Shown here in pieces: positions 1 to 64,000 of a stretch of 64,000 bases of DNA. The position numbers were made by a program, and so were the translations under genes. Origin of the DNA: Spirosoma sp. SC4-14 (GTDB taxonomy: Bacteria > Bacteroidota > Bacteroidia > Cytophagales > Spirosomataceae); assembly GCF_037201965.1 (NCBI RefSeq), contig NZ_CP147518.1:1735001-1799000 (forward strand), given 5' to 3'. Numbering within the stretch: the first letter of the stretch is position 1; each line of letters starts with the position of its first letter. The notes beneath the pieces were generated by a model, which had not been told where the DNA came from, ran no database searches, and worked only from the letters and a program-made list of their open reading frames with translations.

Positions 1-2
1 TA

Positions 3-1031
3 CACAGATGGAGACGAATTCTGATTCTTTTCTTCACTATGTCTATTTGTCTCAGCTCCTGTAAAAAGCACGAGCCTGAACCTGTGGTGCCTGCTAGTTT
101 AAATCAGGTTAGTACGCTTACTATTAATTTAGCAATGTTTAGAAGTATATGGGGAATTGCCTTTGATGCGTCTGACAATCTCTATGTCGCTGACTATCGG
201 GATAATCGTATACGTAAGGTAACGCCTGATGGGGTTGTCAGCACGTTTGCTGGTTCGGGGGAGGAAGGATTAAGAGATGGGTTGGGAACCGAAGCGGTGT
301 TTGGTGGGCCCGATGCACTGGCGTTCGATGCGGCCGGTAATTTGTATGTTACTCAGCCCGGCGCCATTCGCAAAATTACGCCCGATGGTTGGGTGAGCAC
401 GGTTGTAGGGGTAGCACCCGATAAAGCTGGGTTGATTTCCTATGATTCGCTTGGTCTGATTAATCCTGACGGATTGACCATAGACGACAACCAGAATCTA
501 TACGTTACATCTCATAATGGTGGTCAAAAAAGTGTGTGGAAAGTGGCTCCCGACCGAACCGTTCGCCTGTTGTTAGGCAACAAGTTTAACAGTACGGTTT
601 ATATTCCCAGTCCGTTAGTGTCCCCTAATTCCATCGCCTATAATCCCTTGCAGAAAGCCCTCTATGTGGTCGATGCGCAAAAAGGCATTACCCGCTCAAC
701 CGTCGATGGCATTAATTATTGCTACACAGGCTGTGCCGGTATTTATGGTCATGTCGACGGGCCGATTGATGTGGCCCTGTTTCGGAGTCCGAACGCTTCG
801 GTGGTCGATAAGGCCGGTAATCTTTACATCACCGATGAGCATTTTATTCGGAAAATTACGCCGGATGGCGTGGTGAGTACAGTAGCCGGAACGGGTAAGA
901 TCGGCAAGGGCGACGGTGCTGGCGATCAGGCTACGTTCAATTATCCGGGTTATCTGGCTTTCGATTCGAAGGGCGTTCTCTACGTAAGCGACCTCAACGG
1001 GATTCGAAAGATTGTGTTGGGCGCTAATTGA
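3..1031 (+). CDS. NHL-repeat lipoprotein, 5' end outside window
   Basis: The reading frame is open from the first bases of the window. It encodes a hydrophobic stretch ending in the lipobox LSSC (Cys codon at 60-62), so the start codon lies upstream and this is a lipoprotein missing its first few residues. The mature part has about five NHL-type blades with the recurring pattern AFDxxGNLYVxD followed by IRKITPDGxVST. NHL propellers are extracytoplasmic binding scaffolds and no catalytic residues can be assigned. The stop is only 4 bp from the stop of the convergent phytase-like gene. The ATG at 39 would cut the signal peptide in half and is not favoured. The ligand is unknown. Confidence 0.85.
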   Translation, partial: HRWRRILILFFTMSICLSSCKKHEPEPVVPASLNQVSTLTINLAMFRSIWGIAFDASDNLYVADYRDNRIRKVTPDGVVSTFAGSGEEGLRDGLGTEAVFGGPDALAFDAAGNLYVTQPGAIRKITPDGWVSTVVGVAPDKAGLISYDSLGLINPDGLTIDDNQNLYVTSHNGGQKSVWKVAPDRTVRLLLGNKFNSTVYIPSPLVSPNSIAYNPLQKALYVVDAQKGITRSTVDGINYCYTGCAGIYGHVDGPIDVALFRSPNASVVDKAGNLYITDEHFIRKITPDGVVSTVAGTGKIGKGDGAGDQATFNYPGYLAFDSKGVLYVSDLNGIRKIVLGAN

Positions 1032-1035
1032 GTCG

Positions 1036-1956
1036 TTATCGTCTCTTCAAAACAATGATCTGATTTTTCAGCGTCCGGTTTCGGCGGAAGTTGTCGTCGG
1101 CAATCAGCACCAGGGTTTGGTGTTGAGCATCAGCCCAGGCCATTGCTTCCAGATTGCAGACAATGCCCGGAAACTGCTGGCTGAAACTAAAGGCCAGTTC
1201 TTTCACTAACGTATGATTTTCGTCGTGCTGCGTGGCCAGATAAATGTTGGCCGTAACCTGCTTCTGGCTGGCATCGTAGCACCGTTCCAGCACCAGCAGC
1301 CGAGTATCGTCGACGGCCAGAATTTCCGAAATGCCGCCCAGCCGCTCTTCGCCCTGTGCAAAAGCACAGCGGTCGATGGGGTATTTATACCGCTCGACCG
1401 CCGGGTCGCTGGCGGTTGGGTTGCCATACCGAAAGAAGGTAATGGTGTCCTGATTCATGCGGGTTTCGCCTTCCCAACCGGCTTCGGGCGCTACCCAAAG
1501 CGTGCCCGATGGCGTGAGAGCAATGCCTTCCAGCCCTTTGTTCGAGCCGGGGAGTGGCATCCTTAGCAAAATCTGTCGGGTACTATCGCTTACGGCTTTG
1601 CCAAAAAGCAGGGAGGTCGTAAACTCATATTCGTCGGTCCAGAAATAGGTGCTGGTTTGTGGGTTGAAGCGGATACTCTCAAACCAGAACGGTGTTTTTT
1701 CGGCTTTTAGGAGATGTGAGCTATCGCCCAGATCGCGGATGGATTGGATATTGCTAAATATGAAATGCCAGCCCCGGTCGCTGACCAGATGCCATTCGTT
1801 GGTGGCCGGTATGATTTCCAGCCCCGAAATGCCGCGTAAACTATCGCGAACCAGCGGGATAGTGGTTGAGTCGCCTTCAAAGGAAAATTGTACAGACTGG
1901 CTGTGGCTTACTGTGCCAATGAATTCAAAAAGTAAAAGGAGAAAAAACGTCCGCAT
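1036..1956 (-). CDS. Esterase-like activity of phytase family protein, secreted
   Basis: The 306-residue protein begins with a signal peptide (about residues 1-19, cleavage near SHSQ). It matches the phytase-like esterase family (PF13449) by its early GISGLEIIP and LVSDRGW segments, followed by LEGIALTPSGTLWVAPE and a conserved NLEAMAW near the end. Family members are predicted beta-propellers of the periplasm or cell surface with poorly defined activity, so phosphate-ester hydrolysis is only a possibility. The gene runs convergently with the NHL lipoprotein gene. Upstream lies the sufD terminator, so it is probably transcribed alone. Confidence 0.75.
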   Translation of the reverse strand: MRTFFLLLLFEFIGTVSHSQSVQFSFEGDSTTIPLVRDSLRGISGLEIIPATNEWHLVSDRGWHFIFSNIQSIRDLGDSSHLLKAEKTPFWFESIRFNPQTSTYFWTDEYEFTTSLLFGKAVSDSTRQILLRMPLPGSNKGLEGIALTPSGTLWVAPEAGWEGETRMNQDTITFFRYGNPTASDPAVERYKYPIDRCAFAQGEERLGGISEILAVDDTRLLVLERCYDASQKQVTANIYLATQHDENHTLVKELAFSFSQQFPGIVCNLEAMAWADAQHQTLVLIADDNFRRNRTLKNQIIVLKRR

Positions 1957-2078
1957 AAACCAAGTAAAAGAATTGCTAAAATAGGTTAAATGCGGCTATC
2001 TAAAAAAACAGATGGGTGTGTTTGCCTTCATCGGTTGAACGTAGTACATATTACGCTCAATGGGGAGATTCAAAAGCA

Positions 2079-2122
2079 AATCAGCCGGTCAGAGGGTTCA
2101 AAAACAATCTGACCGGCTGATT
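2079..2122 (-). terminator. Hairpin terminator after sufD
   Basis: Perfect 15-bp arms (2079-2093 and 2108-2122) enclose a 14-nt loop, 17 bp beyond the sufD stop codon. On the minus strand the right-hand flank is T-rich (TGCTTTTG). It separates sufCD from the phytase-like gene. Confidence 0.75.
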
Positions 2123-2139
2123 ATGAGCGGAGAATAAAT

Positions 2140-3465
2140 TTATTTCGTTAACTTTTCAGTAACGACCCGTTCCAGATATTCGCGAATGGGCTGGATTTTT
2201 ATCTGGCTCAGAACATCCTGCGAAAAGGCATAGAGCAGCAGCGTCCGGGCTTCATCTTTCGGAATACCCCGCGACCGCATATAAAAAAGTGCTTCGTCGT
2301 TTAGCTGACCAGTTGTGGTGCCATGTGAACACTTCACATCGTCGGCAAAAATTTCCAACTGCGGTTTGGTGTTCATCGATGCACCGGGCGACAGCACTAC
2401 GTTTTTACACGACTGATAGGCATTGGTTTTCTGGGCATCGGGCCGAACAAAAATCTTACCGTTGAATACCCCCGTGCTAGTATCGTCCAGCATACCTTTA
2501 TACAGCTCATTGCTGTAGGAGTTTGGCATGGCATGATCGACCAGCGTATGGTTGTCGATATGCTGACGGCCGTTGGGCGTATACAGACCGTACATAAACG
2601 CTTCGGCATATTGGCCGTTGAGTACAATGTTCAGATTGTTCCGAACAAAATTACCGTTTAGCGTTACCGTTGCCGAATAAAAATGGCTATTGTCGGACTG
2701 GCTTACCTGGGTAGTGCCAATATGATAGGCCTGCTGGGTTTCGTTCTGTACTTTGTAATACTGCATTCGGGCCTCACGATCCAGCACAATTTCGGTAACA
2801 ACGTTCACGAAACTGGCCCGTTCGCCCAGTGTCCGGTACGACTCAGCCATCATTACTTCCGCATTTTTACCAACGATAACCAGATTGCGGGGCTGCGAAG
2901 CAACATTCTGATCGCGGGCGTCGGTAATGAACCGGAGAATAATCGGCTGTTCGACGGTCGTGTTGGCTGGCACGTTCACCACAACGCCATCGCTGGCCAG
3001 TGCCGTGTTCAGCGCCGTAAACGCATTGTCCTTAAAATCGGCGTATTGCGCAAAATGAGAATTGACCAGATCGGGATTGGCTTTAACCGCTTCGGCAAAG
3101 CTTGTAATCTGGATCTGATCGGCAGGGCTTATAATATGTGACAGTTCTGGCTGATAGCGTCCGTTAACAAAATAAAGGATATTGCCGTCGAGATTCGGAA
3201 TTTCGAGCGGAGCCAGATCGGCGGCCGTAACGCTGGCCGCACTGTCGAGAACGAACGCTTCTTTAAACAAGCCACTAACGTTCGAATATTTCCATTCTTC
3301 GTGGCGAATGGTTGGAAAGCCTAATAGGTCGAACTGATTCAGGGCGGCTTTTCGGAGCTGATGAAGAGGAGTTTTACTTTCCCCATTCATACGCTCTTCG
3401 TTGGTTCGAAAAGCGGCCAGAAGCTGGTTCTTAAAGTCGTTATATGATGCGTAGGAGGGAGTCAT
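2140..3465 (-). CDS. sufD: Fe-S cluster assembly protein SufD
   Basis: The 441-residue protein is the SufD subunit of the cytoplasmic SufBC2D Fe-S scaffold. It has the family features: N-terminal segment with HEEWKYSNVS, a beta-helix core, and the C-terminal signature with DDVKCSHG followed by FYMRSRGI and the acidic KDEARTLLLYAF helix. The length is normal for SufD. It is transcribed after sufC with a 116-bp gap that holds an inverted repeat. Neither sufB, sufS nor sufE is beside the pair, which is unusual because Bacteroidota normally keep sufBCDS together. A terminator follows. Confidence 0.95.
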   Translation of the reverse strand: MTPSYASYNDFKNQLLAAFRTNEERMNGESKTPLHQLRKAALNQFDLLGFPTIRHEEWKYSNVSGLFKEAFVLDSAASVTAADLAPLEIPNLDGNILYFVNGRYQPELSHIISPADQIQITSFAEAVKANPDLVNSHFAQYADFKDNAFTALNTALASDGVVVNVPANTTVEQPIILRFITDARDQNVASQPRNLVIVGKNAEVMMAESYRTLGERASFVNVVTEIVLDREARMQYYKVQNETQQAYHIGTTQVSQSDNSHFYSATVTLNGNFVRNNLNIVLNGQYAEAFMYGLYTPNGRQHIDNHTLVDHAMPNSYSNELYKGMLDDTSTGVFNGKIFVRPDAQKTNAYQSCKNVVLSPGASMNTKPQLEIFADDVKCSHGTTTGQLNDEALFYMRSRGIPKDEARTLLLYAFSQDVLSQIKIQPIREYLERVVTEKLTK

Positions 3466-3492
3466 GTATCAGAAAGTTTTCAGTTTGTGGTT

Positions 3493-3586
3493 TATAGTTT
3501 ACAGTTTACAGTTTTCAGCGCGCGAAGCGCAAGAATAATCTCGCGTCAGCCACTGAAAACAGAAAAACTGTAAACTGAAAACTATA
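3493..3586. repeat. Imperfect inverted repeat between sufC and sufD
   Basis: Arms at 3493-3518 and 3553-3586 are built from variations of the phrase GTTTACAGTTTTCAG. The right arm carries one extra TCTGTTTT-type unit. The outer end of the right arm runs into the sufC stop codon. In an mRNA it would form a long A/T-rich hairpin, possibly setting relative sufC and sufD expression. The same style of repeat recurs at 61490-61574. Confidence 0.7.
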
Positions 3587-4334
3587 CATGTGCTTCGGCT
3601 TTAATCCAATCGTACCCTTTTTCTTCGAGTTCGAGGGCCAGTTCTTTAGGGCCTGATTTCACAATACGACCCTGATACAGGACGTGAACGTAGTCGGGAA
3701 CGATATAATCCAACAGGCGCTGATAGTGCGTTACAACAATGGTTGCGCGTTCTGGTGAGCGAAGTTTATTAACCCCGTCGGCCACAATTCGCAGCGCATC
3801 GATGTCCAGACCTGAATCGGTTTCGTCCAGAATGGCTAGTTTTGGCTCCAGCATGGCCATCTGAAAAATTTCGTTCCGTTTTTTCTCCCCGCCCGAAAAG
3901 CCTTCATTCAGCGAACGGCTCAGCAACGACTGATCGATGTTGACCAGTTTCATTTTCTCTTTCATGAGTTTCAGAAACTGAACGGCATCGAGCGATTCCT
4001 GTCCGCGATATTTACGGATTTCGTTCATAGCCGTTTTCAGAAAGTTGGTTGTGCTTACGCCCGGAATTTCGACCGGGTACTGAAAGGCCAGAAAAATACC
4101 TTCGGCGGCCCGTTCTTCAGGAGCCATTTCGAGCAGGTCTTTGCCATCAAACAATACGCTACCTCCCGTTACTTCATAATCTTCCCGACCGGCCAGAACA
4201 GATGCCAGGGTGCTCTTGCCAGCCCCATTGGGGCCCATAATTGCGTGAACTTCACCGGCATTGACTTCCAGGTCGAGGCCTTTTAATATTTGCTTCTCGC
4301 CAATAAAGGCTTGTAAATTGCTGATCGATAACAT
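3582..4334 (-). CDS. sufC: Fe-S cluster assembly ATPase SufC
   Basis: The 250-residue ABC-type ATPase powers the SufBC2D scaffold. It shows Walker A GPNGAGKST (about residues 34-42), the Q-loop QYPVEIPGV, the atypical SufC signature FSGGEKKR, Walker B LAILDETDSGLD and the H-loop VVTHYQR. All are intact and the length is normal. The ATG gives a SufC-like N-terminus (MLSISNLQA). A -7-like box lies 35 bp upstream. It forms a unit with sufD. Confidence 0.97.
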   Translation of the reverse strand: MLSISNLQAFIGEKQILKGLDLEVNAGEVHAIMGPNGAGKSTLASVLAGREDYEVTGGSVLFDGKDLLEMAPEERAAEGIFLAFQYPVEIPGVSTTNFLKTAMNEIRKYRGQESLDAVQFLKLMKEKMKLVNIDQSLLSRSLNEGFSGGEKKRNEIFQMAMLEPKLAILDETDSGLDIDALRIVADGVNKLRSPERATIVVTHYQRLLDYIVPDYVHVLYQGRIVKSGPKELALELEEKGYDWIKAEAHV

Positions 4335-4368
4335 AATAGAAATATAGCTTGACGGCTAAATGAAGCCG

Positions 4369-4376
4369 CAAAGATA
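4369..4376 (-). promoter_or_regulatory. -7 element (TATCTTTG) for sufCD
   Basis: On the minus strand this octamer is an exact match to the Bacteroidota -7 consensus TAnnTTTG, 35 bp before the sufC ATG. I did not see a convincing -33 box at 19-21 bp spacing. It suggests that sufCD is transcribed without sufB. Confidence 0.4.
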
Positions 4377-4478
4377 ACAGATGAAATAGTATCTGGCTTG
4401 TGGTGATAACAAAATCGGCAACTTAAAAGTTGAGGGTGCCTGCGTTTATTGTTCGCAAACGTAAAGAGGGGTATAGCT

Positions 4479-4544
4479 ATAAAACCATTATTGCGGCTCA
4501 GGATACATTCGTTAACCTGTCCTGAGCCGCAATAATGGTTTTAT
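4479..4544. terminator. Perfect 25-bp hairpin
   Basis: Arms 4479-4503 and 4520-4544 are perfectly complementary over 25 bp with a 16-nt loop. The arm ends are ATAAAACC and GGTTTTAT, so a T-run is provided in either direction. It follows the stop of the 365-residue secreted protein gene by 44 bp and shields sufCD from read-through. It could also be a REP-like element. Confidence 0.7.
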
Positions 4545-4588
4545 GGAAATGTTGAAGCAGAAGCGAACTGTATACTTTCTTGTTCTGA

Positions 4589-5686
4589 TTAATGAATTCG
4601 GTTAACGGCAATAGGCACACAGGCCGATGGTGGACAAGTGCAGGTTATGGGTTGTAGCTGTACTACAACGTCCGTAAAGCAAGTTGAATCGGTACCGTAG
4701 AACCGAATTGTATAGGGTTGAGGGGTACCTGGATTACTCAAGGTTGATACCAGCACTTTTCCGCTACCACGTGTCGGTAATGCTGCATAAGACTGCGCCG
4801 ATGCATACGTTCCTGAAAAACTGCCCCCCACACTAAAGGCTATTTTGTCGGCATTGCTGGCTGAGATCAGTAGCTGACCATTCGAATTGGCTACATTACT
4901 GGTTGCACTACAGGTTGGGCTGACGGCAGTTGCTGAGGCTACGGGTTGCACACAGACCACCGAACAGGACACGGGAGCAGTATAGCCAACGGTTGTGCTC
5001 GAACAGGTTGGGAGTGAGGCCGTAACAATGTGCGGGCCGCCGTCGGAAAGCAGTCCGGTGAAAACGGCGGTGTAGGTTGCTGATTTGGCAGGGGTGGTTG
5101 CCATGGTTAAGCTTTTTACGCCATCAGTAACGGTAAGAATGTCCGTTACTGGATTGGTTATGCCAATAACCACCGTATTTGAATATGTGTTTGTTGCCGG
5201 ATCGCAGGAGCTTATACTGGCCGTTGCGGTGAGGCTGTGAATTGGGTCTGTTGAACAGGAGGCTGGTGCCTGATAGTTCGCCGATGTTGTTGCACAACCA
5301 GGCAACGAAGCCACAACGGAATGATTGACACCGTCGGAGTTTAGATCGTGAAAGATTACTGTAAATACGGCAGATCCACCCGAGGTCGTAGCAAAGACCT
5401 GACTTTGTACGCCATCGGTAATGGTGAGTATACCTTCTGTTGGATTGTTCACCGTAATAGTGGCCGTAGCTGAATACATATTCGTAGTTGCGGCACAGGT
5501 GCCAGCCACTGCTACTGCCGAGATACTACAAGTAGCCGTTGTCTGCAAGGCTTCGGCCAAAGGCCTGCCAGTTGCTGAAATGGCATTACTGGCGTATTGT
5601 GCTAACTGAATCTGACTAAATACCTGATCTTGAAACGCAATGAGTAAAAGACAGATTAGGCTTAGTTGATGATATAGAGATCTCAT
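4589..5686 (-). CDS. Secreted repeat protein sharing modules with the giant neighbour
   Basis: The 365-residue protein starts with a signal peptide ending near FSQ (about residue 25). Two copies of a roughly 90-residue Cys-bounded module follow (about 50-140 and 145-235), each with the phrases LTITDGVQS or LTVTDGVKS, then TxVFxxLxSDG, VVASLPGC or VTASLPTC, and a closing YxAPxSC. A third, SprB-repeat-like module covers about 240-345. The protein ends with a Cys-rich tail (CTCPPSACVPIAV). The same modules and a matching tail occur in the giant protein encoded just upstream on the same strand, so the two probably share export and anchoring. Its function is unknown, and a surface or matrix role is inferred. 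Confidence 0.75.
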   Translation of the reverse strand: MRSLYHQLSLICLLLIAFQDQVFSQIQLAQYASNAISATGRPLAEALQTTATCSISAVAVAGTCAATTNMYSATATITVNNPTEGILTITDGVQSQVFATTSGGSAVFTVIFHDLNSDGVNHSVVASLPGCATTSANYQAPASCSTDPIHSLTATASISSCDPATNTYSNTVVIGITNPVTDILTVTDGVKSLTMATTPAKSATYTAVFTGLLSDGGPHIVTASLPTCSSTTVGYTAPVSCSVVCVQPVASATAVSPTCSATSNVANSNGQLLISASNADKIAFSVGGSFSGTYASAQSYAALPTRGSGKVLVSTLSNPGTPQPYTIRFYGTDSTCFTDVVVQLQPITCTCPPSACVPIAVNRIH

Positions 5687-5940
5687 GGTTGATTAGTACC
5701 AGACTATGTCGTTATTGATAGCATGGCCCATGACAAGTTCTATGCCACTAAGGTGTATTTGCAGATATGCCTATTCCCAAGTTTAATATATTACTCCATT
5801 GACCCATTTAAGTTTATAAAGGTAAGTTTATGAAAATTGAAAACAGCCTTATCAAAACTTATGCCGTATTGGAGGCTGGCTGATAAAAATGTAAGCGGGT
5901 ATTAAACGTTAAATCAAACTCCGAAAAAATACACCGGTTT
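5687..5940. other. A/T-rich intergenic stretch
   Basis: This region of about 250 bp between the giant gene terminator and the start of the 365-residue gene should hold the promoter of the latter. I see no exact TAnnTTTG box, no coding frame and no RNA gene. Confidence 0.5.
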
Positions 5941-5976
5941 TAATACGTAAAGCCCGGAATCGGGCTTTACGTATTA
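5941..5976. terminator. Perfect 16-bp hairpin after the giant gene
   Basis: Arms TAATACGTAAAGCCCG (5941-5956) and its exact complement (5961-5976) enclose a 4-nt loop, 27 bp beyond the stop codon of the giant gene. The T-run is weak on the minus strand, but the stem is strong. Confidence 0.7.
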
Positions 5977-6003
5977 GTGAATTTATGACTCCAGCGCCGA
6001 CTA

Positions 6004-9000
6004 CTATCGGGCATCGCCAATTCGGGGCCCGCGTTTGGTTTGCTGAATCACGAATGGAACACAAATTTCGGCCGGACAGCCACATACGGTGGGTTGTAAG
6101 AGCACTGTTACATCCGTATAACAGCCCGACGAATTATAGACCCGAATTGTATAAGCCTGCGCTACGGCCGGACTAGGTAGATTACTGGCAATCGTCCCAC
6201 CCACCGGAATTACCTGCGCCGATCCTGATAAAGGAGCTGCTTCGTCGAATGTGGCTCCTGCCGAGTACTGATAGGTATAACCTGTCTGGACGTTACTAAG
6301 AACAAGTTGAGCATTTGTTTGTGGCTTGTTACCGATACAGGTAGCCGGAATGGCTATAGCCTGGAAGGTGGGTAGACTATCTTCTTCAACGATAAACGGA
6401 CAGCAACTGAAGTCAGGACATTGGCCGATGGCATTATCAACAGCCAGACTATAAGAGCCTGGAGTCGATACGTCAAGACTATTGGTGGTTGCTCCCAGAA
6501 TGGCCTGCCCATCTTTATACCATTGGTAGGTAGCGTATCCTAGCGGTGCTGTTAATCGGTAGAGATACTCATCGCCAGCGCAGACTTTGACTGGTATGGT
6601 GGTACAAACGGTTGCCGTATCTCCAGGAATCGTTGCTGTGCTATGCAGAATACCTGTGCTATCGGCCTTTGCTTTCAGCGTCAGGGTGAGGCTTTGTGCA
6701 GGGCTTAGGGTAGCAATAAGCCAGGTATTTGTGGTTACTCCTGTTGTAAAGGTAGTGCCAACAGGCGCTGTTGCTGAATTGGCTACATACGTCAGTCCTG
6801 TTGTTGCTGAGTCTCGAACCACTACATTCGTTGCTGCTGTAGAGCCAATGTTCGTTAAAATCAATGTATACGACAGCGTATCGCCCATATAGGCCTTGGA
6901 TTTGTCGACCTGTTTGAAGAGGCTTAGCTGTGAGCCTGCTACCTGAGTACAACTGCCTGGGGCCGTATAAGTTGTTGTCAGTGTAGAGCAATTCGGTAAA
7001 CTGGCAACAATTGTATGGCTGTTGCCATCGGAAAGAAGGCCATCAAACACAGCAGTGAATGTAGCCGAGGGAGTAACCGTAGCCGCGAACGTAAAGCTTT
7101 GGATTCCGTTGGTGACGGTAACAATGCCTGTTGTTGAATTACTTAGGCTAACCACTGCGGTAGCTGAATACGTGTTGGTCACGTTTTCACACGCACCCGG
7201 CGTCACTACGGTTGTAAGTGAACAGACCGCACTTACCGTACAGGCTTCTGGGGCAGTATAGGTAGTGCTAACGATCTGAGATAGATAATCTACCGTGATT
7301 GTGTGCCCGCCCGTTCCGCTCAATAAACCTGTTAGCGAATAAGGAATCGATACGTTTCCGGCCGAAACGGATACCGTAGTGGAATAAACTCCATCCGTAA
7401 TCGTCGCTATGCCGTTCTGGGCATTCGTCAGCGAAAGTACCCCCGATACGTCATATTGATTTGAGAGTGCATTACATGCTCCCGCAGTGGCGCTGGTAGT
7501 AATTCCTATGGCGCATGACTCTGGAGCGATATAGGTCGTGCTGGCTGTTGGGTAGTCAGTGCCTGTGATAGTGACCGTATGGGACCCTGTGCCGGAAGGT
7601 AGACCTGCCAGTGTAAACCGCGCAAGTGTTTGCCCATCAAGTATGGTTACGACTGTTGTGGAAGTCCCATCTGTTACCAGTAATGTGCCCGCAGTCGCTG
7701 CCGTTAGATTAATCGCACCTGTAATTGAATAGTGATCTGTTGTGGGATCGCACGATCCTGGCGTGACAGCAACTGTGATCGCACTTGCAGCGGTTGGGGC
7801 CGAATTGCCTGGTGCCGAATTGGCTCCGCAACTTGCCAGCCAGTTGTATTTATAGGACGCTGTCTTGTCTGTCTGTTGGGCCTGAAGAGTAACGGTTGGA
7901 TTATCCGTATATAGCTTTAGCGTATAGGGTCCCGCCTGGGTTGTGGGCACCAACTCATTGACGACCGAGAAGCTCACCGGACTGCCATCCAAACCACTAT
8001 AAATGGGCTGGAAGGTGATTTGGCGCTGGGTAGTGGAGAGGGCCACACAGCTCAGGGTATTGACGGCTGTGATGGTGAAGGGGGTTGGGTTGGTGACTGT
8101 AGCCGGAACGATGGTCAGCCGCATTGGTGTGCTGATGGATAGCCCACCGGCATCGGTAGCCGTGACGGTCAGCGTTAATGGTGATCCCACAGTGGTGGAA
8201 GGCGTACCCGAAATGGTAGCGGGTGCGGAGAAGCTCAGCCCATTGGTGAGTCCGGCTACAGCGATGGTTAAGCTATTAGGTGTTTCCTTATCGGTAAAGG
8301 TGTTGTTTGGAATGCTATAAGTGAATGCCTGCCCGACGGTAGCCGACTGAGGAGCCAGGGCATTGGCCACCGTTGGAGCGGTGTTGACCGGTGCTGGTTG
8401 GGGGACGATGGTCAGCAGCATTGGTGTGCTGATGGATAGTCCACCAGCATCAGTAGCCGTGACGGTCAGTGTCAGGGGCGAGCCCACAGTGGTGGAAGGT
8501 GTTCCCGAGATAGTGGTTGGTGCGGTGAAGCTCAGCCCATTGGTGAGTCCGGCCACGGTGATGGTCAGGCTGTTGGGTGTTTCCTTATCGGTAAAGGTGT
8601 TGGCTGGAATGCTATAAGTGAATGCCTCTCCGACGGTAGCTGACTGAGGAGCCAGGGCATTGGCCACGGTTGGGGCGGTGTTGACCGGTGCTTCTGTGTT
8701 TCCGCAATTTGCCAGCCAGTTGTATTTATAGGACGCTGTCTTGTCTGTCTGTTGGGCCTGAAGAGTAACGGTTGGATTATCCGTATATAACGTTAGCGTA
8801 TAGGGTCCCGCCTGGGTTGTGGGCACCAGCTCATTAACGACCGAGAAGCTCACCGGACTGCCATCCAAACCACTATAAGTGGGCTGGAAGGTAATTTGGC
8901 GTTGAGTAGTGGAGAGGGCCACACAGCTCAGGGTATTGACGGCTGTGATGGTGAAGGGGGTTGGGTTGGTGACTGTAGCCGGAGCAATAGTCAGCAGCAT

Positions 9001-12000
9001 TGGTGTGCTGACAGCGAGTCCACCAGCATCAGTAGCCGTGACGGTCAGTGTCAGGGGCGATCCCACAGTCGAAGAAGGTGTTCCCGAAATGGTAGCGGGT
9101 GCTGAGAAGGCGAGTCCATTGGTGAGCCCAGCTACGGTGATGGTCAGGCTGTTGGGTGTTTCCTTATCGGTAAAGGTGTTGGGTGGAATGCTGTAGGAGA
9201 ATGCCTGCCCGACGGTAGCCGACTGGGGAGCCAGGGCATTGGCCACCGTTGGAGCGGTGTTGGTGGGCTGGCTGCTACAGTTCGCCAGCCAATTGTAGCT
9301 GTAAGTCGCCGTCTTGCCCGCTTGCTGGGCCTGAAGGGTGATGGTCGGATTGTCGGTATAGAGCTGAACGGTGAACGGTCCTGTGGCTGTGGTAGAGGCT
9401 AGTGCGCCTACTGAACTGAGCGTGATGGGTGTGGCATCGGTACCGGCGTAAGTGGGCTGGAAGGAGATTTGGCGCTGGGTAGTGGAGAGGGCCACACAGC
9501 TCAGGGTATTGACGGCTGTGATGGTGAAGGGGGTTGGGTTGGTGACTGTAGCCGGAGCAATAGTCAGCAGCATTGGTGTGCTGACAGCGAGCCCACCGGC
9601 ATCGGTAGCCGTGACGGTCAGCGTTAATGGCGATCCCACAGTGGTGGAAGGCGTCCCCGAGATGGTAGCGGGTGCGGTGAAGCTCAGCCCATTGGTGAGT
9701 CCAGCTACGGTGATGGTCAGGCTGTTGGGTGTTTCCTTATCGGTAAAGGTGCTGGCTGGAATGCTATAAGTGAATGCCTCTCCGACGGTAGCCGACTGGG
9801 GAGCCAGGGCATTGGCCACCGTTGGGGCGGTGTTGACCGGTGCTGGTTGGGGGACGATGGTCAGCCGCATTGGTGTGCTGATGGATAGTCCACCGGCATC
9901 AGTAGCCGTGACGGTCAGCGTTAATGGCGATCCCACAGTGGTGGAAGGCGTACCCGAAATGGTAGCGGGTGCTGAGAAGCTCAGCCCATTGGTGAGCCCG
10001 GCTACAGCGATGGTTAAGTTATTAGGTGTTTCCTTGTCAGTAAAGGTGTTGGCTGGAATGCTGTAGGAGAATGCCTGCCCGACGGTAGCTGACTGAGGAG
10101 CCAGCACATGGGCTACGGTTGGGGCGGTGTTGGATGGCGCAGCTTCGCAATTTGCCAGCCAGTTGTATTTATAGGACGCTGTCTTGTCTGTCTGTTGGGC
10201 CTGAAGAGTAACGGTTGGATTATCCGTATATAGCTTTAGCGTATAGGGTCCCGCCTGGGTTGTGGGCACCAACTCATTGACGACCGAGAAGCTCACCGGA
10301 CTGCCATCCAAACCACTATAAATGGGCTGGAAGGTGATTTGGCGTTGAGTAGTGGAGAGGGCCACACAGCTCAGGGTATTGACGGCTGTGATGGTGAAGG
10401 GGGTTGGGTTGGTGACTGTAGCCGGAGCAATAGTCAGCCGCATTGGTGTGCTGATGGATAGCCCACCGGCATCGGTAGCCGTGACGGTCAGCGTTAATGG
10501 CGATCCCACAGTGGTGGAAGGTGTTCCCGAAATGGTAGCGGGTGCGGTGAAGCTCAGCCCATTGGTGAGTCCGGCCACGGTGATGGTCAGGCTGTTGGGT
10601 GTTTCCTTATCGGTAAAGGTGTTGGCTGGAATGCTATAAGTGAATGCCTGCCCGACGGTAGCCGACTGGGGAGTCAGGGCATTGGCCACCGTTGGAGCGG
10701 TGTTGACCGGTGCTGGTTGGGGGACGATGGTCAGCAGCATTGGTGTGCTGACAGCGAGCCCACCGGCATCGGTAGCCGTGACGGTCAGCGTTAATGGCGA
10801 TCCCACAGTGGTGGAAGGTGTTCCCGAGATAGTGGTTGGTGCGGTGAAGCTCAGTCCATTGGTGAGCCCGGCCACGGTGATGGTCAGGCTGTTGGGTGTT
10901 TCCTTATCGGTAAAGGTGCTGGCTGGAATGCTATAAGTGAATGCCTGCCCGACGGTAGCCGACTGGGGAGCCAGGGCATTGGCCACCGTTGGAGCGGTGT
11001 TGGTGGGCTGGCTGCTACAGTTCGCCAGCCAATTGTAGCTGTAAGTCGCCGTCTTGCCCGCTTGCTGGGCCTGAAGGGTGATGGTCGGATTGTCGGTATA
11101 GAGCTGGACGGTGAACGGTCCTGTGGCTGTGGTAGAGGCTAGTGCGCCTACTGAACTGAGCGTGATGGGTGTGGCATCGGTACCGGCGTAAGTGGGCTGG
11201 AAGGAGATTTGGCGTTGAGTAGTGGAGAGGGCCACACAGCTCAGGGTATTGACGGCTGTGATGGTGAAGGGGGTTGGGTTGGTGACTGTAGCCGGAGCAA
11301 TAGTCAGCCGCATTGGTGTGCTGATGGATAGCCCACCGGCATCGGTAGCCGTGACGGTCAGTGTCAGGGGCGATCCCACAGTCGAAGAAGGTGTTCCCGA
11401 GATGGTAGCGGGTGCCGAGAAGCTCAGCCCATTGGTGAGTCCGGCCACGGTGATGGTCAGGCTGTTGGGTGTTTCCTTGTCAGTAAAAGTGTTGGCTGGA
11501 ATGCTATAAGTAAATGCCTCTCCGACGGTAGCTGACTGGGGAGCCAGGGCATTGGCCACGGTTGGGGCGGTGTTGGTGGGAGCTGGTTGGGGAACGATGG
11601 TCAGCAGCATTGGTGTGCTGACAGCGAGTCCACCAGCATCAGTAGCCGTGACGGTCAGTGTCAGGGGCGATCCCACAGTCGAAGAAGGTGTTCCCGAAAT
11701 GGTAGCGGGTGCCGAGAAGCTCAGCCCATTGGTGAGCCCAGCTACGGTGATGGTCAGGCTGTTGGGTGTTTCCTTATCGGTAAAGGTGTTGTTTGGAATG
11801 CTATAAGTGAATGCCTCTCCGACGGTAGCTGACTGGGGAGCCAGGGCATTGGCCACCGTTGGAGCGGTGTTGGTGGGAGCTGGTTGGGGAACGATGGTCA
11901 GCAGCATTGGTGTGCTGATGGATAGCCCACCGGCATCAGTAGCCGTGACGGTCAGCGTTAATGGTGATCCCACAGTCGAAGAAGGTGTTCCCGAAATGGT

Positions 12001-15000
12001 AGCGGGTGCTGAGAAGCTCAGCCCGTTGGTGAGCCCGGCCACGGTGATGGTCAGGCTGTTGGGTGTTTCCTTATCGGTAAAGGTGTTGGCTGGAATGCTA
12101 TAAGTGAATGCCTGCCCGACGGTAGCTGACTGGGGAGCCAGGGCATTGGCCACGGTTGGGGCGGTGTTGGTGGGAGCTGGTTGGGGAACGATAGTCAGCA
12201 GCATTGGTGTGCTGACAGCGAGCCCACCGGCATCGGTAGCCGTGACGGTCAGTGTCAGGGGCGATCCCACAGTGGTGGAAGGCGTCCCCGAGATAGTGGT
12301 TGGTGCGGTGAAGCTCAGCCCATTGGTGAGCCCAGCTACGGTGATGGTCAGGCTGTTGGGTGTTTCCTTATCGGTAAAGGTGTTGGCTGGAATGCTATAA
12401 GTGAATGCCTCTCCGACGGTAGCTGACTGAGGAGCCAGCACATTGGCCACCGTTGGAGCGGTGTTGGTGGGCTGGCTGCTACAGTTCGCCAGCCAATTGT
12501 AGCTGTAAGTCGCCGTCTTGCCCGCTTGCTGGGCCTGAAGGGTGATGGTCGGATTGTCGGTATAGAGCTGAACGGTGAACGGTCCTGTGGCTGTGGTAGA
12601 GGCTAGTGCGCCTACTGAACTGAGTGTGATGGGTGTGGCATCGGTACCGGCGTAAGTGGGCTGGAAGGTGATTTGGCGTTGAGTAGTGGAGAGGGCCACA
12701 CAGCTCAGGGTATTGACGGCTGTGATGGTGAAGGGGGTTGGGTTGGTGACTGTAGCTGGAGCAATAGTCAGCAGCATTGGTGTGCTGACAGCGAGCCCAC
12801 CGGCATCGGTAGCCGTGACGGTCAGCGTTAATGGCGATCCCACAGTCGAAGAAGGTGTTCCCGAAATGGTAGCGGGTGCGGTGAAGCTCAGCCCATTGGT
12901 GAGCCCAGCCACGGTGATGGTCAGGCTGTTGGGTGTTTCCTTATCGGTAAAGGTGTTGTTTGGAATGCTATAAGTGAATGCCTGCCCGACGGTAGCCGAC
13001 TGGGGAGCCAGGGCATTGGCCACCGTTGGAGCGGTGTTGGTGGGCTGGCTGCTACAGTTCGCCAGCCAATTGTAGCTGTAAGTCGCCGTCTTGCCCGCTT
13101 GCTGGGCCTGAAGGGTGATGGTCGGATTGTCGGTATAGAGCTGAACGGTGAACGGTCCTGTGGCTGTGGTAGAGGCTAGTGCGCCTACTGAACTGAGCGT
13201 GATGGGTGTGGCATCGGTACCGGCGTAAGTGGGCTGGAAGGTGATTTGGCGTTGAGTAGTGGAGAGGGCCACGCAGCTCAGGGTATTGACGGCTGTGATG
13301 GTGAAGGGGGTTGGGTTGGTGACTGTAGCCGGAGCAATAGTCAGCCGCATTGGTGTGCTGATGGATAGCCCACCGGCATCGGTAGCCGTGACGGTCAGTG
13401 TCAGGGGCGATCCCACAGTCGAAGAAGGTGTTCCCGAAATGGTAGCGGGTGCCGAGAAGCTCAGCCCATTGGTGAGCCCAGCCACGGTGATGGTCAGGCT
13501 ATTAGGTGTTTCCTTATCGGTAAAGGTGTTGGGTGGAATGCTGTAGGAGAATGCCTGCCCGACGGTAGCCGACTGGGGAGCCAGGGCATTGGCCACCGTT
13601 GGAGCGGTGTTGGTGGGCTGGCTGCTACAGTTCGCCAGCCAATTGTAGCTGTAAGTCGCCGTCTTGCCCGCTTGCTGGGCCTGAAGGGTGATGGTCGGAT
13701 TGTCGGTATATAAACGCAGTGTGTAAGGCCCCGAATTGGTGGTAGATGCCAATTCGTTTAGAACCGTAAACGCAATAGCCGATCCATCAATACCACTATA
13801 AACAGGCTGGAAAGTAACTTGCCGCTGAGTGGTTGAGACGCTAACACAGGTGAGTGTGTTTACGGACGTAATGGCGAACGTTCCGGGGTTAGTAACATTG
13901 GCAGGATATAAGTTGAGCACTAAGGGTGTACTCACCGAAAGTCCACCAGCATCAGTAGCGGTAACAGTAATCGTTAATGGTGAACCCGCTGTTGAGGATA
14001 ATGTTCCTGAAATAGTTGCGGGAGCCGTAAAACTCAACCCATTAGCGAGCCCGGCAACAGTTACTGTCAGGGTATTGGGCGTTTCCTTGTCGGTAAAGGT
14101 GTTGGCCGGAATGCTATAGGAGAATGCCTGCCCGACGGTAGCCGACTGGGGAGCCAGCACATTGGCCACCGTTGGGGCGGTGTTGGTGGGTGGGTTAGAA
14201 TTACAGGAAACAGGTGCTGAATAAGTAGATGATAGTGTTGTATAACCGTTTCCTGCAATAGAAAGAGTATGATTTCCTGTTCCCGAAGTTAGCCCTCCTA
14301 GTGTAAATGTTGCAGAGGTTTGACCGTTGGTAATCGAAACTGTTGTTGTTGCATTACCGTCAGTAATGGTAAGCGTGCTGGCTATAGCGGCAGTTAGCGA
14401 GATTGTTCCGGATACGGAATATAAATTTGAAGACGCATCGCAGGAGCCAGGCGTTAAAACTACCGCCAATTTTGGTTGTGCCGAACAGGTAGTTGGGGTC
14501 AGGGTTACCGTATGGTCGGTATAACATCCAGCCGTATTATAGACTCGGATGGTATACTGTTTGTTGCCCGAAGGATTATTAAGATTGCTGGCAATGATAC
14601 CGTTGGCTGGTATACGCTTAGCTCCTCCCGAAAGCGAAGCACCCGCATTGAAGCTCGATCCTTCCGAATACTGATAGGTGTGGATCGAGTTAAAATTTGC
14701 CAGTACAATTTGTCCATTTGCCCGAGGGCTATTGCCGTCACAAGTGGCAGCAATAGCCTGTGCCTGAAACGTTGGGATAGGATCTTCCTCAATAATCAGA
14801 TCACAGCACGAAATATCATTACATTTATCATTGCCGTTATCGATACGTACACTGTACGTTCCTGTTGAGGAAATGTATAGAATATTAGTTGTCTGGTCTG
14901 TTATTTCTGATCCATTTTTAAACCAGTGATAGCCCATACGGCCCGCAGGTGCGGTCAGAAGCGACGAAATGGTTGTGCCCGGACATACTTTTACAGGAAT

Positions 15001-15429
15001 CGATGTGCAAATACCTGCTGTTGCTCCGGGAATCGTGGCCCTGGCATATAATACGCCCATACTGTCGGCAACGGCCTGAAATGTTAATTTCAGACTTTGC
15101 CCCGCACTCAAAGAACCAATATGCCAGATACTAATAGGACTTCCCTGATTAAAATTGCTGCCGTTGGGGGTGTTTACTGAAGCAGGAAGAAACCGTATGC
15201 CTAGCCCCAGCGAATCGCGGACATCTATATTGTTGACAGTCGAACTACCGTTATTGGTTAGTGTAACGGTATAGGCGAGTGTGTCGCCCAGATTGGCTTT
15301 CGTCTTATCAACCTGTTTCGTGACGGCTAAGGATGTACTCGTGGATTGAGCCTTTACTTGATTGCCTAAACTTGTTAAGAGACTGATTGCTAGCCACAAG
15401 AATAGCCGACGGTTTTGAGAGGAAGCCAT
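6004..15429 (-). CDS. Giant secreted adhesin-like protein with 14 Ig-like repeats
   Basis: The protein is about 3141 residues from the ATG at 15429, which gives a clean signal peptide (MASSQNRR start, cleavage near KAQ). A TTG nine codons upstream is less likely. Order of parts: DUF11 domain (LAVTKQVDK start), Ig-like and SprB-like Cys module, one T module, then about residues 414-2533 with 14 copies of a 99-residue He_PIG/cadherin-like domain (NTAPTVANALAPQSATVG start). Eight of those copies are followed by a 92-residue B module (TNPTPFTITAVNTLSC start). Three more T modules, a second DUF11 (from about 2833) and a second Ig-like/SprB-like module follow. The tail CGCPAEICVPFVI resembles that of the 365-residue neighbour. 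No standard type IX sorting domain was recognised. Adhesion or gliding is inferred from architecture only. Confidence 0.85.
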   Translation of the reverse strand: MASSQNRRLFLWLAISLLTSLGNQVKAQSTSTSLAVTKQVDKTKANLGDTLAYTVTLTNNGSSTVNNIDVRDSLGLGIRFLPASVNTPNGSNFNQGSPISIWHIGSLSAGQSLKLTFQAVADSMGVLYARATIPGATAGICTSIPVKVCPGTTISSLLTAPAGRMGYHWFKNGSEITDQTTNILYISSTGTYSVRIDNGNDKCNDISCCDLIIEEDPIPTFQAQAIAATCDGNSPRANGQIVLANFNSIHTYQYSEGSSFNAGASLSGGAKRIPANGIIASNLNNPSGNKQYTIRVYNTAGCYTDHTVTLTPTTCSAQPKLAVVLTPGSCDASSNLYSVSGTISLTAAIASTLTITDGNATTTVSITNGQTSATFTLGGLTSGTGNHTLSIAGNGYTTLSSTYSAPVSCNSNPPTNTAPTVANVLAPQSATVGQAFSYSIPANTFTDKETPNTLTVTVAGLANGLSFTAPATISGTLSSTAGSPLTITVTATDAGGLSVSTPLVLNLYPANVTNPGTFAITSVNTLTCVSVSTTQRQVTFQPVYSGIDGSAIAFTVLNELASTTNSGPYTLRLYTDNPTITLQAQQAGKTATYSYNWLANCSSQPTNTAPTVANALAPQSATVGQAFSYSIPPNTFTDKETPNSLTITVAGLTNGLSFSAPATISGTPSSTVGSPLTLTVTATDAGGLSISTPMRLTIAPATVTNPTPFTITAVNTLSCVALSTTQRQITFQPTYAGTDATPITLSSVGALASTTATGPFTVQLYTDNPTITLQAQQAGKTATYSYNWLANCSSQPTNTAPTVANALAPQSATVGQAFTYSIPNNTFTDKETPNSLTITVAGLTNGLSFTAPATISGTPSSTVGSPLTLTVTATDAGGLAVSTPMLLTIAPATVTNPTPFTITAVNTLSCVALSTTQRQITFQPTYAGTDATPITLSSVGALASTTATGPFTVQLYTDNPTITLQAQQAGKTATYSYNWLANCSSQPTNTAPTVANVLAPQSATVGEAFTYSIPANTFTDKETPNSLTITVAGLTNGLSFTAPTTISGTPSTTVGSPLTLTVTATDAGGLAVSTPMLLTIVPQPAPTNTAPTVANALAPQSATVGQAFTYSIPANTFTDKETPNSLTITVAGLTNGLSFSAPATISGTPSSTVGSPLTLTVTATDAGGLSISTPMLLTIVPQPAPTNTAPTVANALAPQSATVGEAFTYSIPNNTFTDKETPNSLTITVAGLTNGLSFSAPATISGTPSSTVGSPLTLTVTATDAGGLAVSTPMLLTIVPQPAPTNTAPTVANALAPQSATVGEAFTYSIPANTFTDKETPNSLTITVAGLTNGLSFSAPATISGTPSSTVGSPLTLTVTATDAGGLSISTPMRLTIAPATVTNPTPFTITAVNTLSCVALSTTQRQISFQPTYAGTDATPITLSSVGALASTTATGPFTVQLYTDNPTITLQAQQAGKTATYSYNWLANCSSQPTNTAPTVANALAPQSATVGQAFTYSIPASTFTDKETPNSLTITVAGLTNGLSFTAPTTISGTPSTTVGSPLTLTVTATDAGGLAVSTPMLLTIVPQPAPVNTAPTVANALTPQSATVGQAFTYSIPANTFTDKETPNSLTITVAGLTNGLSFTAPATISGTPSTTVGSPLTLTVTATDAGGLSISTPMRLTIAPATVTNPTPFTITAVNTLSCVALSTTQRQITFQPIYSGLDGSPVSFSVVNELVPTTQAGPYTLKLYTDNPTVTLQAQQTDKTASYKYNWLANCEAAPSNTAPTVAHVLAPQSATVGQAFSYSIPANTFTDKETPNNLTIAVAGLTNGLSFSAPATISGTPSTTVGSPLTLTVTATDAGGLSISTPMRLTIVPQPAPVNTAPTVANALAPQSATVGEAFTYSIPASTFTDKETPNSLTITVAGLTNGLSFTAPATISGTPSTTVGSPLTLTVTATDAGGLAVSTPMLLTIAPATVTNPTPFTITAVNTLSCVALSTTQRQISFQPTYAGTDATPITLSSVGALASTTATGPFTVQLYTDNPTITLQAQQAGKTATYSYNWLANCSSQPTNTAPTVANALAPQSATVGQAFSYSIPPNTFTDKETPNSLTITVAGLTNGLAFSAPATISGTPSSTVGSPLTLTVTATDAGGLAVSTPMLLTIAPATVTNPTPFTITAVNTLSCVALSTTQRQITFQPTYSGLDGSPVSFSVVNELVPTTQAGPYTLTLYTDNPTVTLQAQQTDKTASYKYNWLANCGNTEAPVNTAPTVANALAPQSATVGEAFTYSIPANTFTDKETPNSLTITVAGLTNGLSFTAPTTISGTPSTTVGSPLTLTVTATDAGGLSISTPMLLTIVPQPAPVNTAPTVANALAPQSATVGQAFTYSIPNNTFTDKETPNSLTIAVAGLTNGLSFSAPATISGTPSTTVGSPLTLTVTATDAGGLSISTPMRLTIVPATVTNPTPFTITAVNTLSCVALSTTQRQITFQPIYSGLDGSPVSFSVVNELVPTTQAGPYTLKLYTDNPTVTLQAQQTDKTASYKYNWLASCGANSAPGNSAPTAASAITVAVTPGSCDPTTDHYSITGAINLTAATAGTLLVTDGTSTTVVTILDGQTLARFTLAGLPSGTGSHTVTITGTDYPTASTTYIAPESCAIGITTSATAGACNALSNQYDVSGVLSLTNAQNGIATITDGVYSTTVSVSAGNVSIPYSLTGLLSGTGGHTITVDYLSQIVSTTYTAPEACTVSAVCSLTTVVTPGACENVTNTYSATAVVSLSNSTTGIVTVTNGIQSFTFAATVTPSATFTAVFDGLLSDGNSHTIVASLPNCSTLTTTYTAPGSCTQVAGSQLSLFKQVDKSKAYMGDTLSYTLILTNIGSTAATNVVVRDSATTGLTYVANSATAPVGTTFTTGVTTNTWLIATLSPAQSLTLTLKAKADSTGILHSTATIPGDTATVCTTIPVKVCAGDEYLYRLTAPLGYATYQWYKDGQAILGATTNSLDVSTPGSYSLAVDNAIGQCPDFSCCPFIVEEDSLPTFQAIAIPATCIGNKPQTNAQLVLSNVQTGYTYQYSAGATFDEAAPLSGSAQVIPVGGTIASNLPSPAVAQAYTIRVYNSSGCYTDVTVLLQPTVCGCPAEICVPFVIQQTKRGPRIGDAR
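7830..14190 (-). repeat. Coding tandem repeat array (14 A units, 8 B units)
   Basis: Units are 297 bp (A alone, six copies) or 573 bp (A plus B, eight copies), which adds up to about 6.37 kb. Order from the N-terminal end: AB, AB, AB, A, A, A, AB, A, AB, A, AB, AB, A, AB. Copies are nearly identical in DNA except the first (N-terminal) one at about 13700-14190, which is clearly diverged. Synonymous variants are shuffled among copies (see findings). Assemblies from short reads may misjudge the copy number here. Confidence 0.9.
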
Positions 15430-15456
15430 GAGTACTGATTCTGAGATGTTTTCCAA

Positions 15457-15940
15457 TAGTTGGCGAAATGTTTACTTAGTAAGTGCTACCTTGTTTACTA
15501 AGTAGTGTTATATGTTCTTTATAGGTATTCATTTTGTTTAATGGTGTAGTTTGATATGTATTTAGTTAATGAAAACCAGAAATGGTTTTATTGATATAAA
15601 AGAGTCAAAATGCGTGCCAAGATTTTTTTGAAAACAGCTTTGTAGCTGTTTTTACTAAGAAATACGATTTATTTATTGGGCTATTTATATATTTTATGTG
15701 TTAATAATAATTAATTGTAGTTTAAATTATTTTAATAGTAAACTAAAAACTTACTATCGAGTATGGGTGATATGCTGGAGTATCCATATTGAAGGAGCAT
15801 TAAATAAGTTTTATAGCTTATAGAGGGTTTGTTGTCGGCTCCGTGCCAGAGTAAGTCTGCGTATAGATGGTCTGATTTCATTTACACCGTCAAAACTGTA
15901 CCTTGCATGTCGGGGAGTCGATAGTAACCGAGACCCTGAT
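15457..15940. other. A/T-rich divergent intergenic region
   Basis: This 480-bp stretch between the giant gene and arginine deiminase is very A/T-rich at 15500-15760. It should contain both promoters. I found no reading frame, RNA gene or exact TAnnTTTG box that I would defend. Confidence 0.5.
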
Positions 15941-15946
15941 TTGCGT

Positions 15947-17452
15947 ATGAAAAATGAAAAGAATGCGGCTCTTGCTGATAGTGAGGTGATAAACTCGTTG
16001 GATCAATCGAATACGCTTCCTCGTGTTCATGTCTCTTCGGAGATTGGCACCCTGAAGCGTTTACTGATTCATAGTCCCGATCGTGGATTGGGTAAGGTCA
16101 TACCGTCTAAAGCGCAGGACTGGCTGTTTGAAGACATTGTTCATCTGGACATGATGCGCCGGGATGAATACGATTACTACGTTAAGATTCTGTTATATTT
16201 CTTAGATCCTGAGAAAGTACGAGGTAAAATAGCCCGCCTTGGCCCCGACTCTGATCGGACATTTTTTAAGCCCGGCCATTCTGATTATTTCAGGTCCGAT
16301 AAGGTTGTTGATATTCAGCTTTTATTAGCTGAGATCCTTGCCAATGAATCGATTCGCACTCGTCTGATTGCTGCCATTTGTGGCATCGAGCGCACCTCGT
16401 TCCGAACCCAGCAGCAATTGAATGAGTATGATCCGGCCGAACTGGCCAAGATCATGATTTCGGGGTCGCTACCCGACCGCACTATGCTGTTTGCGCCTTT
16501 GCCGAACTTTATTTTTACGCGCGACATAGGTATTGTCATTAACGATCACATCCTGCTCAATAAACCGGCTAAACTCGCTCGAACGCGTGAAGCGTTATTG
16601 ACGCAGTATATTTTCTTTAATCATCCGCTTTTTGCCGATTATCAGGATAAAATCATTGAAATTCCGGATAACGAACATGCTTTCCTGCTATCGGATGCCG
16701 ATACAAATCGGGATGTGACCCGATCAACACTGGAAGGGGGCGATGTGATGATGATTGCCAAACGCCATCTGATGATTGGGGTTAGCGAACGAACAACGCT
16801 CTATGCTGCTCAGCAGGTAATGCGCCTTGTTTTTTCCAAAAACCTGGTCGATAAAGTAACGATTCTGAAAATTCCCAAGAAGCGGGACTATATGCACATC
16901 GATACCATTTTTACGCAGGTGAAACGTAATGTATGGGTGTTGCTGGGATCGCTGGCCCGCACGGGCGATGAAGCCAAACAACGTGATGTGATTCACTTTT
17001 TCGCACCGAAAGATGTGTCGGAAGACCTGAAAATACTTCAGTTTATTAAAGGGTTGGAACACAAACCAATTGAGATCGAAAACCTGGAAGATTTACTGAC
17101 CGACATTAGTCGAAACGACCTGGGAGCTACCGATTCGGTGCAATTTATTTATTCGGGTAACAACGAGTTTCCGTTTGGTGCCCGCGAACAATGGACCGAT
17201 TCCTGCAACCTGCTGGCGCTGAAAGATGGCGTGGTCGTGGGCTATGATCGCAATGAAAAAACGGCCGACGCCTTTCGGGAAGCTGGTTTTGAGGTAATCG
17301 GAGCGGCCAAATTGCTCGAACGCTTCGAACGGGGCGAATCGTCGCCCGAAACCATAGAAAATACGTTCATTATGCTCCCTTCTGCCGAATTATCGAGAGC
17401 CAGAGGAGGATCGCACTGCATGAGCCTGCCCCTGCTTCGGGATGAAATTTAG
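15947..17452 (+). CDS. arcA: Arginine deiminase
   Basis: The enzyme hydrolyses L-arginine to citrulline and ammonia in the cytoplasm. All landmarks of the guanidino-modifying fold are present: FTRD with Asp193, LEGGDV with Glu263, MHIDT with catalytic His317, and GGSHCMSLPL with nucleophile Cys491 near the end. At 501 residues it is longer than the roughly 410 residues usual for ArcA; the extra sequence lies in the first third and between the His and Cys motifs. I chose the ATG at 15947 over a TTG two codons earlier. The next gene is a second guanidino-fold hydrolase, so the pair probably forms an arginine to citrulline to ornithine route. No carbamate kinase or ornithine transcarbamylase gene is nearby. 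Confidence 0.88.
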   Translation: MKNEKNAALADSEVINSLDQSNTLPRVHVSSEIGTLKRLLIHSPDRGLGKVIPSKAQDWLFEDIVHLDMMRRDEYDYYVKILLYFLDPEKVRGKIARLGPDSDRTFFKPGHSDYFRSDKVVDIQLLLAEILANESIRTRLIAAICGIERTSFRTQQQLNEYDPAELAKIMISGSLPDRTMLFAPLPNFIFTRDIGIVINDHILLNKPAKLARTREALLTQYIFFNHPLFADYQDKIIEIPDNEHAFLLSDADTNRDVTRSTLEGGDVMMIAKRHLMIGVSERTTLYAAQQVMRLVFSKNLVDKVTILKIPKKRDYMHIDTIFTQVKRNVWVLLGSLARTGDEAKQRDVIHFFAPKDVSEDLKILQFIKGLEHKPIEIENLEDLLTDISRNDLGATDSVQFIYSGNNEFPFGAREQWTDSCNLLALKDGVVVGYDRNEKTADAFREAGFEVIGAAKLLERFERGESSPETIENTFIMLPSAELSRARGGSHCMSLPLLRDEI

Positions 17453-17567
17453 CGGAATCAACTTTTCGGCGTTTGGGAAGCTTATCAGTCAAATTCATTG
17501 AACTATTAAGGCTTTGGTGCTAATTTGCTGACAAATTAGTACTATTCTTTTACCAACTATCATTCGT

Positions 17568-18497
17568 ATGCAATCTCAGGCTACTTCGCGAATTCTTATG
17601 ATTCGGCCCGTCAACTTCGGATTCAATCCCGAAACTGCCGGGTCAAATGCGTTTCAGGATATAAAACTGGCTGCGCAAACGAAGGATGCGGCCCAGGAGG
17701 ATGCTCTTCGCGAATTCGATGAAATGGTGCGTCAGCTTCAGGCTATGGGCGTTGAGGTGATGGTGTATGACGATACCGCCGACCCATACACGCCCGATTC
17801 AATTTTTCCGAACAACTGGGTTTCGTTTCATGCCAGCGGAAAAGTAGTGCTCTATCCAATGCAGGCAGAAAATCGTCGGCTCGAACGACGTGTCGATATT
17901 ATTGACGATCTGGCAAAACGGTTTCATGTGGCTACGGTGATCGACCTGACGCATTTTGAGCAGGAAGGCAAGTTTCTGGAAGGAACGGGTAGTATGGTGC
18001 TCGACCGGATGAATCGGGTGGCCTTTGCCAGCCTGTCGCCCCGAACCGATCAGCAGGTGCTGGACGAATTTTCGCAGCAAACCGGCTACCGTACCCTATC
18101 CTTCCGGGCGGCCGATGCCAACGGGCAAGCTGTTTATCACACTAATGTGCTGATGTGCATTGGCGATACGTTTGCAGTTGTCTGTCTGGCCGCAATCACC
18201 GACCCCGACGAACGGCTGATGGTTCGGCAGGAACTGGAAAAACTTAACAAACGGGTTATTGATATCACGCTCGAACAAATGGCCAGTTTTGCCGGAAACA
18301 TGCTGATGATTCAGACGCAGAAAGGCCAAAAATTACTGGTAATGTCGACCCGCGCATTCGAATCGCTAACGCCCAAACAAATCGATCAGTTAGACGATTA
18401 TGCGACCTTACTCCATTTCGATCTGTCGATGATTGAAGGTAATGGTGGCGGCTCGGCTCGTTGCATGATGGCCGAGGTGCATCTGCCGGTGAAATAA
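17568..18497 (+). CDS. ctlX: CtlX-like citrulline utilisation hydrolase
   Basis: The 309-residue protein belongs to the amidinotransferase/DDAH fold. It has the substrate-loop motif SIFPNNWVSFH, a YHTNV motif with catalytic His191, and GNGGGSARCM with nucleophile Cys299 close to the C-terminus. The IRPVNFGFN start is typical of the CtlX family, thought to cleave citrulline to ornithine, ammonia and CO2. It follows arginine deiminase on the same strand after 115 bp, which fits consecutive steps of arginine breakdown. A dimethylarginine hydrolase activity cannot be excluded from sequence. Confidence 0.8.
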   Translation: MQSQATSRILMIRPVNFGFNPETAGSNAFQDIKLAAQTKDAAQEDALREFDEMVRQLQAMGVEVMVYDDTADPYTPDSIFPNNWVSFHASGKVVLYPMQAENRRLERRVDIIDDLAKRFHVATVIDLTHFEQEGKFLEGTGSMVLDRMNRVAFASLSPRTDQQVLDEFSQQTGYRTLSFRAADANGQAVYHTNVLMCIGDTFAVVCLAAITDPDERLMVRQELEKLNKRVIDITLEQMASFAGNMLMIQTQKGQKLLVMSTRAFESLTPKQIDQLDDYATLLHFDLSMIEGNGGGSARCMMAEVHLPVK

Positions 18498-18504
18498 TGG
18501 TTTA

Positions 18505-18551
18505 TGGTGGCGCTGCCTATCAGCATATAGCCTTCTCATGCAGCGCCACCA
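18505..18551. terminator. Convergent hairpin between ctlX and the oxidoreductase gene
   Basis: Arms TGGTGGCGCTGC (18505-18516) and its exact complement (18540-18551) flank a 23-nt loop between two convergent stop codons. It can act in both directions. Confidence 0.6.
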
Positions 18552-18559
18552 CAAACTAC

Positions 18560-19582
18560 TCACCTTCCGGCTGATTGATAAATTCGTTCGACAATTTCCT
18601 GTAAAATGGCTCCCTCTTCGGCTGTGCAGACATTGGAGGGTTTACCCTCGCAGGCATCCAGAAAAGCGGCTGTGTTTTTTAACTGAATGTCGTTGTCTTC
18701 CAGATAAGGGAATTGTACATCGGCCAGTTCGCCAGCCAGCTCGGTATGGAGCGAGAATGGAAATAGTTTTACACCACCTTTACTACCAAAAATTTCCAGA
18801 TTACGGTCTTTGTCGGCCTGCGTATTCAATGCAAACGAAGCCGAAAGCATAATAGAGGCTTTGCCTGGAAAAGATAGATAGGCCATCGTTGCATCTTCTA
18901 CTTCAAATGTTTCGGGCTTCCACGAACCCATTAGTCCTTTTCCGCCGGTTTTGCCAATAAAATCATAGGCATTTCCCAAAACCTGATCGGGAGTAGGGTA
19001 GTCGAGCGCACAGAGAGCCAGATCGAGTACATGCACACCCAGATCCATCAGTGCACCGCCACCCTGCATGGCTTTGTTAGTAAAATAGCCCCAGCCCGGA
19101 ATGCCACGCCGACGCAGAAAATGAGCTTTAATATGGTAAATGTCGCCTAGTAAACCACTGGTTTTGCAGCGCATCAGCAATGCCCATTCACTGGTTTGGC
19201 GAAGCTGGAAATTATAGGCCAGCACCAACCCCTTTTGGGCAGCTAACCTGGCCATGTCGCGGGCCTGTTGTGCATTGATGGCAGGGGGTTTTTCGCAGAA
19301 TACATGGCTACCATGCTCCAGCGCTTCCATTGTTTGCGGATAATGCAGATTGTTGGGTGTACAGATAACAACAACGTCGGGGGCGCACTGCTGGTAGAGT
19401 TCGTTCGTACTGGCAAATGCATGGGCAATGCCGTGTTTATCGGCCAGAGCGCGGGCTTTGGCCTGGTCGCGGCTGCAAACGGCTACTACATCGACGCGGT
19501 CGGGTTGTTGTTTAAGGGCCGGAATGTGATTGGTATCGGCAATATTGCCACCACCAATGATGGCTGCTTTAAGTTGGGTCAT
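18560..19582 (-). CDS. Gfo/Idh/MocA family oxidoreductase
   Basis: The 340-residue NAD(P)-dependent oxidoreductase has an N-terminal Rossmann motif IIGGGNIA (residues 8-15) and the family EKP motif (97-99, lysine contacting cofactor and substrate), followed by a mixed alpha/beta C-terminal domain with GALMDLGVHVLDLA. Substrates of this family are usually sugars, inositols or their derivatives, and nothing here narrows the choice. The gene is divergent from glycerate kinase across 183 bp, so shared regulation is possible but not shown. Confidence 0.88.
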   Translation of the reverse strand: MTQLKAAIIGGGNIADTNHIPALKQQPDRVDVVAVCSRDQAKARALADKHGIAHAFASTNELYQQCAPDVVVICTPNNLHYPQTMEALEHGSHVFCEKPPAINAQQARDMARLAAQKGLVLAYNFQLRQTSEWALLMRCKTSGLLGDIYHIKAHFLRRRGIPGWGYFTNKAMQGGGALMDLGVHVLDLALCALDYPTPDQVLGNAYDFIGKTGGKGLMGSWKPETFEVEDATMAYLSFPGKASIMLSASFALNTQADKDRNLEIFGSKGGVKLFPFSLHTELAGELADVQFPYLEDNDIQLKNTAAFLDACEGKPSNVCTAEEGAILQEIVERIYQSAGR

Positions 19583-19765
19583 GCCGTAAAGAAACTAAAA
19601 GTAGGTGGATTGTGAATGTTGATTGTCGTTGCCTGGTTTCCTTTAGAAGGAAAGGTTCGGAGAACTATTTACCGGATAAATCGGGAAAAGTACGGAAGAA
19701 ACCCTACCATATATACTGCTTTGCCCGGCAGTTTGGCTACTTTGGTCGTCGATTAATTTGTAGGT

Positions 19766-20884
19766 ATGAAAATTTTACTGGCACCCGATAAGTTTAAAGG
19801 ATCGCTGACGGCCAAGGACGTTTGCAACGCTATGACAGAAGGTATTCGTCTGGCAAATCCGGCAGCTACTGTTTTGGCTATTCCGATGGCCGACGGGGGC
19901 GAAGGAACCGCCGACGTTCTTACGCAGGCTACCGGAGGAACCTGGAAAACGGTTGTTGTACAAGATCCCATCGGTCGGCCAATTGAAGCCGGATACGGCA
20001 TTTCGGGCGACGGTTCAACGGCCTTCATCGAAATGGCGCAGGCATCGGGCTTGCGTTTGCTAACGCCGTCGGAATATGATCCCTTCCAGACGAATACTTT
20101 CGGAACCGGCGAACTAATCGTTGATGCGGTTCGGGCGGGTGTAAAGCATATCGTTCTGGGCATTGGTGGAAGTGCTACCAACGATGCCGGTACTGGCATG
20201 GCGGCTGCACTCGGCTGGCGATTTCTGAACGAGGTGGGCCAGGAAATGCGGCCATGTGGCGGAAAGATGGCTCAGATTCATACAATAGTTCCGCCCGAAA
20301 ACAACCTGCCCGTAACAGTTGATGTTGCCTGCGACGTAACCAATCCACTTACAGGAACACAGGGAGCCAGTTATATCTATGGTCCACAAAAAGGGGCTAA
20401 ACTCGCAGATCTTCCTATTCTGGATGCGGGTATGAGCCATTGGGCTACGCTGGTGAACGAACAGTTTGCGGTCGATCTGCCAGATGTGCCGGGAGCCGGA
20501 GCTGCTGGTGGATTAGGGGCCGGAGCGCTGTTGTTTTTACGGGCAAAACTAACCGAAGGGGTTGGGCTGATTATCCAACATACTCATTTGGCCGAAAAAA
20601 TGACCGGCGTCGATCTGGTTCTGACCGGTGAAGGGCGCATTGATAAGCAGACATTGCAGGGAAAACTCATTGCCGGAATAGCCCGATTAGCCCAGGAACA
20701 GCGGATTCCGGTAGTCGCTTTGTGTGGATCGCTGCAACTTAATCCGCATGAACTCGATGCGCTGGGGTTAACCAGCGCGTTTTCAATTGTGCCCGGCCCT
20801 ATCGATTTAGAGGATGCACTGACAAACGCGGCTGACTATTTAAAACGAACCACTTTTCAGCTAATGCGCCTGATGCGCACCTGA
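19766..20884 (+). CDS. Glycerate kinase (GlxK/GarK family)
   Basis: The 372-residue protein phosphorylates D-glycerate with ATP, feeding glyoxylate or sugar-acid breakdown into glycolysis. It has the family hallmarks APDKFKGSLTA at the N-terminus, IPMADGGEGTADVL, a VLGIGGSATNDAGTG glycine-rich loop and LTGEGRIDKQT near residue 295. Length is normal for PF02595. Whether the product is 2- or 3-phosphoglycerate cannot be decided by eye. Confidence 0.92.
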   Translation: MKILLAPDKFKGSLTAKDVCNAMTEGIRLANPAATVLAIPMADGGEGTADVLTQATGGTWKTVVVQDPIGRPIEAGYGISGDGSTAFIEMAQASGLRLLTPSEYDPFQTNTFGTGELIVDAVRAGVKHIVLGIGGSATNDAGTGMAAALGWRFLNEVGQEMRPCGGKMAQIHTIVPPENNLPVTVDVACDVTNPLTGTQGASYIYGPQKGAKLADLPILDAGMSHWATLVNEQFAVDLPDVPGAGAAGGLGAGALLFLRAKLTEGVGLIIQHTHLAEKMTGVDLVLTGEGRIDKQTLQGKLIAGIARLAQEQRIPVVALCGSLQLNPHELDALGLTSAFSIVPGPIDLEDALTNAADYLKRTTFQLMRLMRT

Positions 20885-20919
20885 CAAAGGCACCAATTAT
20901 TTCCCAGTTTAGCGAGTTA

Positions 20920-21417
20920 TTGACTGTAATTGGCCTTCTGTGCATTCTGACTGGTTGTCTCTGTGGTTGGGTAGTACTTTTGGTTATCCGGAAAAGAGTA
21001 AGCATAAGCACCCGGCTTAACCGTAAACAACCTACGATTGAATCCGTACTGACAATGGCAAACGAAAAAACAGTTATCGACGAATGGTCGGTTCGAGACC
21101 TTGAAGACAACTCGTCCCTGAATATTACTGTAATGAGTTGCACTGAACTTGGCAACCAGTCGTTGCCCGGTTTGCAGGTCTATTATATGGGGCACATCAT
21201 TAACTACGAACCGCTGGCGGCCGAGCGTTGGGCCTATCAGGCATCCAAAGCGGGGGTAACCGATTATTTGCTTGAAGATCTGTCATGGATGGTCCATGCC
21301 GATCAGTTTGTTAAGGTCTATTTTGTTGTTGGTGCGCCCCTGAAAGCGCGTGTCGATGTGAAAACACGAAGCTCAAAAGTAATGTCAAAAAGCTACGAAC
21401 TGCCGTTTGAGGTATGA
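20920..21417 (+). CDS. Hypothetical membrane-anchored protein
   Basis: The open frame has one strong hydrophobic segment at its start (VIGLLCILTGC and GWVVLLVI) followed by a basic RKR stop-transfer and a soluble domain of about 135 residues. I do not recognise the family. The first usable start is a TTG at 20920, 35 bp after glycerate kinase; the frame is open further upstream into the end of that gene without an ATG, so the true start is uncertain. The soluble part contains a repeated pattern of aromatic and acidic residues but no known motif. Confidence 0.6.
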   Translation: MTVIGLLCILTGCLCGWVVLLVIRKRVSISTRLNRKQPTIESVLTMANEKTVIDEWSVRDLEDNSSLNITVMSCTELGNQSLPGLQVYYMGHIINYEPLAAERWAYQASKAGVTDYLLEDLSWMVHADQFVKVYFVVGAPLKARVDVKTRSSKVMSKSYELPFEV

Positions 21418-21424
21418 TTGGGAC

Positions 21425-22201
21425 TTAAACAAAATTACCCGCAATGGTAAAGACCGGAGTTTCCTCAAAACGCGACGCAACAATTACTTCTGTGTTGTGG
21501 GCGTGAGCCGTAAACAGGTCGTGGGTGAGTTGAGGGCTATTGTTATCTTTCGATAGGTGCGACAACAAAATGTGACTCATGAATGACGGCTTATATCCCT
21601 TAAACAGATCCAGTGCCTGTTGATTGGAAAGGTGCCCATGGCCACCCCGAATCCGACGTTTCAGATAGTAGGGATAGCTGCCCTTTTCCAGCATATCATC
21701 GTCATAATTAGCTTCCAGAAACGCAGCGTGGCATTGACTAAAATGATGAATCACGTTTTTGCAGGGGCTACCAATATCCGTAAACACACCTACCCTGGTG
21801 CCCTCACAGTCGATGACAAAGCTGTGTGGGTCGGAGGCATCGTGCAGTTTGGGGAATGCCGTAATAGTAAGAGCGCCAATTTGAACGGGTTCGAAGCTGC
21901 GTAGCTGGTGGGTCGGAAAACTCTGATACGGCAACCGCGACTGCTGCAACGTTCGGGGAGTAATATAAACAGGCCACTGGTGCTTTCGGGCCAGTTGCGG
22001 TATGCCTCTGATATGATCGGTATGTTCGTGAGAAACGAAAATGGCTTTTATGGTATGAAGCGATAAACCCAGTCGATGGATTCGCTTTTCGGTTTCCCGG
22101 CAGGAAATACCCGCATCGATCAGTACGGCTTCCTGCTCATTGCCAACGTAATAACAATTGCCGTTGCTCCCCGAATTTAATGACGTAATATAAAGTGGCA
22201 T
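21425..22201 (-). CDS. MBL-fold metallo-hydrolase (YycJ/WalJ-like)
   Basis: The 258-residue protein shows the metallo-beta-lactamase zinc motif HEHTDH (residues 58-63), a preceding VLIDAGISC strand, and later metal ligands in FPKLHDA and GVFTDIG. The SLNSGSNGNCYYV start is characteristic of the YycJ/WalJ group of small MBL hydrolases, some of which are nucleases linked to replication or repair. The gene converges on the hypothetical membrane gene with 7 bp between stops. The exact substrate is unknown. Confidence 0.85.
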   Translation of the reverse strand: MPLYITSLNSGSNGNCYYVGNEQEAVLIDAGISCRETEKRIHRLGLSLHTIKAIFVSHEHTDHIRGIPQLARKHQWPVYITPRTLQQSRLPYQSFPTHQLRSFEPVQIGALTITAFPKLHDASDPHSFVIDCEGTRVGVFTDIGSPCKNVIHHFSQCHAAFLEANYDDDMLEKGSYPYYLKRRIRGGHGHLSNQQALDLFKGYKPSFMSHILLSHLSKDNNSPQLTHDLFTAHAHNTEVIVASRFEETPVFTIAGNFV

Positions 22202-22363
22202 ATCAACTGCAAAGTAACGATTTTCCTCCGATTATTGAGGAATCGGAAACGGTTTGCAGAGATGACACTGGACTTCCCCAGAGTGTTATTGTTGCCGCTT
22301 GCTTTATATGGACTGGAAGATTGGAAGTTGTTCGGACGGAAGAGTAAAATATTTTTTTTTGAT

Positions 22364-22380
22364 TTTGTTTGCACATACAA
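22364..22380 (-). promoter_or_regulatory. Candidate MarR-box upstream of marR
   Basis: Read on the minus strand the element is TTGTATGTGCAAACAAA. A near copy in the opposite orientation lies at 22906-22922 in front of the next gene (15 of 17 positions identical). It overlaps the TTTG -33 region of the marR promoter, which fits autorepression. Confidence 0.5.
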
Positions 22381-22399
22381 ATATCAGTTATTACTTTTG
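22368..22399 (+). promoter_or_regulatory. Promoter of the marR-type gene
   Basis: TTTG at 22368-22371 and TACTTTTG at 22392-22399 match the Bacteroidota -33/-7 pattern with a 20-bp spacer. This fixes the start of the gene at the ATG at 22424, not at upstream in-frame codons. Confidence 0.65.
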
Positions 22400-22423
22400 T
22401 TTCATCAACCTGAAAGAGCTATT

Positions 22424-22888
22424 ATGAATGCAGAAACTAGTGTAACAGTACGGGATACTGGAGCCGAAACGCGCTTTAGTGCCTGCCTACTGTTTTCAGC
22501 GAATGCACTGTCCCGGGCAATTACGGCCATCGGTGATGACGAGTTCGGACGGTTTGGGTTGTGCTACTCTCACGCTTATCTGTTATGTGAGGTGGTCGAT
22601 CAGCCAGGAATAACCCCTTCGCAGTTGAGCGAAACATTATATCTGACACCATCGACCATTACCCGACTGGTGGAAAAACTGGAACAGAAACAACTGGTCC
22701 GGCGCGAATCGGAAGGAAAGAAAACACTGATTTACCCCACTCCCGAGGGCGAAGCACTGCAACCCGCAGTGGCTCAGGCCTGGAACCGAGTGGGTGAACG
22801 ATACTCGAAAGCCATTGGCGAAGCTGATGTATGCCAGCTAACCCAGCAGATTTTTAAGGCAACCCAGGCACTGGGCGACGGCCTCTAA
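22424..22888 (+). CDS. MarR family transcriptional regulator
   Basis: The 154-residue protein has a dimerisation helix region at both ends, a winged helix-turn-helix at about 64-106 (ITPSQLSETLYLTPSTITRL then the wing RRESEGKKTLIY). In-frame sequence upstream contains a poly-T tract and the promoter, so the ATG at 22424 is chosen. MarR proteins usually repress nearby genes and release DNA on binding phenolic ligands or on thiol oxidation; Cys21, Cys47 and Cys55 are available but no role is shown. The paired boxes before this gene and before the gene at 22943 suggest that it controls both. Confidence 0.88.
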   Translation: MNAETSVTVRDTGAETRFSACLLFSANALSRAITAIGDDEFGRFGLCYSHAYLLCEVVDQPGITPSQLSETLYLTPSTITRLVEKLEQKQLVRRESEGKKTLIYPTPEGEALQPAVAQAWNRVGERYSKAIGEADVCQLTQQIFKATQALGDGL

Positions 22889-22905
22889 TGTTTTTGCAGA
22901 CTTTA

Positions 22906-22922
22906 TTGTATGCGCAAGCAAA
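22906..22922 (+). promoter_or_regulatory. Second candidate MarR-box
   Basis: TTGTATGCGCAAGCAAA lies between the marR-type gene and the 69-residue gene, 20 bp before the latter. It is an inverted-orientation copy of the box at 22364-22380. Confidence 0.5.
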
Positions 22923-22942
22923 CTAATTAACTACTGACCGCT

Positions 22943-23152
22943 ATGAAAACTGACAACGAAACCATAGGACTACTGGTTGGCAAAGGAGATGCCACGACGA
23001 AAGACATTTGCCGGTCATTAGCTAAGGAGGGCATTACGGCACTTGTAAAGCAAAAAGAAACCATCTTGACCGAAACCGACGAGCCGCCAAAGCAGTGGTC
23101 GGGGCAACCGGGGAAAGATCTCTTTTTTAATGGATGGAAGCTGCTCTTTTGA
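22943..23152 (+). CDS. Small hypothetical protein, probable MarR target
   Basis: The 69-residue soluble protein is not recognised. Its first half (GLLVGKGDATTKDICRSLAK) resembles the beginning of a Rossmann strand-turn-helix of short-chain dehydrogenases, but there is no TGxxxGxG and the rest is absent, so this may be chance. It follows the marR-type gene by 54 bp, has a MarR-box in front and two terminators behind, which argues that it is a real, separately ended unit. Confidence 0.6.
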   Translation: MKTDNETIGLLVGKGDATTKDICRSLAKEGITALVKQKETILTETDEPPKQWSGQPGKDLFFNGWKLLF

Positions 23153-23167
23153 GGCATGAAGTAGGCT

Positions 23168-23203
23168 GTTAGCAGTAGATTTGTTTATCTACTGCTAACT
23201 TTT
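23168..23203 (+). terminator. Rho-independent terminator
   Basis: A perfect 12-bp stem (GTTAGCAGTAGA at 23168-23179 and its complement at 23188-23199) with an 8-nt loop is followed by TTTT, 15 bp after the 69-residue gene. Confidence 0.85.
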
Positions 23204-23220
23204 CTGCATCTGCCATGTCA

Positions 23221-23250
23221 ACGGGAACCCTACATAGGGTTCCCGTTTTG
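23221..23250 (+). terminator. Second tandem terminator
   Basis: ACGGGAACCC and GGGTTCCCGT form a 10-bp stem with a 6-nt loop followed by TTTTGTTT. It backs up the terminator just before it. Confidence 0.75.
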
Positions 23251-23425
23251 TTTGGAATCGGCCGGGCAAAGCTATAGCTGGTTACTTTCAGTAAGATCCT
23301 GTTGTCTGGATAGCACATTTAGGAAAATAGTTGCATCTTTCGTTAACATTATAGCATCGATTTAACGACCACAGAGAACTGTCTGAAGTAGCGATTTGAG
23401 GACAGTTCCTTAACTTTTTCTACAT

Positions 23426-24151
23426 ATGAAAACGCTTGTTGCCAGTTTACTTGTGTGTATACTATGCTGTAGTAGCCTGATTGCCAATGCGCAGGACGGC
23501 GGTATTGTTGGAAATGGCCAGATGGTGACGCAGCAACGAACCATCGGTAGTTTTCATAAGCTAACCGTGCGGGTTGGGATGCGTGTTCGAATTGCGGCTG
23601 GAAATGCCAGTCAGGCCGAACTGGAAGGCGAAAGTAATGTACTGCCGCATGTAGTGACTCAGGTGAAAAATGGTGAACTGACGGTCATGCTGAATGAAAA
23701 CACCCATTTTAAAAATACCAAAGGTGTAACCGTAACGATTCATGTGCCGCAACTCGACCAGATTATAGTGAGCACTGGCTGTTCGGTTAATTCCGATCGG
23801 CCCATTCTGGCTACCAACCTCACCGCAACTGTTGAAACGGGTAGCAGCCTGACTGCACCGGTTACGGCCAAAAGCCTGAAATTGACCGTGCGCGAAGGCT
23901 CGAAGGCAAGTCTTCAGGGCACGGTTGCCGATGCCACCATTCGGATGTCGGGGGCGGGAAAACTGGATGCCGATAAGCTGACAATTGAACGGGCTGATAT
24001 AAAAATAGACGGCGCTAGTCAGGCGAATGTGCATGTGACCAAAACATTGGCAGCAACCGCCGATGGTGTCAGTTCAATTACTTACTCGGGAAATCCTGCC
24101 GTTACAACCAAAGAGGCTACCGGCTTATCGAAAATACGCCAGCGAAGCTAA
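23426..24151 (+). CDS. DUF2807 (GIN domain) secreted protein
   Basis: The 241-residue protein has a signal peptide (cleavage near ANAQ, residue 23) and a right-handed repeat fold typical of DUF2807/PF10988, the head domain called GIN or putative autotransporter adhesin. Conserved phrases include FHKLTVRVGMRVRI, a middle VTIHVPQLDQIIVSTG, and repeating strand-turn units to the end (ADKLTIERADIKIDGAS). The role is unknown. It probably sits in the periplasm or on the surface. It is monocistronic or leads into the SDR gene 57 bp later. Confidence 0.85.
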   Translation: MKTLVASLLVCILCCSSLIANAQDGGIVGNGQMVTQQRTIGSFHKLTVRVGMRVRIAAGNASQAELEGESNVLPHVVTQVKNGELTVMLNENTHFKNTKGVTVTIHVPQLDQIIVSTGCSVNSDRPILATNLTATVETGSSLTAPVTAKSLKLTVREGSKASLQGTVADATIRMSGAGKLDADKLTIERADIKIDGASQANVHVTKTLAATADGVSSITYSGNPAVTTKEATGLSKIRQRS

Positions 24152-24208
24152 ACAAAATGCATCACCTACGACTTAGTAAGTGAACAACTACTAAGCCGTA
24201 TCTAGTTT

Positions 24209-25057
24209 ATGGGAATCAAAACTGCATTGATAACAGGAGCAAATGCGGGGTTAGGTTTAACAACAGCCAAAGCACTGGCTCAGCGATCGTTCGATCTGAT
24301 TCTTCTGTGCCGTAATGAGCAGAAAGGCCTTCTGGCGCAGGCCGAAGTTCGGAAAGCCAATCCGGCTGTTCGGGTCGACGTGATAACGGCAGATCTGGCC
24401 GATGGTAATTCGGTTCGCGAAGCTGCCCAAAAAATTAATAGAAACTACAAGCGGCTCGACGTGCTGATCAACAATGCTGGTTACACACCAGCCTCAATTG
24501 AGTTTACTGCCGATGGCATCGAAAAGTCGTTCTATGCCAGTCATATCGGACATTTCATTCTGACGTATCACCTGCTCGATCTACTGAAAAAAACGGCCAG
24601 GGAAACGGGCGACGTACGCATCATCAGCCTATCGTCGGCTGCCCATGCCTTTGGCCGGAAAGCACGTTTTTTTCGACATATCGATTCCATTTCGTCGTGG
24701 TCGGCCTATGGCGACGATAAGCTGGCTAATCTGCTGTTTGCGAAAGCAGCCGCTAAAAAGCTGGCAGGTACGGGCATTACGGCCTATTCTGTCCATCCGG
24801 GAGCCGTTCGCACAAACTTTGCCAGCGATATGTCGGGCTTTGGTAGCCAGTTGTTTAAACTGGCCAGAACCTTTATGCGTACGCCCGAAAAAGGAGCCCA
24901 GACCTCGATATTTCTGGCTTCGGCTCCCCTTAAAGCGATCGGTGAGCAAAACAATGGTGGCTACTTTGCCGATAGCCGTCCGAAATCTCCTTCCAATCGC
25001 GACGCAACCGACGCCAATGCCGACTGGCTATGGGAAAAGAGTCTGGCATTTGTATAG
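24209..25057 (+). CDS. Short-chain dehydrogenase, retinol-dehydrogenase-like
   Basis: The 282-residue NAD(P)H-dependent oxidoreductase has TGANAGLG (9-16), NNAG (88-91), the catalytic SLSSAAH serine region and Tyr167/Lys171 in AYGDDK. NAAG-type spacing and the PGAVRTNF loop resemble retinol dehydrogenase and WW-domain oxidoreductase-like SDRs. The substrate is unknown. It ends against a terminator convergent with the outer-membrane protein gene. Confidence 0.85.
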   Translation: MGIKTALITGANAGLGLTTAKALAQRSFDLILLCRNEQKGLLAQAEVRKANPAVRVDVITADLADGNSVREAAQKINRNYKRLDVLINNAGYTPASIEFTADGIEKSFYASHIGHFILTYHLLDLLKKTARETGDVRIISLSSAAHAFGRKARFFRHIDSISSWSAYGDDKLANLLFAKAAAKKLAGTGITAYSVHPGAVRTNFASDMSGFGSQLFKLARTFMRTPEKGAQTSIFLASAPLKAIGEQNNGGYFADSRPKSPSNRDATDANADWLWEKSLAFV

Positions 25058-25128
25058 ACTATTTGTCGTTGGTTGATTGGTCATAAGCATGCTTCTTCTC
25101 AATGACTAATCAACCGATTGACTACAAA

Positions 25129-25157
25129 AATGGCGGTGCCCAGAAGCCACCGCCATT
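25129..25157. terminator. Convergent terminator
   Basis: AATGGCGGTG (25129-25138) and CACCGCCATT (25148-25157) form a 10-bp stem. On the minus strand it is followed by TTTTTG, so it mainly serves the outer-membrane protein gene. Confidence 0.75.
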
Positions 25158-25193
25158 CTAAAACCCACTCTATGAGAAATTAAAAAATGGTGT

Positions 25194-26009
25194 TTAACGT
25201 CTGCCCAGGGGGAAAATGTAGCCGAGTGTTCCCTCTGCCAGAATCGTTTTAGCGTCGGTGCTGAATCCATCGACATCGTTGCCAAGGGCATATAATCCTC
25301 TGGCTTCAATGGTAACATGGCCCGGTCCGGCCTTTATCATGGCTCCAACACCCGCGGCTGCCCCAAAAGCAAATCGGCTGCTGCCGCTGTCTATGTCGCG
25401 CTTAATACCATTCTGACTGATACTGGCCAGATAAGCACCATAAGGGCCTACGTTGACAAAAAAACGGTTGCCCGCAAAAGTGCCTGAGGCTATTTTTAGA
25501 AACAGAGGAACTACAATCTGATCGGACGACGCCTTGAATTTCCCGAAACCGATGTCAGTATTTAGTGTCGTACGGCTGTAATTGATTTCGGGCTGGAACG
25601 ATAATTTTCCTCGGCCAAACTGAAAGACCAGGCCGCCTACAAAACCTACGGTGGGGTCAGTTTGAGCCACTTCCTCCAAAAAGACGGGGTACGTAATACC
25701 GCCCCGCACCCCAATTCGAACAGCCGCACTTTCGGTACTGGATTCCGCTTTTGCCGGAACCGTTGCAACCGTTGCCTCCGTAGCCTGTATTGGGGCCGGG
25801 GATGGCGTTTGGGCCGGTGCCGGTGTAGTTGTTATTGGGGCGGCTGTGGTTGCTGACGTTGGTTTTTTCGTAATTCCATGATATTGATCATATAACTCCT
25901 GCTGGCGGTTGGTTGTTGGTGCCGGGCGAGTTTGTGCCTCACAAATGGCAGGTATTAATAAGCCAAGACTCAGAAGCAGACACACTGGTTTCATTGGTGA
26001 GTAAGTCAT
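25194..26009 (-). CDS. Outer-membrane beta-barrel protein (OMP_b-brl type)
   Basis: The 271-residue protein has a signal peptide (cleavage near CEAQ), a low-complexity Thr/Ala/Pro linker at about 45-90, and then a porin-family barrel of about eight strands starting at VRIGVRGGITYPVF and ending in GTLGYIFPLGRR. An internal ATG five codons in (25994) is an equally good start. Such barrels are common in Bacteroidota and their function is mostly unknown. The gene is divergent from the SDR gene at 26205. Confidence 0.8.
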   Translation of the reverse strand: MTYSPMKPVCLLLSLGLLIPAICEAQTRPAPTTNRQQELYDQYHGITKKPTSATTAAPITTTPAPAQTPSPAPIQATEATVATVPAKAESSTESAAVRIGVRGGITYPVFLEEVAQTDPTVGFVGGLVFQFGRGKLSFQPEINYSRTTLNTDIGFGKFKASSDQIVVPLFLKIASGTFAGNRFFVNVGPYGAYLASISQNGIKRDIDSGSSRFAFGAAAGVGAMIKAGPGHVTIEARGLYALGNDVDGFSTDAKTILAEGTLGYIFPLGRR

Positions 26010-26204
26010 TTAAAGAATCACAAGATTAGTCGGTAAGGTAATAAATCCAGTAACAACTATGAGGAAACGGCAGGCAGCTTGAGCATACGGTTCGTTTTCT
26101 CTAAACATTTTTTGGCTTATTGGAGTAACAGACTGTATAGCGAGTAAAATAGCTAGTGGGGTAGTTGTATCCCAATTTGCTGTTTACCCATCACGTATCC
26201 AATT

Positions 26205-26918
26205 ATGAGAACAGAACATGCACATACGGCGTTGATTACGGGTGCTAACCGGGGAATTGGAAAAGAAATTGCCCGTCAGTTGGCTCAACGTGGTTTTGCC
26301 GTTTTTATTGGTTCACGCGATATGGCCAAAGGCCGCGAAGCCGCTGAAGAATTATGCCAGGCAGGCTACGAAGCCACGTTTATCCATCTCGACGTAACCG
26401 ATCCGGTTAGCATTAAAAATGCCTGCGGTGTTTTTTCACAAAAAGCCGATCATCTGGACGTACTGGTCAATAATGCAGGCATTCTGGAAGATCACGGGGA
26501 AAACATTCTGAAACTTAACCCTGAATTGCTTGACCGCGCTTTGAAATCGAATGTGAGCGGACCGATTATGATTATTCAGGATTTTCTCTGTTTTCTACAG
26601 CAAAGTTCTACGGGCGGACGCATTATCAATGTATCGAGTGGGGCTGGCGCTTTACACGACATGAGTACGTATGCGCCCGCATATAGCATTTCCAAAACAG
26701 CGTTGAATGCAGTAACCCGGCAGTTTGCCGGTGCGCTTCAGGAACATAATATTGCAGTCAACTGTGTCGATCCGGGCTGGGTTCGTACCGATATGGGTGG
26801 AACCGGAGCGAGTAGACCCGTCGAAAAAGGCGCTGAAACCATCGTCTGGCTGGCCACTGAAGCCCCCCATCACGAAACCGGCAAGTTCTGGCACGATAAG
26901 CGCGAAATTGCGTGGTAG
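26205..26918 (+). CDS. Short-chain dehydrogenase (carbonyl-reductase-like)
   Basis: The 237-residue classical SDR has TGANRGIG (12-19), NNAG (89-92), NVSSGAG with the catalytic Ser, and Tyr160/Lys164 in AYSISK. The order and the DPGWVRTDMGG loop match plant-type and bacterial NADPH carbonyl reductases. Substrate unknown. The stop codon is immediately followed by a long palindromic repeat. Confidence 0.88.
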   Translation: MRTEHAHTALITGANRGIGKEIARQLAQRGFAVFIGSRDMAKGREAAEELCQAGYEATFIHLDVTDPVSIKNACGVFSQKADHLDVLVNNAGILEDHGENILKLNPELLDRALKSNVSGPIMIIQDFLCFLQQSSTGGRIINVSSGAGALHDMSTYAPAYSISKTALNAVTRQFAGALQEHNIAVNCVDPGWVRTDMGGTGASRPVEKGAETIVWLATEAPHHETGKFWHDKREIAW

Positions 26919-27010
26919 TCTGAACCGGGATTTTCAGGATTATTCAAAAACGCTTCAACGAAGCGAGCCAATCGCGGAAATCATTTAAATCCTGAAAATC
27001 CCGGTTCAGA
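26919..27010. repeat. Long palindromic REP-like element
   Basis: Perfect 23-bp arms (26919-26941 and 26988-27010, inner ends ATT/AAT) surround a 46-nt loop. The element begins right after the SDR stop codon, and its right arm is coding sequence for the last residues of the subtilase. Its size and position suggest a dispersed REP-like unit that also works as a bidirectional terminator. Confidence 0.75.
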
Positions 27011-28672
27011 CATCAATGCCAGCTTCACGGCCTCATAAGCATTCAGCAAGCCGCCTGTGCTGCTTAAACTGCTGAAGGGAACCTGCTGATTCGATCGGCC
27101 CGGTTTGCGAACCATTAGTGTAGGCTTATAACTGCTTTTCAACAGGATTTCTTTCACCTGAACGGCCGTCAGCTTCGGGAAGTAGGACCGAAGCAGTGCC
27201 GCTACACCCGCTGCGTGCGGGGCCGCCATACTCGTACCCGAAAAAACAGCATAGTGGTTGTTGGGTATCGTCGATTCGATGTCGGTGCCAGGTGCAAACA
27301 GATCGACCGTCTGAGCCCCGTAATTCGAGGAACCAGCCGCCAGCATTTCGTTCAATTGCCAGGTGTTGTTACCAACGACCAGTACGTTCTGAGCTACTTT
27401 CCCGTTTTCGTAGCGGGCCGACGGATAGGCCGGAATGGAGTCGTAGTTTTCGCCATTGTTCCCCGCAGCATGAACAATCAGTACATCATGTTTTTCGGCA
27501 AAGCGAATGGCCTCGTCGACCTGCTCTTTAAACGGCGACAACCGCTTGCCAAAGCTCATGTTGATAACCTTCGCTCCGTTTTCTACCGCATAACGAATGC
27601 CATTGGCAACGTCCTTATCGCGCTCATCGCCATTGGCCGGTACAACGGCAACTGTCATGATACGGGCATTATCGGCAATACCATCGATGCCGATGCCATT
27701 GTTACGTTTGGCCGCAATAATTCCGGCTACGTGTGTTCCATGAACAGCCAGTTGCTGCGATTTCCCAATTTGTAGGGTAGGGCTGCCGTAATATCGTTCG
27801 GTAAGATCGGCCGGATTGTCGCCAACACCCTGGCGCGGGTTATAGTCAGGATTGTAGGCAATTTCGGCATCGCTGGCCGTGAGTTTGCGGAAAAGTGCCC
27901 AGTTGTTTCGAATAATCTGAAGGTACTGGTTATAGGGGCCATAAGACGGATTGTAGGTGCTGGCCAGTGCATTTCGGACGGCCATAGCAACCGAATCGCC
28001 AGGCAGATCAACGTTGCGGATCGTCTGTTGCGACAAACTACTGTTGGCGAGAGCTGTTCCGATGCGAGCGGCCGCCTGCCAGAACCGTGAGGTATCTGTA
28101 AACGCAATCAGTTTAGCTCTTACGGACCGATAGCGTTGCAGAAAAATCTTTTTGGCTGTCTGATAGGTGTCATACTGGCGTTTTTCGGTTCTGGAAAGCT
28201 TTTTAGGATCGGCCTGATCGTATTTGTCTTTAAGTAGAATATAGGTTTGCGTGATTTCTGGTTGGTCGTATTCGTACGTTGTACCATCTTTTTCGCCCAT
28301 AAAATTCCAGCCCGTCAAATCGTCGATATAGCCGTTTTTGTCGTCGTCGGTATTGTTGCCGGGAGTTTCGCCGGGGTTTTTCCAAATCACATCCTGCAAA
28401 TCTTCGTGCGCTATGTCGACACCCGAATCGAGTACACCCACCACTACCGGCACCGACGGGCGCCCTTTTAGCAATTCATACGCGCGATTTAGTCCGATTC
28501 CAGCAACCGAGTCGGTAAGCGGGTCGAGATAAGGCCAGTTGGTGGGCCGCTTCTGCTCGCGAACCGATTGGAGTTGAGCCTGAGCAGAGGCATATTCGGG
28601 GGAAAACAAAAGCAAAAAAAGCCCGAATAGGATACCGAATTGTTGTAAACGAATTGCGTTGCGGGGGTTCAT
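26981..28672 (-). CDS. S8 family subtilisin-like serine protease, secreted
   Basis: The protein of 563 residues starts at the ATG at 28672, which gives a signal peptide ending near ASAQ (residue 31). The in-frame codons further upstream reach into the previous gene's terminator and are rejected. The catalytic triad is Asp82 (VLDSGVD), His311 (HGTHVAG) and Ser481 (SGTSMAAPHA). About 230 residues separate Asp and His, far more than in subtilisin, so there is a large insertion of mostly helical sequence. The last eleven residues are encoded inside a palindromic repeat. It probably degrades proteins in the periplasm or outside the cell. Confidence 0.92.
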   Translation of the reverse strand: MNPRNAIRLQQFGILFGLFLLLFSPEYASAQAQLQSVREQKRPTNWPYLDPLTDSVAGIGLNRAYELLKGRPSVPVVVGVLDSGVDIAHEDLQDVIWKNPGETPGNNTDDDKNGYIDDLTGWNFMGEKDGTTYEYDQPEITQTYILLKDKYDQADPKKLSRTEKRQYDTYQTAKKIFLQRYRSVRAKLIAFTDTSRFWQAAARIGTALANSSLSQQTIRNVDLPGDSVAMAVRNALASTYNPSYGPYNQYLQIIRNNWALFRKLTASDAEIAYNPDYNPRQGVGDNPADLTERYYGSPTLQIGKSQQLAVHGTHVAGIIAAKRNNGIGIDGIADNARIMTVAVVPANGDERDKDVANGIRYAVENGAKVINMSFGKRLSPFKEQVDEAIRFAEKHDVLIVHAAGNNGENYDSIPAYPSARYENGKVAQNVLVVGNNTWQLNEMLAAGSSNYGAQTVDLFAPGTDIESTIPNNHYAVFSGTSMAAPHAAGVAALLRSYFPKLTAVQVKEILLKSSYKPTLMVRKPGRSNQQVPFSSLSSTGGLLNAYEAVKLALMSEPGFSGFK

Positions 28673-28753
28673 GCCGGTGAAATATTGCTTTTGCACTACG
28701 CACAATAACGGAGAAAAAACGTATTTGATATGTTGGCAGGATGCCGGATAAAT

Positions 28754-28790
28754 AAACAGGCATGGCAACTACTATGCCATGCCTGTTTTA
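28754..28790 (-). terminator. Terminator after the 130-residue gene
   Basis: A perfect 14-bp stem (28754-28767 and 28775-28788) with a 7-nt loop lies 74 bp beyond the stop of the gene at 28862 and before the subtilase start. Confidence 0.8.
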
Positions 28791-28861
28791 AATGAGCGGA
28801 AAACTGCGGCCAGACGCCAAAGCGTCCGGCCCAGTTAAACTGGAATTTATGTTTGTCGATG

Positions 28862-29254
28862 TTATTGAGGTGTTAGCAACCCTTTTACCCATTGGGTAAG
28901 AACGGTGTTCGATTTCAGAATTGACGAATCCTGAGGGGTATTGTGGGGTAAATAGGTGTTTAACAGGTCGCAGGCTTCAACACGGCTTACGGCCCGGGCC
29001 GACGGTTCTTTCCGGAGTACTTCATCATAAAAGGCCCGTTTGGCTTGCTGAAAACGTTTCGGGACCGTATTGTCCGACGCATTCAGGTCCACGCTATAGT
29101 ACCTGAAGTAATTCTTCCTGCCGGTAAAGAAGTAAATCTTCTGGTATTCGTCAGAAGAGCCAACAACAACAATTTGTTCACAACGTCGGATAGCGTCCTG
29201 AACAGCTTTGTTCAGGTACTGAATACTGATACTGGCAAATGATGATTTTTCCAT
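28862..29254 (-). CDS. Hypothetical protein, 130 residues
   Basis: The soluble, basic protein is not recognised. It has an N-terminal helix (QYLNKAVQDAIRRCEQ), a short beta region (IVVVGSSDEYQKIYFFTGRK) and a helical C-terminal half. No signal peptide or membrane segment is seen. It starts with a normal ATG and ends before a strong terminator, which supports it as a gene. Nothing in its surroundings suggests a role. Confidence 0.65.
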   Translation of the reverse strand: MEKSSFASISIQYLNKAVQDAIRRCEQIVVVGSSDEYQKIYFFTGRKNYFRYYSVDLNASDNTVPKRFQQAKRAFYDEVLRKEPSARAVSRVEACDLLNTYLPHNTPQDSSILKSNTVLTQWVKGLLTPQ

Positions 29255-29572
29255 GATAAAAACAATTCAGGTTGTTTATCCTCTGCATTGAGAAGGGCAC
29301 AGGCCTAAACGTTGTGGCAGTGGATTCGGTACAAGGCCAGGCATAACGCAGGCTATTACTTCGAAACAAAGATTTAATCTTTTGTCCGGCATTAATAGTT
29401 TATTTCTGCGAATGCCAGAAATGGCGATCTAAATCCCCGCTTTTGCCCTCCGAATAAGAATCTCTATTTTAGAAAACCGGCTTCAATTGCCTGTACCAAC
29501 TCCATGCCTGAGCTTCGTGAGTGGCGTAGCCGAATCGGTTTCAGCCGTTGTTTGGTTTGGATCTGTTATTGG
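29255..29572. other. Intergenic region before the sulfur island
   Basis: About 320 bp between two divergent genes. I see no coding frame or RNA gene. The rhodanese promoter follows at 29573. Confidence 0.5.
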
Positions 29573-29616
29573 GTGACATATATCACGGAACGGGGCCAAC
29601 AGTGTGTGTAGTTTTG
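29573..29616 (+). promoter_or_regulatory. Crp-type operator and -7 box, rhodanese gene (site 1)
   Basis: The palindrome GTGACATATATCAC (29573-29586) is followed by TAGTTTTG (29609-29616), an exact -7 consensus. Centre to last -7 base is 36.5 bp, which puts the operator near -42 of the start of transcription, a class II activator position. Confidence 0.75.
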
Positions 29617-29641
29617 TTTAACAATAAAATCAGGCAAGACA

Positions 29642-29947
29642 ATGATGAATCTATTTAAATCGGTATTTGGCGGAGCTAATACTTCCAATATAGATGACGT
29701 ACTGGCTCAGGGGGCTGTAATTATTGATGTTCGCTCGCCGGGTGAGTTTGCTGGTGGTCATGCAAAAGGAGCCGTAAATATTCCGCTGGATCAGCTCGAA
29801 TCGAACGTGGGTAAAGTGAAGAATTATAAGAAGCCGATCGTCGTTTGTTGTGCATCGGGAATGCGGAGTGCTCGTGCCAAAGCAATTCTGGCGAGCCGGG
29901 GCGTAACCGACCTGCACGATGCCGGTAGCTGGCAGAATATAAAATAA
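29642..29947 (+). CDS. Single-domain rhodanese
   Basis: The 101-residue cytoplasmic sulfurtransferase has the rhodanese active-site loop CASGMRS with catalytic Cys70, and the preceding IIDVRSPGEFAGGHAKGA segment. Its small size is normal for GlpE/PspE-type proteins. It moves sulfane sulfur between thiols such as glutathione persulfide, thiosulfate or thioredoxin. It stands alone and divergent from the rest of the sulfur island but shares the same operator. Confidence 0.92.
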   Translation: MMNLFKSVFGGANTSNIDDVLAQGAVIIDVRSPGEFAGGHAKGAVNIPLDQLESNVGKVKNYKKPIVVCCASGMRSARAKAILASRGVTDLHDAGSWQNIK

Positions 29948-30001
29948 ATGTTGTTAGTGACAGGGTAGTTAGGTTTGCCAATAGGTCGGGTGGTTTAGTG
30001 A

Positions 30002-30037
30002 AAAAAAAGCGCAGACAAGTTTAGTCGCGCTTTTTTT
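30002..30037. terminator. Bidirectional terminator
   Basis: AAAAAAAGCGC (30002-30012) and GCGCTTTTTTT (30027-30037) form an 11-bp stem with U-runs both ways, between the convergent rhodanese and OsmC genes. Confidence 0.85.
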
Positions 30038-30057
30038 ATTCTCTCTCCAATAAACCG

Positions 30058-30507
30058 CTAATCATACTCCTTTACGGCAATCCGAATGCTGGGATTCATG
30101 ATAACCCGTGCGCGGATGGAATTAGAAATCAGGCAGTTTTTTTCGGTTTTATGAAGCACTCGCTGCGCCTTTTCCTGGTCACTTTCGTCGGTAAGGAGTA
30201 CCTTGGGAAACAGTTTAACTTCGCTGATTTGTAACGTACCATCTATACTTTCGAGTTTTCCGATAGCGCCACAGTCAAAATCTTCGAAATCAAGTTTTGA
30301 GTTTTCGGCAATGGCCAGAAACGTGGTCATGAAACAACCCGCTACGGCAGCAACCAGCAAATGTTCCGGCGACCACACTCCCGGCATTCCTTTCGGAAAT
30401 TCGGGCGGTGTGGCTACTTCAATGGTGTCGGTTAATGTGGAGGCACTGAGCTGGCCTAAACGCGAATACTGCCAGCCCAGATTTACTTCATAATAATGCG
30501 GTTCCAT
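30058..30507 (-). CDS. OsmC family peroxiredoxin-like protein
   Basis: The 149-residue protein has the two OsmC/Ohr cysteines, Cys58 in AVAGCFMTT and Cys125 in TEKNCLISN, with a SPEHLLVAAVAG helix. Members reduce organic hydroperoxides or, in some bacteria, act on sulfane-sulfur species. It follows the MBL-rhodanese gene by 72 bp with a strong hairpin between them, and it has no operator of its own, so it may be expressed by read-through. Confidence 0.88.
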   Translation of the reverse strand: MEPHYYEVNLGWQYSRLGQLSASTLTDTIEVATPPEFPKGMPGVWSPEHLLVAAVAGCFMTTFLAIAENSKLDFEDFDCGAIGKLESIDGTLQISEVKLFPKVLLTDESDQEKAQRVLHKTEKNCLISNSIRARVIMNPSIRIAVKEYD

Positions 30508-30526
30508 ATTATAGTACGTTTAACTG

Positions 30527-30571
30527 GTTTTCGACAGGGTTTACGGCCCGGCCGTAAACCCTGTCGAAAAC
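30527..30571 (-). terminator. 20-bp hairpin after the MBL-rhodanese gene
   Basis: Perfect arms GTTTTCGACAGGGTTTACGG (30527-30546) and its complement (30552-30571) with a 5-nt loop, 8 bp from the stop codon. It probably limits read-through into the OsmC gene. Confidence 0.8.
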
Positions 30572-30579
30572 AGGTATAG

Positions 30580-31992
30580 TTACAGAAGAGTAGTTGGGCA
30601 AACGTAATCGGTTAGTGGTAGCTTACCCGTTTTCTTAATGGCCGCAAAGCCACCGGCAACGTCGATCAGGTTATCGAATCCCCGGGCTTTTAGAATCGAA
30701 ATGGCAACCATCGACCGGTAACCACCTGCGCAGTGAACATAGTAGGTTTTGTCGCGGTCAATACGAGCCATGTTATCATTCAAATAATCGAGGGGTAAAT
30801 TTTCCACTCCTTCCACGTGTTCGGATTCATACTCGCTTTTCCGGCGAACATCCAATACGGGTAATTCTGGGTTTTTTGTATAGAGCTCAGCAAACGTTTC
30901 GGCCGAAATAGACGTAACGCTGTCAACTTCCCGGCCTTCGGCCTGCCAGCCAGCAAAGCCACCCCGCAAATACCCAATACAGTTGTCGTAGCCGACGCGG
31001 GCCAGCCGCAACACGGCTTCTTCTTCCTTGCCTTCGGGCGTAACGAGCAGAATCGGTTGTTTCAGATCGGGAACCAGTGTGCCAACCCAACCGGCAAACT
31101 GACCTTCCAGGCCAACATTAATGGCGTTTGGAATAAACCCTTTGGCAAACTCCTGCGCTGCCCGAACATCCAGAATCAAGGCTCCCACCTCATTGGCTGC
31201 GGCTTCGAATGCGGCTGGCGACAAAGCCTGCGTACCTTGCCGAATAGCCGAATCGATGCTGCCATAGCCCATTTTGTTTAGAACGGCATTTTTAGGGAAA
31301 TACTGCGGAGGTGGCATGAGGCCGGTCGTTACTTCTTTCACAAACTCCGCTTTGGTTTGCGCACGCAATGCATAGTTGAACCGCTTCTGATTACCCAGCG
31401 TATCAGTCGTTTCTCTGCTCATGTTTTTACCACAGGCCGATCCTGCACCATGTCCTGGATAGACGATCACATCGTCGGGCAAGGTCATAATTTTAGTATG
31501 CAGGCTGTCGTACAGATAACCGGCCAGGTCTTCGCGGGTCAGATCGGTCTTCACGGCCAGATCGGGGCGGCCAACATCGCCAATGAACAGCGTATCGCCC
31601 GTAAAAATGGCGGTTTGCTTCCCGTTCTCATCAATCAGTAAAAATGTCGACGATTCCATTGTATGCCCTGGCGTGTGCAGTACCCGGATTTTTACGTTGC
31701 CAAGCGGAAACTCTTCGCCGTCGGTTGCGACATGAGCCGCGTAGGCCGGTTGCGCTGTAGGGCCAAAGACAATAGTAGCACCGGTTTTAGCCGCAAGATC
31801 GAGGTGACCCGATACAAAATCGGCGTGGAAATGGGTCTCGAAAATATACTTGACCGTAGCCCCGTCGGTGGCTGCCCGTTCTATGTATGGTTTTGTTTCA
31901 CGAAGTGGGTCGATAATGGCGGCTTCGCCTTCACTTTCAATATAATAAGCGGCCTCAGCCAAACAACCGGTATAGATTTGTTCTACTTTCAT
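30580..31992 (-). CDS. MBL-fold/double-rhodanese persulfide dioxygenase-like protein (paralogue 1)
   Basis: The 470-residue protein has an ETHE1-like metallo-beta-lactamase domain (residues 1-250, ETHFHADFVSGH with iron ligands His54, His56, Asp58 and a later HTPGHTMES), then two rhodanese domains. In the first (about 265-360) the active-site position is Thr318, so it is probably inactive. The second has Cys421 in HCAGGYRS. Proteins of this plan oxidise glutathione or other thiol persulfides to sulfite and thiol and pass sulfur on. The neighbour on the upstream side is sulfide:quinone oxidoreductase, the persulfide producer. A Crp-type operator lies 64 bp upstream of the start codon. Confidence 0.9.
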   Translation of the reverse strand: MKVEQIYTGCLAEAAYYIESEGEAAIIDPLRETKPYIERAATDGATVKYIFETHFHADFVSGHLDLAAKTGATIVFGPTAQPAYAAHVATDGEEFPLGNVKIRVLHTPGHTMESSTFLLIDENGKQTAIFTGDTLFIGDVGRPDLAVKTDLTREDLAGYLYDSLHTKIMTLPDDVIVYPGHGAGSACGKNMSRETTDTLGNQKRFNYALRAQTKAEFVKEVTTGLMPPPQYFPKNAVLNKMGYGSIDSAIRQGTQALSPAAFEAAANEVGALILDVRAAQEFAKGFIPNAINVGLEGQFAGWVGTLVPDLKQPILLVTPEGKEEEAVLRLARVGYDNCIGYLRGGFAGWQAEGREVDSVTSISAETFAELYTKNPELPVLDVRRKSEYESEHVEGVENLPLDYLNDNMARIDRDKTYYVHCAGGYRSMVAISILKARGFDNLIDVAGGFAAIKKTGKLPLTDYVCPTTLL

Positions 31993-32019
31993 GATGTTTC
32001 AAGGATTAAGTTGATACAC

Positions 32020-32063
32020 CAAAATTGGTTGTTGGGCGAGGCCCGTTCTGTGATGTTTGTTAC
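32020..32063 (-). promoter_or_regulatory. Crp-type operator and -7 box (site 2)
   Basis: GTGATGTTTGTTAC at 32050-32063 and, on the minus strand, CAATTTTG at 32020-32027. Centre to -7 end is 36.5 bp. It drives the MBL-rhodanese paralogue 1 gene. Confidence 0.7.
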
Positions 32064-32090
32064 AAAAAACAGATGATTATCGTCAGCTTT

Positions 32091-33296
32091 TCAGGCCTTG
32101 CCGGTCAGGATTCGGTGCCAGTACATCCAGGGTAGCATATATTTTTTGAGGAGCCACATGGTCCAGCGCGGCACGGCCTGATCGAAGGGGAAGGTCATTT
32201 TTGGTTTGTTTGAATAGTCGAATTCGGCCAGCATCAGTTTGCCATATTCGGTTGGTATGGGGCAGGCCGTATAGCCGTCATACTGCGCACTGGACTGCGT
32301 TTTGTGCAGATAAGCCAATAGGTGCTCAACCATAACCGGAGCCTGTTTCCGAATGGCTGCTCCGGTTTTTGAGGTAGGTGCATTGCTCACATCGCCACAG
32401 GCAAAGATGTTGGGGAAACGAGTGTGCTGGAACGTAAACTTATTGACCTCTACCCACCCCAGTGGTTGTGATGGATCGGCCAGCGGACTGTTTTTGATAA
32501 AATCCGGTGCCGATTGTGGGGGCGTAATATGCGCCATATCGAACTGAAGCGATTGCTTCACCACGTTTCCGTCGGCATCTTTCCCTTCGAAGTAAATAGT
32601 ATGATTTGGACCATCGATTTCCGTAACATTCTGGGAAAAATGCGTTTTGATGCGGTAGCGTTTCAGGAGCCCTTCAAGTGTTCGGGCAAACTCTTTCACG
32701 GCGAAAATAGCTCCGGCTCCCGATACATAATGCACCTCAGTATTGGCCAGTACGCCGTTTTTGCGCCAGTAGTCGCAGGCCAGATACATGATTTTGTGCG
32801 GAGCACCACCGCATTTAACAGGTGTTGTGGGGTTGGTAAATACCGCGACTCCTCCTTTAAAATTGCGGATCAGTTCCCAGGTATATGGGGCCGTCTGGAA
32901 CGAGTAGTTGCTCGATACATTGTTTTTGCCCAGCGTTTCCTGAAACCCTTTGATCTTGCTCCAGTCGAGTTGAATACCTGGCACGACCATCAGCGCATTG
33001 TAGGTATACATAGCACCGCTCTGGCAGGTTACCTGATTCTGGTCGGGTTGAAAGGTAGCAACGGCATCCCGAATCCACTCGGCTCCATGGGGTATGTAAT
33101 CCCGTTCGTTTTTCTCGGTATCCCGAACATCAAACTGACCCGCTCCCACGAGTGTCCAGGCGGGTTGATAATAGTGTTTGTCCGATGGTTCGATTATGCC
33201 AATCTGTAATGACGGATCTTTATGAAGCAGTTGTGCCGTAGCCGACAGGCCCGCATTGCCTCCGCCAACAACCAGTACTTGAAAATGAGTAGCCAT
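32091..33296 (-). CDS. sqr: Sulfide:quinone oxidoreductase, type II (SQOR-like)
   Basis: The FAD enzyme of 401 residues oxidises sulfide to a protein or low-molecular-weight persulfide and passes electrons to menaquinone. It has VVGGGNAG (9-16) for FAD, and the two redox cysteines of the mitochondrial-type group, Cys162 in PVKCGGAPH and Cys345 in YTACPIPTEYG, plus GDVSNAPTSKTGAA and C-terminal amphipathic membrane-contact helices (TMWLLKKYMLPWMYWH). I start at the ATG at 33296, because in-frame codons up to 33371 lie in the promoter and in the previous terminator. It has its own Crp-type operator. Confidence 0.92.
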   Translation of the reverse strand: MATHFQVLVVGGGNAGLSATAQLLHKDPSLQIGIIEPSDKHYYQPAWTLVGAGQFDVRDTEKNERDYIPHGAEWIRDAVATFQPDQNQVTCQSGAMYTYNALMVVPGIQLDWSKIKGFQETLGKNNVSSNYSFQTAPYTWELIRNFKGGVAVFTNPTTPVKCGGAPHKIMYLACDYWRKNGVLANTEVHYVSGAGAIFAVKEFARTLEGLLKRYRIKTHFSQNVTEIDGPNHTIYFEGKDADGNVVKQSLQFDMAHITPPQSAPDFIKNSPLADPSQPLGWVEVNKFTFQHTRFPNIFACGDVSNAPTSKTGAAIRKQAPVMVEHLLAYLHKTQSSAQYDGYTACPIPTEYGKLMLAEFDYSNKPKMTFPFDQAVPRWTMWLLKKYMLPWMYWHRILTGKA

Positions 33297-33320
33297 TTTT
33301 AGGAATAGTTTAATTTTTTC

Positions 33321-33364
33321 TAAAAATAGGCCATAAAAAAGCGGTAGTATGTAACATATATCAC
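33321..33364 (-). promoter_or_regulatory. Crp-type operator and -7 box, sqr (site 3)
   Basis: GTAACATATATCAC at 33351-33364 with TATTTTTA on the minus strand at 33321-33328 (one mismatch to TAnnTTTG at the last base). Centre to -7 end is 36.5 bp. The palindrome sits inside the hairpin of the upstream terminator. Confidence 0.65.
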
Positions 33365-33375
33365 ATACCACCGCT
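33334..33375 (-). terminator. Terminator of the YeeE operon enclosing the sqr operator
   Basis: Arms 33340-33352 and 33363-33375 pair over 12 of 13 positions, and the minus-strand transcript continues with TTTTTT. The loop and inner stem are the Crp-type palindrome of sqr. Confidence 0.75.
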
Positions 33376-33400
33376 CAGTTATAAGCAGAACAGACGTAAA

Positions 33401-33883
33401 TCAATGAGGGAGCTTGTTGCGCAGGTAGCCGTATGCCCAGGTACCCGCAACGGCGCTCAGTAAAGTTGTGATTATAACTACATAACCGCTACCGATCTGG
33501 GCGAACAATGGCCCCGGACAGGCGCCAGTAATGGCCCAGCCCAGCCCAAACAGCAGCCCACCGAAAATTTGCCCTTTGTTGAATTTTTTGGGATGAAACT
33601 CAACCGTTTCGCCCGACATTGTTTTGATGTTGAAGCGTTTGATGAGCCAGACTGAAATCATACCGACCACGATAGCTGAACCAATTACGCCGTACATATG
33701 AAAGCTCTGAAGCCGGAACATTTCCTGAATTCGGAACCACGAAATGATTTCGGCTTTTACGAACACAATACCAAACATAACCCCAACCACCAGGTATTTG
33801 AGGTTAGCGGTCCAGCTTTCCGTTTTTTTCATGTCGTTGGGTGCATCGCATACCAACGCATCAGGTGTTATTACATTTTGCAT
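33401..33883 (-). CDS. YeeE/YedE family sulfur transporter (DUF6691 half)
   Basis: The 160-residue membrane protein has about four transmembrane segments and the conserved LGWAITGACPGP with Cys122, the family residue thought to relay sulfane sulfur or thiosulfate across the membrane. It is one half of a split YeeE/YedE pair; the other half is the next gene upstream. The pair follows a porin gene and should move reduced sulfur across both membranes. Direction of transport cannot be read from sequence. Confidence 0.85.
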   Translation of the reverse strand: MQNVITPDALVCDAPNDMKKTESWTANLKYLVVGVMFGIVFVKAEIISWFRIQEMFRLQSFHMYGVIGSAIVVGMISVWLIKRFNIKTMSGETVEFHPKKFNKGQIFGGLLFGLGWAITGACPGPLFAQIGSGYVVIITTLLSAVAGTWAYGYLRNKLPH

Positions 33884-33896
33884 AATCAGGCAATTG

Positions 33897-33998
33897 AATG
33901 ATTGAATTGTTGAATGATTGAATTGTTGAATTAGTAATCTGTTGATAGTCTTAAGGTTGTCTACCTGTCCAATTCAATCATTCAACAATTCAATCATT
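33897..33998. repeat. 28-bp inverted repeat between the two YeeE genes
   Basis: Perfect arms (33897-33924 and 33971-33998), built of repeated AATGATTGAATTGTTG phrases, enclose a 46-nt loop within the operon. It may attenuate the downstream YeeE half or protect the upstream mRNA. Similar wording occurs at 48800-48830. Confidence 0.7.
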
Positions 33999-34001
33999 TA
34001 T

Positions 34002-34574
34002 TTAAAACAATTTCATTAGATGGGGAAGAATCAGGTGGGTCATGGCGAAGCCGCCGACCATGAAGCAGCAGGTAGCTACCAGCGACGGCCACTGCAGGTT
34101 CGATAAGCCCATGATGGCGTGTCCTGAGGTGCAACCGCCCGCCCAGCGCGTACCAAAACCGACCATGAAGCCGCCCAGCACAAAAAACACCAGACCTTTC
34201 AGAGTAAACAGATTGGCCGCATCAAACAAATCGGCAGGCATCAGGCCCGAAAAATCCCGAATGCCCAGCGCTTTCAGGTCGGCAATGGTGGCCGACGAGA
34301 GTTGAAACGAATCAGGGTTTTCCAGGAAGGTTGTGGCTAAAAAGCCGCCCATTAACACCCCAACCACAAAAAACAGGTTCCAGATTTCTTTTTTCCAGTT
34401 GTATTGGAAGAAGGGAATGTTGGCGGGCATACAGGCCGCGCAAATGTGCCGGAGCGACGACGAAATACCGAACGATTTGTTTCCGATAAGTAATAAAGTA
34501 GGAACTGTAAGTCCAATAAGCGGCCCGGCCACATACCACGGCCAGGGTTTCCGGATGAGGTCAATAAACTCCAT
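34002..34574 (-). CDS. YeeE/YedE family sulfur transporter (larger half)
   Basis: The 190-residue membrane protein has about five transmembrane segments and the family motif RWAGGCTSGHAIMG with Cys148, plus further cysteines at 45, 48, 169 and 170. The motif equals the substrate-relay site of the thiosulfate transporter TsuA. The start codon is 8 bp after the porin stop codon, so the genes are translated from one mRNA. Role inferred: thiosulfate or polysulfide uptake or export. Confidence 0.87.
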   Translation of the reverse strand: MEFIDLIRKPWPWYVAGPLIGLTVPTLLLIGNKSFGISSSLRHICAACMPANIPFFQYNWKKEIWNLFFVVGVLMGGFLATTFLENPDSFQLSSATIADLKALGIRDFSGLMPADLFDAANLFTLKGLVFFVLGGFMVGFGTRWAGGCTSGHAIMGLSNLQWPSLVATCCFMVGGFAMTHLILPHLMKLF

Positions 34575-34582
34575 GAATTGAT

Positions 34583-35971
34583 TTATAAACGATAGTTGAG
34601 AATTACATTTAGTTGATTCATACCTACGCGATTGTAGACATATCGATTATTATCGTAGGTGTTGCCAGCGTTGGTTTTTAATACCCATAATACCTGAACA
34701 TCTAAACCATTTAAAAAATTACTTAACCGATAGGTAAGAGCTAGATTGGCTTGCGTATAGGAGGGCATTCCATATTTATTCAGAACAACGTTTTTAACAT
34801 CGGGCAACTGATAGTATCCGAAACTGGCTTCAGCTTTAATACGTTTTCCAGGCGTGTAGAAAAGGTTCGTGCTGACGGCCGTTACATCACCAAAGCCGTC
34901 GTTCTTCTCCCGCATCAGAAACGTATAGAATGGATCGCGGCCCCATTCGCGTGGCATCAGATAGCGCCCTTCGGCAGTGATACGGGTAGCATTCAGATAC
35001 GTAGCCCAGCGAGTGGTTTGGTAACCTACCCGCCCCGACACTATCAGCGATCGATTGCCGGGCTGATCGTAGGCTTTGGCTGCTTCGGCGTTGCCCCCGT
35101 CGCCAATGCTCCATTGTCGGGCCAGTTGAAAACCGGCCACTACCTGCCGCTTTTCTCCGGTTGGCAGGCTCATATCGGCCTTCGCATAAGCCACATTAAA
35201 GATGTTCTGTACGTGTGTGTCCCAGAGTTGAAGCGTCACGTTTCCCAACGTTTGCGTCAGGCTGAGTTGGCTAATGCCTGCCGATTGTGTGTTGCCCGCA
35301 TACTGCGAGGCTTTGCCGGTATTATCGATACCAACTGGATACAAACCGATGCTTTCGCCTACGTTAAACCAGCCTATTGTGGAGCGTGGGGCCATGCGTG
35401 TCAGGTATTCGGCATGGATTTTTGTATTGGCCAATTCATTCCAGTCCAACACAATGCCCTCTACAAACGTGGGCGACAACCGGCCATCCTGTGGGTTGAT
35501 GAATGGGCTTCTTGGTAGCTGTCGGCCGAGCGTAATGGTCGATTTTTTCCCGAACTGGTATTGAACATACAATTCTTCGAATCGGCTCAATAAGGCGTGA
35601 TTACCTGGATTTTGCAGGTCGAAGAGGCCAATTTCATAGCGGTTTAATTGATTGGTTTGCGGATCGCGGGCGGCTAGATCGGACGATAGCAGCTTTTTAC
35701 TGAAAAACCCGCTGCCCGCTATTTTTAAATGGTTGAAAAGGCGCGGTGTCTGATAACCAAGCCCTACGCCAATACCCCAGGCATATGAGTCGGTCAGGTC
35801 GTCCTGGTTGTCAGTAGCCATAAAAAACGACCGGGCACGTATCAGAAATCGATCCCGACCAAGCCAGCGTTGCTGTTGAGTGGTGAGTGTATCTGGTCGA
35901 TTAGCCCATACGGCCATATTATTGGCCGATAGGCCTAAAATCAGCCCGAAAATCGATAAGCGTCGGATCAT
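34583..35971 (-). CDS. Outer-membrane porin (OprD-like)
   Basis: The 462-residue protein has a signal peptide (cleavage near VWA, residues 22-24) and a barrel of roughly 16-18 strands ending in the aromatic-type terminus LNVILNYRL. Features of OprD-like channels include GRQLPRSPFINPQDGR and a middle GIVLDWNEL. As the first gene of the porin-YeeE-YeeE unit it is likely to admit sulfur anions through the outer membrane. The family call is by overall pattern and is less certain than the barrel itself. Confidence 0.75.
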   Translation of the reverse strand: MIRRLSIFGLILGLSANNMAVWANRPDTLTTQQQRWLGRDRFLIRARSFFMATDNQDDLTDSYAWGIGVGLGYQTPRLFNHLKIAGSGFFSKKLLSSDLAARDPQTNQLNRYEIGLFDLQNPGNHALLSRFEELYVQYQFGKKSTITLGRQLPRSPFINPQDGRLSPTFVEGIVLDWNELANTKIHAEYLTRMAPRSTIGWFNVGESIGLYPVGIDNTGKASQYAGNTQSAGISQLSLTQTLGNVTLQLWDTHVQNIFNVAYAKADMSLPTGEKRQVVAGFQLARQWSIGDGGNAEAAKAYDQPGNRSLIVSGRVGYQTTRWATYLNATRITAEGRYLMPREWGRDPFYTFLMREKNDGFGDVTAVSTNLFYTPGKRIKAEASFGYYQLPDVKNVVLNKYGMPSYTQANLALTYRLSNFLNGLDVQVLWVLKTNAGNTYDNNRYVYNRVGMNQLNVILNYRL

Positions 35972-35999
35972 GCTCTGTGGCTATACTGAATAACGTATA

Positions 36000-36043
36000 C
36001 AAAGCTCGATAGATGATTTCCGGCTTTCCGTGATAATTGTTAC
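36000..36043 (-). promoter_or_regulatory. Crp-type operator and -7 box, porin operon (site 4)
   Basis: GTGATAATTGTTAC at 36030-36043 with GAGCTTTG on the minus strand at 36000-36007. Centre to -7 end is 36.5 bp. Confidence 0.7.
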
Positions 36044-36101
36044 ATAGGAGAATTTAAACCAGTATTGTCATTGAATGCAGTTAAAAGTGCCTATTGAATC
36101 A

Positions 36102-36479
36102 CTAAAGCCCGCCCTTAATATAGGCCCAGCCCTGTTCCTGTTTAAGAATGAGTTCGACGATGGCAACGGGAACCGTTTCGACAAAGGGTAGCATATCGGC
36201 AAGGCTTAACTGCTTGCTGCGAAGGCTGTTTTCACACACAACGAACCGGACATGGTGCGAATCGGCAAAAGTCTGTAACTGACGGGCATGCTGGGTTTGC
36301 TGAGTAGTAACCAGGCTGATGCCGGGGCCATGAACAACTACTTCAATTTCGACCTCTGGCCATGCCGCCAATAGATTTTTCAGATTACTGATCAGCGCTT
36401 TCTGCGAAGCCACATCGGGCGACACAAACTGAAACACAACCCGGTGGCCGTTGCCCGAGTCAGGGGAGGAGAGGTTCAT
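36102..36479 (-). CDS. DsrE family sulfur carrier-like protein
   Basis: The 125-residue cytoplasmic protein has the DsrE fold pattern: VVFQFVSPD at the start, EVEIEVVVHGPG, and VCENSLRSK with Cys82, the persulfide-carrying position of the family. It is the last gene of the unit with the TsdA-like cytochrome. A second, secreted DsrE protein with the same CEN(S/T)LR motif is encoded at 43751. It probably accepts sulfur from the oxidation products made upstream. Confidence 0.85.
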   Translation of the reverse strand: MNLSSPDSGNGHRVVFQFVSPDVASQKALISNLKNLLAAWPEVEIEVVVHGPGISLVTTQQTQHARQLQTFADSHHVRFVVCENSLRSKQLSLADMLPFVETVPVAIVELILKQEQGWAYIKGGL

Positions 36480-36566
36480 AAGTTGAGTGATATATGGTTT
36501 ACGGGATTCGGCTTGCGGGGGTTCTGCCTGTCCAGAACCTGAGTAAGAGAGCCCCTGTAAACCGTT

Positions 36567-37622
36567 CTACATTTTCTTCGCGGCTTCGATGGGTTTAAAC
36601 GGCCCAAATTTATGCTGTTTTTCGGAAAACGAATCGGCATAGGGGCCAAACGGATGATCGACCGGTTTTTTAGCGATGTTGGGCCAGTCTTTGCTGAGGT
36701 CTTTGGTTGGCCGGGGCATCGAGTTAATAAAGGCGGCAATGTCCCAGGCTTCCTCATCACTTAGCTGAGGACTATCCCAACTAGCTCCCAGCGGCATATT
36801 GGCCTTGATATAGCCCGCCAGCCGCGAAATGCGAAACAGGCCGGCTCCCTGGTTATAGCTATGGGGCCCCCACACTGGCGGAAACGTATAGCCACTACCG
36901 TCGGGTTTGGCAATGCCCTGCCCCGTTGCGCCATGACAGCTTATGCATTTTTGCTGATACGCCAGTTTCCCTTTTGCAGGATCGGCGGCCCGGTCGAGGT
37001 AAGGCACTTTCCAAATGCCCGAACCGTTGGGGCTTTCGCCTTTCGGAACGCCATCGCCCAGAAAATGGATATAGGCTACAATGGCTTTCATTTCGCGGCT
37101 ATTGCTGTCGAGATCTTTTCCGTTCAAACTCCGTTCAAAACAGTCGTTCACCCGTTTTACGATGCCTTCCGTTGAGCCGGAGCGAGCCCGAAACTTTGGG
37201 TACGTAGCTGCCACGGCGCTATAGTTGTTACCCCAGGGCTTGGTTCCGGCATCCAGATGGCAATTCTGACAATTCATGCCATTAGAAATAGGCGCTATCG
37301 TTCCGGCTGGGCCCAGATATTGGGCTGTATTGGCAATAAGTTCTTTACCATATTGAATCAACTCCCCGTTTTTTGCTGTTTTCATGCCCGATTCGACAGG
37401 AGCCTGCCAGAGCGGTTTTTCGGTATCGACTGGTTTCGCTGTTGCCAATGTCGTTGCCTGCGCTGCCAGTTCGGGCGTTTTGGCCGATGGCGTTAGCCAG
37501 CCAAAACGCAGTGCAATCAGTATAGCAGTGGCCACGGTAGCCACTATCAGCAATCCGGACAGCGCCAGCAAGGTCCGTTGGAGCGATTGGATGGTTTGCT
37601 CAAAAGGGTCTTTCGCTTGCAT
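36567..37622 (-). CDS. tsdA: Dihaem c-type cytochrome, thiosulfate dehydrogenase (TsdA)-like
   Basis: The 351-residue protein has an N-terminal membrane anchor (about 17-39) and two haem sites, CQNCH (118-122) and CISCH (226-230). Cys161 in VNDCFERSLNGK matches the unusual cysteine ligand of haem 1 in TsdA, and Met276 in IKANMPLG is the likely second-haem ligand. TsdA couples two thiosulfate molecules to tetrathionate, or the reverse, in the periplasm. A SoxAX-like or other thiol oxidation role is the alternative. The gene lies between a small membrane protein and DsrE in one operon. Confidence 0.87.
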   Translation of the reverse strand: MQAKDPFEQTIQSLQRTLLALSGLLIVATVATAILIALRFGWLTPSAKTPELAAQATTLATAKPVDTEKPLWQAPVESGMKTAKNGELIQYGKELIANTAQYLGPAGTIAPISNGMNCQNCHLDAGTKPWGNNYSAVAATYPKFRARSGSTEGIVKRVNDCFERSLNGKDLDSNSREMKAIVAYIHFLGDGVPKGESPNGSGIWKVPYLDRAADPAKGKLAYQQKCISCHGATGQGIAKPDGSGYTFPPVWGPHSYNQGAGLFRISRLAGYIKANMPLGASWDSPQLSDEEAWDIAAFINSMPRPTKDLSKDWPNIAKKPVDHPFGPYADSFSEKQHKFGPFKPIEAAKKM

Positions 37623-37642
37623 ACATTCGTCTAATCAGAGAG

Positions 37643-37897
37643 TTATCGACCCGTTTTTTGGGTTGTGTTTGGCCGGGTAACATACCAGATTGAATAAACG
37701 AGCAAGCCGACCCAGGGAAAGCCATGCAGGGCAAGGTCGCCCCAGTCGATTAGTTTCATCCCGGTAGCACCGCCCAGCACCCATCTGAATTTTCCGATGA
37801 TATGTGGTTCCGGAAAAAAAGGCGCAAGCCCCAGCGTTAGGCAGCCCATTGCGAGCGACCGAAACACGGGGTTTTTCCATAAAGCAACAGTAGCCAT
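37643..37897 (-). CDS. Small membrane protein before the TsdA-like gene
   Basis: The 84-residue protein has two hydrophobic segments and the conserved run FFPEPHIIGKFRWVLGG followed by DWGDLALHGFPW. Similar short proteins accompany cytochromes in Bacteroidota, but no function is known to me. The ATG at 37897 is chosen because the -7 box at 37922-37929 rules out the longer TTG version. The spacing to the cytochrome gene is 20 bp. Confidence 0.75.
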   Translation of the reverse strand: MATVALWKNPVFRSLAMGCLTLGLAPFFPEPHIIGKFRWVLGGATGMKLIDWGDLALHGFPWVGLLVYSIWYVTRPNTTQKTGR

Positions 37898-37921
37898 TTT
37901 GCTGAGTAATAAAGTTTTGGC

Positions 37922-37965
37922 CAAAAGTCTGGTTTATGGAAATGGGAAACAGTAACAATAGTCAC
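37922..37965 (-). promoter_or_regulatory. Crp-type operator and -7 box, TsdA operon (site 5)
   Basis: GTAACAATAGTCAC at 37952-37965 with GACTTTTG on the minus strand at 37922-37929. Centre to -7 end is 36.5 bp. The predicted transcript starts about 17 nt before the ATG at 37897. Confidence 0.7.
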
Positions 37966-38084
37966 AGAGCAGTCAATGACTGAAAACAGATCCTGCCATT
38001 TCCTGTTTGGCAGGCAAATCGGCCGATAAATTCATGAGTCAATAATGGCAACCAGTTCTGCAGAGCGATTGGCTATAAAAGAGC

Positions 38085-40391
38085 TTAATAAACGTTGGGT
38101 CTTGCCGGGCCAGAGTAGGGGGTAGCACCTCCTGACTTGCCAGCATGTTGAGGGACTGAAATGAGGGTGGGGTCGTTGGTTGCAGGTGTTTTAATGAACC
38201 CATAATACCGACCCATCCAATAGTCCCGAAGAAATCCGGATGGGTCTTTTATACGGTTGCCGCCATGAGTGTTGTCGAGTTGATTGACTCGCCGACTATC
38301 GCCATCTGTAAACGCTTCTCTGGGCGAGAGGGTTTTAACGGACCCGTCGTAGGCAGTATAGCCCGATTCAATAAAAAGATCGGCCCGATGAGCATTGAAA
38401 TAACTGTTCTCCCGGCAATCGAGCACGCGTTCCCGAAGGAATTTTACGGATTGTTCCTGTTCGCAATCGTTGCCGGTTAGGGCTCCATAGGTGAAGTTAA
38501 ACCACGGCAGGTGATCGGCACGTTTTACTTCCCAGGTGCGTTCCAGACTACGCAGGTAAATTGATCGAAGGACGGGGTCACTGGCATATCGGAGGAGTGT
38601 ATAATAGCTCATAAAAGCCAGGTTGTCGTCCCAGGGTGCAATGGTTTCTGGCGGAAAGGTATTTTTCTGACGGAGGGTATTGGTGGGGTAGCCCCAATTG
38701 ATAAGCTGGCGGTAGCCGTCCCTGAATTTCTGCTCGCCGGTGGCAGCAATAGCCGATTCCATATAAGACAGAACTTCAAGTCCGTTTAGTCCCCGGTCCA
38801 TATAGCCATAGGGGCGCAACAGGTATTCGGGGTTCCAGCGGGCCCAGCGCGTTGGTTTGCCGTCGAGGTCGTGCATGGTCCAGCCGCAGTCAATAATGTA
38901 AGTGGCCATTTTGCGCAGGTGATCTTGGGCAATCTCTTTTTCTTTTCCCTCCGCCACCAGATCAAGGAACAGCGAAATAACGTAAAAGTGGGATGTTACC
39001 TCATCGCTCGATGTATCGCCTTTCCAGTACCATTTCCCATCCTTAGTTAAATACCACTTGGCAGGCAACCCGCCCGATCCATGTTTTCCCCGTTCACCCT
39101 TATCGCCGGTTGTCGACCAGACCGACCGGGCGATATAGCCATCTTTACCCGTAATTTTGTTTAACCAGATAAGCGCATTGAACGATTCTACTGCAGCCGC
39201 CCGTGCTTCTTTATCGCCAGTGGCAGCATATTTATAACACATTGCTGCCAGATAGGTAGCCGTATTACCGCCATCGTTGTCGCTTATTTCGCGTATCCAC
39301 TCATCCCCTTTTTTGTATAAAAGATGGACAAAGCCCAGCCGTTTATGCCCCCACTCATTCATGTGCCGTTCAAACCAGGCCGCTTTTTTCAACAGCGTGA
39401 ATGGCTCGTACCGAACAATGCCGATACCTTTATCGGTGGCAATATAGGCAGCATTGTTTCCGACGGCTATATCGTTTACCCAGCTACCGGGCAGCCACAT
39501 GCCTTCTCCGAAATAATGGAATTCGCTCCCAACCATTCGTACGGCTCCCCGCTTTGTTCCAATCCATACATCATTGGCAAATCCCTGGCTGAGGCAGGTT
39601 GTTTGTTCAACGGGAAGGCCATCACTTCCTTTGATGTGTTTAAGGGCGGCTCCCCTTAACTCCCCCAGACCGCGATCGGTGCCTACATAAACCCGATTTC
39701 CCACACTGAGGAGTTCGTTGGTATCGGTTGAGGGTAGGCGGCCCCAGTCAATGAAATCTTCATTCACCGTTTTCCCATCGAAAAGTGCCAGCTTGCCGGG
39801 CCTTAGCACATATAGCGTGCCGCTATAGGATTCAATTTGTGTGATAGGTCCTAACGCCACTGGGTCGGCATGGATTTGAGAACCATCTTCCATAATCATG
39901 GTAACATCGCTTCCGTAATATCCGTCGGCTGGCCGGGTAGAGACAAACGTTCCATTTTCAAATCGAAAAATTTCATCTACTGTGGCGGCATGAAGGGTGC
40001 CAAGGTGCGTACACAGGTCGACATAAGCCCGATTATCCACCTTTTTCCACTGCCGATTTCGGTATACATAAAGCCCGCTGGTGCCCAAAGCCCAAATTTC
40101 GCCCTGTTCTGTCTGTAGCTTCGTTATATCCGCAGGGGCCGTCGGTTCGGCAAGAAGCGATTCACTACCGACTCGGTAAATTTTGTTCGCCATCAATGCC
40201 AGGCATATGCCGCCAGCCTCCGCTATTGCGTTAACCGGAGCGGGAGTAGCGATCTTTACCGAAATTTCCTGTGGGTATACGTCATCATTTTGTGGCTTCC
40301 ACAGTTTTTCAGAAACCCTGTTGGCTTGTTGGGAAAAAGCAGCTCCTGCAATTACAAGCTGAATGAAGAAGGAGAGGGCATATCGTTTCAT
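38085..40391 (-). CDS. Secreted protein with propeller and (alpha/alpha) barrel-like halves
   Basis: The protein of 768 residues starts at the ATG at 40391, giving a signal peptide that ends near AFSQ. The first half (about 25-340) has repeated blade phrases such as DITKLQTEQGEIWALGTSGL and NRVYVGTDRGLGEL, like two-component-regulator propellers. The second half is helical with NDGGNTATYLAAMCYKYAAT, SGGLPAKWY, WARWNPEYLLRPYG and a MDRGLNGLEVLSYM segment, resembling six-hairpin glycosidase-like proteins. Substrate unknown. It comes 79 bp after the sterol desaturase-like gene and may end the rhodanese-led operon. Confidence 0.65.
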   Translation of the reverse strand: MKRYALSFFIQLVIAGAAFSQQANRVSEKLWKPQNDDVYPQEISVKIATPAPVNAIAEAGGICLALMANKIYRVGSESLLAEPTAPADITKLQTEQGEIWALGTSGLYVYRNRQWKKVDNRAYVDLCTHLGTLHAATVDEIFRFENGTFVSTRPADGYYGSDVTMIMEDGSQIHADPVALGPITQIESYSGTLYVLRPGKLALFDGKTVNEDFIDWGRLPSTDTNELLSVGNRVYVGTDRGLGELRGAALKHIKGSDGLPVEQTTCLSQGFANDVWIGTKRGAVRMVGSEFHYFGEGMWLPGSWVNDIAVGNNAAYIATDKGIGIVRYEPFTLLKKAAWFERHMNEWGHKRLGFVHLLYKKGDEWIREISDNDGGNTATYLAAMCYKYAATGDKEARAAAVESFNALIWLNKITGKDGYIARSVWSTTGDKGERGKHGSGGLPAKWYLTKDGKWYWKGDTSSDEVTSHFYVISLFLDLVAEGKEKEIAQDHLRKMATYIIDCGWTMHDLDGKPTRWARWNPEYLLRPYGYMDRGLNGLEVLSYMESAIAATGEQKFRDGYRQLINWGYPTNTLRQKNTFPPETIAPWDDNLAFMSYYTLLRYASDPVLRSIYLRSLERTWEVKRADHLPWFNFTYGALTGNDCEQEQSVKFLRERVLDCRENSYFNAHRADLFIESGYTAYDGSVKTLSPREAFTDGDSRRVNQLDNTHGGNRIKDPSGFLRDYWMGRYYGFIKTPATNDPTLISVPQHAGKSGGATPYSGPARPNVY

Positions 40392-40470
40392 TCTGTAAGG
40401 TTTACCTGTTTTGTCCGGCAACTCCCGGCTCAAGCGTTTAGAATGAATACGTGAAAAGTGCTCTAATGTA

Positions 40471-41385
40471 CTATCTAGCCAGCTTTTTCCGGATTGCGGG
40501 TAGGGAGGCTGACGAAGGTTGATGCCATGGATGCAGGAGTTGTTCACGTAGCGTATGCGGGAATTTGCCAACATCTGGAAAGCCCAGTTTCAGGTGGCTA
40601 CCGGCATAGGGCTGATAGGCGGTTCGGAACAGATAGTCCCAGATGCTGAGCGTGATTCCGTAATTGATGCCATTGGGACGATCGGTAGGCAGCACTTCTA
40701 CATGATGCCAGAGGTGCATCTGCGGGCTATTGAGCAGGAAACGGAGCGGACCCAGTGGTAAATCGATATTGGCATGGTTAAGATGACCAATGGCCAGGGT
40801 GAAAATATGAACCAGAAAAAAGTCCTGAATACCGAAACCGATCATGGCCAGCGGAATGTATTCGAACGTGCGGTAGATGATCGTTTCCATCCAGTGGTAG
40901 CGCAGATGAGCCGCAAACCCCATTTGCTCAACACTATGATGAACTTTATGAAACTCCCACATCCAGGACACGTTGTGGAGAAGCCGATGAACGTTCCACT
41001 GGATGAAATCGCGGACGATGAATAAGGTCAGCAACTGCCCCCATACCGGCCACGACTGAATTTCGAACGCTACCAGATTACGGATGCCAAACAAACCCAG
41101 AAAATCGCTGAATGCCTGAACCCCTACGTTCGACAATGCATTGTAGCCGACCAGAGAAAAGAGAAAGAAATTAAAAAAAAGGTAGAACAGATCCTGAAAA
41201 AAATCCTGCCGCAACACGGGTTGATCTTTTCGCCACGGGAATAAAATTTCCAGCGCCCAAACCGTTAGCGATAGCCCAACCAGCCAATAGAAATAGTTGT
41301 GCCAACTGGGGTTCAGCATTTCGTTGAGGAGGTAGTTGAAATAGCCTGTATAGCCATTGCTGAAGGCTTTAAAATAGCGTTCCAT
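40471..41385 (-). CDS. Sterol desaturase/fatty acid hydroxylase family membrane enzyme
   Basis: The 304-residue integral membrane protein has three to four transmembrane segments and the di-iron histidine boxes HRLLH, HKVHH, HLNH and HLWHH of PF04116. Members hydroxylate or desaturate lipids with O2. The gene begins 3 bp after the stop of the rhodanese lipoprotein and is thus translationally linked to a sulfur gene, which is unexpected for a lipid enzyme. The substrate is unknown. Confidence 0.88.
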   Translation of the reverse strand: MERYFKAFSNGYTGYFNYLLNEMLNPSWHNYFYWLVGLSLTVWALEILFPWRKDQPVLRQDFFQDLFYLFFNFFLFSLVGYNALSNVGVQAFSDFLGLFGIRNLVAFEIQSWPVWGQLLTLFIVRDFIQWNVHRLLHNVSWMWEFHKVHHSVEQMGFAAHLRYHWMETIIYRTFEYIPLAMIGFGIQDFFLVHIFTLAIGHLNHANIDLPLGPLRFLLNSPQMHLWHHVEVLPTDRPNGINYGITLSIWDYLFRTAYQPYAGSHLKLGFPDVGKFPHTLREQLLHPWHQPSSASLPAIRKKLAR

Positions 41386-41388
41386 GGG

Positions 41389-41784
41389 TTACTGATGAAT
41401 AGGGTTAATCGGATTTCCGGCCTCTATCCAGCTCCGAATGCCATTGGTCAGGTTATAGATTCTGGCAAACCCCTGCTCTGAGAGATACTTTGCCGCCTGA
41501 GCGCTTCGACCACCAACGGCGCAATACAGAAATACTGGCTGATTTTTGTTCAGTTTGCTGATTTGTTCCTCAAAATCGGATTTATAAATATCGATCTGGT
41601 GAGCATCGCCAATCACGCCCTGCCCTACTTCCTGATCGGTACGCAGGTCGATAAGCTGGTGAGGGGTTGTGTTCGCAAGGGTAGTCTTAAAGTCGGCCGG
41701 GGATAAATGGTGTATGGTCGACTCATGGGAACCGCAATTCCACAGGAGCGGGCTTAGGAACAGTATTGTCAGAAAAATACGCAT
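41389..41784 (-). CDS. Rhodanese-like lipoprotein
   Basis: The 131-residue protein carries a lipoprotein signal (LLWNC, Cys17) and one rhodanese domain with the active-site loop YCAVGGRS (Cys88). It should sit in the periplasm, anchored to a membrane, where it can use thiosulfate or polysulfide. It is the first gene of a unit with the sterol desaturase-like enzyme and has its own Crp-type operator. Confidence 0.9.
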   Translation of the reverse strand: MRIFLTILFLSPLLWNCGSHESTIHHLSPADFKTTLANTTPHQLIDLRTDQEVGQGVIGDAHQIDIYKSDFEEQISKLNKNQPVFLYCAVGGRSAQAAKYLSEQGFARIYNLTNGIRSWIEAGNPINPIHQ

Positions 41785-41803
41785 CGCATTGCTGGTTTTC
41801 TGA

Positions 41804-41847
41804 CAAATTTCTCGCGGCTAACCCCCATATTCAGTGATAAGAATCAC
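41804..41847 (-). promoter_or_regulatory. Crp-type operator and -7 box, rhodanese lipoprotein operon (site 6)
   Basis: GTGATAAGAATCAC at 41834-41847 with GAAATTTG on the minus strand at 41804-41811. Centre to -7 end is 36.5 bp. Confidence 0.7.
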
Positions 41848-41911
41848 AAAAGAAAACGCCACAGCCGGAGCCATGGCATTGGTCATAGAGATAAGTACAA
41901 GGTATTGCGGT

Positions 41912-42508
41912 TTACTTTTTTCGGGCCATCAGCCGGATCACGCAGGCTGAGCCATTATGGTATGCTCCCTCGCGGAGGTCGACGTAGGTTTCTTCTGCTT
42001 TCAGGATTTCCAACTCCTTAAAATCGTCCAGCAAGTCGGTGCGGCTATAGAGCATATCGGAGTTTTGTGGTCCGCCCGAACTTCGGCCAAGCTGCTCTTT
42101 ATGGAATGCTTCCAGCATCAGATAGCCAGAAGGCTTAAGGAACGAGATGAGTCGTTGATGAACTGCTCGTCGGTCGGCCGAAGGCATATGCGCATAAATC
42201 AACCCAATCAGATCGTAAGTATTGGCCGGTGCGGTGAAATTCTGTAGTGTATTTGTTTCATATTGAATGGTTGTGCAGGCCCCACCCGCTAATTGTAAGG
42301 CTTTCTTTCGGGCTGCCGGGCTATAATCGAACGCATCGACGGCCCACCCTCGAAGCGCTGCATAAACGGCGTTGCGGCCTTCGCCTTCGGCTGGGAGCAA
42401 CAGCCGACCGGGTTTTAGCTTGTCGATACACTCTTTGAAAAACTCGTTGGGCTTTGTGCCATAGGCATACGACGAGCTTTTGTAGCGCGTTTCCCAGAAT
42501 TCGTTCAT
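41912..42508 (-). CDS. SAM-dependent methyltransferase (TehB/TPMT-like)
   Basis: The 198-residue class I methyltransferase has the start FWETRYKSSSYAYGTKPN, the SAM-binding motif LLLPAEGEGRNAVYAA (a variant of the glycine-rich loop) and AFDYSPAARKKA. This form resembles tellurite-resistance TehB and thiopurine S-methyltransferase relatives that methylate toxic chalcogen anions or thiols. Its start lies 2 bp after the thioredoxin stop, so it is part of the sulfur operon. Methylation of sulfide or a related thiol is a reasonable guess. Confidence 0.8.
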   Translation of the reverse strand: MNEFWETRYKSSSYAYGTKPNEFFKECIDKLKPGRLLLPAEGEGRNAVYAALRGWAVDAFDYSPAARKKALQLAGGACTTIQYETNTLQNFTAPANTYDLIGLIYAHMPSADRRAVHQRLISFLKPSGYLMLEAFHKEQLGRSSGGPQNSDMLYSRTDLLDDFKELEILKAEETYVDLREGAYHNGSACVIRLMARKK

Positions 42509-42510
42509 GG

Positions 42511-42831
42511 CTAGGTGGCGGATTCAAACTGATTGACAACGTGTTCCAGTTGATGCGCCTGTACTACTCCCGATTGCCGCCAGACGATCTGCCCTTTTTG
42601 AAATAAAATCAGCGTAGGTACTCCCTGAATACGGTAAGCATTGGCGACAAGGGGACTCTGATCGACATCAATTTTGAGAACCCGCACCCGACCGCCCATT
42701 CGTCCGGCAAAGTCTTTCAGAATGGGAGCCATCATTTTGCAGGGGCCACACCACTCGGCCGAGAAATCGACCAGCACGGGAGTTTCGCCCTGGATTATCT
42801 CATTAAATGTTTCTTTTCGCTGTGTTTCCAT
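42511..42831 (-). CDS. Thioredoxin
   Basis: The 106-residue cytoplasmic protein has the redox motif WCGPC (Cys28, Cys31), the cis-proline region VPTLILF and FSAEW before the motif, all normal for thioredoxin. It overlaps the end of the preceding small membrane gene and abuts the methyltransferase gene. In this setting it probably reduces persulfides on rhodanese or DsrE proteins. Confidence 0.93.
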   Translation of the reverse strand: METQRKETFNEIIQGETPVLVDFSAEWCGPCKMMAPILKDFAGRMGGRVRVLKIDVDQSPLVANAYRIQGVPTLILFQKGQIVWRQSGVVQAHQLEHVVNQFESAT

Positions 42832-43048
42832 GACTGTTCATTAGGTACTGAATGAGTTGATGTAGTAAATCGCCCAGCAGAAATCCCATAATTCCTCCCC
42901 AGAGGGTCATGGATTGCCAGTGCGACTGGATAGGACAGTGCCCTGTCAGGCAGCCCACCTCGCGCCAGTACGCAAAGCCGCTTAGTGCGCCCAACAGTGC
43001 CCCTGCCCACATCCACCACCAGTTAGTGGATTTCTTCATACTGTACAT
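42803..43048 (-). CDS. Small membrane protein (DUF6132-like)
   Basis: The 81-residue protein has two transmembrane segments separated by a short loop with REVGCLTGHCPIQSHW, whose paired cysteines are typical of a small family found near rhodaneses and thioredoxins in Bacteroidota. An internal ATG at 43039 is an alternative start. Both ends overlap neighbouring genes (26 bp and 29 bp), which points to translational coupling. Confidence 0.75.
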   Translation of the reverse strand: MYSMKKSTNWWWMWAGALLGALSGFAYWREVGCLTGHCPIQSHWQSMTLWGGIMGFLLGDLLHQLIQYLMNSHGNTAKRNI

Positions 43049-43274
43049 CGTCTACGGACTTTTCAGCGTTGGTGTTTGTTGTTCGGTTGGTGGGCCGAGG
43101 TATTCCGCATCCTGCAGCACCACATCCCACATTCAGGATGGCTTGCAGCAGAAGCATACCGCCCAGTAATCCGAGTAAAGGTTGCTTATCTGCGAACGCA
43201 CTCCAAATGATAGCGCTGCCAGCCAACAGCCGGACAATCCGCATTACGTCCCAGTTTTTTACTAAGGTTTCCAT
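43023..43274 (-). CDS. DUF2892-like small membrane protein
   Basis: The 83-residue protein begins METLVKNWDVMRIVRLLAGS, the usual DUF2892 start, and has two hydrophobic helices with NVGCGAAGCGIPRP at the end of the second. Proteins of this group are fused to rhodanese in YgaP. The Cys pair may carry sulfur. It is followed by an overlapping small membrane gene in the same operon. Confidence 0.8.
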   Translation of the reverse strand: METLVKNWDVMRIVRLLAGSAIIWSAFADKQPLLGLLGGMLLLQAILNVGCGAAGCGIPRPTNRTTNTNAEKSVDDVQYEEIH

Positions 43275-43350
43275 AAATAGGTTTACTCCAGACTCGCCAG
43301 AGACTTTATGTTATTACAGATGAATCGTTCCAATGCTCAATTTACTGATA

Positions 43351-43566
43351 CTAATTAGCGTGTTTGCGCTGACGATTTGTTCGAATGCCAAACGGAAGGT
43401 AGAGCGGGCAAACACTAACCAGGCTGGTGAGAATGAACACCCCCGCCAGAACCAGGCTAACAATTCCCCAGATACCGGTAAGAATTCCGCCCGCATACAG
43501 GCCAGTCAGAACAATTGCAAGGAGCAGTCGGATAATCCGGTCTGCTGAACCCATATTCTTAATCAT
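43351..43566 (-). CDS. DUF2892 membrane protein (YgaP-tail-like)
   Basis: The 71-residue protein starts at the ATG at 43566 (MIKNMGSADRIIR) and has two transmembrane helices ending in VSVCPLYLPFGI, the classic DUF2892 C-terminus. The longer frame up to 43644 would cover the operator and is rejected. It is the first gene of a five-gene unit with a second DUF2892, a small Cys-containing membrane protein, thioredoxin and methyltransferase. Confidence 0.85.
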   Translation of the reverse strand: MIKNMGSADRIIRLLLAIVLTGLYAGGILTGIWGIVSLVLAGVFILTSLVSVCPLYLPFGIRTNRQRKHAN

Positions 43567-43600
43567 ACTAGTAGTCGTTTGAACGGTCTCTTTTTTTATG

Positions 43601-43674
43601 CTAAGAAAACGTAAACCGAAACCGAATTCCGTGATAAAAATCACATTCGACTATGATCAATACCCATAACTTAG
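43601..43674. promoter_or_regulatory. Crp-type operator with -7-like boxes on both sides (site 7)
   Basis: GTGATAAAAATCAC at 43631-43644 lies between divergent units. At exactly 36.5 bp from its centre there is TAACTTAG on the plus strand (43667-43674, for DsrE) and a weaker TTTCTTAG on the minus strand (43601-43608, for DUF2892). Confidence 0.6.
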
Positions 43675-43750
43675 CCGTCACTGGTCAATGGCTCAGTTCG
43701 AGATGAACAAGTCATTGACTACTCTGAATTAAGTGTTAATCAAATCGTTT

Positions 43751-44194
43751 ATGAACTATCTGTCAATCAGCTTATTTCTGCTGTCAATTCTGTTCGGTAA
43801 GGCTTCCTCTGCCCAGACAACGTTTCACGGTGCCGAAGCCACAATGTCAACCTATCGGGTGGTATATCAGCTGAATACCGACGACGAAGGGAAAATAAAA
43901 GCTACCCTGAAAAACATACAGAATGCGCTGTCGGACCCGCGTTTACACGGAAAACTGGACGTCGAGCTCGTGGTGCATGGGGGTGGAGTTGCCGTATTTA
44001 AAAAGGGAAGCCCATTTGAACAAACCCTGCTGGATTTGCAAAAACACGGGGTCATTCTGGCTCAGTGTGAGAATACGTTGCGGGAGCGTAAAATCAGCAA
44101 GGATGAGCTATTGCCATTTATTGGATACACCCCTAGCGGCAATGGCGAACTGATTATTCGACAGCAACAGGGCTGGGCTATTGTTCACCCATAA
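43751..44194 (+). CDS. Secreted DsrE family protein
   Basis: The 147-residue protein starts at the ATG at 43751, giving a signal peptide (cleavage near SSAQ, residue 22). The mature part has the DsrE pattern with YRVVYQLNTDD, VELVVHGGGV and LAQCENTLRERK, where Cys106 is the expected persulfide residue. It is a periplasmic relative of the cytoplasmic protein encoded at 36102. It faces the DUF2892 operon across a shared operator. Confidence 0.85.
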   Translation: MNYLSISLFLLSILFGKASSAQTTFHGAEATMSTYRVVYQLNTDDEGKIKATLKNIQNALSDPRLHGKLDVELVVHGGGVAVFKKGSPFEQTLLDLQKHGVILAQCENTLRERKISKDELLPFIGYTPSGNGELIIRQQQGWAIVHP

Positions 44195-44254
44195 GCAGAC
44201 TTAACCGGCTGCAAACCCAGGATAAAAATCCGGGGTTTGCAGCCGGAGGTCATG

Positions 44255-44680
44255 TTATTGAAGCACCTGCGATTCTGTTGTTTTCGCGGGTGCTTTGGTG
44301 TTGTCTTTAGCCAGAGCAGGGCGGTAGTCGACAAAGAAATTGATCCAGGTTCGGCGGGCAAGCCGGAAGAAAAATGGGGTTAATGCAATCAGCGACGGAA
44401 TAAGTCCGATCAGGTAATAGTCGAGATTGATGTCGAGGATGGTGTAGCAGAGCACAAACGAACTGATGATAAACGCTACGTAATAGGCGTAGCTGACATA
44501 CAGGGCTCCCGTAAAAAAGCCCGGTTCTGGCGAATACCGCAGCTTGCAGTGGCTACACTGTTCGTGCATTTTGTCGAACTGCTTCAGGTTGTAGGCGCTT
44601 TGGCTAACAAAAAAATCGCCCTCCTGACAGCGAGGACATTTATTGAAAAGAATGCTATATAGTTTGGTCCCTTTTAACAT
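44255..44680 (-). CDS. DUF983 membrane protein
   Basis: The 141-residue protein has the DUF983 zinc-ribbon-like start, NKCPRCQEGDFF followed by HEQCSHCKLRYSPEPGFFTGA, and then two transmembrane segments. The CxxC pairs may bind metal. DUF983 is widespread in Bacteroidota and uncharacterised. Its presence under the strongest operator/-7 combination in the island suggests a link to sulfur or redox metabolism. Confidence 0.88.
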   Translation of the reverse strand: MLKGTKLYSILFNKCPRCQEGDFFVSQSAYNLKQFDKMHEQCSHCKLRYSPEPGFFTGALYVSYAYYVAFIISSFVLCYTILDINLDYYLIGLIPSLIALTPFFFRLARRTWINFFVDYRPALAKDNTKAPAKTTESQVLQ

Positions 44681-44741
44681 GGCGCAGGTACGTTGAAAGT
44701 GCAGATCACGGCTGTTGTTATGTCGATGATCATTGATGAAA

Positions 44742-44785
44742 CAAAAGTAAGATGCGACTAAGCCGTAATCTGTGATAATTGTTAC
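44742..44785 (-). promoter_or_regulatory. Crp-type operator and -7 box, DUF983 gene (site 8)
   Basis: GTGATAATTGTTAC at 44772-44785 with TACTTTTG on the minus strand at 44742-44749, a perfect TAnnTTTG. Centre to -7 end is 36.5 bp. Confidence 0.75.
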
Positions 44786-44920
44786 ACAGGAACCTGATTT
44801 TAGTAAGCTTCTGGTATCGTTAACTAAGCGGTAGAGATTGTAAAAGCAAATCCTGTCAAAAACTTCTTCGACAGGATTTGCATGATCAGCAGGATTCTTT
44901 TTTGGTTGCTGAACTGATAG

Positions 44921-46339
44921 CTAGCTTTTCTTCAGGGTGCTTGGGCAGACGTAATCGGTAGTTTTGATACGGCCGGTTTTCTGAATGGCTGCAAAGCCCC
45001 CCGCCACATCGACTACATTGTCATAGCCCCGCGATTTCAGAATCGAAGCGGCCATCATCGAGCGGTAGCCGCCCGCACAGTGGATGTAGAACGTTTCACT
45101 TTTAGGGAACTCGGCCATATGCTCACTAATATAGTCGAGAGGAATATTTTGTGCGCCATCGATATGCTCTGCCGAAAACTCGCCGGGTTTTCGCACGTCG
45201 ATAATCGGGATGGTGCCCTGTTCGAGTTTGTCAGCCAGGTTATCGGCCGAAATCGAAGTAATGGTATCTACTTCTTTACCGCTGGCAGCCCAGGCATCGA
45301 TGCCACCGGCCAGATAGCCCAGCACCTGATCGTAGCCCACGCGGGCCAGGCGGGTCAGCGTTTCCTGCTCGGTGCCAGGTTCGCAAATCAGCAGCAACTC
45401 CTGCCGAACATCGGGAATCAGCGCACCAACCCAGGGCGCAAACTGTCCGCCCAGACCAATGTTAATTGAGTTTGGAATAAAGCCTTTGTTGAATACCTGG
45501 GCTGAACGTACGTCGAGCACAACAGCGCCCGTTTCGTTGGCGGCTGCTTCGAACGCGTCGGGGCTCAGCGGCTGAGCGCCCCGGTTCAGCACGGTGTCGA
45601 TACTTTCATAACCCTGCTTGTTCATCATCACGTTTTGTGGGAAATATTTCGGCGGAGCCAGCAGCCCGTCGGTTACTTCGTTGATGAATTCGTTGCGGGT
45701 CATGTTGGCACGCAGCGCATAGTTGAACAACTTCTGATTGCCCAGCGTGTCGGTGGTTTCCTTACTCATGTTTTTGCCACAGGCCGAACCCGCCCCGTGG
45801 GCCGGGTAAACGATCACATCGTTGGGCAAGGTCATGATTTTATTCCGCAGCGAGTCGAATAGATAACCTGCTAAGTCGTCCATTGTCAGATCGGATTTCT
45901 GTGCCAGATCAGGACGGCCTACATCGCCAATGAACAGCGTGTCGCCACTAAACAGCGCGGTTTCTTTGCCCGCTTCATTGATCAGCAGGTAGCAGGTCGA
46001 TTCCATTGTATGCCCCGGTGTGTGCAATACGCGGATTTTTACCTGTCCCAGCGAGAGTTCTTCCCCATCTTTAGCAATGTAGGCGTCGAAACCGGTCTGG
46101 GCATTGGGGCCGTAGACGATGGTAGCACCGGTTTGTTTGGCCAGGTCGAGGTGGCCCGATACAAAATCGGCATGGAAATGCGTTTCCAGCACGTATTTGA
46201 TGGTAGCTCCTTCGCGTTCGGCCCGTTCGATATAGGGTTTTACTTCACGGAGGGGATCAATAATAGCTACTTCGCCAGCACTTTCGATATAATAGGCCCC
46301 CTGAGCGAGGCAGCCGGTATAAATTTGTTCTATTTTCAT
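44921..46339 (-). CDS. MBL-fold/double-rhodanese persulfide dioxygenase-like protein (paralogue 2)
   Basis: The protein of 472 residues is a close paralogue of that at 30580 with the same MBL motif THFHADFVSGH and catalytic Cys421 in HCAGGYRS of the second rhodanese. It differs in the first rhodanese domain: Cys319 (LLLICEPG) stands where paralogue 1 has Thr. The ATG at 46339 (MKIEQIYTG) matches the paralogue start. It follows TauE by 31 bp, so persulfide oxidation to sulfite and sulfite export are on one mRNA. Confidence 0.9.
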   Translation of the reverse strand: MKIEQIYTGCLAQGAYYIESAGEVAIIDPLREVKPYIERAEREGATIKYVLETHFHADFVSGHLDLAKQTGATIVYGPNAQTGFDAYIAKDGEELSLGQVKIRVLHTPGHTMESTCYLLINEAGKETALFSGDTLFIGDVGRPDLAQKSDLTMDDLAGYLFDSLRNKIMTLPNDVIVYPAHGAGSACGKNMSKETTDTLGNQKLFNYALRANMTRNEFINEVTDGLLAPPKYFPQNVMMNKQGYESIDTVLNRGAQPLSPDAFEAAANETGAVVLDVRSAQVFNKGFIPNSINIGLGGQFAPWVGALIPDVRQELLLICEPGTEQETLTRLARVGYDQVLGYLAGGIDAWAASGKEVDTITSISADNLADKLEQGTIPIIDVRKPGEFSAEHIDGAQNIPLDYISEHMAEFPKSETFYIHCAGGYRSMMAASILKSRGYDNVVDVAGGFAAIQKTGRIKTTDYVCPSTLKKS

Positions 46340-46370
46340 GGTCGTTGTCGATTGACAAATGGAGTCTGTA

Positions 46371-47186
46371 TTAATGAAATGAGTTAGAAACGAGTTCTTT
46401 CGCGATGATGTAAACTCCCATAATGAGTACAAACCAGCCAAAGGCTTTTTTTAGTTTCTGCCCCGGAACATACCGGGATAGATAGGAACCAACAAAAATA
46501 CCGACTACTGAAAGGGCCGTAAATTCGAGCAGAAACGGCCAGTCGACGTGCATGTTAGACAAATCGCCCAAAAAACCGATCAGCGATTTGGCCGCAATGA
46601 TCAACAGCGAAGTACCAACCGCCATTTTCATCGGTAGCCGTGCCAGCAATACCAGCGCCGGAATAATCAGGAATCCGCCACCAGCACCCACAATGCCTGT
46701 GAGTGTACCAACCAGTGCACCTTCGAGGGCAATCAGGGGTAAGTTAAACTGAACGCTGTTGGGTTCGTTGCCCGTTTCGCTTTTTTTATCCCGGATCATC
46801 GAAATAGATGCGGCCAGCATAACCAGCGCAAAAAATAACATGATGGCAACATTCCGACTGAGGGTGAAGGTTCCCATCGTCAGAACAGGGTCGGGAAGGG
46901 CCGGAACCAGGTATTTCCGGGTTAGAAAAACGGCTAAAAAGGAAGGAAGCGCAAAAACAAAGGCAGCCCGATAGTTGATTTGCTCTTTTCGCATGTAGTT
47001 AACCGATCCTACGAGGGAGGTAGTGCCAACAACAAACAGGGAGTAGGCCGTTGAGATGACGGGGCTGATTCCCATCAGATATACCAGAACCGGGAGCGTC
47101 AATATGCTGCCACCACCGCCAATCAGGCCGAGGCTTACGCCAATAAATATGGATGAAAAAAAGCCGATAAGTTGAATAGTAGTCAT
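46371..47186 (-). CDS. TauE/SafE family sulfite exporter
   Basis: The 271-residue membrane protein has about eight transmembrane segments in two halves, each with the family glycine motif (GLIGGGGSILTLP and GIVGAGGGFLIIP). The ATG at 47186 is chosen because the -7 box at 47205-47212 excludes the longer TTG form. Location next to a persulfide dioxygenase-like gene supports export of sulfite or another sulfur anion. Confidence 0.9.
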   Translation of the reverse strand: MTTIQLIGFFSSIFIGVSLGLIGGGGSILTLPVLVYLMGISPVISTAYSLFVVGTTSLVGSVNYMRKEQINYRAAFVFALPSFLAVFLTRKYLVPALPDPVLTMGTFTLSRNVAIMLFFALVMLAASISMIRDKKSETGNEPNSVQFNLPLIALEGALVGTLTGIVGAGGGFLIIPALVLLARLPMKMAVGTSLLIIAAKSLIGFLGDLSNMHVDWPFLLEFTALSVVGIFVGSYLSRYVPGQKLKKAFGWFVLIMGVYIIAKELVSNSFH

Positions 47187-47204
47187 GCCTGTTAAACTTT
47201 TAAG

Positions 47205-47248
47205 CAAAACAACAGCATGGCCAAAGGCTTTTCCGTGATAATTGTTAC
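47205..47248 (-). promoter_or_regulatory. Crp-type operator and -7 box, TauE operon (site 9)
   Basis: GTGATAATTGTTAC at 47235-47248 with TTGTTTTG on the minus strand at 47205-47212. Centre to -7 end is 36.5 bp. Confidence 0.7.
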
Positions 47249-47337
47249 ACAGGCGATTTAACGGTCATTTGTTATTAGCCTTTGGCGTTATTGGCATTGG
47301 CCTGGTAACGATTAAATAACCAATCCGCTAATGACCA

Positions 47338-47979
47338 TCAAACCGTCATCATTTCGATTTTGCCGCGCAGGAGCTTCAGCTTTTTCATTTTTTCGAGCTG
47401 TTTGAGCAGCCGCGATATGACTTCGCGCGAGGTGGCCAGCTCATTGGCAATTTCTTCGTGGGTGATGGTTAGTTCGCGACACTGGCAGCTTTGCGTCTTT
47501 TTCTGAAGGTAAGTCAGCAGGCGCTCGTCCAGTTTATGAAATGTTACCTCGTCGATAGTGGCCAGCAGATTATCGAATCGTTTCTGATAGGTCTGGAAAA
47601 CAAACTGCTTCCAGGTCGAGTAGCGGCACATCCACTCGTCGACCTTATCGACCGGAATCGAAACGAGTTCGGTTTCTTCTTCGGCTACAGCCGTAATTTC
47701 GCTCCGGCGGCTGCCCAGACAGCAGGTAAGCGACATGGCGCAGGCGTCTAATCCGCCCAGATAATACAGCAACGCTTCGCGGCCTTCCTGATCGGGCCGC
47801 ATAATCTTGACAGAGCCGTGAATAATAATCGGTACCGACCGTATATATTCGCCGGGACGAATCAGGTAAGCCCCCGCCGGAACAGTCTTGTGCTGGCCGG
47901 TCTGCGCTAATTCTTCCAGTAATTTATATTCAAATTGCCCTTTAAAAATTTCCTGTAACTCGTTAACGGTAATGGTCAT
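47338..47979 (-). CDS. Crp/Fnr family regulator, probable master of the sulfur island
   Basis: The 213-residue protein has a cyclic-nucleotide-binding-like beta-roll (about 20-115), a dimer helix, and a winged helix-turn-helix (about 170-205). The recognition helix reads SREVISR with Arg185, Glu186 and Arg190, the same residues that read GTGA in E. coli Crp, in agreement with the GTGA half-sites found nearby. Six cysteines occur, with a cluster at Cys80, Cys86, Cys87 (CAMSLTCC) in the sensor domain, plus Cys118, Cys165 and Cys167. The cNMP-binding arginine motif is not evident, so thiol or persulfide sensing is more likely than cAMP. No operator precedes its own gene. Confidence 0.88.
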   Translation of the reverse strand: MTITVNELQEIFKGQFEYKLLEELAQTGQHKTVPAGAYLIRPGEYIRSVPIIIHGSVKIMRPDQEGREALLYYLGGLDACAMSLTCCLGSRRSEITAVAEEETELVSIPVDKVDEWMCRYSTWKQFVFQTYQKRFDNLLATIDEVTFHKLDERLLTYLQKKTQSCQCRELTITHEEIANELATSREVISRLLKQLEKMKKLKLLRGKIEMMTV

Positions 47980-48067
47980 GGCAAATGGAGTAGTCTATCG
48001 GAATGCTGTTAGCTACGTAACCCATATTGTCTGTTGCAAGTTGCAATCCGGTTGCATAAGCTAAAAA

Positions 48068-48661
48068 TTACGTTCTGGGCAGGCGCGGAAAAAGCATTGG
48101 AACATGCTGCTGATAGGTGCGGTACTGATGGCCGAATGTTCGAACCAGTTTGCGCTCTTCGAAATAGATACCAATTCGGATGTAGGTAATGGCTAGCAGA
48201 TCAAACAGGAGGTGTTTCCAGTCGGGTTGTGCAACAAGAAGTCCGACGAGTGCGATTAGTATGCCCATATAAAGTGGGTGGCGCACATAGCTGAGCAGCC
48301 CCGATTGCTGAAACTCATCCTGATGCTCAGATGATTTGGCCATTGGCCAGCCAATAAACTCAGCCAGATTATACTCCCGAAAGGCCGCTAATCCAGTGGA
48401 AATGCCTAATCCCATCAAGAGCCCTCCTAAGAGAACAGAGCCATTCCAGGTGCCAATCAGCACAGCAGGAGCTGCATAGAGTGTGGTCATGATCGGTATA
48501 AATGTAAGCAAGGCAATCCCATTGTAGATAAGACGGTAATAGCGTTTGAGAAAAGCACTTTGCCGATAAACCCATTCTTTGAACCAGAAAGCTGCCGTCA
48601 GGCTGTGAATCAGTCCAAACAAAGCCCAGGCAATCAGCATCGGAAGGTAGTCGGTAAACAT
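48068..48661 (-). CDS. Membrane methyltransferase (NnrU/isoprenylcysteine methyltransferase-like)
   Basis: The 197-residue protein has about five transmembrane segments and the ICMT-type C-terminal signature YVRHPLYMG followed by EERKLVRTFGHQYRTYQ. Such proteins methylate lipid or thiol substrates at the membrane, and some sit in nitrogen-oxide or sulfur clusters. It lies 88 bp upstream of the regulator gene on the same strand and shows no operator. Substrate unknown. Confidence 0.8.
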   Translation of the reverse strand: MFTDYLPMLIAWALFGLIHSLTAAFWFKEWVYRQSAFLKRYYRLIYNGIALLTFIPIMTTLYAAPAVLIGTWNGSVLLGGLLMGLGISTGLAAFREYNLAEFIGWPMAKSSEHQDEFQQSGLLSYVRHPLYMGILIALVGLLVAQPDWKHLLFDLLAITYIRIGIYFEERKLVRTFGHQYRTYQQHVPMLFPRLPRT

Positions 48662-48831
48662 AATTGGCGAGGAGGGAAGAACGTGTGCATGAGTACAATC
48701 AACAAACGTTTAAAAATTGACGTTATGCTTTCGGAACAATAAATTGAGTGATCGAATTACGGTTTATCGTTCATTCGAATGGTTTTGTTACGAGCTACCG
48801 ATTCAATCATTCAATTACTCAATTAGTCAAT

Positions 48832-49398
48832 ATGCAGGACATTGAACCCTTCTACGGCTGGGAAAAATATTATACCTCATCGGACGATGACCGGTCGCCG
48901 TTTCATGAACGCGAGTATAATATGCAGCAGTACGAAAATACGATTTACGGCTACTACATCCATCCGCTCTGGGACGAAATTGGGTCCGAGACACTATACT
49001 GCAAAATATTGTATGCCAACTACGACCGCCAGTTTGTGGTTATCGAACTCTTTGGCGAGTGGAATGACACGCTGCACAACGACATCATGTACCTGAAACG
49101 GCAGGTCGTTGATCCGCTGGTGTATCAGGGTATCAAATATTTTATGCTGATTAGTGAGAATATTTTCAACTTTCATGGCTCCGACGACAGCTATTATGAA
49201 GAATGGTTTGAAGATGTAGAAGATGGCTGGATTGCGGCTGTGCATTCGCCGGAGTTTATTGAGCGCGAATGGAAAAAGTACCACCTCGATTATTACATCA
49301 ATTTTGGTGGTACGCTCGATATTGCCAATTGGCGTACGCTCAAACCCCAAACATTGTTCGACCTCGTCAATGGGTTGATCGTTCGGCGGTTGGGGTAA
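48832..49398 (+). CDS. Hypothetical acidic protein, 188 residues
   Basis: The soluble protein starts at the ATG at 48832 (MQDIEPFYGWEKYY); a GTG 28 codons upstream lies in low-complexity repeat sequence. It is rich in aromatic and acidic residues with the segment FNFHGSDDSYYEEWFEDVED. I recognise it only as a type conserved in Cytophagales, with no known function or motif. It is flanked by repeat-rich spacers on both sides. Confidence 0.7.
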   Translation: MQDIEPFYGWEKYYTSSDDDRSPFHEREYNMQQYENTIYGYYIHPLWDEIGSETLYCKILYANYDRQFVVIELFGEWNDTLHNDIMYLKRQVVDPLVYQGIKYFMLISENIFNFHGSDDSYYEEWFEDVEDGWIAAVHSPEFIEREWKKYHLDYYINFGGTLDIANWRTLKPQTLFDLVNGLIVRRLG

Positions 49399-49430
49399 GG
49401 CATTGGTCATTGGTGGTTTGTGATTAGTTA

Positions 49431-49483
49431 ATTGGTCATTGGTTAGTTTTCAAATGACTAATGGTTAATTGCCAATGACCAAT
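49431..49483. repeat. Inverted repeat of the ATTGGTCATTGG family
   Basis: Arms ATTGGTCATTGG (49431-49442) and its complement (49472-49483); a further copy of the phrase lies at 49402-49412. It may terminate the hypothetical gene. Related wording occurs at 53638 and 58229. Confidence 0.6.
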
Positions 49484-49570
49484 CCCTAACTACCTTTCTT
49501 CCATTCTTTTTTGCTTTTCGAATGCTTTCTGTTCAATTTTCGCTCATCACTAGTTCCCACAAATAATTCT

Positions 49571-50050
49571 ATGGAAAACAACGAAAAAAAAGCTGCCACC
49601 GAAGAGGTCAATGCCGCTAGGTCGACTACCACCGAAAAATTTGAGTCGTTCAAATCGGAAGCCAGCCAACACCTGAACGCAGCCGCCACGCAACTCGATG
49701 AGCTAAAAGACAAATTGATAGCGCAGGCGCAGGAGTTCGGTAAGGATATCGATATTGATGGCATCAAGGCGAAAGCCAACGAGCATTTCGAAGCGGCTAA
49801 AGCCTCTACAGCCGAAAATCTGGCCAATTTACAGACTCAGGCCGAAACTGTTTTTGCGGCTGCTTCGGCCAAAGCCGACGAACTGTCGGATGTTGCCGAA
49901 GACAAATTTGATGATCTGAAAGCCGAAGCGGCCGTTCAGCTCGAAGCAGCTCAGGCTAAACTCGATGAACTAAAAGCCGAAGCAGCTTTGCAGATCGAAG
50001 AAGCAAAAGAAAAGGCCAAAAGCGTCTGGAATCAGCTTTTTGGTAAATAA
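49571..50050 (+). CDS. Ala/Glu-rich coiled-coil protein
   Basis: The 159-residue protein from the ATG at 49571 has no signal peptide and consists of long amphipathic helices rich in Ala, Glu, Lys, with repeating patterns such as AKADELSDVAEDKFDDLKAE and ALQIEEAKEKAKSVW. It resembles apolipoprotein- or LEA-like stress proteins in composition. It could coat membranes or protect proteins during drying, but this is inference. A hairpin follows 17 bp after its stop. Confidence 0.7.
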   Translation: MENNEKKAATEEVNAARSTTTEKFESFKSEASQHLNAAATQLDELKDKLIAQAQEFGKDIDIDGIKAKANEHFEAAKASTAENLANLQTQAETVFAAASAKADELSDVAEDKFDDLKAEAAVQLEAAQAKLDELKAEAALQIEEAKEKAKSVWNQLFGK

Positions 50051-50067
50051 GCTCGGAAATAGGCAGG

Positions 50068-50116
50068 CACCGGGAACCCCCATGACCATAAAAAAGTCGT
50101 TCGGGAGTTCCCGGTG
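50068..50116. terminator. Hairpin with 10-bp stem
   Basis: CACCGGGAAC (50068-50077) and GTTCCCGGTG (50107-50116) surround a 29-nt loop between the coiled-coil gene and the methylase-like gene. It lies so close to the ATG at 50122 that the ATG at 50146 is the better start of the latter. Confidence 0.6.
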
Positions 50117-50145
50117 TCGTTATGTTTACCGTTAACTTTGCCTGC

Positions 50146-53073
50146 ATGAGGCTACAACTTCGTAAACCCTTTCAGACGCTCGATAAAGCGTATGCCCGAC
50201 AGGCTGTCTCCGGCGAAAAACTGGATACATTTTGCCGGGCACTGGCTCAGTTGATGTTGGGAGTAGACGAAAAAGAGACTGATGAATACCAGACGGCGCT
50301 GGTCGCCAGGTTCCTGAATGATACGTTTTCTGCCGAAACCTACGAAGTCAGTACGGCATTGGGTGTCGACCTGATTGTTTGCCCGAATCCAGAAAAAGCG
50401 GGTAATGCTGGCCCATCAGTTGTTATCGAAACGCGGAAGGCATTTGCGGGCGAAATGATAACGCCGATCAAAAACAACGTAAAATCGCTTCATGAACTGA
50501 TTCTGTATTATTTCGATGCACAGGAGGTCGACCCGACCCGCAACATCAGTCAGTTGATCATTACAGATGCCTACAACTGGTTTATCTTCGATGAAACGGA
50601 TTTCCGGAGTCAGTTTTATGAAAACCCCCGCCTTCGGAAACTGTATCAGTTAAAGCGGCAGCATCAGAAAGATAATGCCTTTTTCTACGCCGAAACAGCC
50701 CGAATCCTTCGTGAACTGAATACCGAAATTCCGGTTACCTACCTGAACCTGCGCGAAGTAGCCGACGCGCTCAAACTGCCCGCCGATCAGGGCAATCGGG
50801 TGCTGATTCCGGTATATAAACTACTGGCGCCAGATCACTTGCTGAATTCGTCGGCTACCGGCAAGACAAACCCAGTACATCCGCGGTTTTATGATGAGCT
50901 GTTGCATATCATTGGCGTTCAGGAAGCAGAGGAAAAATCTGGCAAGCGCCTTTGCCGACTACCGGAAAAGACCCGCCTGCCGGGTTCGTTAATCGAACTC
51001 GTAATCGAACGGCTGGTTCAGGAAAACCGCCTTTTTGCCGTTCCTAAGCCCGAACAATATGGCGCTACTGAGTCCGAACAACTGATCAATGTGGCGCTGG
51101 CACTGGCGGTCAATTGGCTTAACCGAATCCTGTTTCTGAAACTGGCCGAAAGTCAGATCAATCGGTATCGGCAGGGAAATCAATCGGTTGAGTTGCTGAC
51201 GGGGCGGTCGATAGAAACGTTCTCTGCTTTGGACGGCTTGTTTTCCGATGTAGCTTCGAACGGGAAACCCTGGTTGCCTGGCTGGATGAGTTCATTGTTC
51301 GGAAAAACGGATCTCGAACAAAATACACTGTCGATACGTCAACTGCCCAATGAGGCCAAGTTGCCCCTGTTTGCCGAAACGGTGCTGACAGATTCTGGCA
51401 GGAATATACAATCGGAACAGGTGCCAACGCTGCACTATCTGCTACATTTCCTGGATTCGTATGCATTCTCGGTCGATACGCCAGCCCTGATTGAGTTGCC
51501 GGGCAAACCGCATATTAACGCAGCCGCTCTATTGCATTGCTGGGACCGCCTTAGTGCCTGTCGTCGGGGCATGTTGCCAGCACCGGCTGTTGTAACAAAC
51601 TATGCTGTTCGGGAAGCCATTCGGCGGGCCGCCATCAGCCGGTTCAATGAGCAATTTGAGTGGAACTGTGTCGATCTGGCAGGCGTGCAGGAGCGGCTGA
51701 CAAGTAGCGACCTGACCCGAGCCAATGACTTGATCGACTCCTTTCGGATTCTTGATCCGGCCGTTGGGGGAGGAGCTTTTCTGAGCGCTGCGCTCAATGA
51801 ACTCATTGTTCTGAAAGCCGAGCTGGGCATTCTGCGCGATCTGACCGGACGCCCGGTGCAGTCATATGGGTTTGCAGTTATTGATAACGCTTTACTAATT
51901 ACGACCTCCGACAACGAGCCGTTCGACTATTTTCTCGGCGACCCGAACAGTTCCCGGTTTTCGGGACTGGAAATACAACGCATTCAGGAAACGATTCTAC
52001 GCGAAAAACAGACCCTGATTGCCAATTGTCTGTTCGGGGTCGATACCGACAGGCTATCGGTGAGCTTATGCCGCTGGCGCTTTGCTATTGATTTATTGAA
52101 GAGTGTGTACTGGAGCGACCTGGAGGCATCGGGTAATCCTGCTTTGAGTCGATTCGGGCGCTCGCTCGAGTGGAATACTAAAATCGGAAACGCACTGCTG
52201 TCAGGGTTTTCGTTCGATTTTCGGGTCGACAGCCTTAAACGTCCCCTTCGCGATACAGTTCAGAAGGCGTTTAAACAATATAGAACGGATGCACAAAGCT
52301 GGAAACGTGGATTCGATACGGACGAAGGCAACCGGTTGGAGTTGCGGATGCGGGCCTTTCGGGAGCTATTGGCCCAAATCGCACTTGCCGACCAGAAAGA
52401 TGTAGTGGCGATTCGTAAACTGGAAGCAAAACTGGCTCAGGCTGCCCTGACATTTGATGTTGTGGCGCAGAGCATGGCACAACAAAAGCTAACGGAACGG
52501 CTTCATCAACTGAAAAAAGCGTTTGAGAACAAACAGCAGTTGCTCAGCCAGGCTTTTGAGTGGCGGTTCGAATTTCCGGAGGTGTTAGATACGGATGGCA
52601 ATTTTGTTGGATTCGATGTTATTGTTGGTTGTCCACCTACTGCCTGGCATTCGACTTCCGGCTCAGAAAAAGGATATTATCAGAAGGCTTTTTTGAATAC
52701 ATATACAGCCAAAGCCAATCCCTACGTTCTGTTCGTGGAACTGGGCCTGCGGTTATTGAAGGCCGATGGGCAACTGGCAGTTGTGCTACCCGCCAATTGG
52801 GTGAAATCGGGCAACAGCAGCAAACTTCGCCAGTGGCTCAAAACTAAGGCTATTGAACAGATTACTGATTTTGCCGACCAAATGGCTTCGAACAAAAATG
52901 CGGTTAGGCCGGGCGTATTGATTGTACGGAATGCCGGAAGTACCGGCACCTTTCTGGCAACCAAAATCGATACGCTGAGTAATACAGCCGATGTCGATTC
53001 TGAATCCATTACGGTTTTTGTAGATACCCTGGCCGATAAAGCGTGGGCATTGTCGGGCAATAATGCCTCCTGA
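50146..53073 (+). CDS. Eco57I-type restriction-modification protein with degenerate catalytic motifs
   Basis: The protein of 975 residues follows the plan of single-chain type IIG enzymes: N-terminal nuclease-like domain (about 20-150), helical linker, and an N6-adenine methylase core (about 500-930). Motif I is still recognisable as DPAVGGGAFL (from Asp537). The catalytic motif IV, normally NPPY or NPPF, reads CPPT (829-832) after FDVIVG. The nuclease motif has Asp75 and Glu95 but ETR instead of ExK (Lys98 is next). The C-terminal target-recognition part seems short, as the frame stops soon after the core. Both activities are therefore doubtful, and it may be a dead or repurposed DNA-binding protein. 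An ATG at 50122 is the alternative start. Confidence 0.75.
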   Translation: MRLQLRKPFQTLDKAYARQAVSGEKLDTFCRALAQLMLGVDEKETDEYQTALVARFLNDTFSAETYEVSTALGVDLIVCPNPEKAGNAGPSVVIETRKAFAGEMITPIKNNVKSLHELILYYFDAQEVDPTRNISQLIITDAYNWFIFDETDFRSQFYENPRLRKLYQLKRQHQKDNAFFYAETARILRELNTEIPVTYLNLREVADALKLPADQGNRVLIPVYKLLAPDHLLNSSATGKTNPVHPRFYDELLHIIGVQEAEEKSGKRLCRLPEKTRLPGSLIELVIERLVQENRLFAVPKPEQYGATESEQLINVALALAVNWLNRILFLKLAESQINRYRQGNQSVELLTGRSIETFSALDGLFSDVASNGKPWLPGWMSSLFGKTDLEQNTLSIRQLPNEAKLPLFAETVLTDSGRNIQSEQVPTLHYLLHFLDSYAFSVDTPALIELPGKPHINAAALLHCWDRLSACRRGMLPAPAVVTNYAVREAIRRAAISRFNEQFEWNCVDLAGVQERLTSSDLTRANDLIDSFRILDPAVGGGAFLSAALNELIVLKAELGILRDLTGRPVQSYGFAVIDNALLITTSDNEPFDYFLGDPNSSRFSGLEIQRIQETILREKQTLIANCLFGVDTDRLSVSLCRWRFAIDLLKSVYWSDLEASGNPALSRFGRSLEWNTKIGNALLSGFSFDFRVDSLKRPLRDTVQKAFKQYRTDAQSWKRGFDTDEGNRLELRMRAFRELLAQIALADQKDVVAIRKLEAKLAQAALTFDVVAQSMAQQKLTERLHQLKKAFENKQQLLSQAFEWRFEFPEVLDTDGNFVGFDVIVGCPPTAWHSTSGSEKGYYQKAFLNTYTAKANPYVLFVELGLRLLKADGQLAVVLPANWVKSGNSSKLRQWLKTKAIEQITDFADQMASNKNAVRPGVLIVRNAGSTGTFLATKIDTLSNTADVDSESITVFVDTLADKAWALSGNNAS

Positions 53074-53123
53074 TGGAGTTTTGGGTTTGTTGACGAATCT
53101 TTAATCACATATTAACGTTCAGA

Positions 53124-53158
53124 AAGTTAGGTCGTAACTACAGACTTGCCTAACTTTG
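53124..53158 (+). promoter_or_regulatory. Operator-promoter of the metal efflux operon
   Basis: AAGTTAGG (53124-53131) and CCTAACTT (53149-53156) form an inverted repeat with 17 bp between arms. The right arm overlaps TAACTTTG (53151-53158), an exact -7 box. A metal-responsive repressor could bind here. Transcription would begin very close to the ATG at 53166, so the mRNA may be leaderless. Confidence 0.5.
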
Positions 53159-53165
53159 GCTACCA

Positions 53166-53561
53166 ATGATGTCGCGCCCTGTCATATTGACCCTCCTTTG
53201 GTTGGCCTACGCTTTTATGCTGGTTCATGATCTGATTCCGCATCATCATGATCAGGAGGGAAGTGTGGCGCATCGGGAGCAAAATGCCCGGTTCGACAAA
53301 CAGACTACGCCAAAATCGGGTTGGTGGTTTGCCCACGTGCACGTTCCGGGGCAAACCATGTATCAGGATGAGATCGCCAGTCCGAATGCTCCACAGTCAT
53401 TGGTAGCAATCGTTCCTGCATCCATTCGCCTATACCCAATGGTGTTGGTGCATCTGACGAATTTGTTTTTGGGGTGGCCACCTACGCGGGCAAACGCTCC
53501 ACCCGGTTTATACCGCTTCCGACCCCTTCGAGCTCCCCCTACTTCTTTCTTCTTCGCCTGA
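53166..53561 (+). CDS. His-rich small secreted or membrane protein of the metal operon
   Basis: The 131-residue protein has an N-terminal hydrophobic segment followed by VHDLIPHHHDQ, a histidine cluster suited to metal binding, and a WWFAHVHVPG motif. A second hydrophobic segment lies near residue 100. Such short proteins often precede CusA-type pumps in Bacteroidota. A periplasmic metal-binding role is inferred from the histidines and the neighbours. It starts with two adjacent ATG codons. Confidence 0.7.
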   Translation: MMSRPVILTLLWLAYAFMLVHDLIPHHHDQEGSVAHREQNARFDKQTTPKSGWWFAHVHVPGQTMYQDEIASPNAPQSLVAIVPASIRLYPMVLVHLTNLFLGWPPTRANAPPGLYRFRPLRAPPTSFFFA

Positions 53562-53637
53562 GTCGTTCGACTAACGGGCCTCTATGTGCATGGGTAATCC
53601 TGAGGATTAGTTACTGGACACTGGTCATTGGCTGACT

Positions 53638-53689
53638 GGTCATTAGTTATAAACAGCTTTGGCTGGTTGAGTCAAATTGACTAATGACT
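53638..53689. repeat. Dispersed intergenic repeat, copy A
   Basis: Arms GGTCATTAG (53638-53646) and CTAATGACT (53681-53689, one mismatch) surround a TAAACAGCTTTGGCTGGTTG core. A second copy with about three quarters identity lies at 58229-58293. Confidence 0.55.
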
Positions 53690-53840
53690 AATTAGCGATA
53701 ACCAACCGCTCATTTCCTCAATTGCCGTTTGCCTTCTTTTTCAACATTCATTTTTTCAGAATTACGTTTCCTGTTTCTGTCAGGCTCTGCGGTCGCTCTA
53801 GGCTGTTGGAGTCGTTTGGCTTATCGTAACCCATGTAGCG

Positions 53841-56800
53841 ATGCTCAACAAAATCATTCTCTTTTCCATTAAACACAAACTCATTGTGGGTTTGCTAACG
53901 CTCGTGCTGATTGTCTGGGGCGGTTGGTCGGCAGTTCAATTGCCCATCGATGCCGTTCCCGACATCACCAACAACCAGGTGCAGGTCAGTACGGTTAGTC
54001 CGTCGCTGGCTGCTCAGGACATCGAACGGCTGGTGACGTTTCCGGTCGAAATCAGTCTGGCCAACATTCCCGGTCTGATTGAACTGCGCTCGTTTTCACG
54101 CTTTGGGCTATCGGTCGTTACGGTCGTTTTTCGCGACGATGTCGATGTCTACTGGGCCCGCCAGCAGATTGCCGAGCGATTACAGAACGTTGTCAACGAA
54201 ATTCCGCCGGGTGTCGGAACGCCCAAAATGGCTCCTGTTACCACGGGGCTGGGCGAAATTTTTCAGTACACGGTTGTTCCGAAGAAAGGCTTCGAACGTA
54301 AGTATTCACTCAAGGATCTACGCACCATTCAGGACTGGATTATCCGTCGGCAGTTGCTGGGCACGGCCGGAGTTGCCGACATCAGTAGTTTCGGCGGGGA
54401 GATAAAACAATACGAAATTGCCATCGATCCCGATAAACTTCGGAGTGTTAATCTGACGATTACCGATCTGTTTTCCGCTTTGGAAAAAAACAATCAGAAC
54501 ACGGGCGGAGCCTATATCGACAAGAAACCAAATGCCTATTTTATCCGTAGCGATGGCCTCATTGGCAGCACCGCCGACATCGGCAATATTGTTGTTAAAC
54601 TCAATAATAGTGGCTTGCCGGTTCGGGTTCGCGATGTAGCTACGGTGCAGATCGGTAATGCCGTGCGTTACGGTGCCGTTACCCGCAATGGACAGGGCGA
54701 AGTGGTGGGGGCCGTGGTGATGATGCTCAAGGGCGAAAATTCGTCGAAGGTGATTAAGGCGGTGAAAGAAAAAATCGCTGAAATTCGGAAAACGTTACCG
54801 CCCGGTATCGAGATCATTCCGTTTCTGGATCGTACAAAAATGGTCGATAGCGCCATTGGCACCGTTACCCGAAACCTGAGCGAAGGAGCATTAATTGTCA
54901 TTTTTGTGCTGGTATTGTTGCTGGGCGAATGGCGGGCCGGTTTTGTGGTGGTGTCGGTGATTCCGCTGTCGCTGCTGTTTGCCATTGGACTCATGAATGT
55001 TTTCGATGTGTCGGGCAATCTGATGAGCCTTGGCGCTATCGACTTCGGCCTCATTGTGGACGGAGCCGTTATTATTGTTGAGGCCACCCTGCATCACATG
55101 CTCCTGCGTAACCGCGACCGAACGCTGTCGCAGGCCGAAATGGACGAAGAAGTTTTCGAATCGGCGAGCCGAATACGTAGTTCCGCAGCTTTTGGCGAAA
55201 TTATTATTCTGATCGTATATCTGCCTATTCTGGCCCTGAGTGGCATTGAAGGCAAAATGTTCCGGCCTATGGCGTTGACCGTGGCGTTTGCCATTCTGGG
55301 CGCTTTTATCCTGTCGCTGACGTATGTGCCTATGTTGTCGGCACTGCTGCTCGATAAAACCATTCGGCACAAAAACACGTTTTCGGACCGATTGATGGTT
55401 CGGCTGCATCGCTGGTATGAACCCTGGATTATGCGGGCACTCCGCGTTCGGATTCCGGTGCTGCTGGTGGCGGCCTCGCTGCTGGCGGTCAGTGTCGTTC
55501 TCTTTATGCGAATGGGGGGCGAATTTCTGCCAACGCTCGATGAGGGCGATTTTGCGGTCGATACCCGCGTGCTGACCGGAAGTTCGCTCAGCGAATCCGT
55601 CGATGCCACCTCGAAAGCACAACGTATTTTGCTAAAGCAGTTTCCGGAGGTCGAACAGGTGGTTGGCAAGAGCGGTGCTGGTGAAATTCCGACCGATCCA
55701 ATGGCCATTGAAGCCTCCGATCTGATGGTGATTCTGAAGAAAAAGGACCAGTGGACCAGTGCCAGCAACCGCGAAGAACTGGCCGGGAAGATGGCCGACG
55801 CATTGTCGGTGATTCCGGGGGTTTCGTTTGGTTTCCAGCAGCCCGTACAGATGCGTTTCAACGAACTGATGACGGGCGTTCGGCAGGATGTGGCCCTGAA
55901 AATTTATGGCGAAGATCTCGACGAGCTAACCCGGCAGGCCGCCAAGGTCAGCAACATCATCCGAACCATCGATGGCGCTAAAGATCTGTATGTTGAACAG
56001 GTATCGGGTCTGTCGCAGATTCTGATAAAACTCGACCGCGATCAGATTGCCAAGTATGGTCTGAATGTGTCGGATGTGAACCGGGTCATCAATACGGCTT
56101 TTGCCGGACAATCCACGGGGCAAGTGTTTGAAGGCGAGCGCCGGTTCGATCTGGTGGTTCGACTGGCTGCCGAAAAACGACAAAGTATCGACGATGTTCG
56201 GAATATCTACGTGTCGACCCCTATGGGGCAACAGGTGCCGCTGGCACAACTGGCCCAGGTAACGATGGAGCAGGCTCCTAATCAGATTCAGCGCGACAAC
56301 ACCCGACGACGCATTACCCTGGGGTTCAACGTGCGCGGGCGCGATGTGGAAAGCATTGTGCAGGAATTACAAAAAAAGGTGAGTGCCCAGATCAAATTAC
56401 CACCGGGCTATTCGATTACGTACGGTGGGCAGTTCGAAAACCTGATCGAAGCCAAACAGCGCCTGTCCATTGCCGTACCTATTGCCCTGGGGTTAATCTT
56501 TGCCCTGCTGTTTTTTACGTTCCATTCCGTTCGGCAAAGTCTGCTGATTTTTACGGCCATTCCGATGGCGGCTATTGGTGGCGTATTTGCGCTGATACTG
56601 CGGGGAATGCCGTTCAGTATTTCGGCTGGCGTAGGGTTTATTGCCCTGTTTGGCGTTGCGGTATTGAATGGTATTGTACTCATTGGTGAATTCAACCGGC
56701 TTCGCTACGAAGAAGGCCTGACCGACATTCGCGAAATCATCCGGCGCGGCACCGAAGTGAGGCTCCGGCCCGTAGTGATGACAGCGCTGGTGGCCTCGTT

Positions 56801-58217
56801 AGGGTTTATTCCGATGGCCGTCTCGAATTCGGGTGGGGCCGAGGTGCAAAAGCCGCTTGCTACGGTTGTGATTGGTGGACTCATTACGGCTACGCTCCTG
56901 ACGTTGTTTGTGCTGCCTATTCTGTATACCTTCTTCGAGCGCGGTTTAAACAAATCGGCACTGCCGAAAGCCAAACTAACAGCTACGGTTGTGGCGCTGC
57001 TGCTCCTGACTTCGATCGGTGCTTCGGCTCAGTCGCCAGCTATCAAGGTTGTTACGCTCGATCAGGCCCTTCAGGAATCGGCAACCCGCAATGCCCGTAT
57101 CCAGATCGGTAGTCTACAGATCAATCAGCAGCAGGCGCTTCGGCAGAGTGCCTACGATTATGGTCGAACTACCGTGAATGGATCATTTGGGCAGATCAAT
57201 AGCCGAAAATTCGATAATAACCTTACGTTTACCCAAACCATACCTAATCCGACTTTACTACGTCGACAGGCCAATCTGGCCGATGCCACCATTCGCAGTG
57301 TCGAAACATCGGTAGGCGTTAGCCGAAACGACGTACGCTACGAAGTGAAGTCGGCTTATTATGAACTGAAATACCTACACGAGCGGGAGCAACTGTTTTT
57401 GCAGCAGGATTCGGTGCTGGCCGAGTTTGTTCAGGCCGCTAACCTGCGCTATCGGGTCGGTGAAACGGGCTCATTAGAAAAAGCTACCGCCGAAAGCCAG
57501 CGGGCCGATGGCCGGGTTAGGCTGGCGCAGAATGCTGCCAGTCTGACTGCCGCCCGAACCCGTCTGCAAACGGCGCTCTACAGCCCCGATGCGCTCGATG
57601 CGGCACCCGGACCTCTTGCAAAACGGGAGCTTGTCTTGTCGACAGATAGCAGCGCCGTTGCCAATAACCCTTTGCTGGATCAACTTCGGCAACAAGCTGT
57701 TGTTGCCGAACAGGCCCGACTTGTTGAACAGGCCAAAATGAAACCCGATTTTACGGTAGGCTTTTTCTCGCAGACCATTGTTGGAACGCAGATTTACGAT
57801 AATGTTGAAACCTATTATGGGATCGGCTCCCGATTCTGGGGTGGCCATATTGGGCTATCGTTTCCGTTGCTGACCGGTGCGCAAAAAGCCAGGATCGGGG
57901 CCGCCCGAATTGGCGAGCAGATTGCCCAAACCGAATTGGTTACGCAGCAACAGGTGCTGAAACGACAGTTCGAGCAGGCCGTTCAGCAGTATGAGCAATA
58001 CCGGTCGGCATTGACCTATTACGAACAAAACGGACTGGCGCAGGCGCGGCTTATTCTCGAAAATGCCCGAAAATCGTTTCGCGGGGGCGACATTGGATAC
58101 GTTGAGTTTTCGCTGGCATTGCAGCAGTCGCTAACGATTCGCTCCAGTTACCTCGACTTACTGAATCAATATAATCAATCGGTGCTCTACATCGAATATC
58201 TGCTCGGGCGACCTTAA
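53841..58217 (+). CDS. CusA/CzcA heavy-metal RND pump fused to a TolC-like domain
   Basis: The 1458-residue protein has a complete RND permease (about 1-1040) and an outer-membrane-factor-like domain (about 1065-1458) in one chain. In transmembrane helix 4 the sequence DFGLIVDGAVIIVE (Asp401, Asp407) matches the divalent-cation (Zn, Co, Cd) signature of CzcA, not that of Cu/Ag pumps. Between the two parts, at about 1044-1063, lies a hydrophobic segment ending in ASAQ that looks like a complete signal peptide, so the TolC part may be cut free in the periplasm. The TolC part has the usual coiled-coil heptads and a QPNP-like TQTIPNP start. It is followed by the adaptor gene. Confidence 0.92.
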   Translation: MLNKIILFSIKHKLIVGLLTLVLIVWGGWSAVQLPIDAVPDITNNQVQVSTVSPSLAAQDIERLVTFPVEISLANIPGLIELRSFSRFGLSVVTVVFRDDVDVYWARQQIAERLQNVVNEIPPGVGTPKMAPVTTGLGEIFQYTVVPKKGFERKYSLKDLRTIQDWIIRRQLLGTAGVADISSFGGEIKQYEIAIDPDKLRSVNLTITDLFSALEKNNQNTGGAYIDKKPNAYFIRSDGLIGSTADIGNIVVKLNNSGLPVRVRDVATVQIGNAVRYGAVTRNGQGEVVGAVVMMLKGENSSKVIKAVKEKIAEIRKTLPPGIEIIPFLDRTKMVDSAIGTVTRNLSEGALIVIFVLVLLLGEWRAGFVVVSVIPLSLLFAIGLMNVFDVSGNLMSLGAIDFGLIVDGAVIIVEATLHHMLLRNRDRTLSQAEMDEEVFESASRIRSSAAFGEIIILIVYLPILALSGIEGKMFRPMALTVAFAILGAFILSLTYVPMLSALLLDKTIRHKNTFSDRLMVRLHRWYEPWIMRALRVRIPVLLVAASLLAVSVVLFMRMGGEFLPTLDEGDFAVDTRVLTGSSLSESVDATSKAQRILLKQFPEVEQVVGKSGAGEIPTDPMAIEASDLMVILKKKDQWTSASNREELAGKMADALSVIPGVSFGFQQPVQMRFNELMTGVRQDVALKIYGEDLDELTRQAAKVSNIIRTIDGAKDLYVEQVSGLSQILIKLDRDQIAKYGLNVSDVNRVINTAFAGQSTGQVFEGERRFDLVVRLAAEKRQSIDDVRNIYVSTPMGQQVPLAQLAQVTMEQAPNQIQRDNTRRRITLGFNVRGRDVESIVQELQKKVSAQIKLPPGYSITYGGQFENLIEAKQRLSIAVPIALGLIFALLFFTFHSVRQSLLIFTAIPMAAIGGVFALILRGMPFSISAGVGFIALFGVAVLNGIVLIGEFNRLRYEEGLTDIREIIRRGTEVRLRPVVMTALVASLGFIPMAVSNSGGAEVQKPLATVVIGGLITATLLTLFVLPILYTFFERGLNKSALPKAKLTATVVALLLLTSIGASAQSPAIKVVTLDQALQESATRNARIQIGSLQINQQQALRQSAYDYGRTTVNGSFGQINSRKFDNNLTFTQTIPNPTLLRRQANLADATIRSVETSVGVSRNDVRYEVKSAYYELKYLHEREQLFLQQDSVLAEFVQAANLRYRVGETGSLEKATAESQRADGRVRLAQNAASLTAARTRLQTALYSPDALDAAPGPLAKRELVLSTDSSAVANNPLLDQLRQQAVVAEQARLVEQAKMKPDFTVGFFSQTIVGTQIYDNVETYYGIGSRFWGGHIGLSFPLLTGAQKARIGAARIGEQIAQTELVTQQQVLKRQFEQAVQQYEQYRSALTYYEQNGLAQARLILENARKSFRGGDIGYVEFSLALQQSLTIRSSYLDLLNQYNQSVLYIEYLLGRP

Positions 58218-58228
58218 ACGACAGGAGT

Positions 58229-58293
58229 GGTCATTAGTAATTGGCATTGGTTGTAAACAGGTTCTGCTGTTTGAGCCAAATCAGCTAATGACC
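58229..58293. repeat. Dispersed intergenic repeat, copy B
   Basis: Arms GGTCATTAG (58229-58237) and CTAATGACC (58285-58293) enclose TGTAAACAGGTTCTGCTGTT, a relative of the core at 53638-53689. It lies within the metal efflux operon. Confidence 0.6.
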
Positions 58294-58338
58294 AATGACG
58301 GCGAAGGCAAATGACCCATAATTTCAAACACTACTTTC

Positions 58339-59556
58339 ATGAAACGATCTGTTTTTAATTTATATACGCTTCTGTTGTTCAGTACGATAGGTTTGTCTTT
58401 AACGGGCTGCGGCTCTGGTTCTGGCAGCGACGAAAAGTCGGTAAACGATGCCGAAGTAAACGTCGGCGATTCGGCGAAAAACACGGGTAATGGACCCATT
58501 ACCATCGGCTTCACACAGGCTCAGTATGATGTGGCCGAAATTCAGGTTGGGCAACCCGAGCTGCGAACACTGAGCACGACGCTGAAAGTAAATGGTGTGC
58601 TCGATGTGCCACCCCAAAGCCAGGTGAGTGTTTCGATGCCTTTTGGGGGGTATGTACGAAGTATTAAGCTGGAGCCAGGGGTAAAAGTGAGTAAAGGCCA
58701 AACGCTGGCTATTCTGGAAAATCCCGAATTTGTTCAGATTCAGCAGGATTATCTGAATACCAAAGCCCAGCTCGAATTTGCCGAACTCGAATTTGCCCGC
58801 CAGCAGGAACTGAGCCGCGAGAATGTCAATGCCCTGAAAGTGGTGCAGAAAACCCGCGCCGATCGTCAGAGTCTGGAGGTTCAACTGGCTGGACTAGCGC
58901 AGCGACTGGCGCTTCTGCATATCAACCCAGCTACATTACGCGCCGATCGGTTAACCCGAACGGTGGTGGTACCCTCGCCCGTAACGGGTTACATTACCGA
59001 TGTGCCCGTCAATAACGGTCGGTACGTTAACCCATCCGATGTGATCATTGAAGTGACGGATGTGAATGATCTGCACGTTCACCTGACGGTTTTCGAAAAA
59101 GATATCACCCGCATTCATCCGGGGCAGGCAGTTAAGTTTGGTCTGGGCGACAACGCGGCTATGCCACACCGGGCTACCATTTTTCTGAAAGGTAAATCCA
59201 TTTCTTCTGATCGGACTATTCCGGTGCTGGCCCGACCACTGGGCTGGTCCGACGATTTTATTCCCGGCGCTTATGTGGCGGCTCAGATCGATGTGACAAC
59301 CCAACCGCTGACGGTGTTGCCCGATGCGGCTGTAGTTAGCTTTGGCGGAAAGTCATATATCTATGTTCTGGATAGCAAAAGCGGGCAGCCGGTTACCTAC
59401 CAGTTTCGGCAGATTGAAGTAAAAACTGGTATTTCGCAGAAAGGCTATACAGCCGTAACCATACCCCCCAGTGTCGATGTCAGCAAAACGCCTGTTGTTG
59501 TGAAGGGAGCCTATAGCCTGTTGTCGCAACTGAATAATAGTGGCGAAGAGGAGTAA
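58339..59556 (+). CDS. RND periplasmic adaptor (CusB/CzcB type), lipoprotein
   Basis: The 405-residue membrane-fusion protein has a lipoprotein signal (LTGC, Cys24), a biotinyl-lipoyl-like hairpin (VSMPFGGYVRSIKLEPGVKV), a helical hairpin (about 135-195) and beta-barrel and proximal domains to the end. It bridges the CusA-type pump and outer-membrane channel and probably passes metal to the pump. It follows the pump gene by 121 bp containing a dispersed repeat. Confidence 0.9.
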   Translation: MKRSVFNLYTLLLFSTIGLSLTGCGSGSGSDEKSVNDAEVNVGDSAKNTGNGPITIGFTQAQYDVAEIQVGQPELRTLSTTLKVNGVLDVPPQSQVSVSMPFGGYVRSIKLEPGVKVSKGQTLAILENPEFVQIQQDYLNTKAQLEFAELEFARQQELSRENVNALKVVQKTRADRQSLEVQLAGLAQRLALLHINPATLRADRLTRTVVVPSPVTGYITDVPVNNGRYVNPSDVIIEVTDVNDLHVHLTVFEKDITRIHPGQAVKFGLGDNAAMPHRATIFLKGKSISSDRTIPVLARPLGWSDDFIPGAYVAAQIDVTTQPLTVLPDAAVVSFGGKSYIYVLDSKSGQPVTYQFRQIEVKTGISQKGYTAVTIPPSVDVSKTPVVVKGAYSLLSQLNNSGEEE

Positions 59557-59609
59557 ATAGCCAGCCCCTAAATGCCTGCAATAGTGGGTTTACCTTAAAA
59601 TGTCCGAAT

Positions 59610-59652
59610 AAAAGGGCAATGATTGTCTGTTTTCCGCAATCATTGCCCTTTT
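59610..59652 (+). terminator. Terminator of the metal efflux operon
   Basis: A perfect 16-bp stem (59610-59625 and 59637-59652) ends in TTTT, 53 bp after the adaptor stop codon. Confidence 0.85.
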
Positions 59653-59741
59653 AAATTGAAAGTAATCAATAAAAAGTAAAACGAAACGACCAATCTGTGT
59701 GTAGAACGTCAAAATAGAAGGTTGTTCTGCTTGTTGCTGGT

Positions 59742-59749
59742 TATATTTG
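59742..59749 (+). promoter_or_regulatory. -7 element (TATATTTG)
   Basis: An exact TAnnTTTG octamer 28 bp before the ATG at 59778. A TTG at 59722-59724 could serve as -33, but the 17-bp spacing is short. Confidence 0.45.
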
Positions 59750-59777
59750 TCAACCTACCAATCGGGACAATCGGTTT

Positions 59778-60182
59778 ATGGGTAAGCTCAAACGTCGAAT
59801 TTTACTGCACCGGCTCATTTGCCTGTTGATGGCGTTACACGTCCTCAACGTGAGTATCGACGCGCCCGATTTATATACTACCCCCCGTTTTCCCGGCGAA
59901 CGGCACGAAGATTTATCGGTCAATGAAATCGAAAGTGTTTGCGAACTGTTGCTCGAAAGCTGCTTTGGTTTTGAAAATGCAATTCCCGAACACGAAGAGT
60001 CGGACGATGAATCGGAAGTGACCAATGTTGTGCAGGATTATTTCTTTCAGCAACTGTTCGTCTTTGTAACATTACCCCCCAGCTTTTCGTATCTGATTCG
60101 ACCGGCGCTTCCGTTCAGGCCCGTGCCCGTGTCTACCCATATCCCCGAAATTACATCTCCGCCCCCCCAATCTGTGGTGTAG
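59778..60182 (+). CDS. Hypothetical small membrane-associated protein
   Basis: The 134-residue protein has one N-terminal hydrophobic segment (about 9-25), a conserved-looking SIDAPDLYTTPRFPGERHEDLSVNEIES stretch split here by its DAPD core, an acidic middle (EHEESDDESE) and a proline-rich tail. I do not know its family. It lies between a heavy-metal pump and a drug pump with its own promoter-like box. Confidence 0.65.
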   Translation: MGKLKRRILLHRLICLLMALHVLNVSIDAPDLYTTPRFPGERHEDLSVNEIESVCELLLESCFGFENAIPEHEESDDESEVTNVVQDYFFQQLFVFVTLPPSFSYLIRPALPFRPVPVSTHIPEITSPPPQSVV

Positions 60183-60262
60183 AGACGCAATCGTTTGCGT
60201 CTTATTACTCATTGCAATCCTTTGCTGGCGCTTAGGAGACGCAACGGATTGCGTCTCCTAAG
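60183..60262. repeat. Two REP-like GACGCAA hairpins
   Basis: AGACGCAA/TTGCGTCT (60183-60202) and CTTAGGAGACGCAA/TTGCGTCTCCTAAG (60231-60262) are perfect hairpins with 4-nt loops that share the AGACGCAA core. They probably terminate the preceding gene and look like a dispersed palindrome family. Confidence 0.7.
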
Positions 60263-60346
60263 CAGCTAATCATGTTATCTAATCACCGCAAGGAAGAGCA
60301 GTCTGCCTGTTCCTGGCGGGTGTGTATATCTGCCTTAAGGTAAATT

Positions 60347-61486
60347 ATGAAAAATGTAAAAATGCTCACTGCACTTATGGTTGGTGTAGTGATGACTGGT
60401 TGCCACAAAACCGAAACAAAAACCGACCAGCCCGAAACATTGACGTTGCCCGTTGTGAAACTGGCCCGGCAATCGACTACTTTGAAAAAAGAGTATGTTG
60501 GCACACTCGAAGCCGTCCGGAATGTTGAGATTCGGGCCCGTGTATCGGGTTTTCTGGAAAAAATTTATGTCGATGAAGGCCAGCCTGTGCGGCAGGGACA
60601 ACTGCTGTTCAAACTCAACGAAGCCGAATATCAGGCCGAACTCGATAAAGCCAAAGCAAATCTGAAAAGCGCAATAGCCAACGCTAAAACCGTCGAAGTA
60701 GAACTAGGACGAGTGAAGTTGCTGGTCGAAAAAAATATTGTGTCACCTTCTGAACTGGAGCTGGCAAAAGCGAAGCTTGAAGTGGCTCGTGCGGCTATCG
60801 ACGAAGCCCGTTCGGCACAGGCCAATGCGACGTTGCGACTTGCGCAGGCTAGCATAAAAGCACCTTTCGATGGGGTTATCAACCGGATTCCTTTTAAAAT
60901 GGGAAGTCTGATCGATGAAGGAACGCTATTGACTACCGTTTCGGATGCCCGCGAAGTGTATGCCTATTTCGATGTGTCGGAAAAGGAATACCTGGCCTAC
61001 GTTAAAAAACGTCAGAAAAACCCTAACGACCAGGCCCGAACGGTAGAAATGCTGCTGGCTGATGATACAAAGTATCCGCATAAGGGCAAAATTGAGACCA
61101 TGGAAAGCGTTTTTGAAGGCGGTTCGGGTACGATTGCTTTCCGGGCGCGCTTCCCGAATCCCGAAAAATTACTCCGGCATGGATCATCGGCCAAAGTCCG
61201 GTTGGCCAACGACGTAGGGAATGCGCTCTTAGTACCACAGAAAGCTGTTTTTGAAGTTCAGGACAAAAACTATGTCTATGTCGTCGACTCGGCAAACAGA
61301 GTAAAGACCCGCAGTTTTGTGCCGCAGGGGCGTGTCGATCATTATTACCTGGTTAAATCGGGGCTTGAACCGGGTGAACGGGTGGTTTACGAAGGTATTC
61401 AGAACGTCCGCGACGGCATGGAAATTATCCCCACCGCCATTTCGGCCGATAGCCTTACGTCAACGGGTACTCTTGCTCAACAATAA
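60347..61486 (+). CDS. RND periplasmic adaptor (AcrA/MexA type), lipoprotein
   Basis: The 379-residue membrane-fusion protein has a lipobox MTGC (Cys19), lipoyl-like halves (ARVSGFLEKIYVDEGQPV and ASIKAPFDGVINR), a long coiled-coil hairpin (about 95-165) and C-terminal barrel domains. It links the following AcrB-type permease to a TolC-type channel for export of hydrophobic compounds. No TolC gene is visible before the window ends. Confidence 0.92.
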   Translation: MKNVKMLTALMVGVVMTGCHKTETKTDQPETLTLPVVKLARQSTTLKKEYVGTLEAVRNVEIRARVSGFLEKIYVDEGQPVRQGQLLFKLNEAEYQAELDKAKANLKSAIANAKTVEVELGRVKLLVEKNIVSPSELELAKAKLEVARAAIDEARSAQANATLRLAQASIKAPFDGVINRIPFKMGSLIDEGTLLTTVSDAREVYAYFDVSEKEYLAYVKKRQKNPNDQARTVEMLLADDTKYPHKGKIETMESVFEGGSGTIAFRARFPNPEKLLRHGSSAKVRLANDVGNALLVPQKAVFEVQDKNYVYVVDSANRVKTRSFVPQGRVDHYYLVKSGLEPGERVVYEGIQNVRDGMEIIPTAISADSLTSTGTLAQQ

Positions 61487-61489
61487 AAC

Positions 61490-61574
61490 GTTTACGGTAT
61501 TCGGTTTACGGTAGCTCCGCTTCAGTAAGATGTAGGCTAATGGGCAGCGCAACCGTAAACCGAATACCGTAAAC
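61490..61574. repeat. 23-bp inverted repeat inside the drug efflux operon
   Basis: Perfect arms (61490-61512 and 61552-61574) made of two GGTTTACGGT phrases around TATTC, with a 39-nt loop, lie between adaptor stop and permease start. The wording parallels the sufC-sufD repeat with G in place of A. Confidence 0.75.
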
Positions 61575-61592
61575 CGAAAACTGCCTCCTCTC

Positions 61593-64000
61593 ATGTTTGA
61601 TATATTTATAAAGCGACCGCTGTTGTCGGCGGTTATCTCCGTACTGATTACGCTGCTTGGCATACTGGCTCTGACCGGCCTGCCCGTGACGCAGTTCCCG
61701 GATATTGTACCGCCGTCGGTAACGGTGACGGCTACGTATACGGGTGCCAATGCCGAAGTATGTACCAAAGCCGTGGCTACTCCACTGGAACGGGCCATTA
61801 ACGGAGTGCCGGGTATGACCTATATGAACTCCGTTTCGAGTAATGATGGTACCACATTGATTCAGGTATTTTTTGAAGTCGGTACCGACCCCGATCTGGC
61901 GGCTATGAACGTGCAGAACCGGGTTACGTCGGTACTCGACGAACTGCCCGCCGAGGTGATTAAAGCGGGGGTAATCACCGAAAAAGAGGTGAATAGTATG
62001 CTGCTTTACCTGAATCTGGTGAGTACTGATCCCGATATGGACGAGAAGTTTATTTACAACTTCGCCGATATTAACATCCTGGCTGAGCTCAAACGGATCG
62101 ACGGCGTAGGCTTTGCCGACATTATGGGCGCTCGCGAATATTCGATGCGGGTTTGGCTCAAGCCCGACCGGATGCGTGCCTACACCATCTCGGCCGAAGA
62201 AGTTGTAGACGCTATTAAGAAGCAGAATGTAGAAGCCGCTCCCGGTAAGGCGGGGGAGAGTGCCGACCGAAATCCGCAGGTGTTGCAATATGTGATGCGG
62301 TATACCGGCAAATTTAATCAGCCTCAGCAATACGAAAATCTGGTGCTGCGCGCCAATCCGGATGGCTCTATTCTCCGCCTGAAAGACATCGCCGATGTTG
62401 AGTTTGGCTCGGCCGATTACAGCGTTACCTCCAAAACCGACGGTCGGCCGTCGGCTTCGATCATGCTGAAACAGCGGCCCGGTTCCAACGCCCGCGATAT
62501 TATCAACAATGTAAAAAAACGCATGGCCGAAATTAAGGCGTCTTCTTTTCCGCCGGGTATGACCTACAACTTTGCTTACGATGTGTCGCGCTTCCTCGAC
62601 GCGTCGATTCATGAAGTTGTACGAACCCTGATGGAAGCCTTTGTGCTGGTGTTTCTGGTTGTTTTTCTGTTCCTGCAAGACTGGCGATCAACGCTGATCT
62701 GCGCGTTGGTAGTGCCGGTTGCGCTGGTGGGTGCCTTTGGGTTCATGAGCCTGATTGGGTTTTCGATTAACCTGCTCACGTTGTTTGCGCTGGTGCTGGC
62801 CATTGGTATTGTGGTCGATGATGGCATTGTGGTTGTTGAAGCCGTTCATGCCAAAATGGCCGAAGAGCATCTGCCTCCCGTTCAGGCTACGATGGCAGCC
62901 ATGCGCGAAATAAGCAGTGCGCTGATTGCCATTACGCTGGTCATGTCGGCGGTGTTTGTGCCGGTTGCGTTTCTATCGGGGCCGGTCGGAATCTTCTACC
63001 GGCAGTTTTCGCTGACGCTGGCCGTATCGATTCTGATTTCGGGTGTCAATGCGCTGACGCTGACGCCTGCCCTGTGTGCATTGCTGTTGCGCCCTCACGA
63101 TCATCACACTCGCAAAGGCATACTTGGCCGTTTTTTCGACAGCTTCAACCGGGCTTTTGATCGGCTGACGGGTCGTTACCAGCGCTTGCTGAAACGGGTT
63201 GCCCGTCGGACTACCGTTACTGTGGCGATGTTGTTGCTGTTTGTGGCCGGTATCTGGGGCGTTAATTCCATTCTGCCAACGGGTTTCATTCCGACCGAAG
63301 ATCAGGGCATGATTTATGCCAACGTGACCACACCCGCCGGAGCTACCGTACAGCGAACGGAAGATGTGCTGGATAAAATTCAGCGGGTGGCGGCTGGCAT
63401 CGAATCGGTCGAAAACGTATCGACACTGTCTGGCTTTAGCCTGATGACCGACGGTGCGGGGGCTTCGTATGGGATGGGGATGATCAACCTCAAAGACTGG
63501 AAAGATCGAACGCAGTCGGTCGATGATGTAATAGCCATTCTGGAAGAGAAAACGAAGAATATTCAGGACGCGAGCATTCAATATTTTTCGCCCCCAACGG
63601 TACCCGGCTTCGGTAATTCGAGTGGTTTTGAACTGCGAATGCTCGACCGAACCGGCACGGGCGATTTACAAAAAACAAAGAAAGTGGCCGATGATTTTAT
63701 ATCGGCACTGAAAAAACGACCCGAAATCGGTGATGCCTTCACCAGTTTCAACCCCGACTATCCGCAGTATATGCTGCATGTCGATCAGGAGAAGGCTGCT
63801 CAGAAAGGGGTTTCCATCGAAAATGCCATGAACACGCTGCAAACGCTGATGGGGAGTCTGTATGCCACCAACTTTATTCGCTTTGGACAGATGTACCGCG
63901 TGTTTGTACAGGCCGCTCCCGAATACCGGACCAAGCCCGAAGATGTGCTGAATCTGCACGTCAAAAATGATCAGGGCGAAATGGTGCCCTACTCAAATTT
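61593..64000 (+). CDS. RND multidrug efflux permease (AcrB/HAE1 type), 3' end outside window
   Basis: The first 802 residues are present, from the ATG at 61593. The start MFDIFIKRPLLSAVISVLI is typical of HAE1 permeases. The proton-relay pair is Asp409/Asp410 in GIVVDDGIVVVE, two residues from its place in AcrB. The porter-domain and transmembrane helices 2-6 follow in order. The frame continues past 64000, so the second half is unseen. It works with the adaptor encoded just before it. Confidence 0.93.
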   Translation, partial: MFDIFIKRPLLSAVISVLITLLGILALTGLPVTQFPDIVPPSVTVTATYTGANAEVCTKAVATPLERAINGVPGMTYMNSVSSNDGTTLIQVFFEVGTDPDLAAMNVQNRVTSVLDELPAEVIKAGVITEKEVNSMLLYLNLVSTDPDMDEKFIYNFADINILAELKRIDGVGFADIMGAREYSMRVWLKPDRMRAYTISAEEVVDAIKKQNVEAAPGKAGESADRNPQVLQYVMRYTGKFNQPQQYENLVLRANPDGSILRLKDIADVEFGSADYSVTSKTDGRPSASIMLKQRPGSNARDIINNVKKRMAEIKASSFPPGMTYNFAYDVSRFLDASIHEVVRTLMEAFVLVFLVVFLFLQDWRSTLICALVVPVALVGAFGFMSLIGFSINLLTLFALVLAIGIVVDDGIVVVEAVHAKMAEEHLPPVQATMAAMREISSALIAITLVMSAVFVPVAFLSGPVGIFYRQFSLTLAVSILISGVNALTLTPALCALLLRPHDHHTRKGILGRFFDSFNRAFDRLTGRYQRLLKRVARRTTVTVAMLLLFVAGIWGVNSILPTGFIPTEDQGMIYANVTTPAGATVQRTEDVLDKIQRVAAGIESVENVSTLSGFSLMTDGAGASYGMGMINLKDWKDRTQSVDDVIAILEEKTKNIQDASIQYFSPPTVPGFGNSSGFELRMLDRTGTGDLQKTKKVADDFISALKKRPEIGDAFTSFNPDYPQYMLHVDQEKAAQKGVSIENAMNTLQTLMGSLYATNFIRFGQMYRVFVQAAPEYRTKPEDVLNLHVKNDQGEMVPYSN

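Follow-up and report, generated by a model that had tools for sequence, protein, structure and literature searches.

A predicted Crp/Fnr-type sulfur regulon with fixed operator spacing in Spirosoma sp. SC4-14 and other Bacteroidota

Genes and operators of the island

The window, a stretch of 64,000 nucleotides of the Spirosoma sp. SC4-14 genome, contains an island of genes annotated mostly by Pfam matches. It opens with a gene for a rhodanese domain protein (29642–29947, + strand), followed on the − strand by genes for an OsmC-like protein (30058–30507), a persulfide-dioxygenase-like protein with an MBL-fold and two rhodanese stretches (30580–31992; NCBIfam matches, including Blh, were below cut-off), a sulfide:quinone reductase-like protein (SQR, 32091–33296; its match to the type III family was below the curated cut-off), a YeeE/YedE sulfur transport pair (33401–34574, with members at 33401–33883 and 34002–34574; Pfam Sulf_transp), an OprD-family outer-membrane porin (34583–35971), a DsrE family protein (36102–36479), and a cytochrome c with SoxA/TsdA and CBB3-type domains (36567–37622). 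Ahead of the cytochrome gene lies an 84-aa ORF that matches nothing in Pfam and, by tblastn at E ≤ 1, nothing in seven relatives. Two further − strand units follow: one, delimited by strand and gaps, for an 829-aa protein with no Pfam match, a fatty-acid-hydroxylase family protein, and a rhodanese (38085–41784), and one for a methyltransferase, a thioredoxin, a weakly matched DUF6132-like protein, and two YgaP-like transmembrane proteins, one of them below cut-off (41912–43566). The island ends with a second DsrE family gene (43733–44194, + strand), genes for a DUF983 protein, a second MBL-rhodanese (B), and a TauE/SafE exporter (44255–47207, − strand), and a gene for a Crp/Fnr-family regulator of 213 aa with Pfam cNMP_binding and HTH_Crp_2 domains (47338–47979, − strand).

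Palindromes of the form GTRAY-N4-RTYAC (pattern GTRAYNNNNRTYAC), which we treat as candidate operators, occur exactly nine times in the window, against 0.76 expected. The original prediction had listed nine, and all were recovered, at 29573, 32050, 33351, 36030, 37952, 41834, 43631, 44772, and 47235. That they are intergenic also holds, after trimming of long GTG-start readings of the SQR and YgaP-type genes and with chance ORFs set aside. Eight operators had been said to have a −7 box ending exactly 36.5 bp from their centre, and the ninth one on each side. At seven of the nine, a TTTG on the gene side indeed ends 30 bases past the 14-mer, which is 36.5 bp from the centre; at 33351, the box at this position (TATTTTTA) deviates from TTTG in its last base. 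The operator at 43631 is two-sided as described, with TAACTTAG facing the + strand gene and a weaker box, TTTCTTAG, facing the − strand gene, both at 36.5 bp.

Each operator and its box form a putative promoter, which we scored with R2, a profile built from 60 sites of relatives’ genomes with zero window sites in training. The only element reading solely on the + strand (29573–29616; operator GTGACATATATCAC at 29573–29586, box TAGTTTTG at 29609–29616) precedes the rhodanese gene at 29642–29947, with a whole-genome E of 3.4e-5. On the − strand, element 32020–32063 (operator 32050–32063, box CAATTTTG at 32020–32027; R2 match) would serve the MBL-rhodanese and OsmC genes; element 33321–33364 (operator 33351–33364, imperfect box at 33321–33328; E = 0.012) the SQR gene, with its ATG at about 33296; and element 36000–36043 (operator 36030–36043, box GAGCTTTG at 36000–36007), the best R2 match of the genome (E = 2.9e-7), the genes for the OprD-like porin, YeeE2, and YeeE1. 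Also on this strand, element 37922–37965 (operator 37952–37965, box GACTTTTG at 37922–37929; R2 match) precedes the 84-aa ORF, the SoxA/TsdA-type cytochrome gene, and the first DsrE gene, while element 41804–41847 (operator 41834–41847, box GAAATTTG at 41804–41811; R2 match) precedes the genes for the rhodanese (41389–41784), the fatty-acid-hydroxylase family protein (40471–41385), and the 829-aa protein (38085–40574). The divergent element (43601–43674; operator 43631–43644) has its + box at 43667–43674 for the second DsrE gene and its weak − box at 43601–43608 for the genes encoding a YgaP-type transmembrane protein, TM83, the DUF6132-like protein, thioredoxin, and methyltransferase; R2 matched it on the − strand (E = 0.065). 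The last two elements, again on the − strand and both matched by R2, are 44742–44785 (operator 44772–44785, box TACTTTTG at 44742–44749), a putative promoter of the DUF983 gene (44255–44680), and 47205–47248 (operator 47235–47248, box TTGTTTTG at 47205–47212), a putative promoter of the TauE/SafE (46371–47207) and MBL-rhodanese B (44921–46441) genes.

The distance from box end to start codon is 18–34 nt in eight units and 61 nt for DUF983; for the second DsrE gene, it is 58 nt (GTG) or 76 nt (ATG). Going by strand and gaps, the site-headed units comprise 21 genes and the 84-aa ORF, in agreement with the roughly 21 genes predicted. Within the window, no operator was found upstream of the regulator gene itself.

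Specificity in the genome and recurrence in Bacteroidota

In the whole 8.1-Mb genome, the pattern matches 88 times. The nine matches in the 17.7 kb of the island compare with 0.19 expected, an enrichment subject to ascertainment, since these very sites supplied the motif. This bias is lessened by R2, which contained none of them: it returned 11 matches at E ≤ 10, all in the island and corresponding to the nine operators, two of which matched on both strands (150 of 906 first-look candidates were scored, so weak sites could be missed). For 41 of the 79 other genomic pattern matches (the first 41 in genome order), TTTG at the 36.5-bp offset was found on 0 of 82 sides. The weight-matrix scan that had been proposed as a check thus located motif and spacing only in the island within the reach of R2, rather than at random frequency, and the companion scan of related genomes found both again.

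Among 40 loci of the same family, TTTG stood at offset 30 on 60 of 168 operator sides, against a mean of 0.79 at other offsets; in 68 loci of more distant Bacteroidota (L132–L199 only), the count was 50 of 214 sides against a mean of 1.25. The distant loci had 17 further sides with TTTG one base further out (37.5 bp), mostly in Algoriphagus and Cyclobacteriaceae. The 36.5-bp rule is the main spacing, but not the exclusive one, and the regulon is not peculiar to this group but present in several Bacteroidota lineages. Some places are represented twice among all loci (e.g., L074 and L123), which is why the distant set is limited to L132–L199. Because of this duplication and the non-independence of related loci, the p-values in this work are too small. 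In the −7 box, the second position, a base not used in selection, was A in 57 of 67 sites that followed the spacing rule (rule sites), while the first was T in only 30 of 67; the alignment of these sites (A1) left out three.

The genes behind the sites were largely those of the island. Of 159 operator sides that followed the rule, 128 were followed by homologues of island proteins (the regulator itself in 8 cases; 7 of the 159 sides are the window’s own), where the head gene is whichever ORF of 65 codons or more is longest among those that start no further than 400 nt from the box. The commonest heads were MBL-rhodanese, TauE, rhodanese, OprD, and SoxA/TsdA-type proteins; among those without similarity to the island (10 of 29 scanned with Pfam) are a dehydrogenase, a sigma-54 response regulator, and a DUF4394 protein. 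Motif and spacing marked sulfur genes even away from the regulator gene, and in stretches chosen by site, an island-type gene lay directly past a site in 20 of 20. A phylum sample yielded a site at E ≤ 0.01 in 38 of 296 genomes, counting the genome itself and one family member; when non-family loci were fetched, 26 of 28 had an exact site, and 20 of these 26 were headed by rhodanese, MBL-rhodanese, TauE, YeeE, YgaP, or OsmC families. Among 80 named loci, 46 had fewer than two core sulfur genes (TauE, MBL-rhodanese, YeeE1 and YeeE2 counted as two, SQR, TsdA, two DsrE, two rhodaneses, and OprD; YgaP-type, OsmC, thioredoxin, DUF983, and remaining island genes did not count). A rule site was present in 24 of these 46, which places some targets beyond this core.

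Other arrangements were also considered. In the 68 distant loci, half-site spacings TGA-N5-TCA (4 at the rule offset, 3–16 elsewhere) and TGA-N7-TCA (10 and 3–12, respectively) gave no clear peak. A peak at offset 23 (8 of 214 sides) was judged a coding artefact, as seven of the eight share similar downstream sequence, taken to be the 3′ end of the regulator gene, which is conserved. After pruning of near-identical sites, here and in the residue-186 counts below, an asymmetry of proximal GTGA and distal GTAA half-sites (54 vs 31 of 59 in the family, 39 vs 37 of 62 in distant loci) was rejected as a general feature. A promoter-side G two bases past the operator occurred in 41 of 59 family sites and 36 of 62 distant ones.

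The regulator and its match to the operators

The regulator belongs to the Crp/Fnr superfamily, with PF00027 and PF13545 above cut-off and fold matches to the CRP family. It scores 51.9 bits against the CRP equivalog NF008732, for which the cut-off is 266. The cAMP-contact residues of CRP are 71, 72, 82, 83, 127, and 128 (PMC6603298). In 125 aligned regulators, among which duplicated places count twice, aligned position 82, opposite Glu72 of CRP, was Met in 80, Leu in 25, Ile in 10, Val in 7, Ala in 2, His in 1, and Glu in none, and Arg was found in 11 of 125 at aligned position 92, opposite Arg82. A separate regulator alignment, A3, omits copy L075, whose reading frame is interrupted by a stop. 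The family thus differs from CRP sensu stricto at both contacts; the equivalent of Ser83, also a cAMP contact, was kept in 123. We judge cAMP sensing unlikely.

A CX5C motif (Cys80/Cys86) falls where the alignment with CRP places the cAMP pocket. Cys80 was present in 125 of 125 regulators and Cys86 in 110, whether or not they were near sulfur genes. At loci without rule sites, Cys80 was found in 35 of 35 regulators and CX5C in 31 of 35, so Cys80 alone is not a mark of sulfur sensing; conservation of CX5C is compatible with thiols modified by persulfide or polysulfide. Three or more cysteines, as expected for the N-terminal residues of FNR that hold a 4Fe-4S cluster, were found in 0 of 125 over the 40 leading alignment columns of the island regulator (counted from the aligned start of each homologue), and we judge Fe-S sensing unlikely.

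The recognition helix contains Arg185, Glu186, and Arg190, as originally read. These residues had been said to fit GTGA half-sites, which is borne out in part: Glu186 fits a G at the third base, but the operators here have either A or G at that place. Across loci, the identity of residue 186 (Glu or Val) and this base vary together. The base was G in 181 of 264 half-sites at Glu loci, against 2 of 12 at Val-only loci (p = 4.6e-4) and 5 of 26 at Val plus mixed loci (p = 1.2e-6), from a small Val sample of 6 sites, or 13 with mixed loci. Such a pattern is expected because Glu181 and Arg185 of E. coli CRP read that base pair (PMC11253593).

Regulator and sites also occur together. Of 160 family genomes, 101 had both, 9 only the regulator, 9 only the site, and 41 neither (Fisher 1e-20); without 36 first-draw genomes, all with the regulator, the counts were 65, 9, 9, and 41. 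At E ≤ 0.1, the site was missing from 6 of 110 regulator genomes. Three near-complete genomes from the same genus as the island (G079, G089, and G136) have sites before sulfur genes but, at E ≤ 0.1, lack any homologue of the regulator; four of these sites are among the matches listed, two before TauE-MBL-rhodanese and two before a rhodanese. This argues against the regulator being the exclusive reader of the operators.

Proposed mechanism and significance

A shared switch in front of sulfur genes predicts an activator of sulfur-related genes. We propose that the island is a self-contained regulon for handling sulfide and sulfane sulfur, in which a dimer of the Crp/Fnr-family regulator would bind the GTRAY-N4-RTYAC operators. 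Centred some 41.5 bp before the start site, where a −33 element would otherwise lie, it would recruit RNA polymerase to the −7 box in the manner of CRP at class II promoters. In Flavobacterium psychrophilum, this box spans −12 to −5 (PMC9723704); if the same applies here, the operator centre falls at −41.5, the class II position. The fixed distance from the core promoter (36.5 bp at seven of nine operators and alike in relatives, with the 37.5-bp variant) is a class II feature. With two cAMP contacts lost and CX5C in the same stretch of the N-terminal domain, the most likely signal would be reactive sulfur species modifying the CX5C thiols. The operators, spacing, target genes, co-occurrence, and covariation come directly from the computations; what we infer from them is that the regulator binds directly and activates instead of repressing, where the start sites lie, and that the signal is sulfur, and we consider the proposal as a whole very probable.

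The most serious alternative, which we consider unlikely though far from negligible, keeps the regulon and changes its signal: a CX5C Crp could respond to redox state, NO, O2, or a metal, with sulfur genes merely its most frequent targets. The presence of CX5C at loci without rule sites and in the protein of PDB entry 3dv8 fits this, as do heads such as peroxiredoxin, cytochrome bd, and pyridine-nucleotide disulfide oxidoreductases, whereas the predominance of MBL-rhodanese, TauE, rhodanese, OprD, and SoxA/TsdA-type heads and the lack of an FNR-type N-terminal cysteine cluster (0 of 125) speak against it. Reading of the operators by another Crp paralogue, with the island regulator accessory or one of several, is improbable. 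It would explain the sites in G079, G089, and G136, and G039 has three related regulators; however, the covariation points to the family of the island regulator, and the Arg-Glu-x3-Arg helix is absent from the 358/359-aa proteins of G089 and G079 and from L269 and L275, two of the three other Crp-type HTH proteins of the Spirosoma genome above the Pfam cut-off.

It is similarly improbable, and a little more so, that the regulator is a repressor like SqrR, BigR, or CstR which, sitting across the −33 region, keeps polymerase out until it is released by a sulfur species. Several characterised sulfane-sulfur sensors repress, and an operator at −41.5 could occlude sigma. Yet a fixed distance of 36.5 or 37.5 bp, with no other preferred offset save the coding artefact, is expected for class II activation and unneeded for repression, and the scarcity of T at the first base of the −7 box also counts against repression. 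Chance or selection by the reader has a negligible probability: motif and spacing were read by eye off nine sites, but independent genomes and the window-blind model both bore the prediction out, which refutes this explanation.

The proposed class II activator resembles E. coli CRP at class II promoters in fold family, Arg-Glu-x3-Arg motif, GTGA-N6-TCAC layout, and an operator placed, by our reading, near −41.5 over the upstream promoter element. It differs in that the positions aligned to Glu72 and Arg82 are not kept (Ser83 is), in the Bacteroidota −7 box TAnnTTTG instead of a −10 element, in a regulon that is small and local in this genome, and in a third half-site base of A or G with the extra promoter-side G. 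SqrR and BigR are ArsR-family proteins and CstR is of the CsoR family, whereas the island regulator has a Crp fold. Together with FisR, OxyR, and MarR-type regulators, these are cysteine sensors, several of which regulate genes for rhodanese, persulfide dioxygenase, SQR, or sulfur transport; they belong to different protein families and several are repressors. The closest solved relative by sequence is PDB 3dv8 (E = 9e-22), a putative Crp/Fnr regulator of Eubacterium rectale, a member of another phylum, with the same C-x5-C positions. HcpR, a Crp-type nitrosative-stress regulator of Porphyromonas and others, also has a GTGA-type palindrome; the island differs in a target set of mostly sulfur genes.

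No description of the regulon was found among the matches listed in open-licence full-text literature, which is weak evidence that it is new. To our knowledge, little is known about activator–promoter geometry in Bacteroidota, and the findings define, across several lineages of a major phylum, a regulon open to testing, with its operator, spacing, and targets stated exactly. They also offer a candidate sulfur sensor beyond the protein families known for sulfur sensing, and the natural Glu/Val change in the helix, with its matching change of operator base, makes for a natural specificity experiment. More tentatively, and with less than even confidence, these proteins may represent a widespread class of Bacteroidota Crp regulators, in which a CX5C thiol switch in the place of cAMP would sense sulfane sulfur, sulfur-detoxification promoters would be activated through class II contact with the polymerase of Bacteroidota, itself unusual, and the Glu/Val residue would retune the operator in nature.

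Operators and genes of the island

All nine palindromes of the form GTRAY-N4-RTYAC named in the original prediction (at 29573, 32050, 33351, 36030, 37952, 41834, 43631, 44772, and 47235) were found, and the window contained no further match. At the spacing from a -7 box described for all of them, 7 of the 9 had an exact TTTG, which ended 30 bases past the 14-mer on the gene side, 36.5 bp from the operator centre (a rule site); the boxes at 33351 and 43631 differed. At 33351, the box deviates in its last base, while the two-sided arrangement described for 43631 was confirmed, with TAACTTAG on the side of the plus-strand DsrE gene and TTTCTTAG, a weaker box, on that of the minus-strand YgaP-type gene. 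Start codons were located 18–34 nt past the box in eight units, 61 nt past it for DUF983, and 58 nt (GTG) or 76 nt (ATG) past it for DsrE2 (43733–44194, plus strand). For the unit of the SoxA/TsdA-type cytochrome c gene (TsdA), the start codon counted in this range is the ATG of an 84-aa ORF (37643–37897, minus strand) directly after the box at 37922 and before TsdA, for which neither a Pfam match (E ≤ 1) nor a tblastn match in seven relatives (E ≤ 1) was found.

Judged by strand and gaps, the site-headed units comprise 21 genes and this ORF, in agreement with the roughly 21 genes predicted, and the gene for the regulator, a Crp/Fnr-family protein of 213 aa (47338–47979, minus strand), lies outside all of them. 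In addition to TsdA, the island encodes rhodaneses (29642 and 41389), OsmC, two MBL-rhodaneses, an SQR-like flavoprotein, a YeeE/YedE pair, an OprD porin, two DsrE proteins, thioredoxin, YgaP-type membrane proteins, and TauE/SafE, among others. An 829-aa protein of the regulon (38085–40574, minus strand) had no match in Pfam (E ≤ 1) or NCBIfam (E ≤ 0.001).

Motif and spacing across genomes

The bare palindrome occurs 88 times genome-wide. Among the 79 occurrences outside the island, the first 41 in genome order were taken as background, and TTTG was present at the rule offset on 0 of their 82 sides. Forty loci around regulator homologues from the same family (Spirosomataceae), whose DNA had not been used for the original prediction, contained 84 palindromes, with TTTG at offset 30 on 60 of 168 sides, while the other offsets averaged 0.79. 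The 67 pooled rule sites (7 from the window) also shared bases outside the selection: A at box position 2 (57/67), T immediately before the operator (53/67), and G two bases past it (47/67). The genome-wide profile scan that had been proposed as a check, carried out with a profile from 60 relatives' sites and none from the window (R2), returned only the nine island operators at E ≤ 10, although weak sites may have been missed, as 150 of 906 first-look candidates were scored. The co-occurrence of motif and spacing in the island is not due to chance.

A scan of named genomes yielded 80 loci, including some from nearer genera (Spirosoma, Fibrella, Larkinella, Runella, and Emticicia) and remoter ones (Algoriphagus, Maribacter, Aquimarina, Saprospira, Lacibacter, Prolixibacter, and Crocinitomix); the loci of Saprospira, Prolixibacter, and Crocinitomix contained no rule site. 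Where a named locus had at least two core sulfur genes, a rule site was present in 32 of 34 cases; below that number, it was present in 24 of 46. Of the 214 operator sides in 68 distant loci (regulator identity at most 51%), 50 had TTTG at offset 30 and 17 had it at offset 31, while the remaining offsets averaged 1.25; 42 loci contained an offset-30 site and 26 did not. The offset-31 class came mostly from Algoriphagus and Cyclobacteriaceae and had A at box position 2 in 15 of 18 cases, so that the spacing rule is 36.5 bp with a 37.5-bp variant. In several of these loci (L180, L184, L188, L189, and others), the variant often had a good TAnnTTTG box.

Sites were located far from the regulator in several genomes. 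Twenty stretches were hand-picked from the listed R2 matches with their genes unseen and regulators meant to be avoided, and in all 20 one or more rule sites were immediately followed by an island-type gene; three (L204, L209, and L210) held a regulator homologue or pieces of one. The sites by themselves lead to sulfur genes. Among 296 genomes sampled evenly across the phylum, 38, including our own and one family member, had a site at E ≤ 0.01, a lower bound because R2 was trained on one family. An exact rule site was found in 26 of 28 fetched non-family loci. In 20 of these, the gene behind the site encoded a member of the rhodanese, MBL-rhodanese, TauE, YeeE, YgaP, or OsmC families, and in the other 6 the sites preceded genes for thioredoxin, pyridine-nucleotide disulfide oxidoreductases (two), DUF983 (two), and an outer-membrane efflux protein. 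At two loci (L215 and L216), a single operator had TTTG at rule distance on both sides, with a rhodanese gene on one.

Regulator-site pairing and probable recognition

With thresholds of E ≤ 0.01 for sites and E ≤ 1e-20 for the regulator, 101 of 160 family genomes contained both, 9 the regulator only, 9 a site only, and 41 neither; leaving out the 36 first-draw genomes, which all had the regulator and mostly supplied training sites, these numbers were 65, 9, 9, and 41. No site at E ≤ 0.1 was found in 6 of 110 regulator genomes. Conversely, three genomes of the same genus (G089, a single contig; G079; and G136) carried sites before TauE-MBL-rhodanese or rhodanese genes and had no regulator homologue at E ≤ 0.1. 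Either the regulator was recently lost from these genomes, or another protein reads the sites. In G089, the sole Crp-type HTH over the Pfam cut-off belonged to a protein resembling, by eye, a receiver-Crp fusion, without the Arg-Glu-x3-Arg helix. Across 18 loci of the 8 site-only genomes, out of 12, that were searched for neighbours (E ≤ 0.1), an island-type gene adjoined the site in 13, and 4 of the other 5 belonged to a single genome with a completeness of 63%.

In CRP, substitutions of Glu181, including Val, alter specificity at the base pair of the third half-site base. Among 125 aligned regulator homologues, residues 185 and 190 were always Arg, while residue 186 was Glu in 106, 84 of them in rule loci, and Val in 19, 6 of them in rule loci. 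At Glu loci, 181 of 264 half-sites had G as their third base, against 2 of 12 at Val-only loci and 5 of 26 with mixed loci included, and the fifth base was T in 98 of 264 at Glu loci versus 0 of 26 at Val and mixed loci, a comparison whose p-values ignore shared ancestry and whose Val sample is small. The pair at the third base is read in Escherichia coli by Arg185 and Glu181 of CRP (PMC11253593). One genome of the same genus (G039) encoded three related regulators (L069, L072, and L074), 74%–89% identical to that of the window, and sulfur genes and one or more rule sites lay close to each of them; the genome had 15 R2 matches at E ≤ 0.1.

Proposed activation and signal, and regulon content

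Class II promoters have their operator centred at -41.5. If the box spans -12 to -5, as described for Flavobacterium psychrophilum in PMC9723704, its end 36.5 bp away places the operator centre at -41.5, where the regulator would act by contact activation as at class II promoters. Repression is the other reading; contact activation is favoured because the operator-box distance is strict apart from a single adjacent variant, and no further preferred offset was left unexplained.

The structure model of the regulator had a Crp fold (mean pLDDT 87, pTM 0.64), and fold matches agreed. The contacts of CRP with cAMP include Glu72, Arg82, and Ser83 (PMC6603298). Unlike CRP, the regulator family has Met, Leu, Ile, or others instead of Glu72 (Glu in 0/125) and keeps Arg82 in only 11 of 125, whereas the equivalent of Ser83 is retained in 123 of 125. 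The same stretch contains Cys80 (125/125) and Cys86 (110/125), which may form a thiol switch. Sulfane sulfur sensed by this switch is our best guess at the signal, no firmer because the pair is kept equally in loci without (31/35) and with (79/90) rule sites.

The components are all of known kinds: the Crp family, the class II layout, the sulfur genes, and the Bacteroidota -7 box. No description of the regulon was found among the full-text literature matches listed. Of 159 rule sides, 7 from the window and the others from the 40 family and 80 named loci, 128 preceded a gene whose product is homologous to an island protein; in 8 of these cases that protein was the regulator. Ten of 29 remaining heads were scanned and encoded two SulP sulfate permeases, two peroxiredoxins, OsmC, cytochrome bd subunit I, an outer-membrane efflux protein, a 2-hydroxyacid dehydrogenase, a sigma-54 response regulator, and a DUF4394 protein. 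In a Maribacter locus (L134), cytochrome bd subunit I reads as the head of a rule site, an assignment that is loose because the gene starts 397 nt past the box. Cytochrome bd is a sulfide-tolerant oxidase, and its presence at this locus would suit the regulon.
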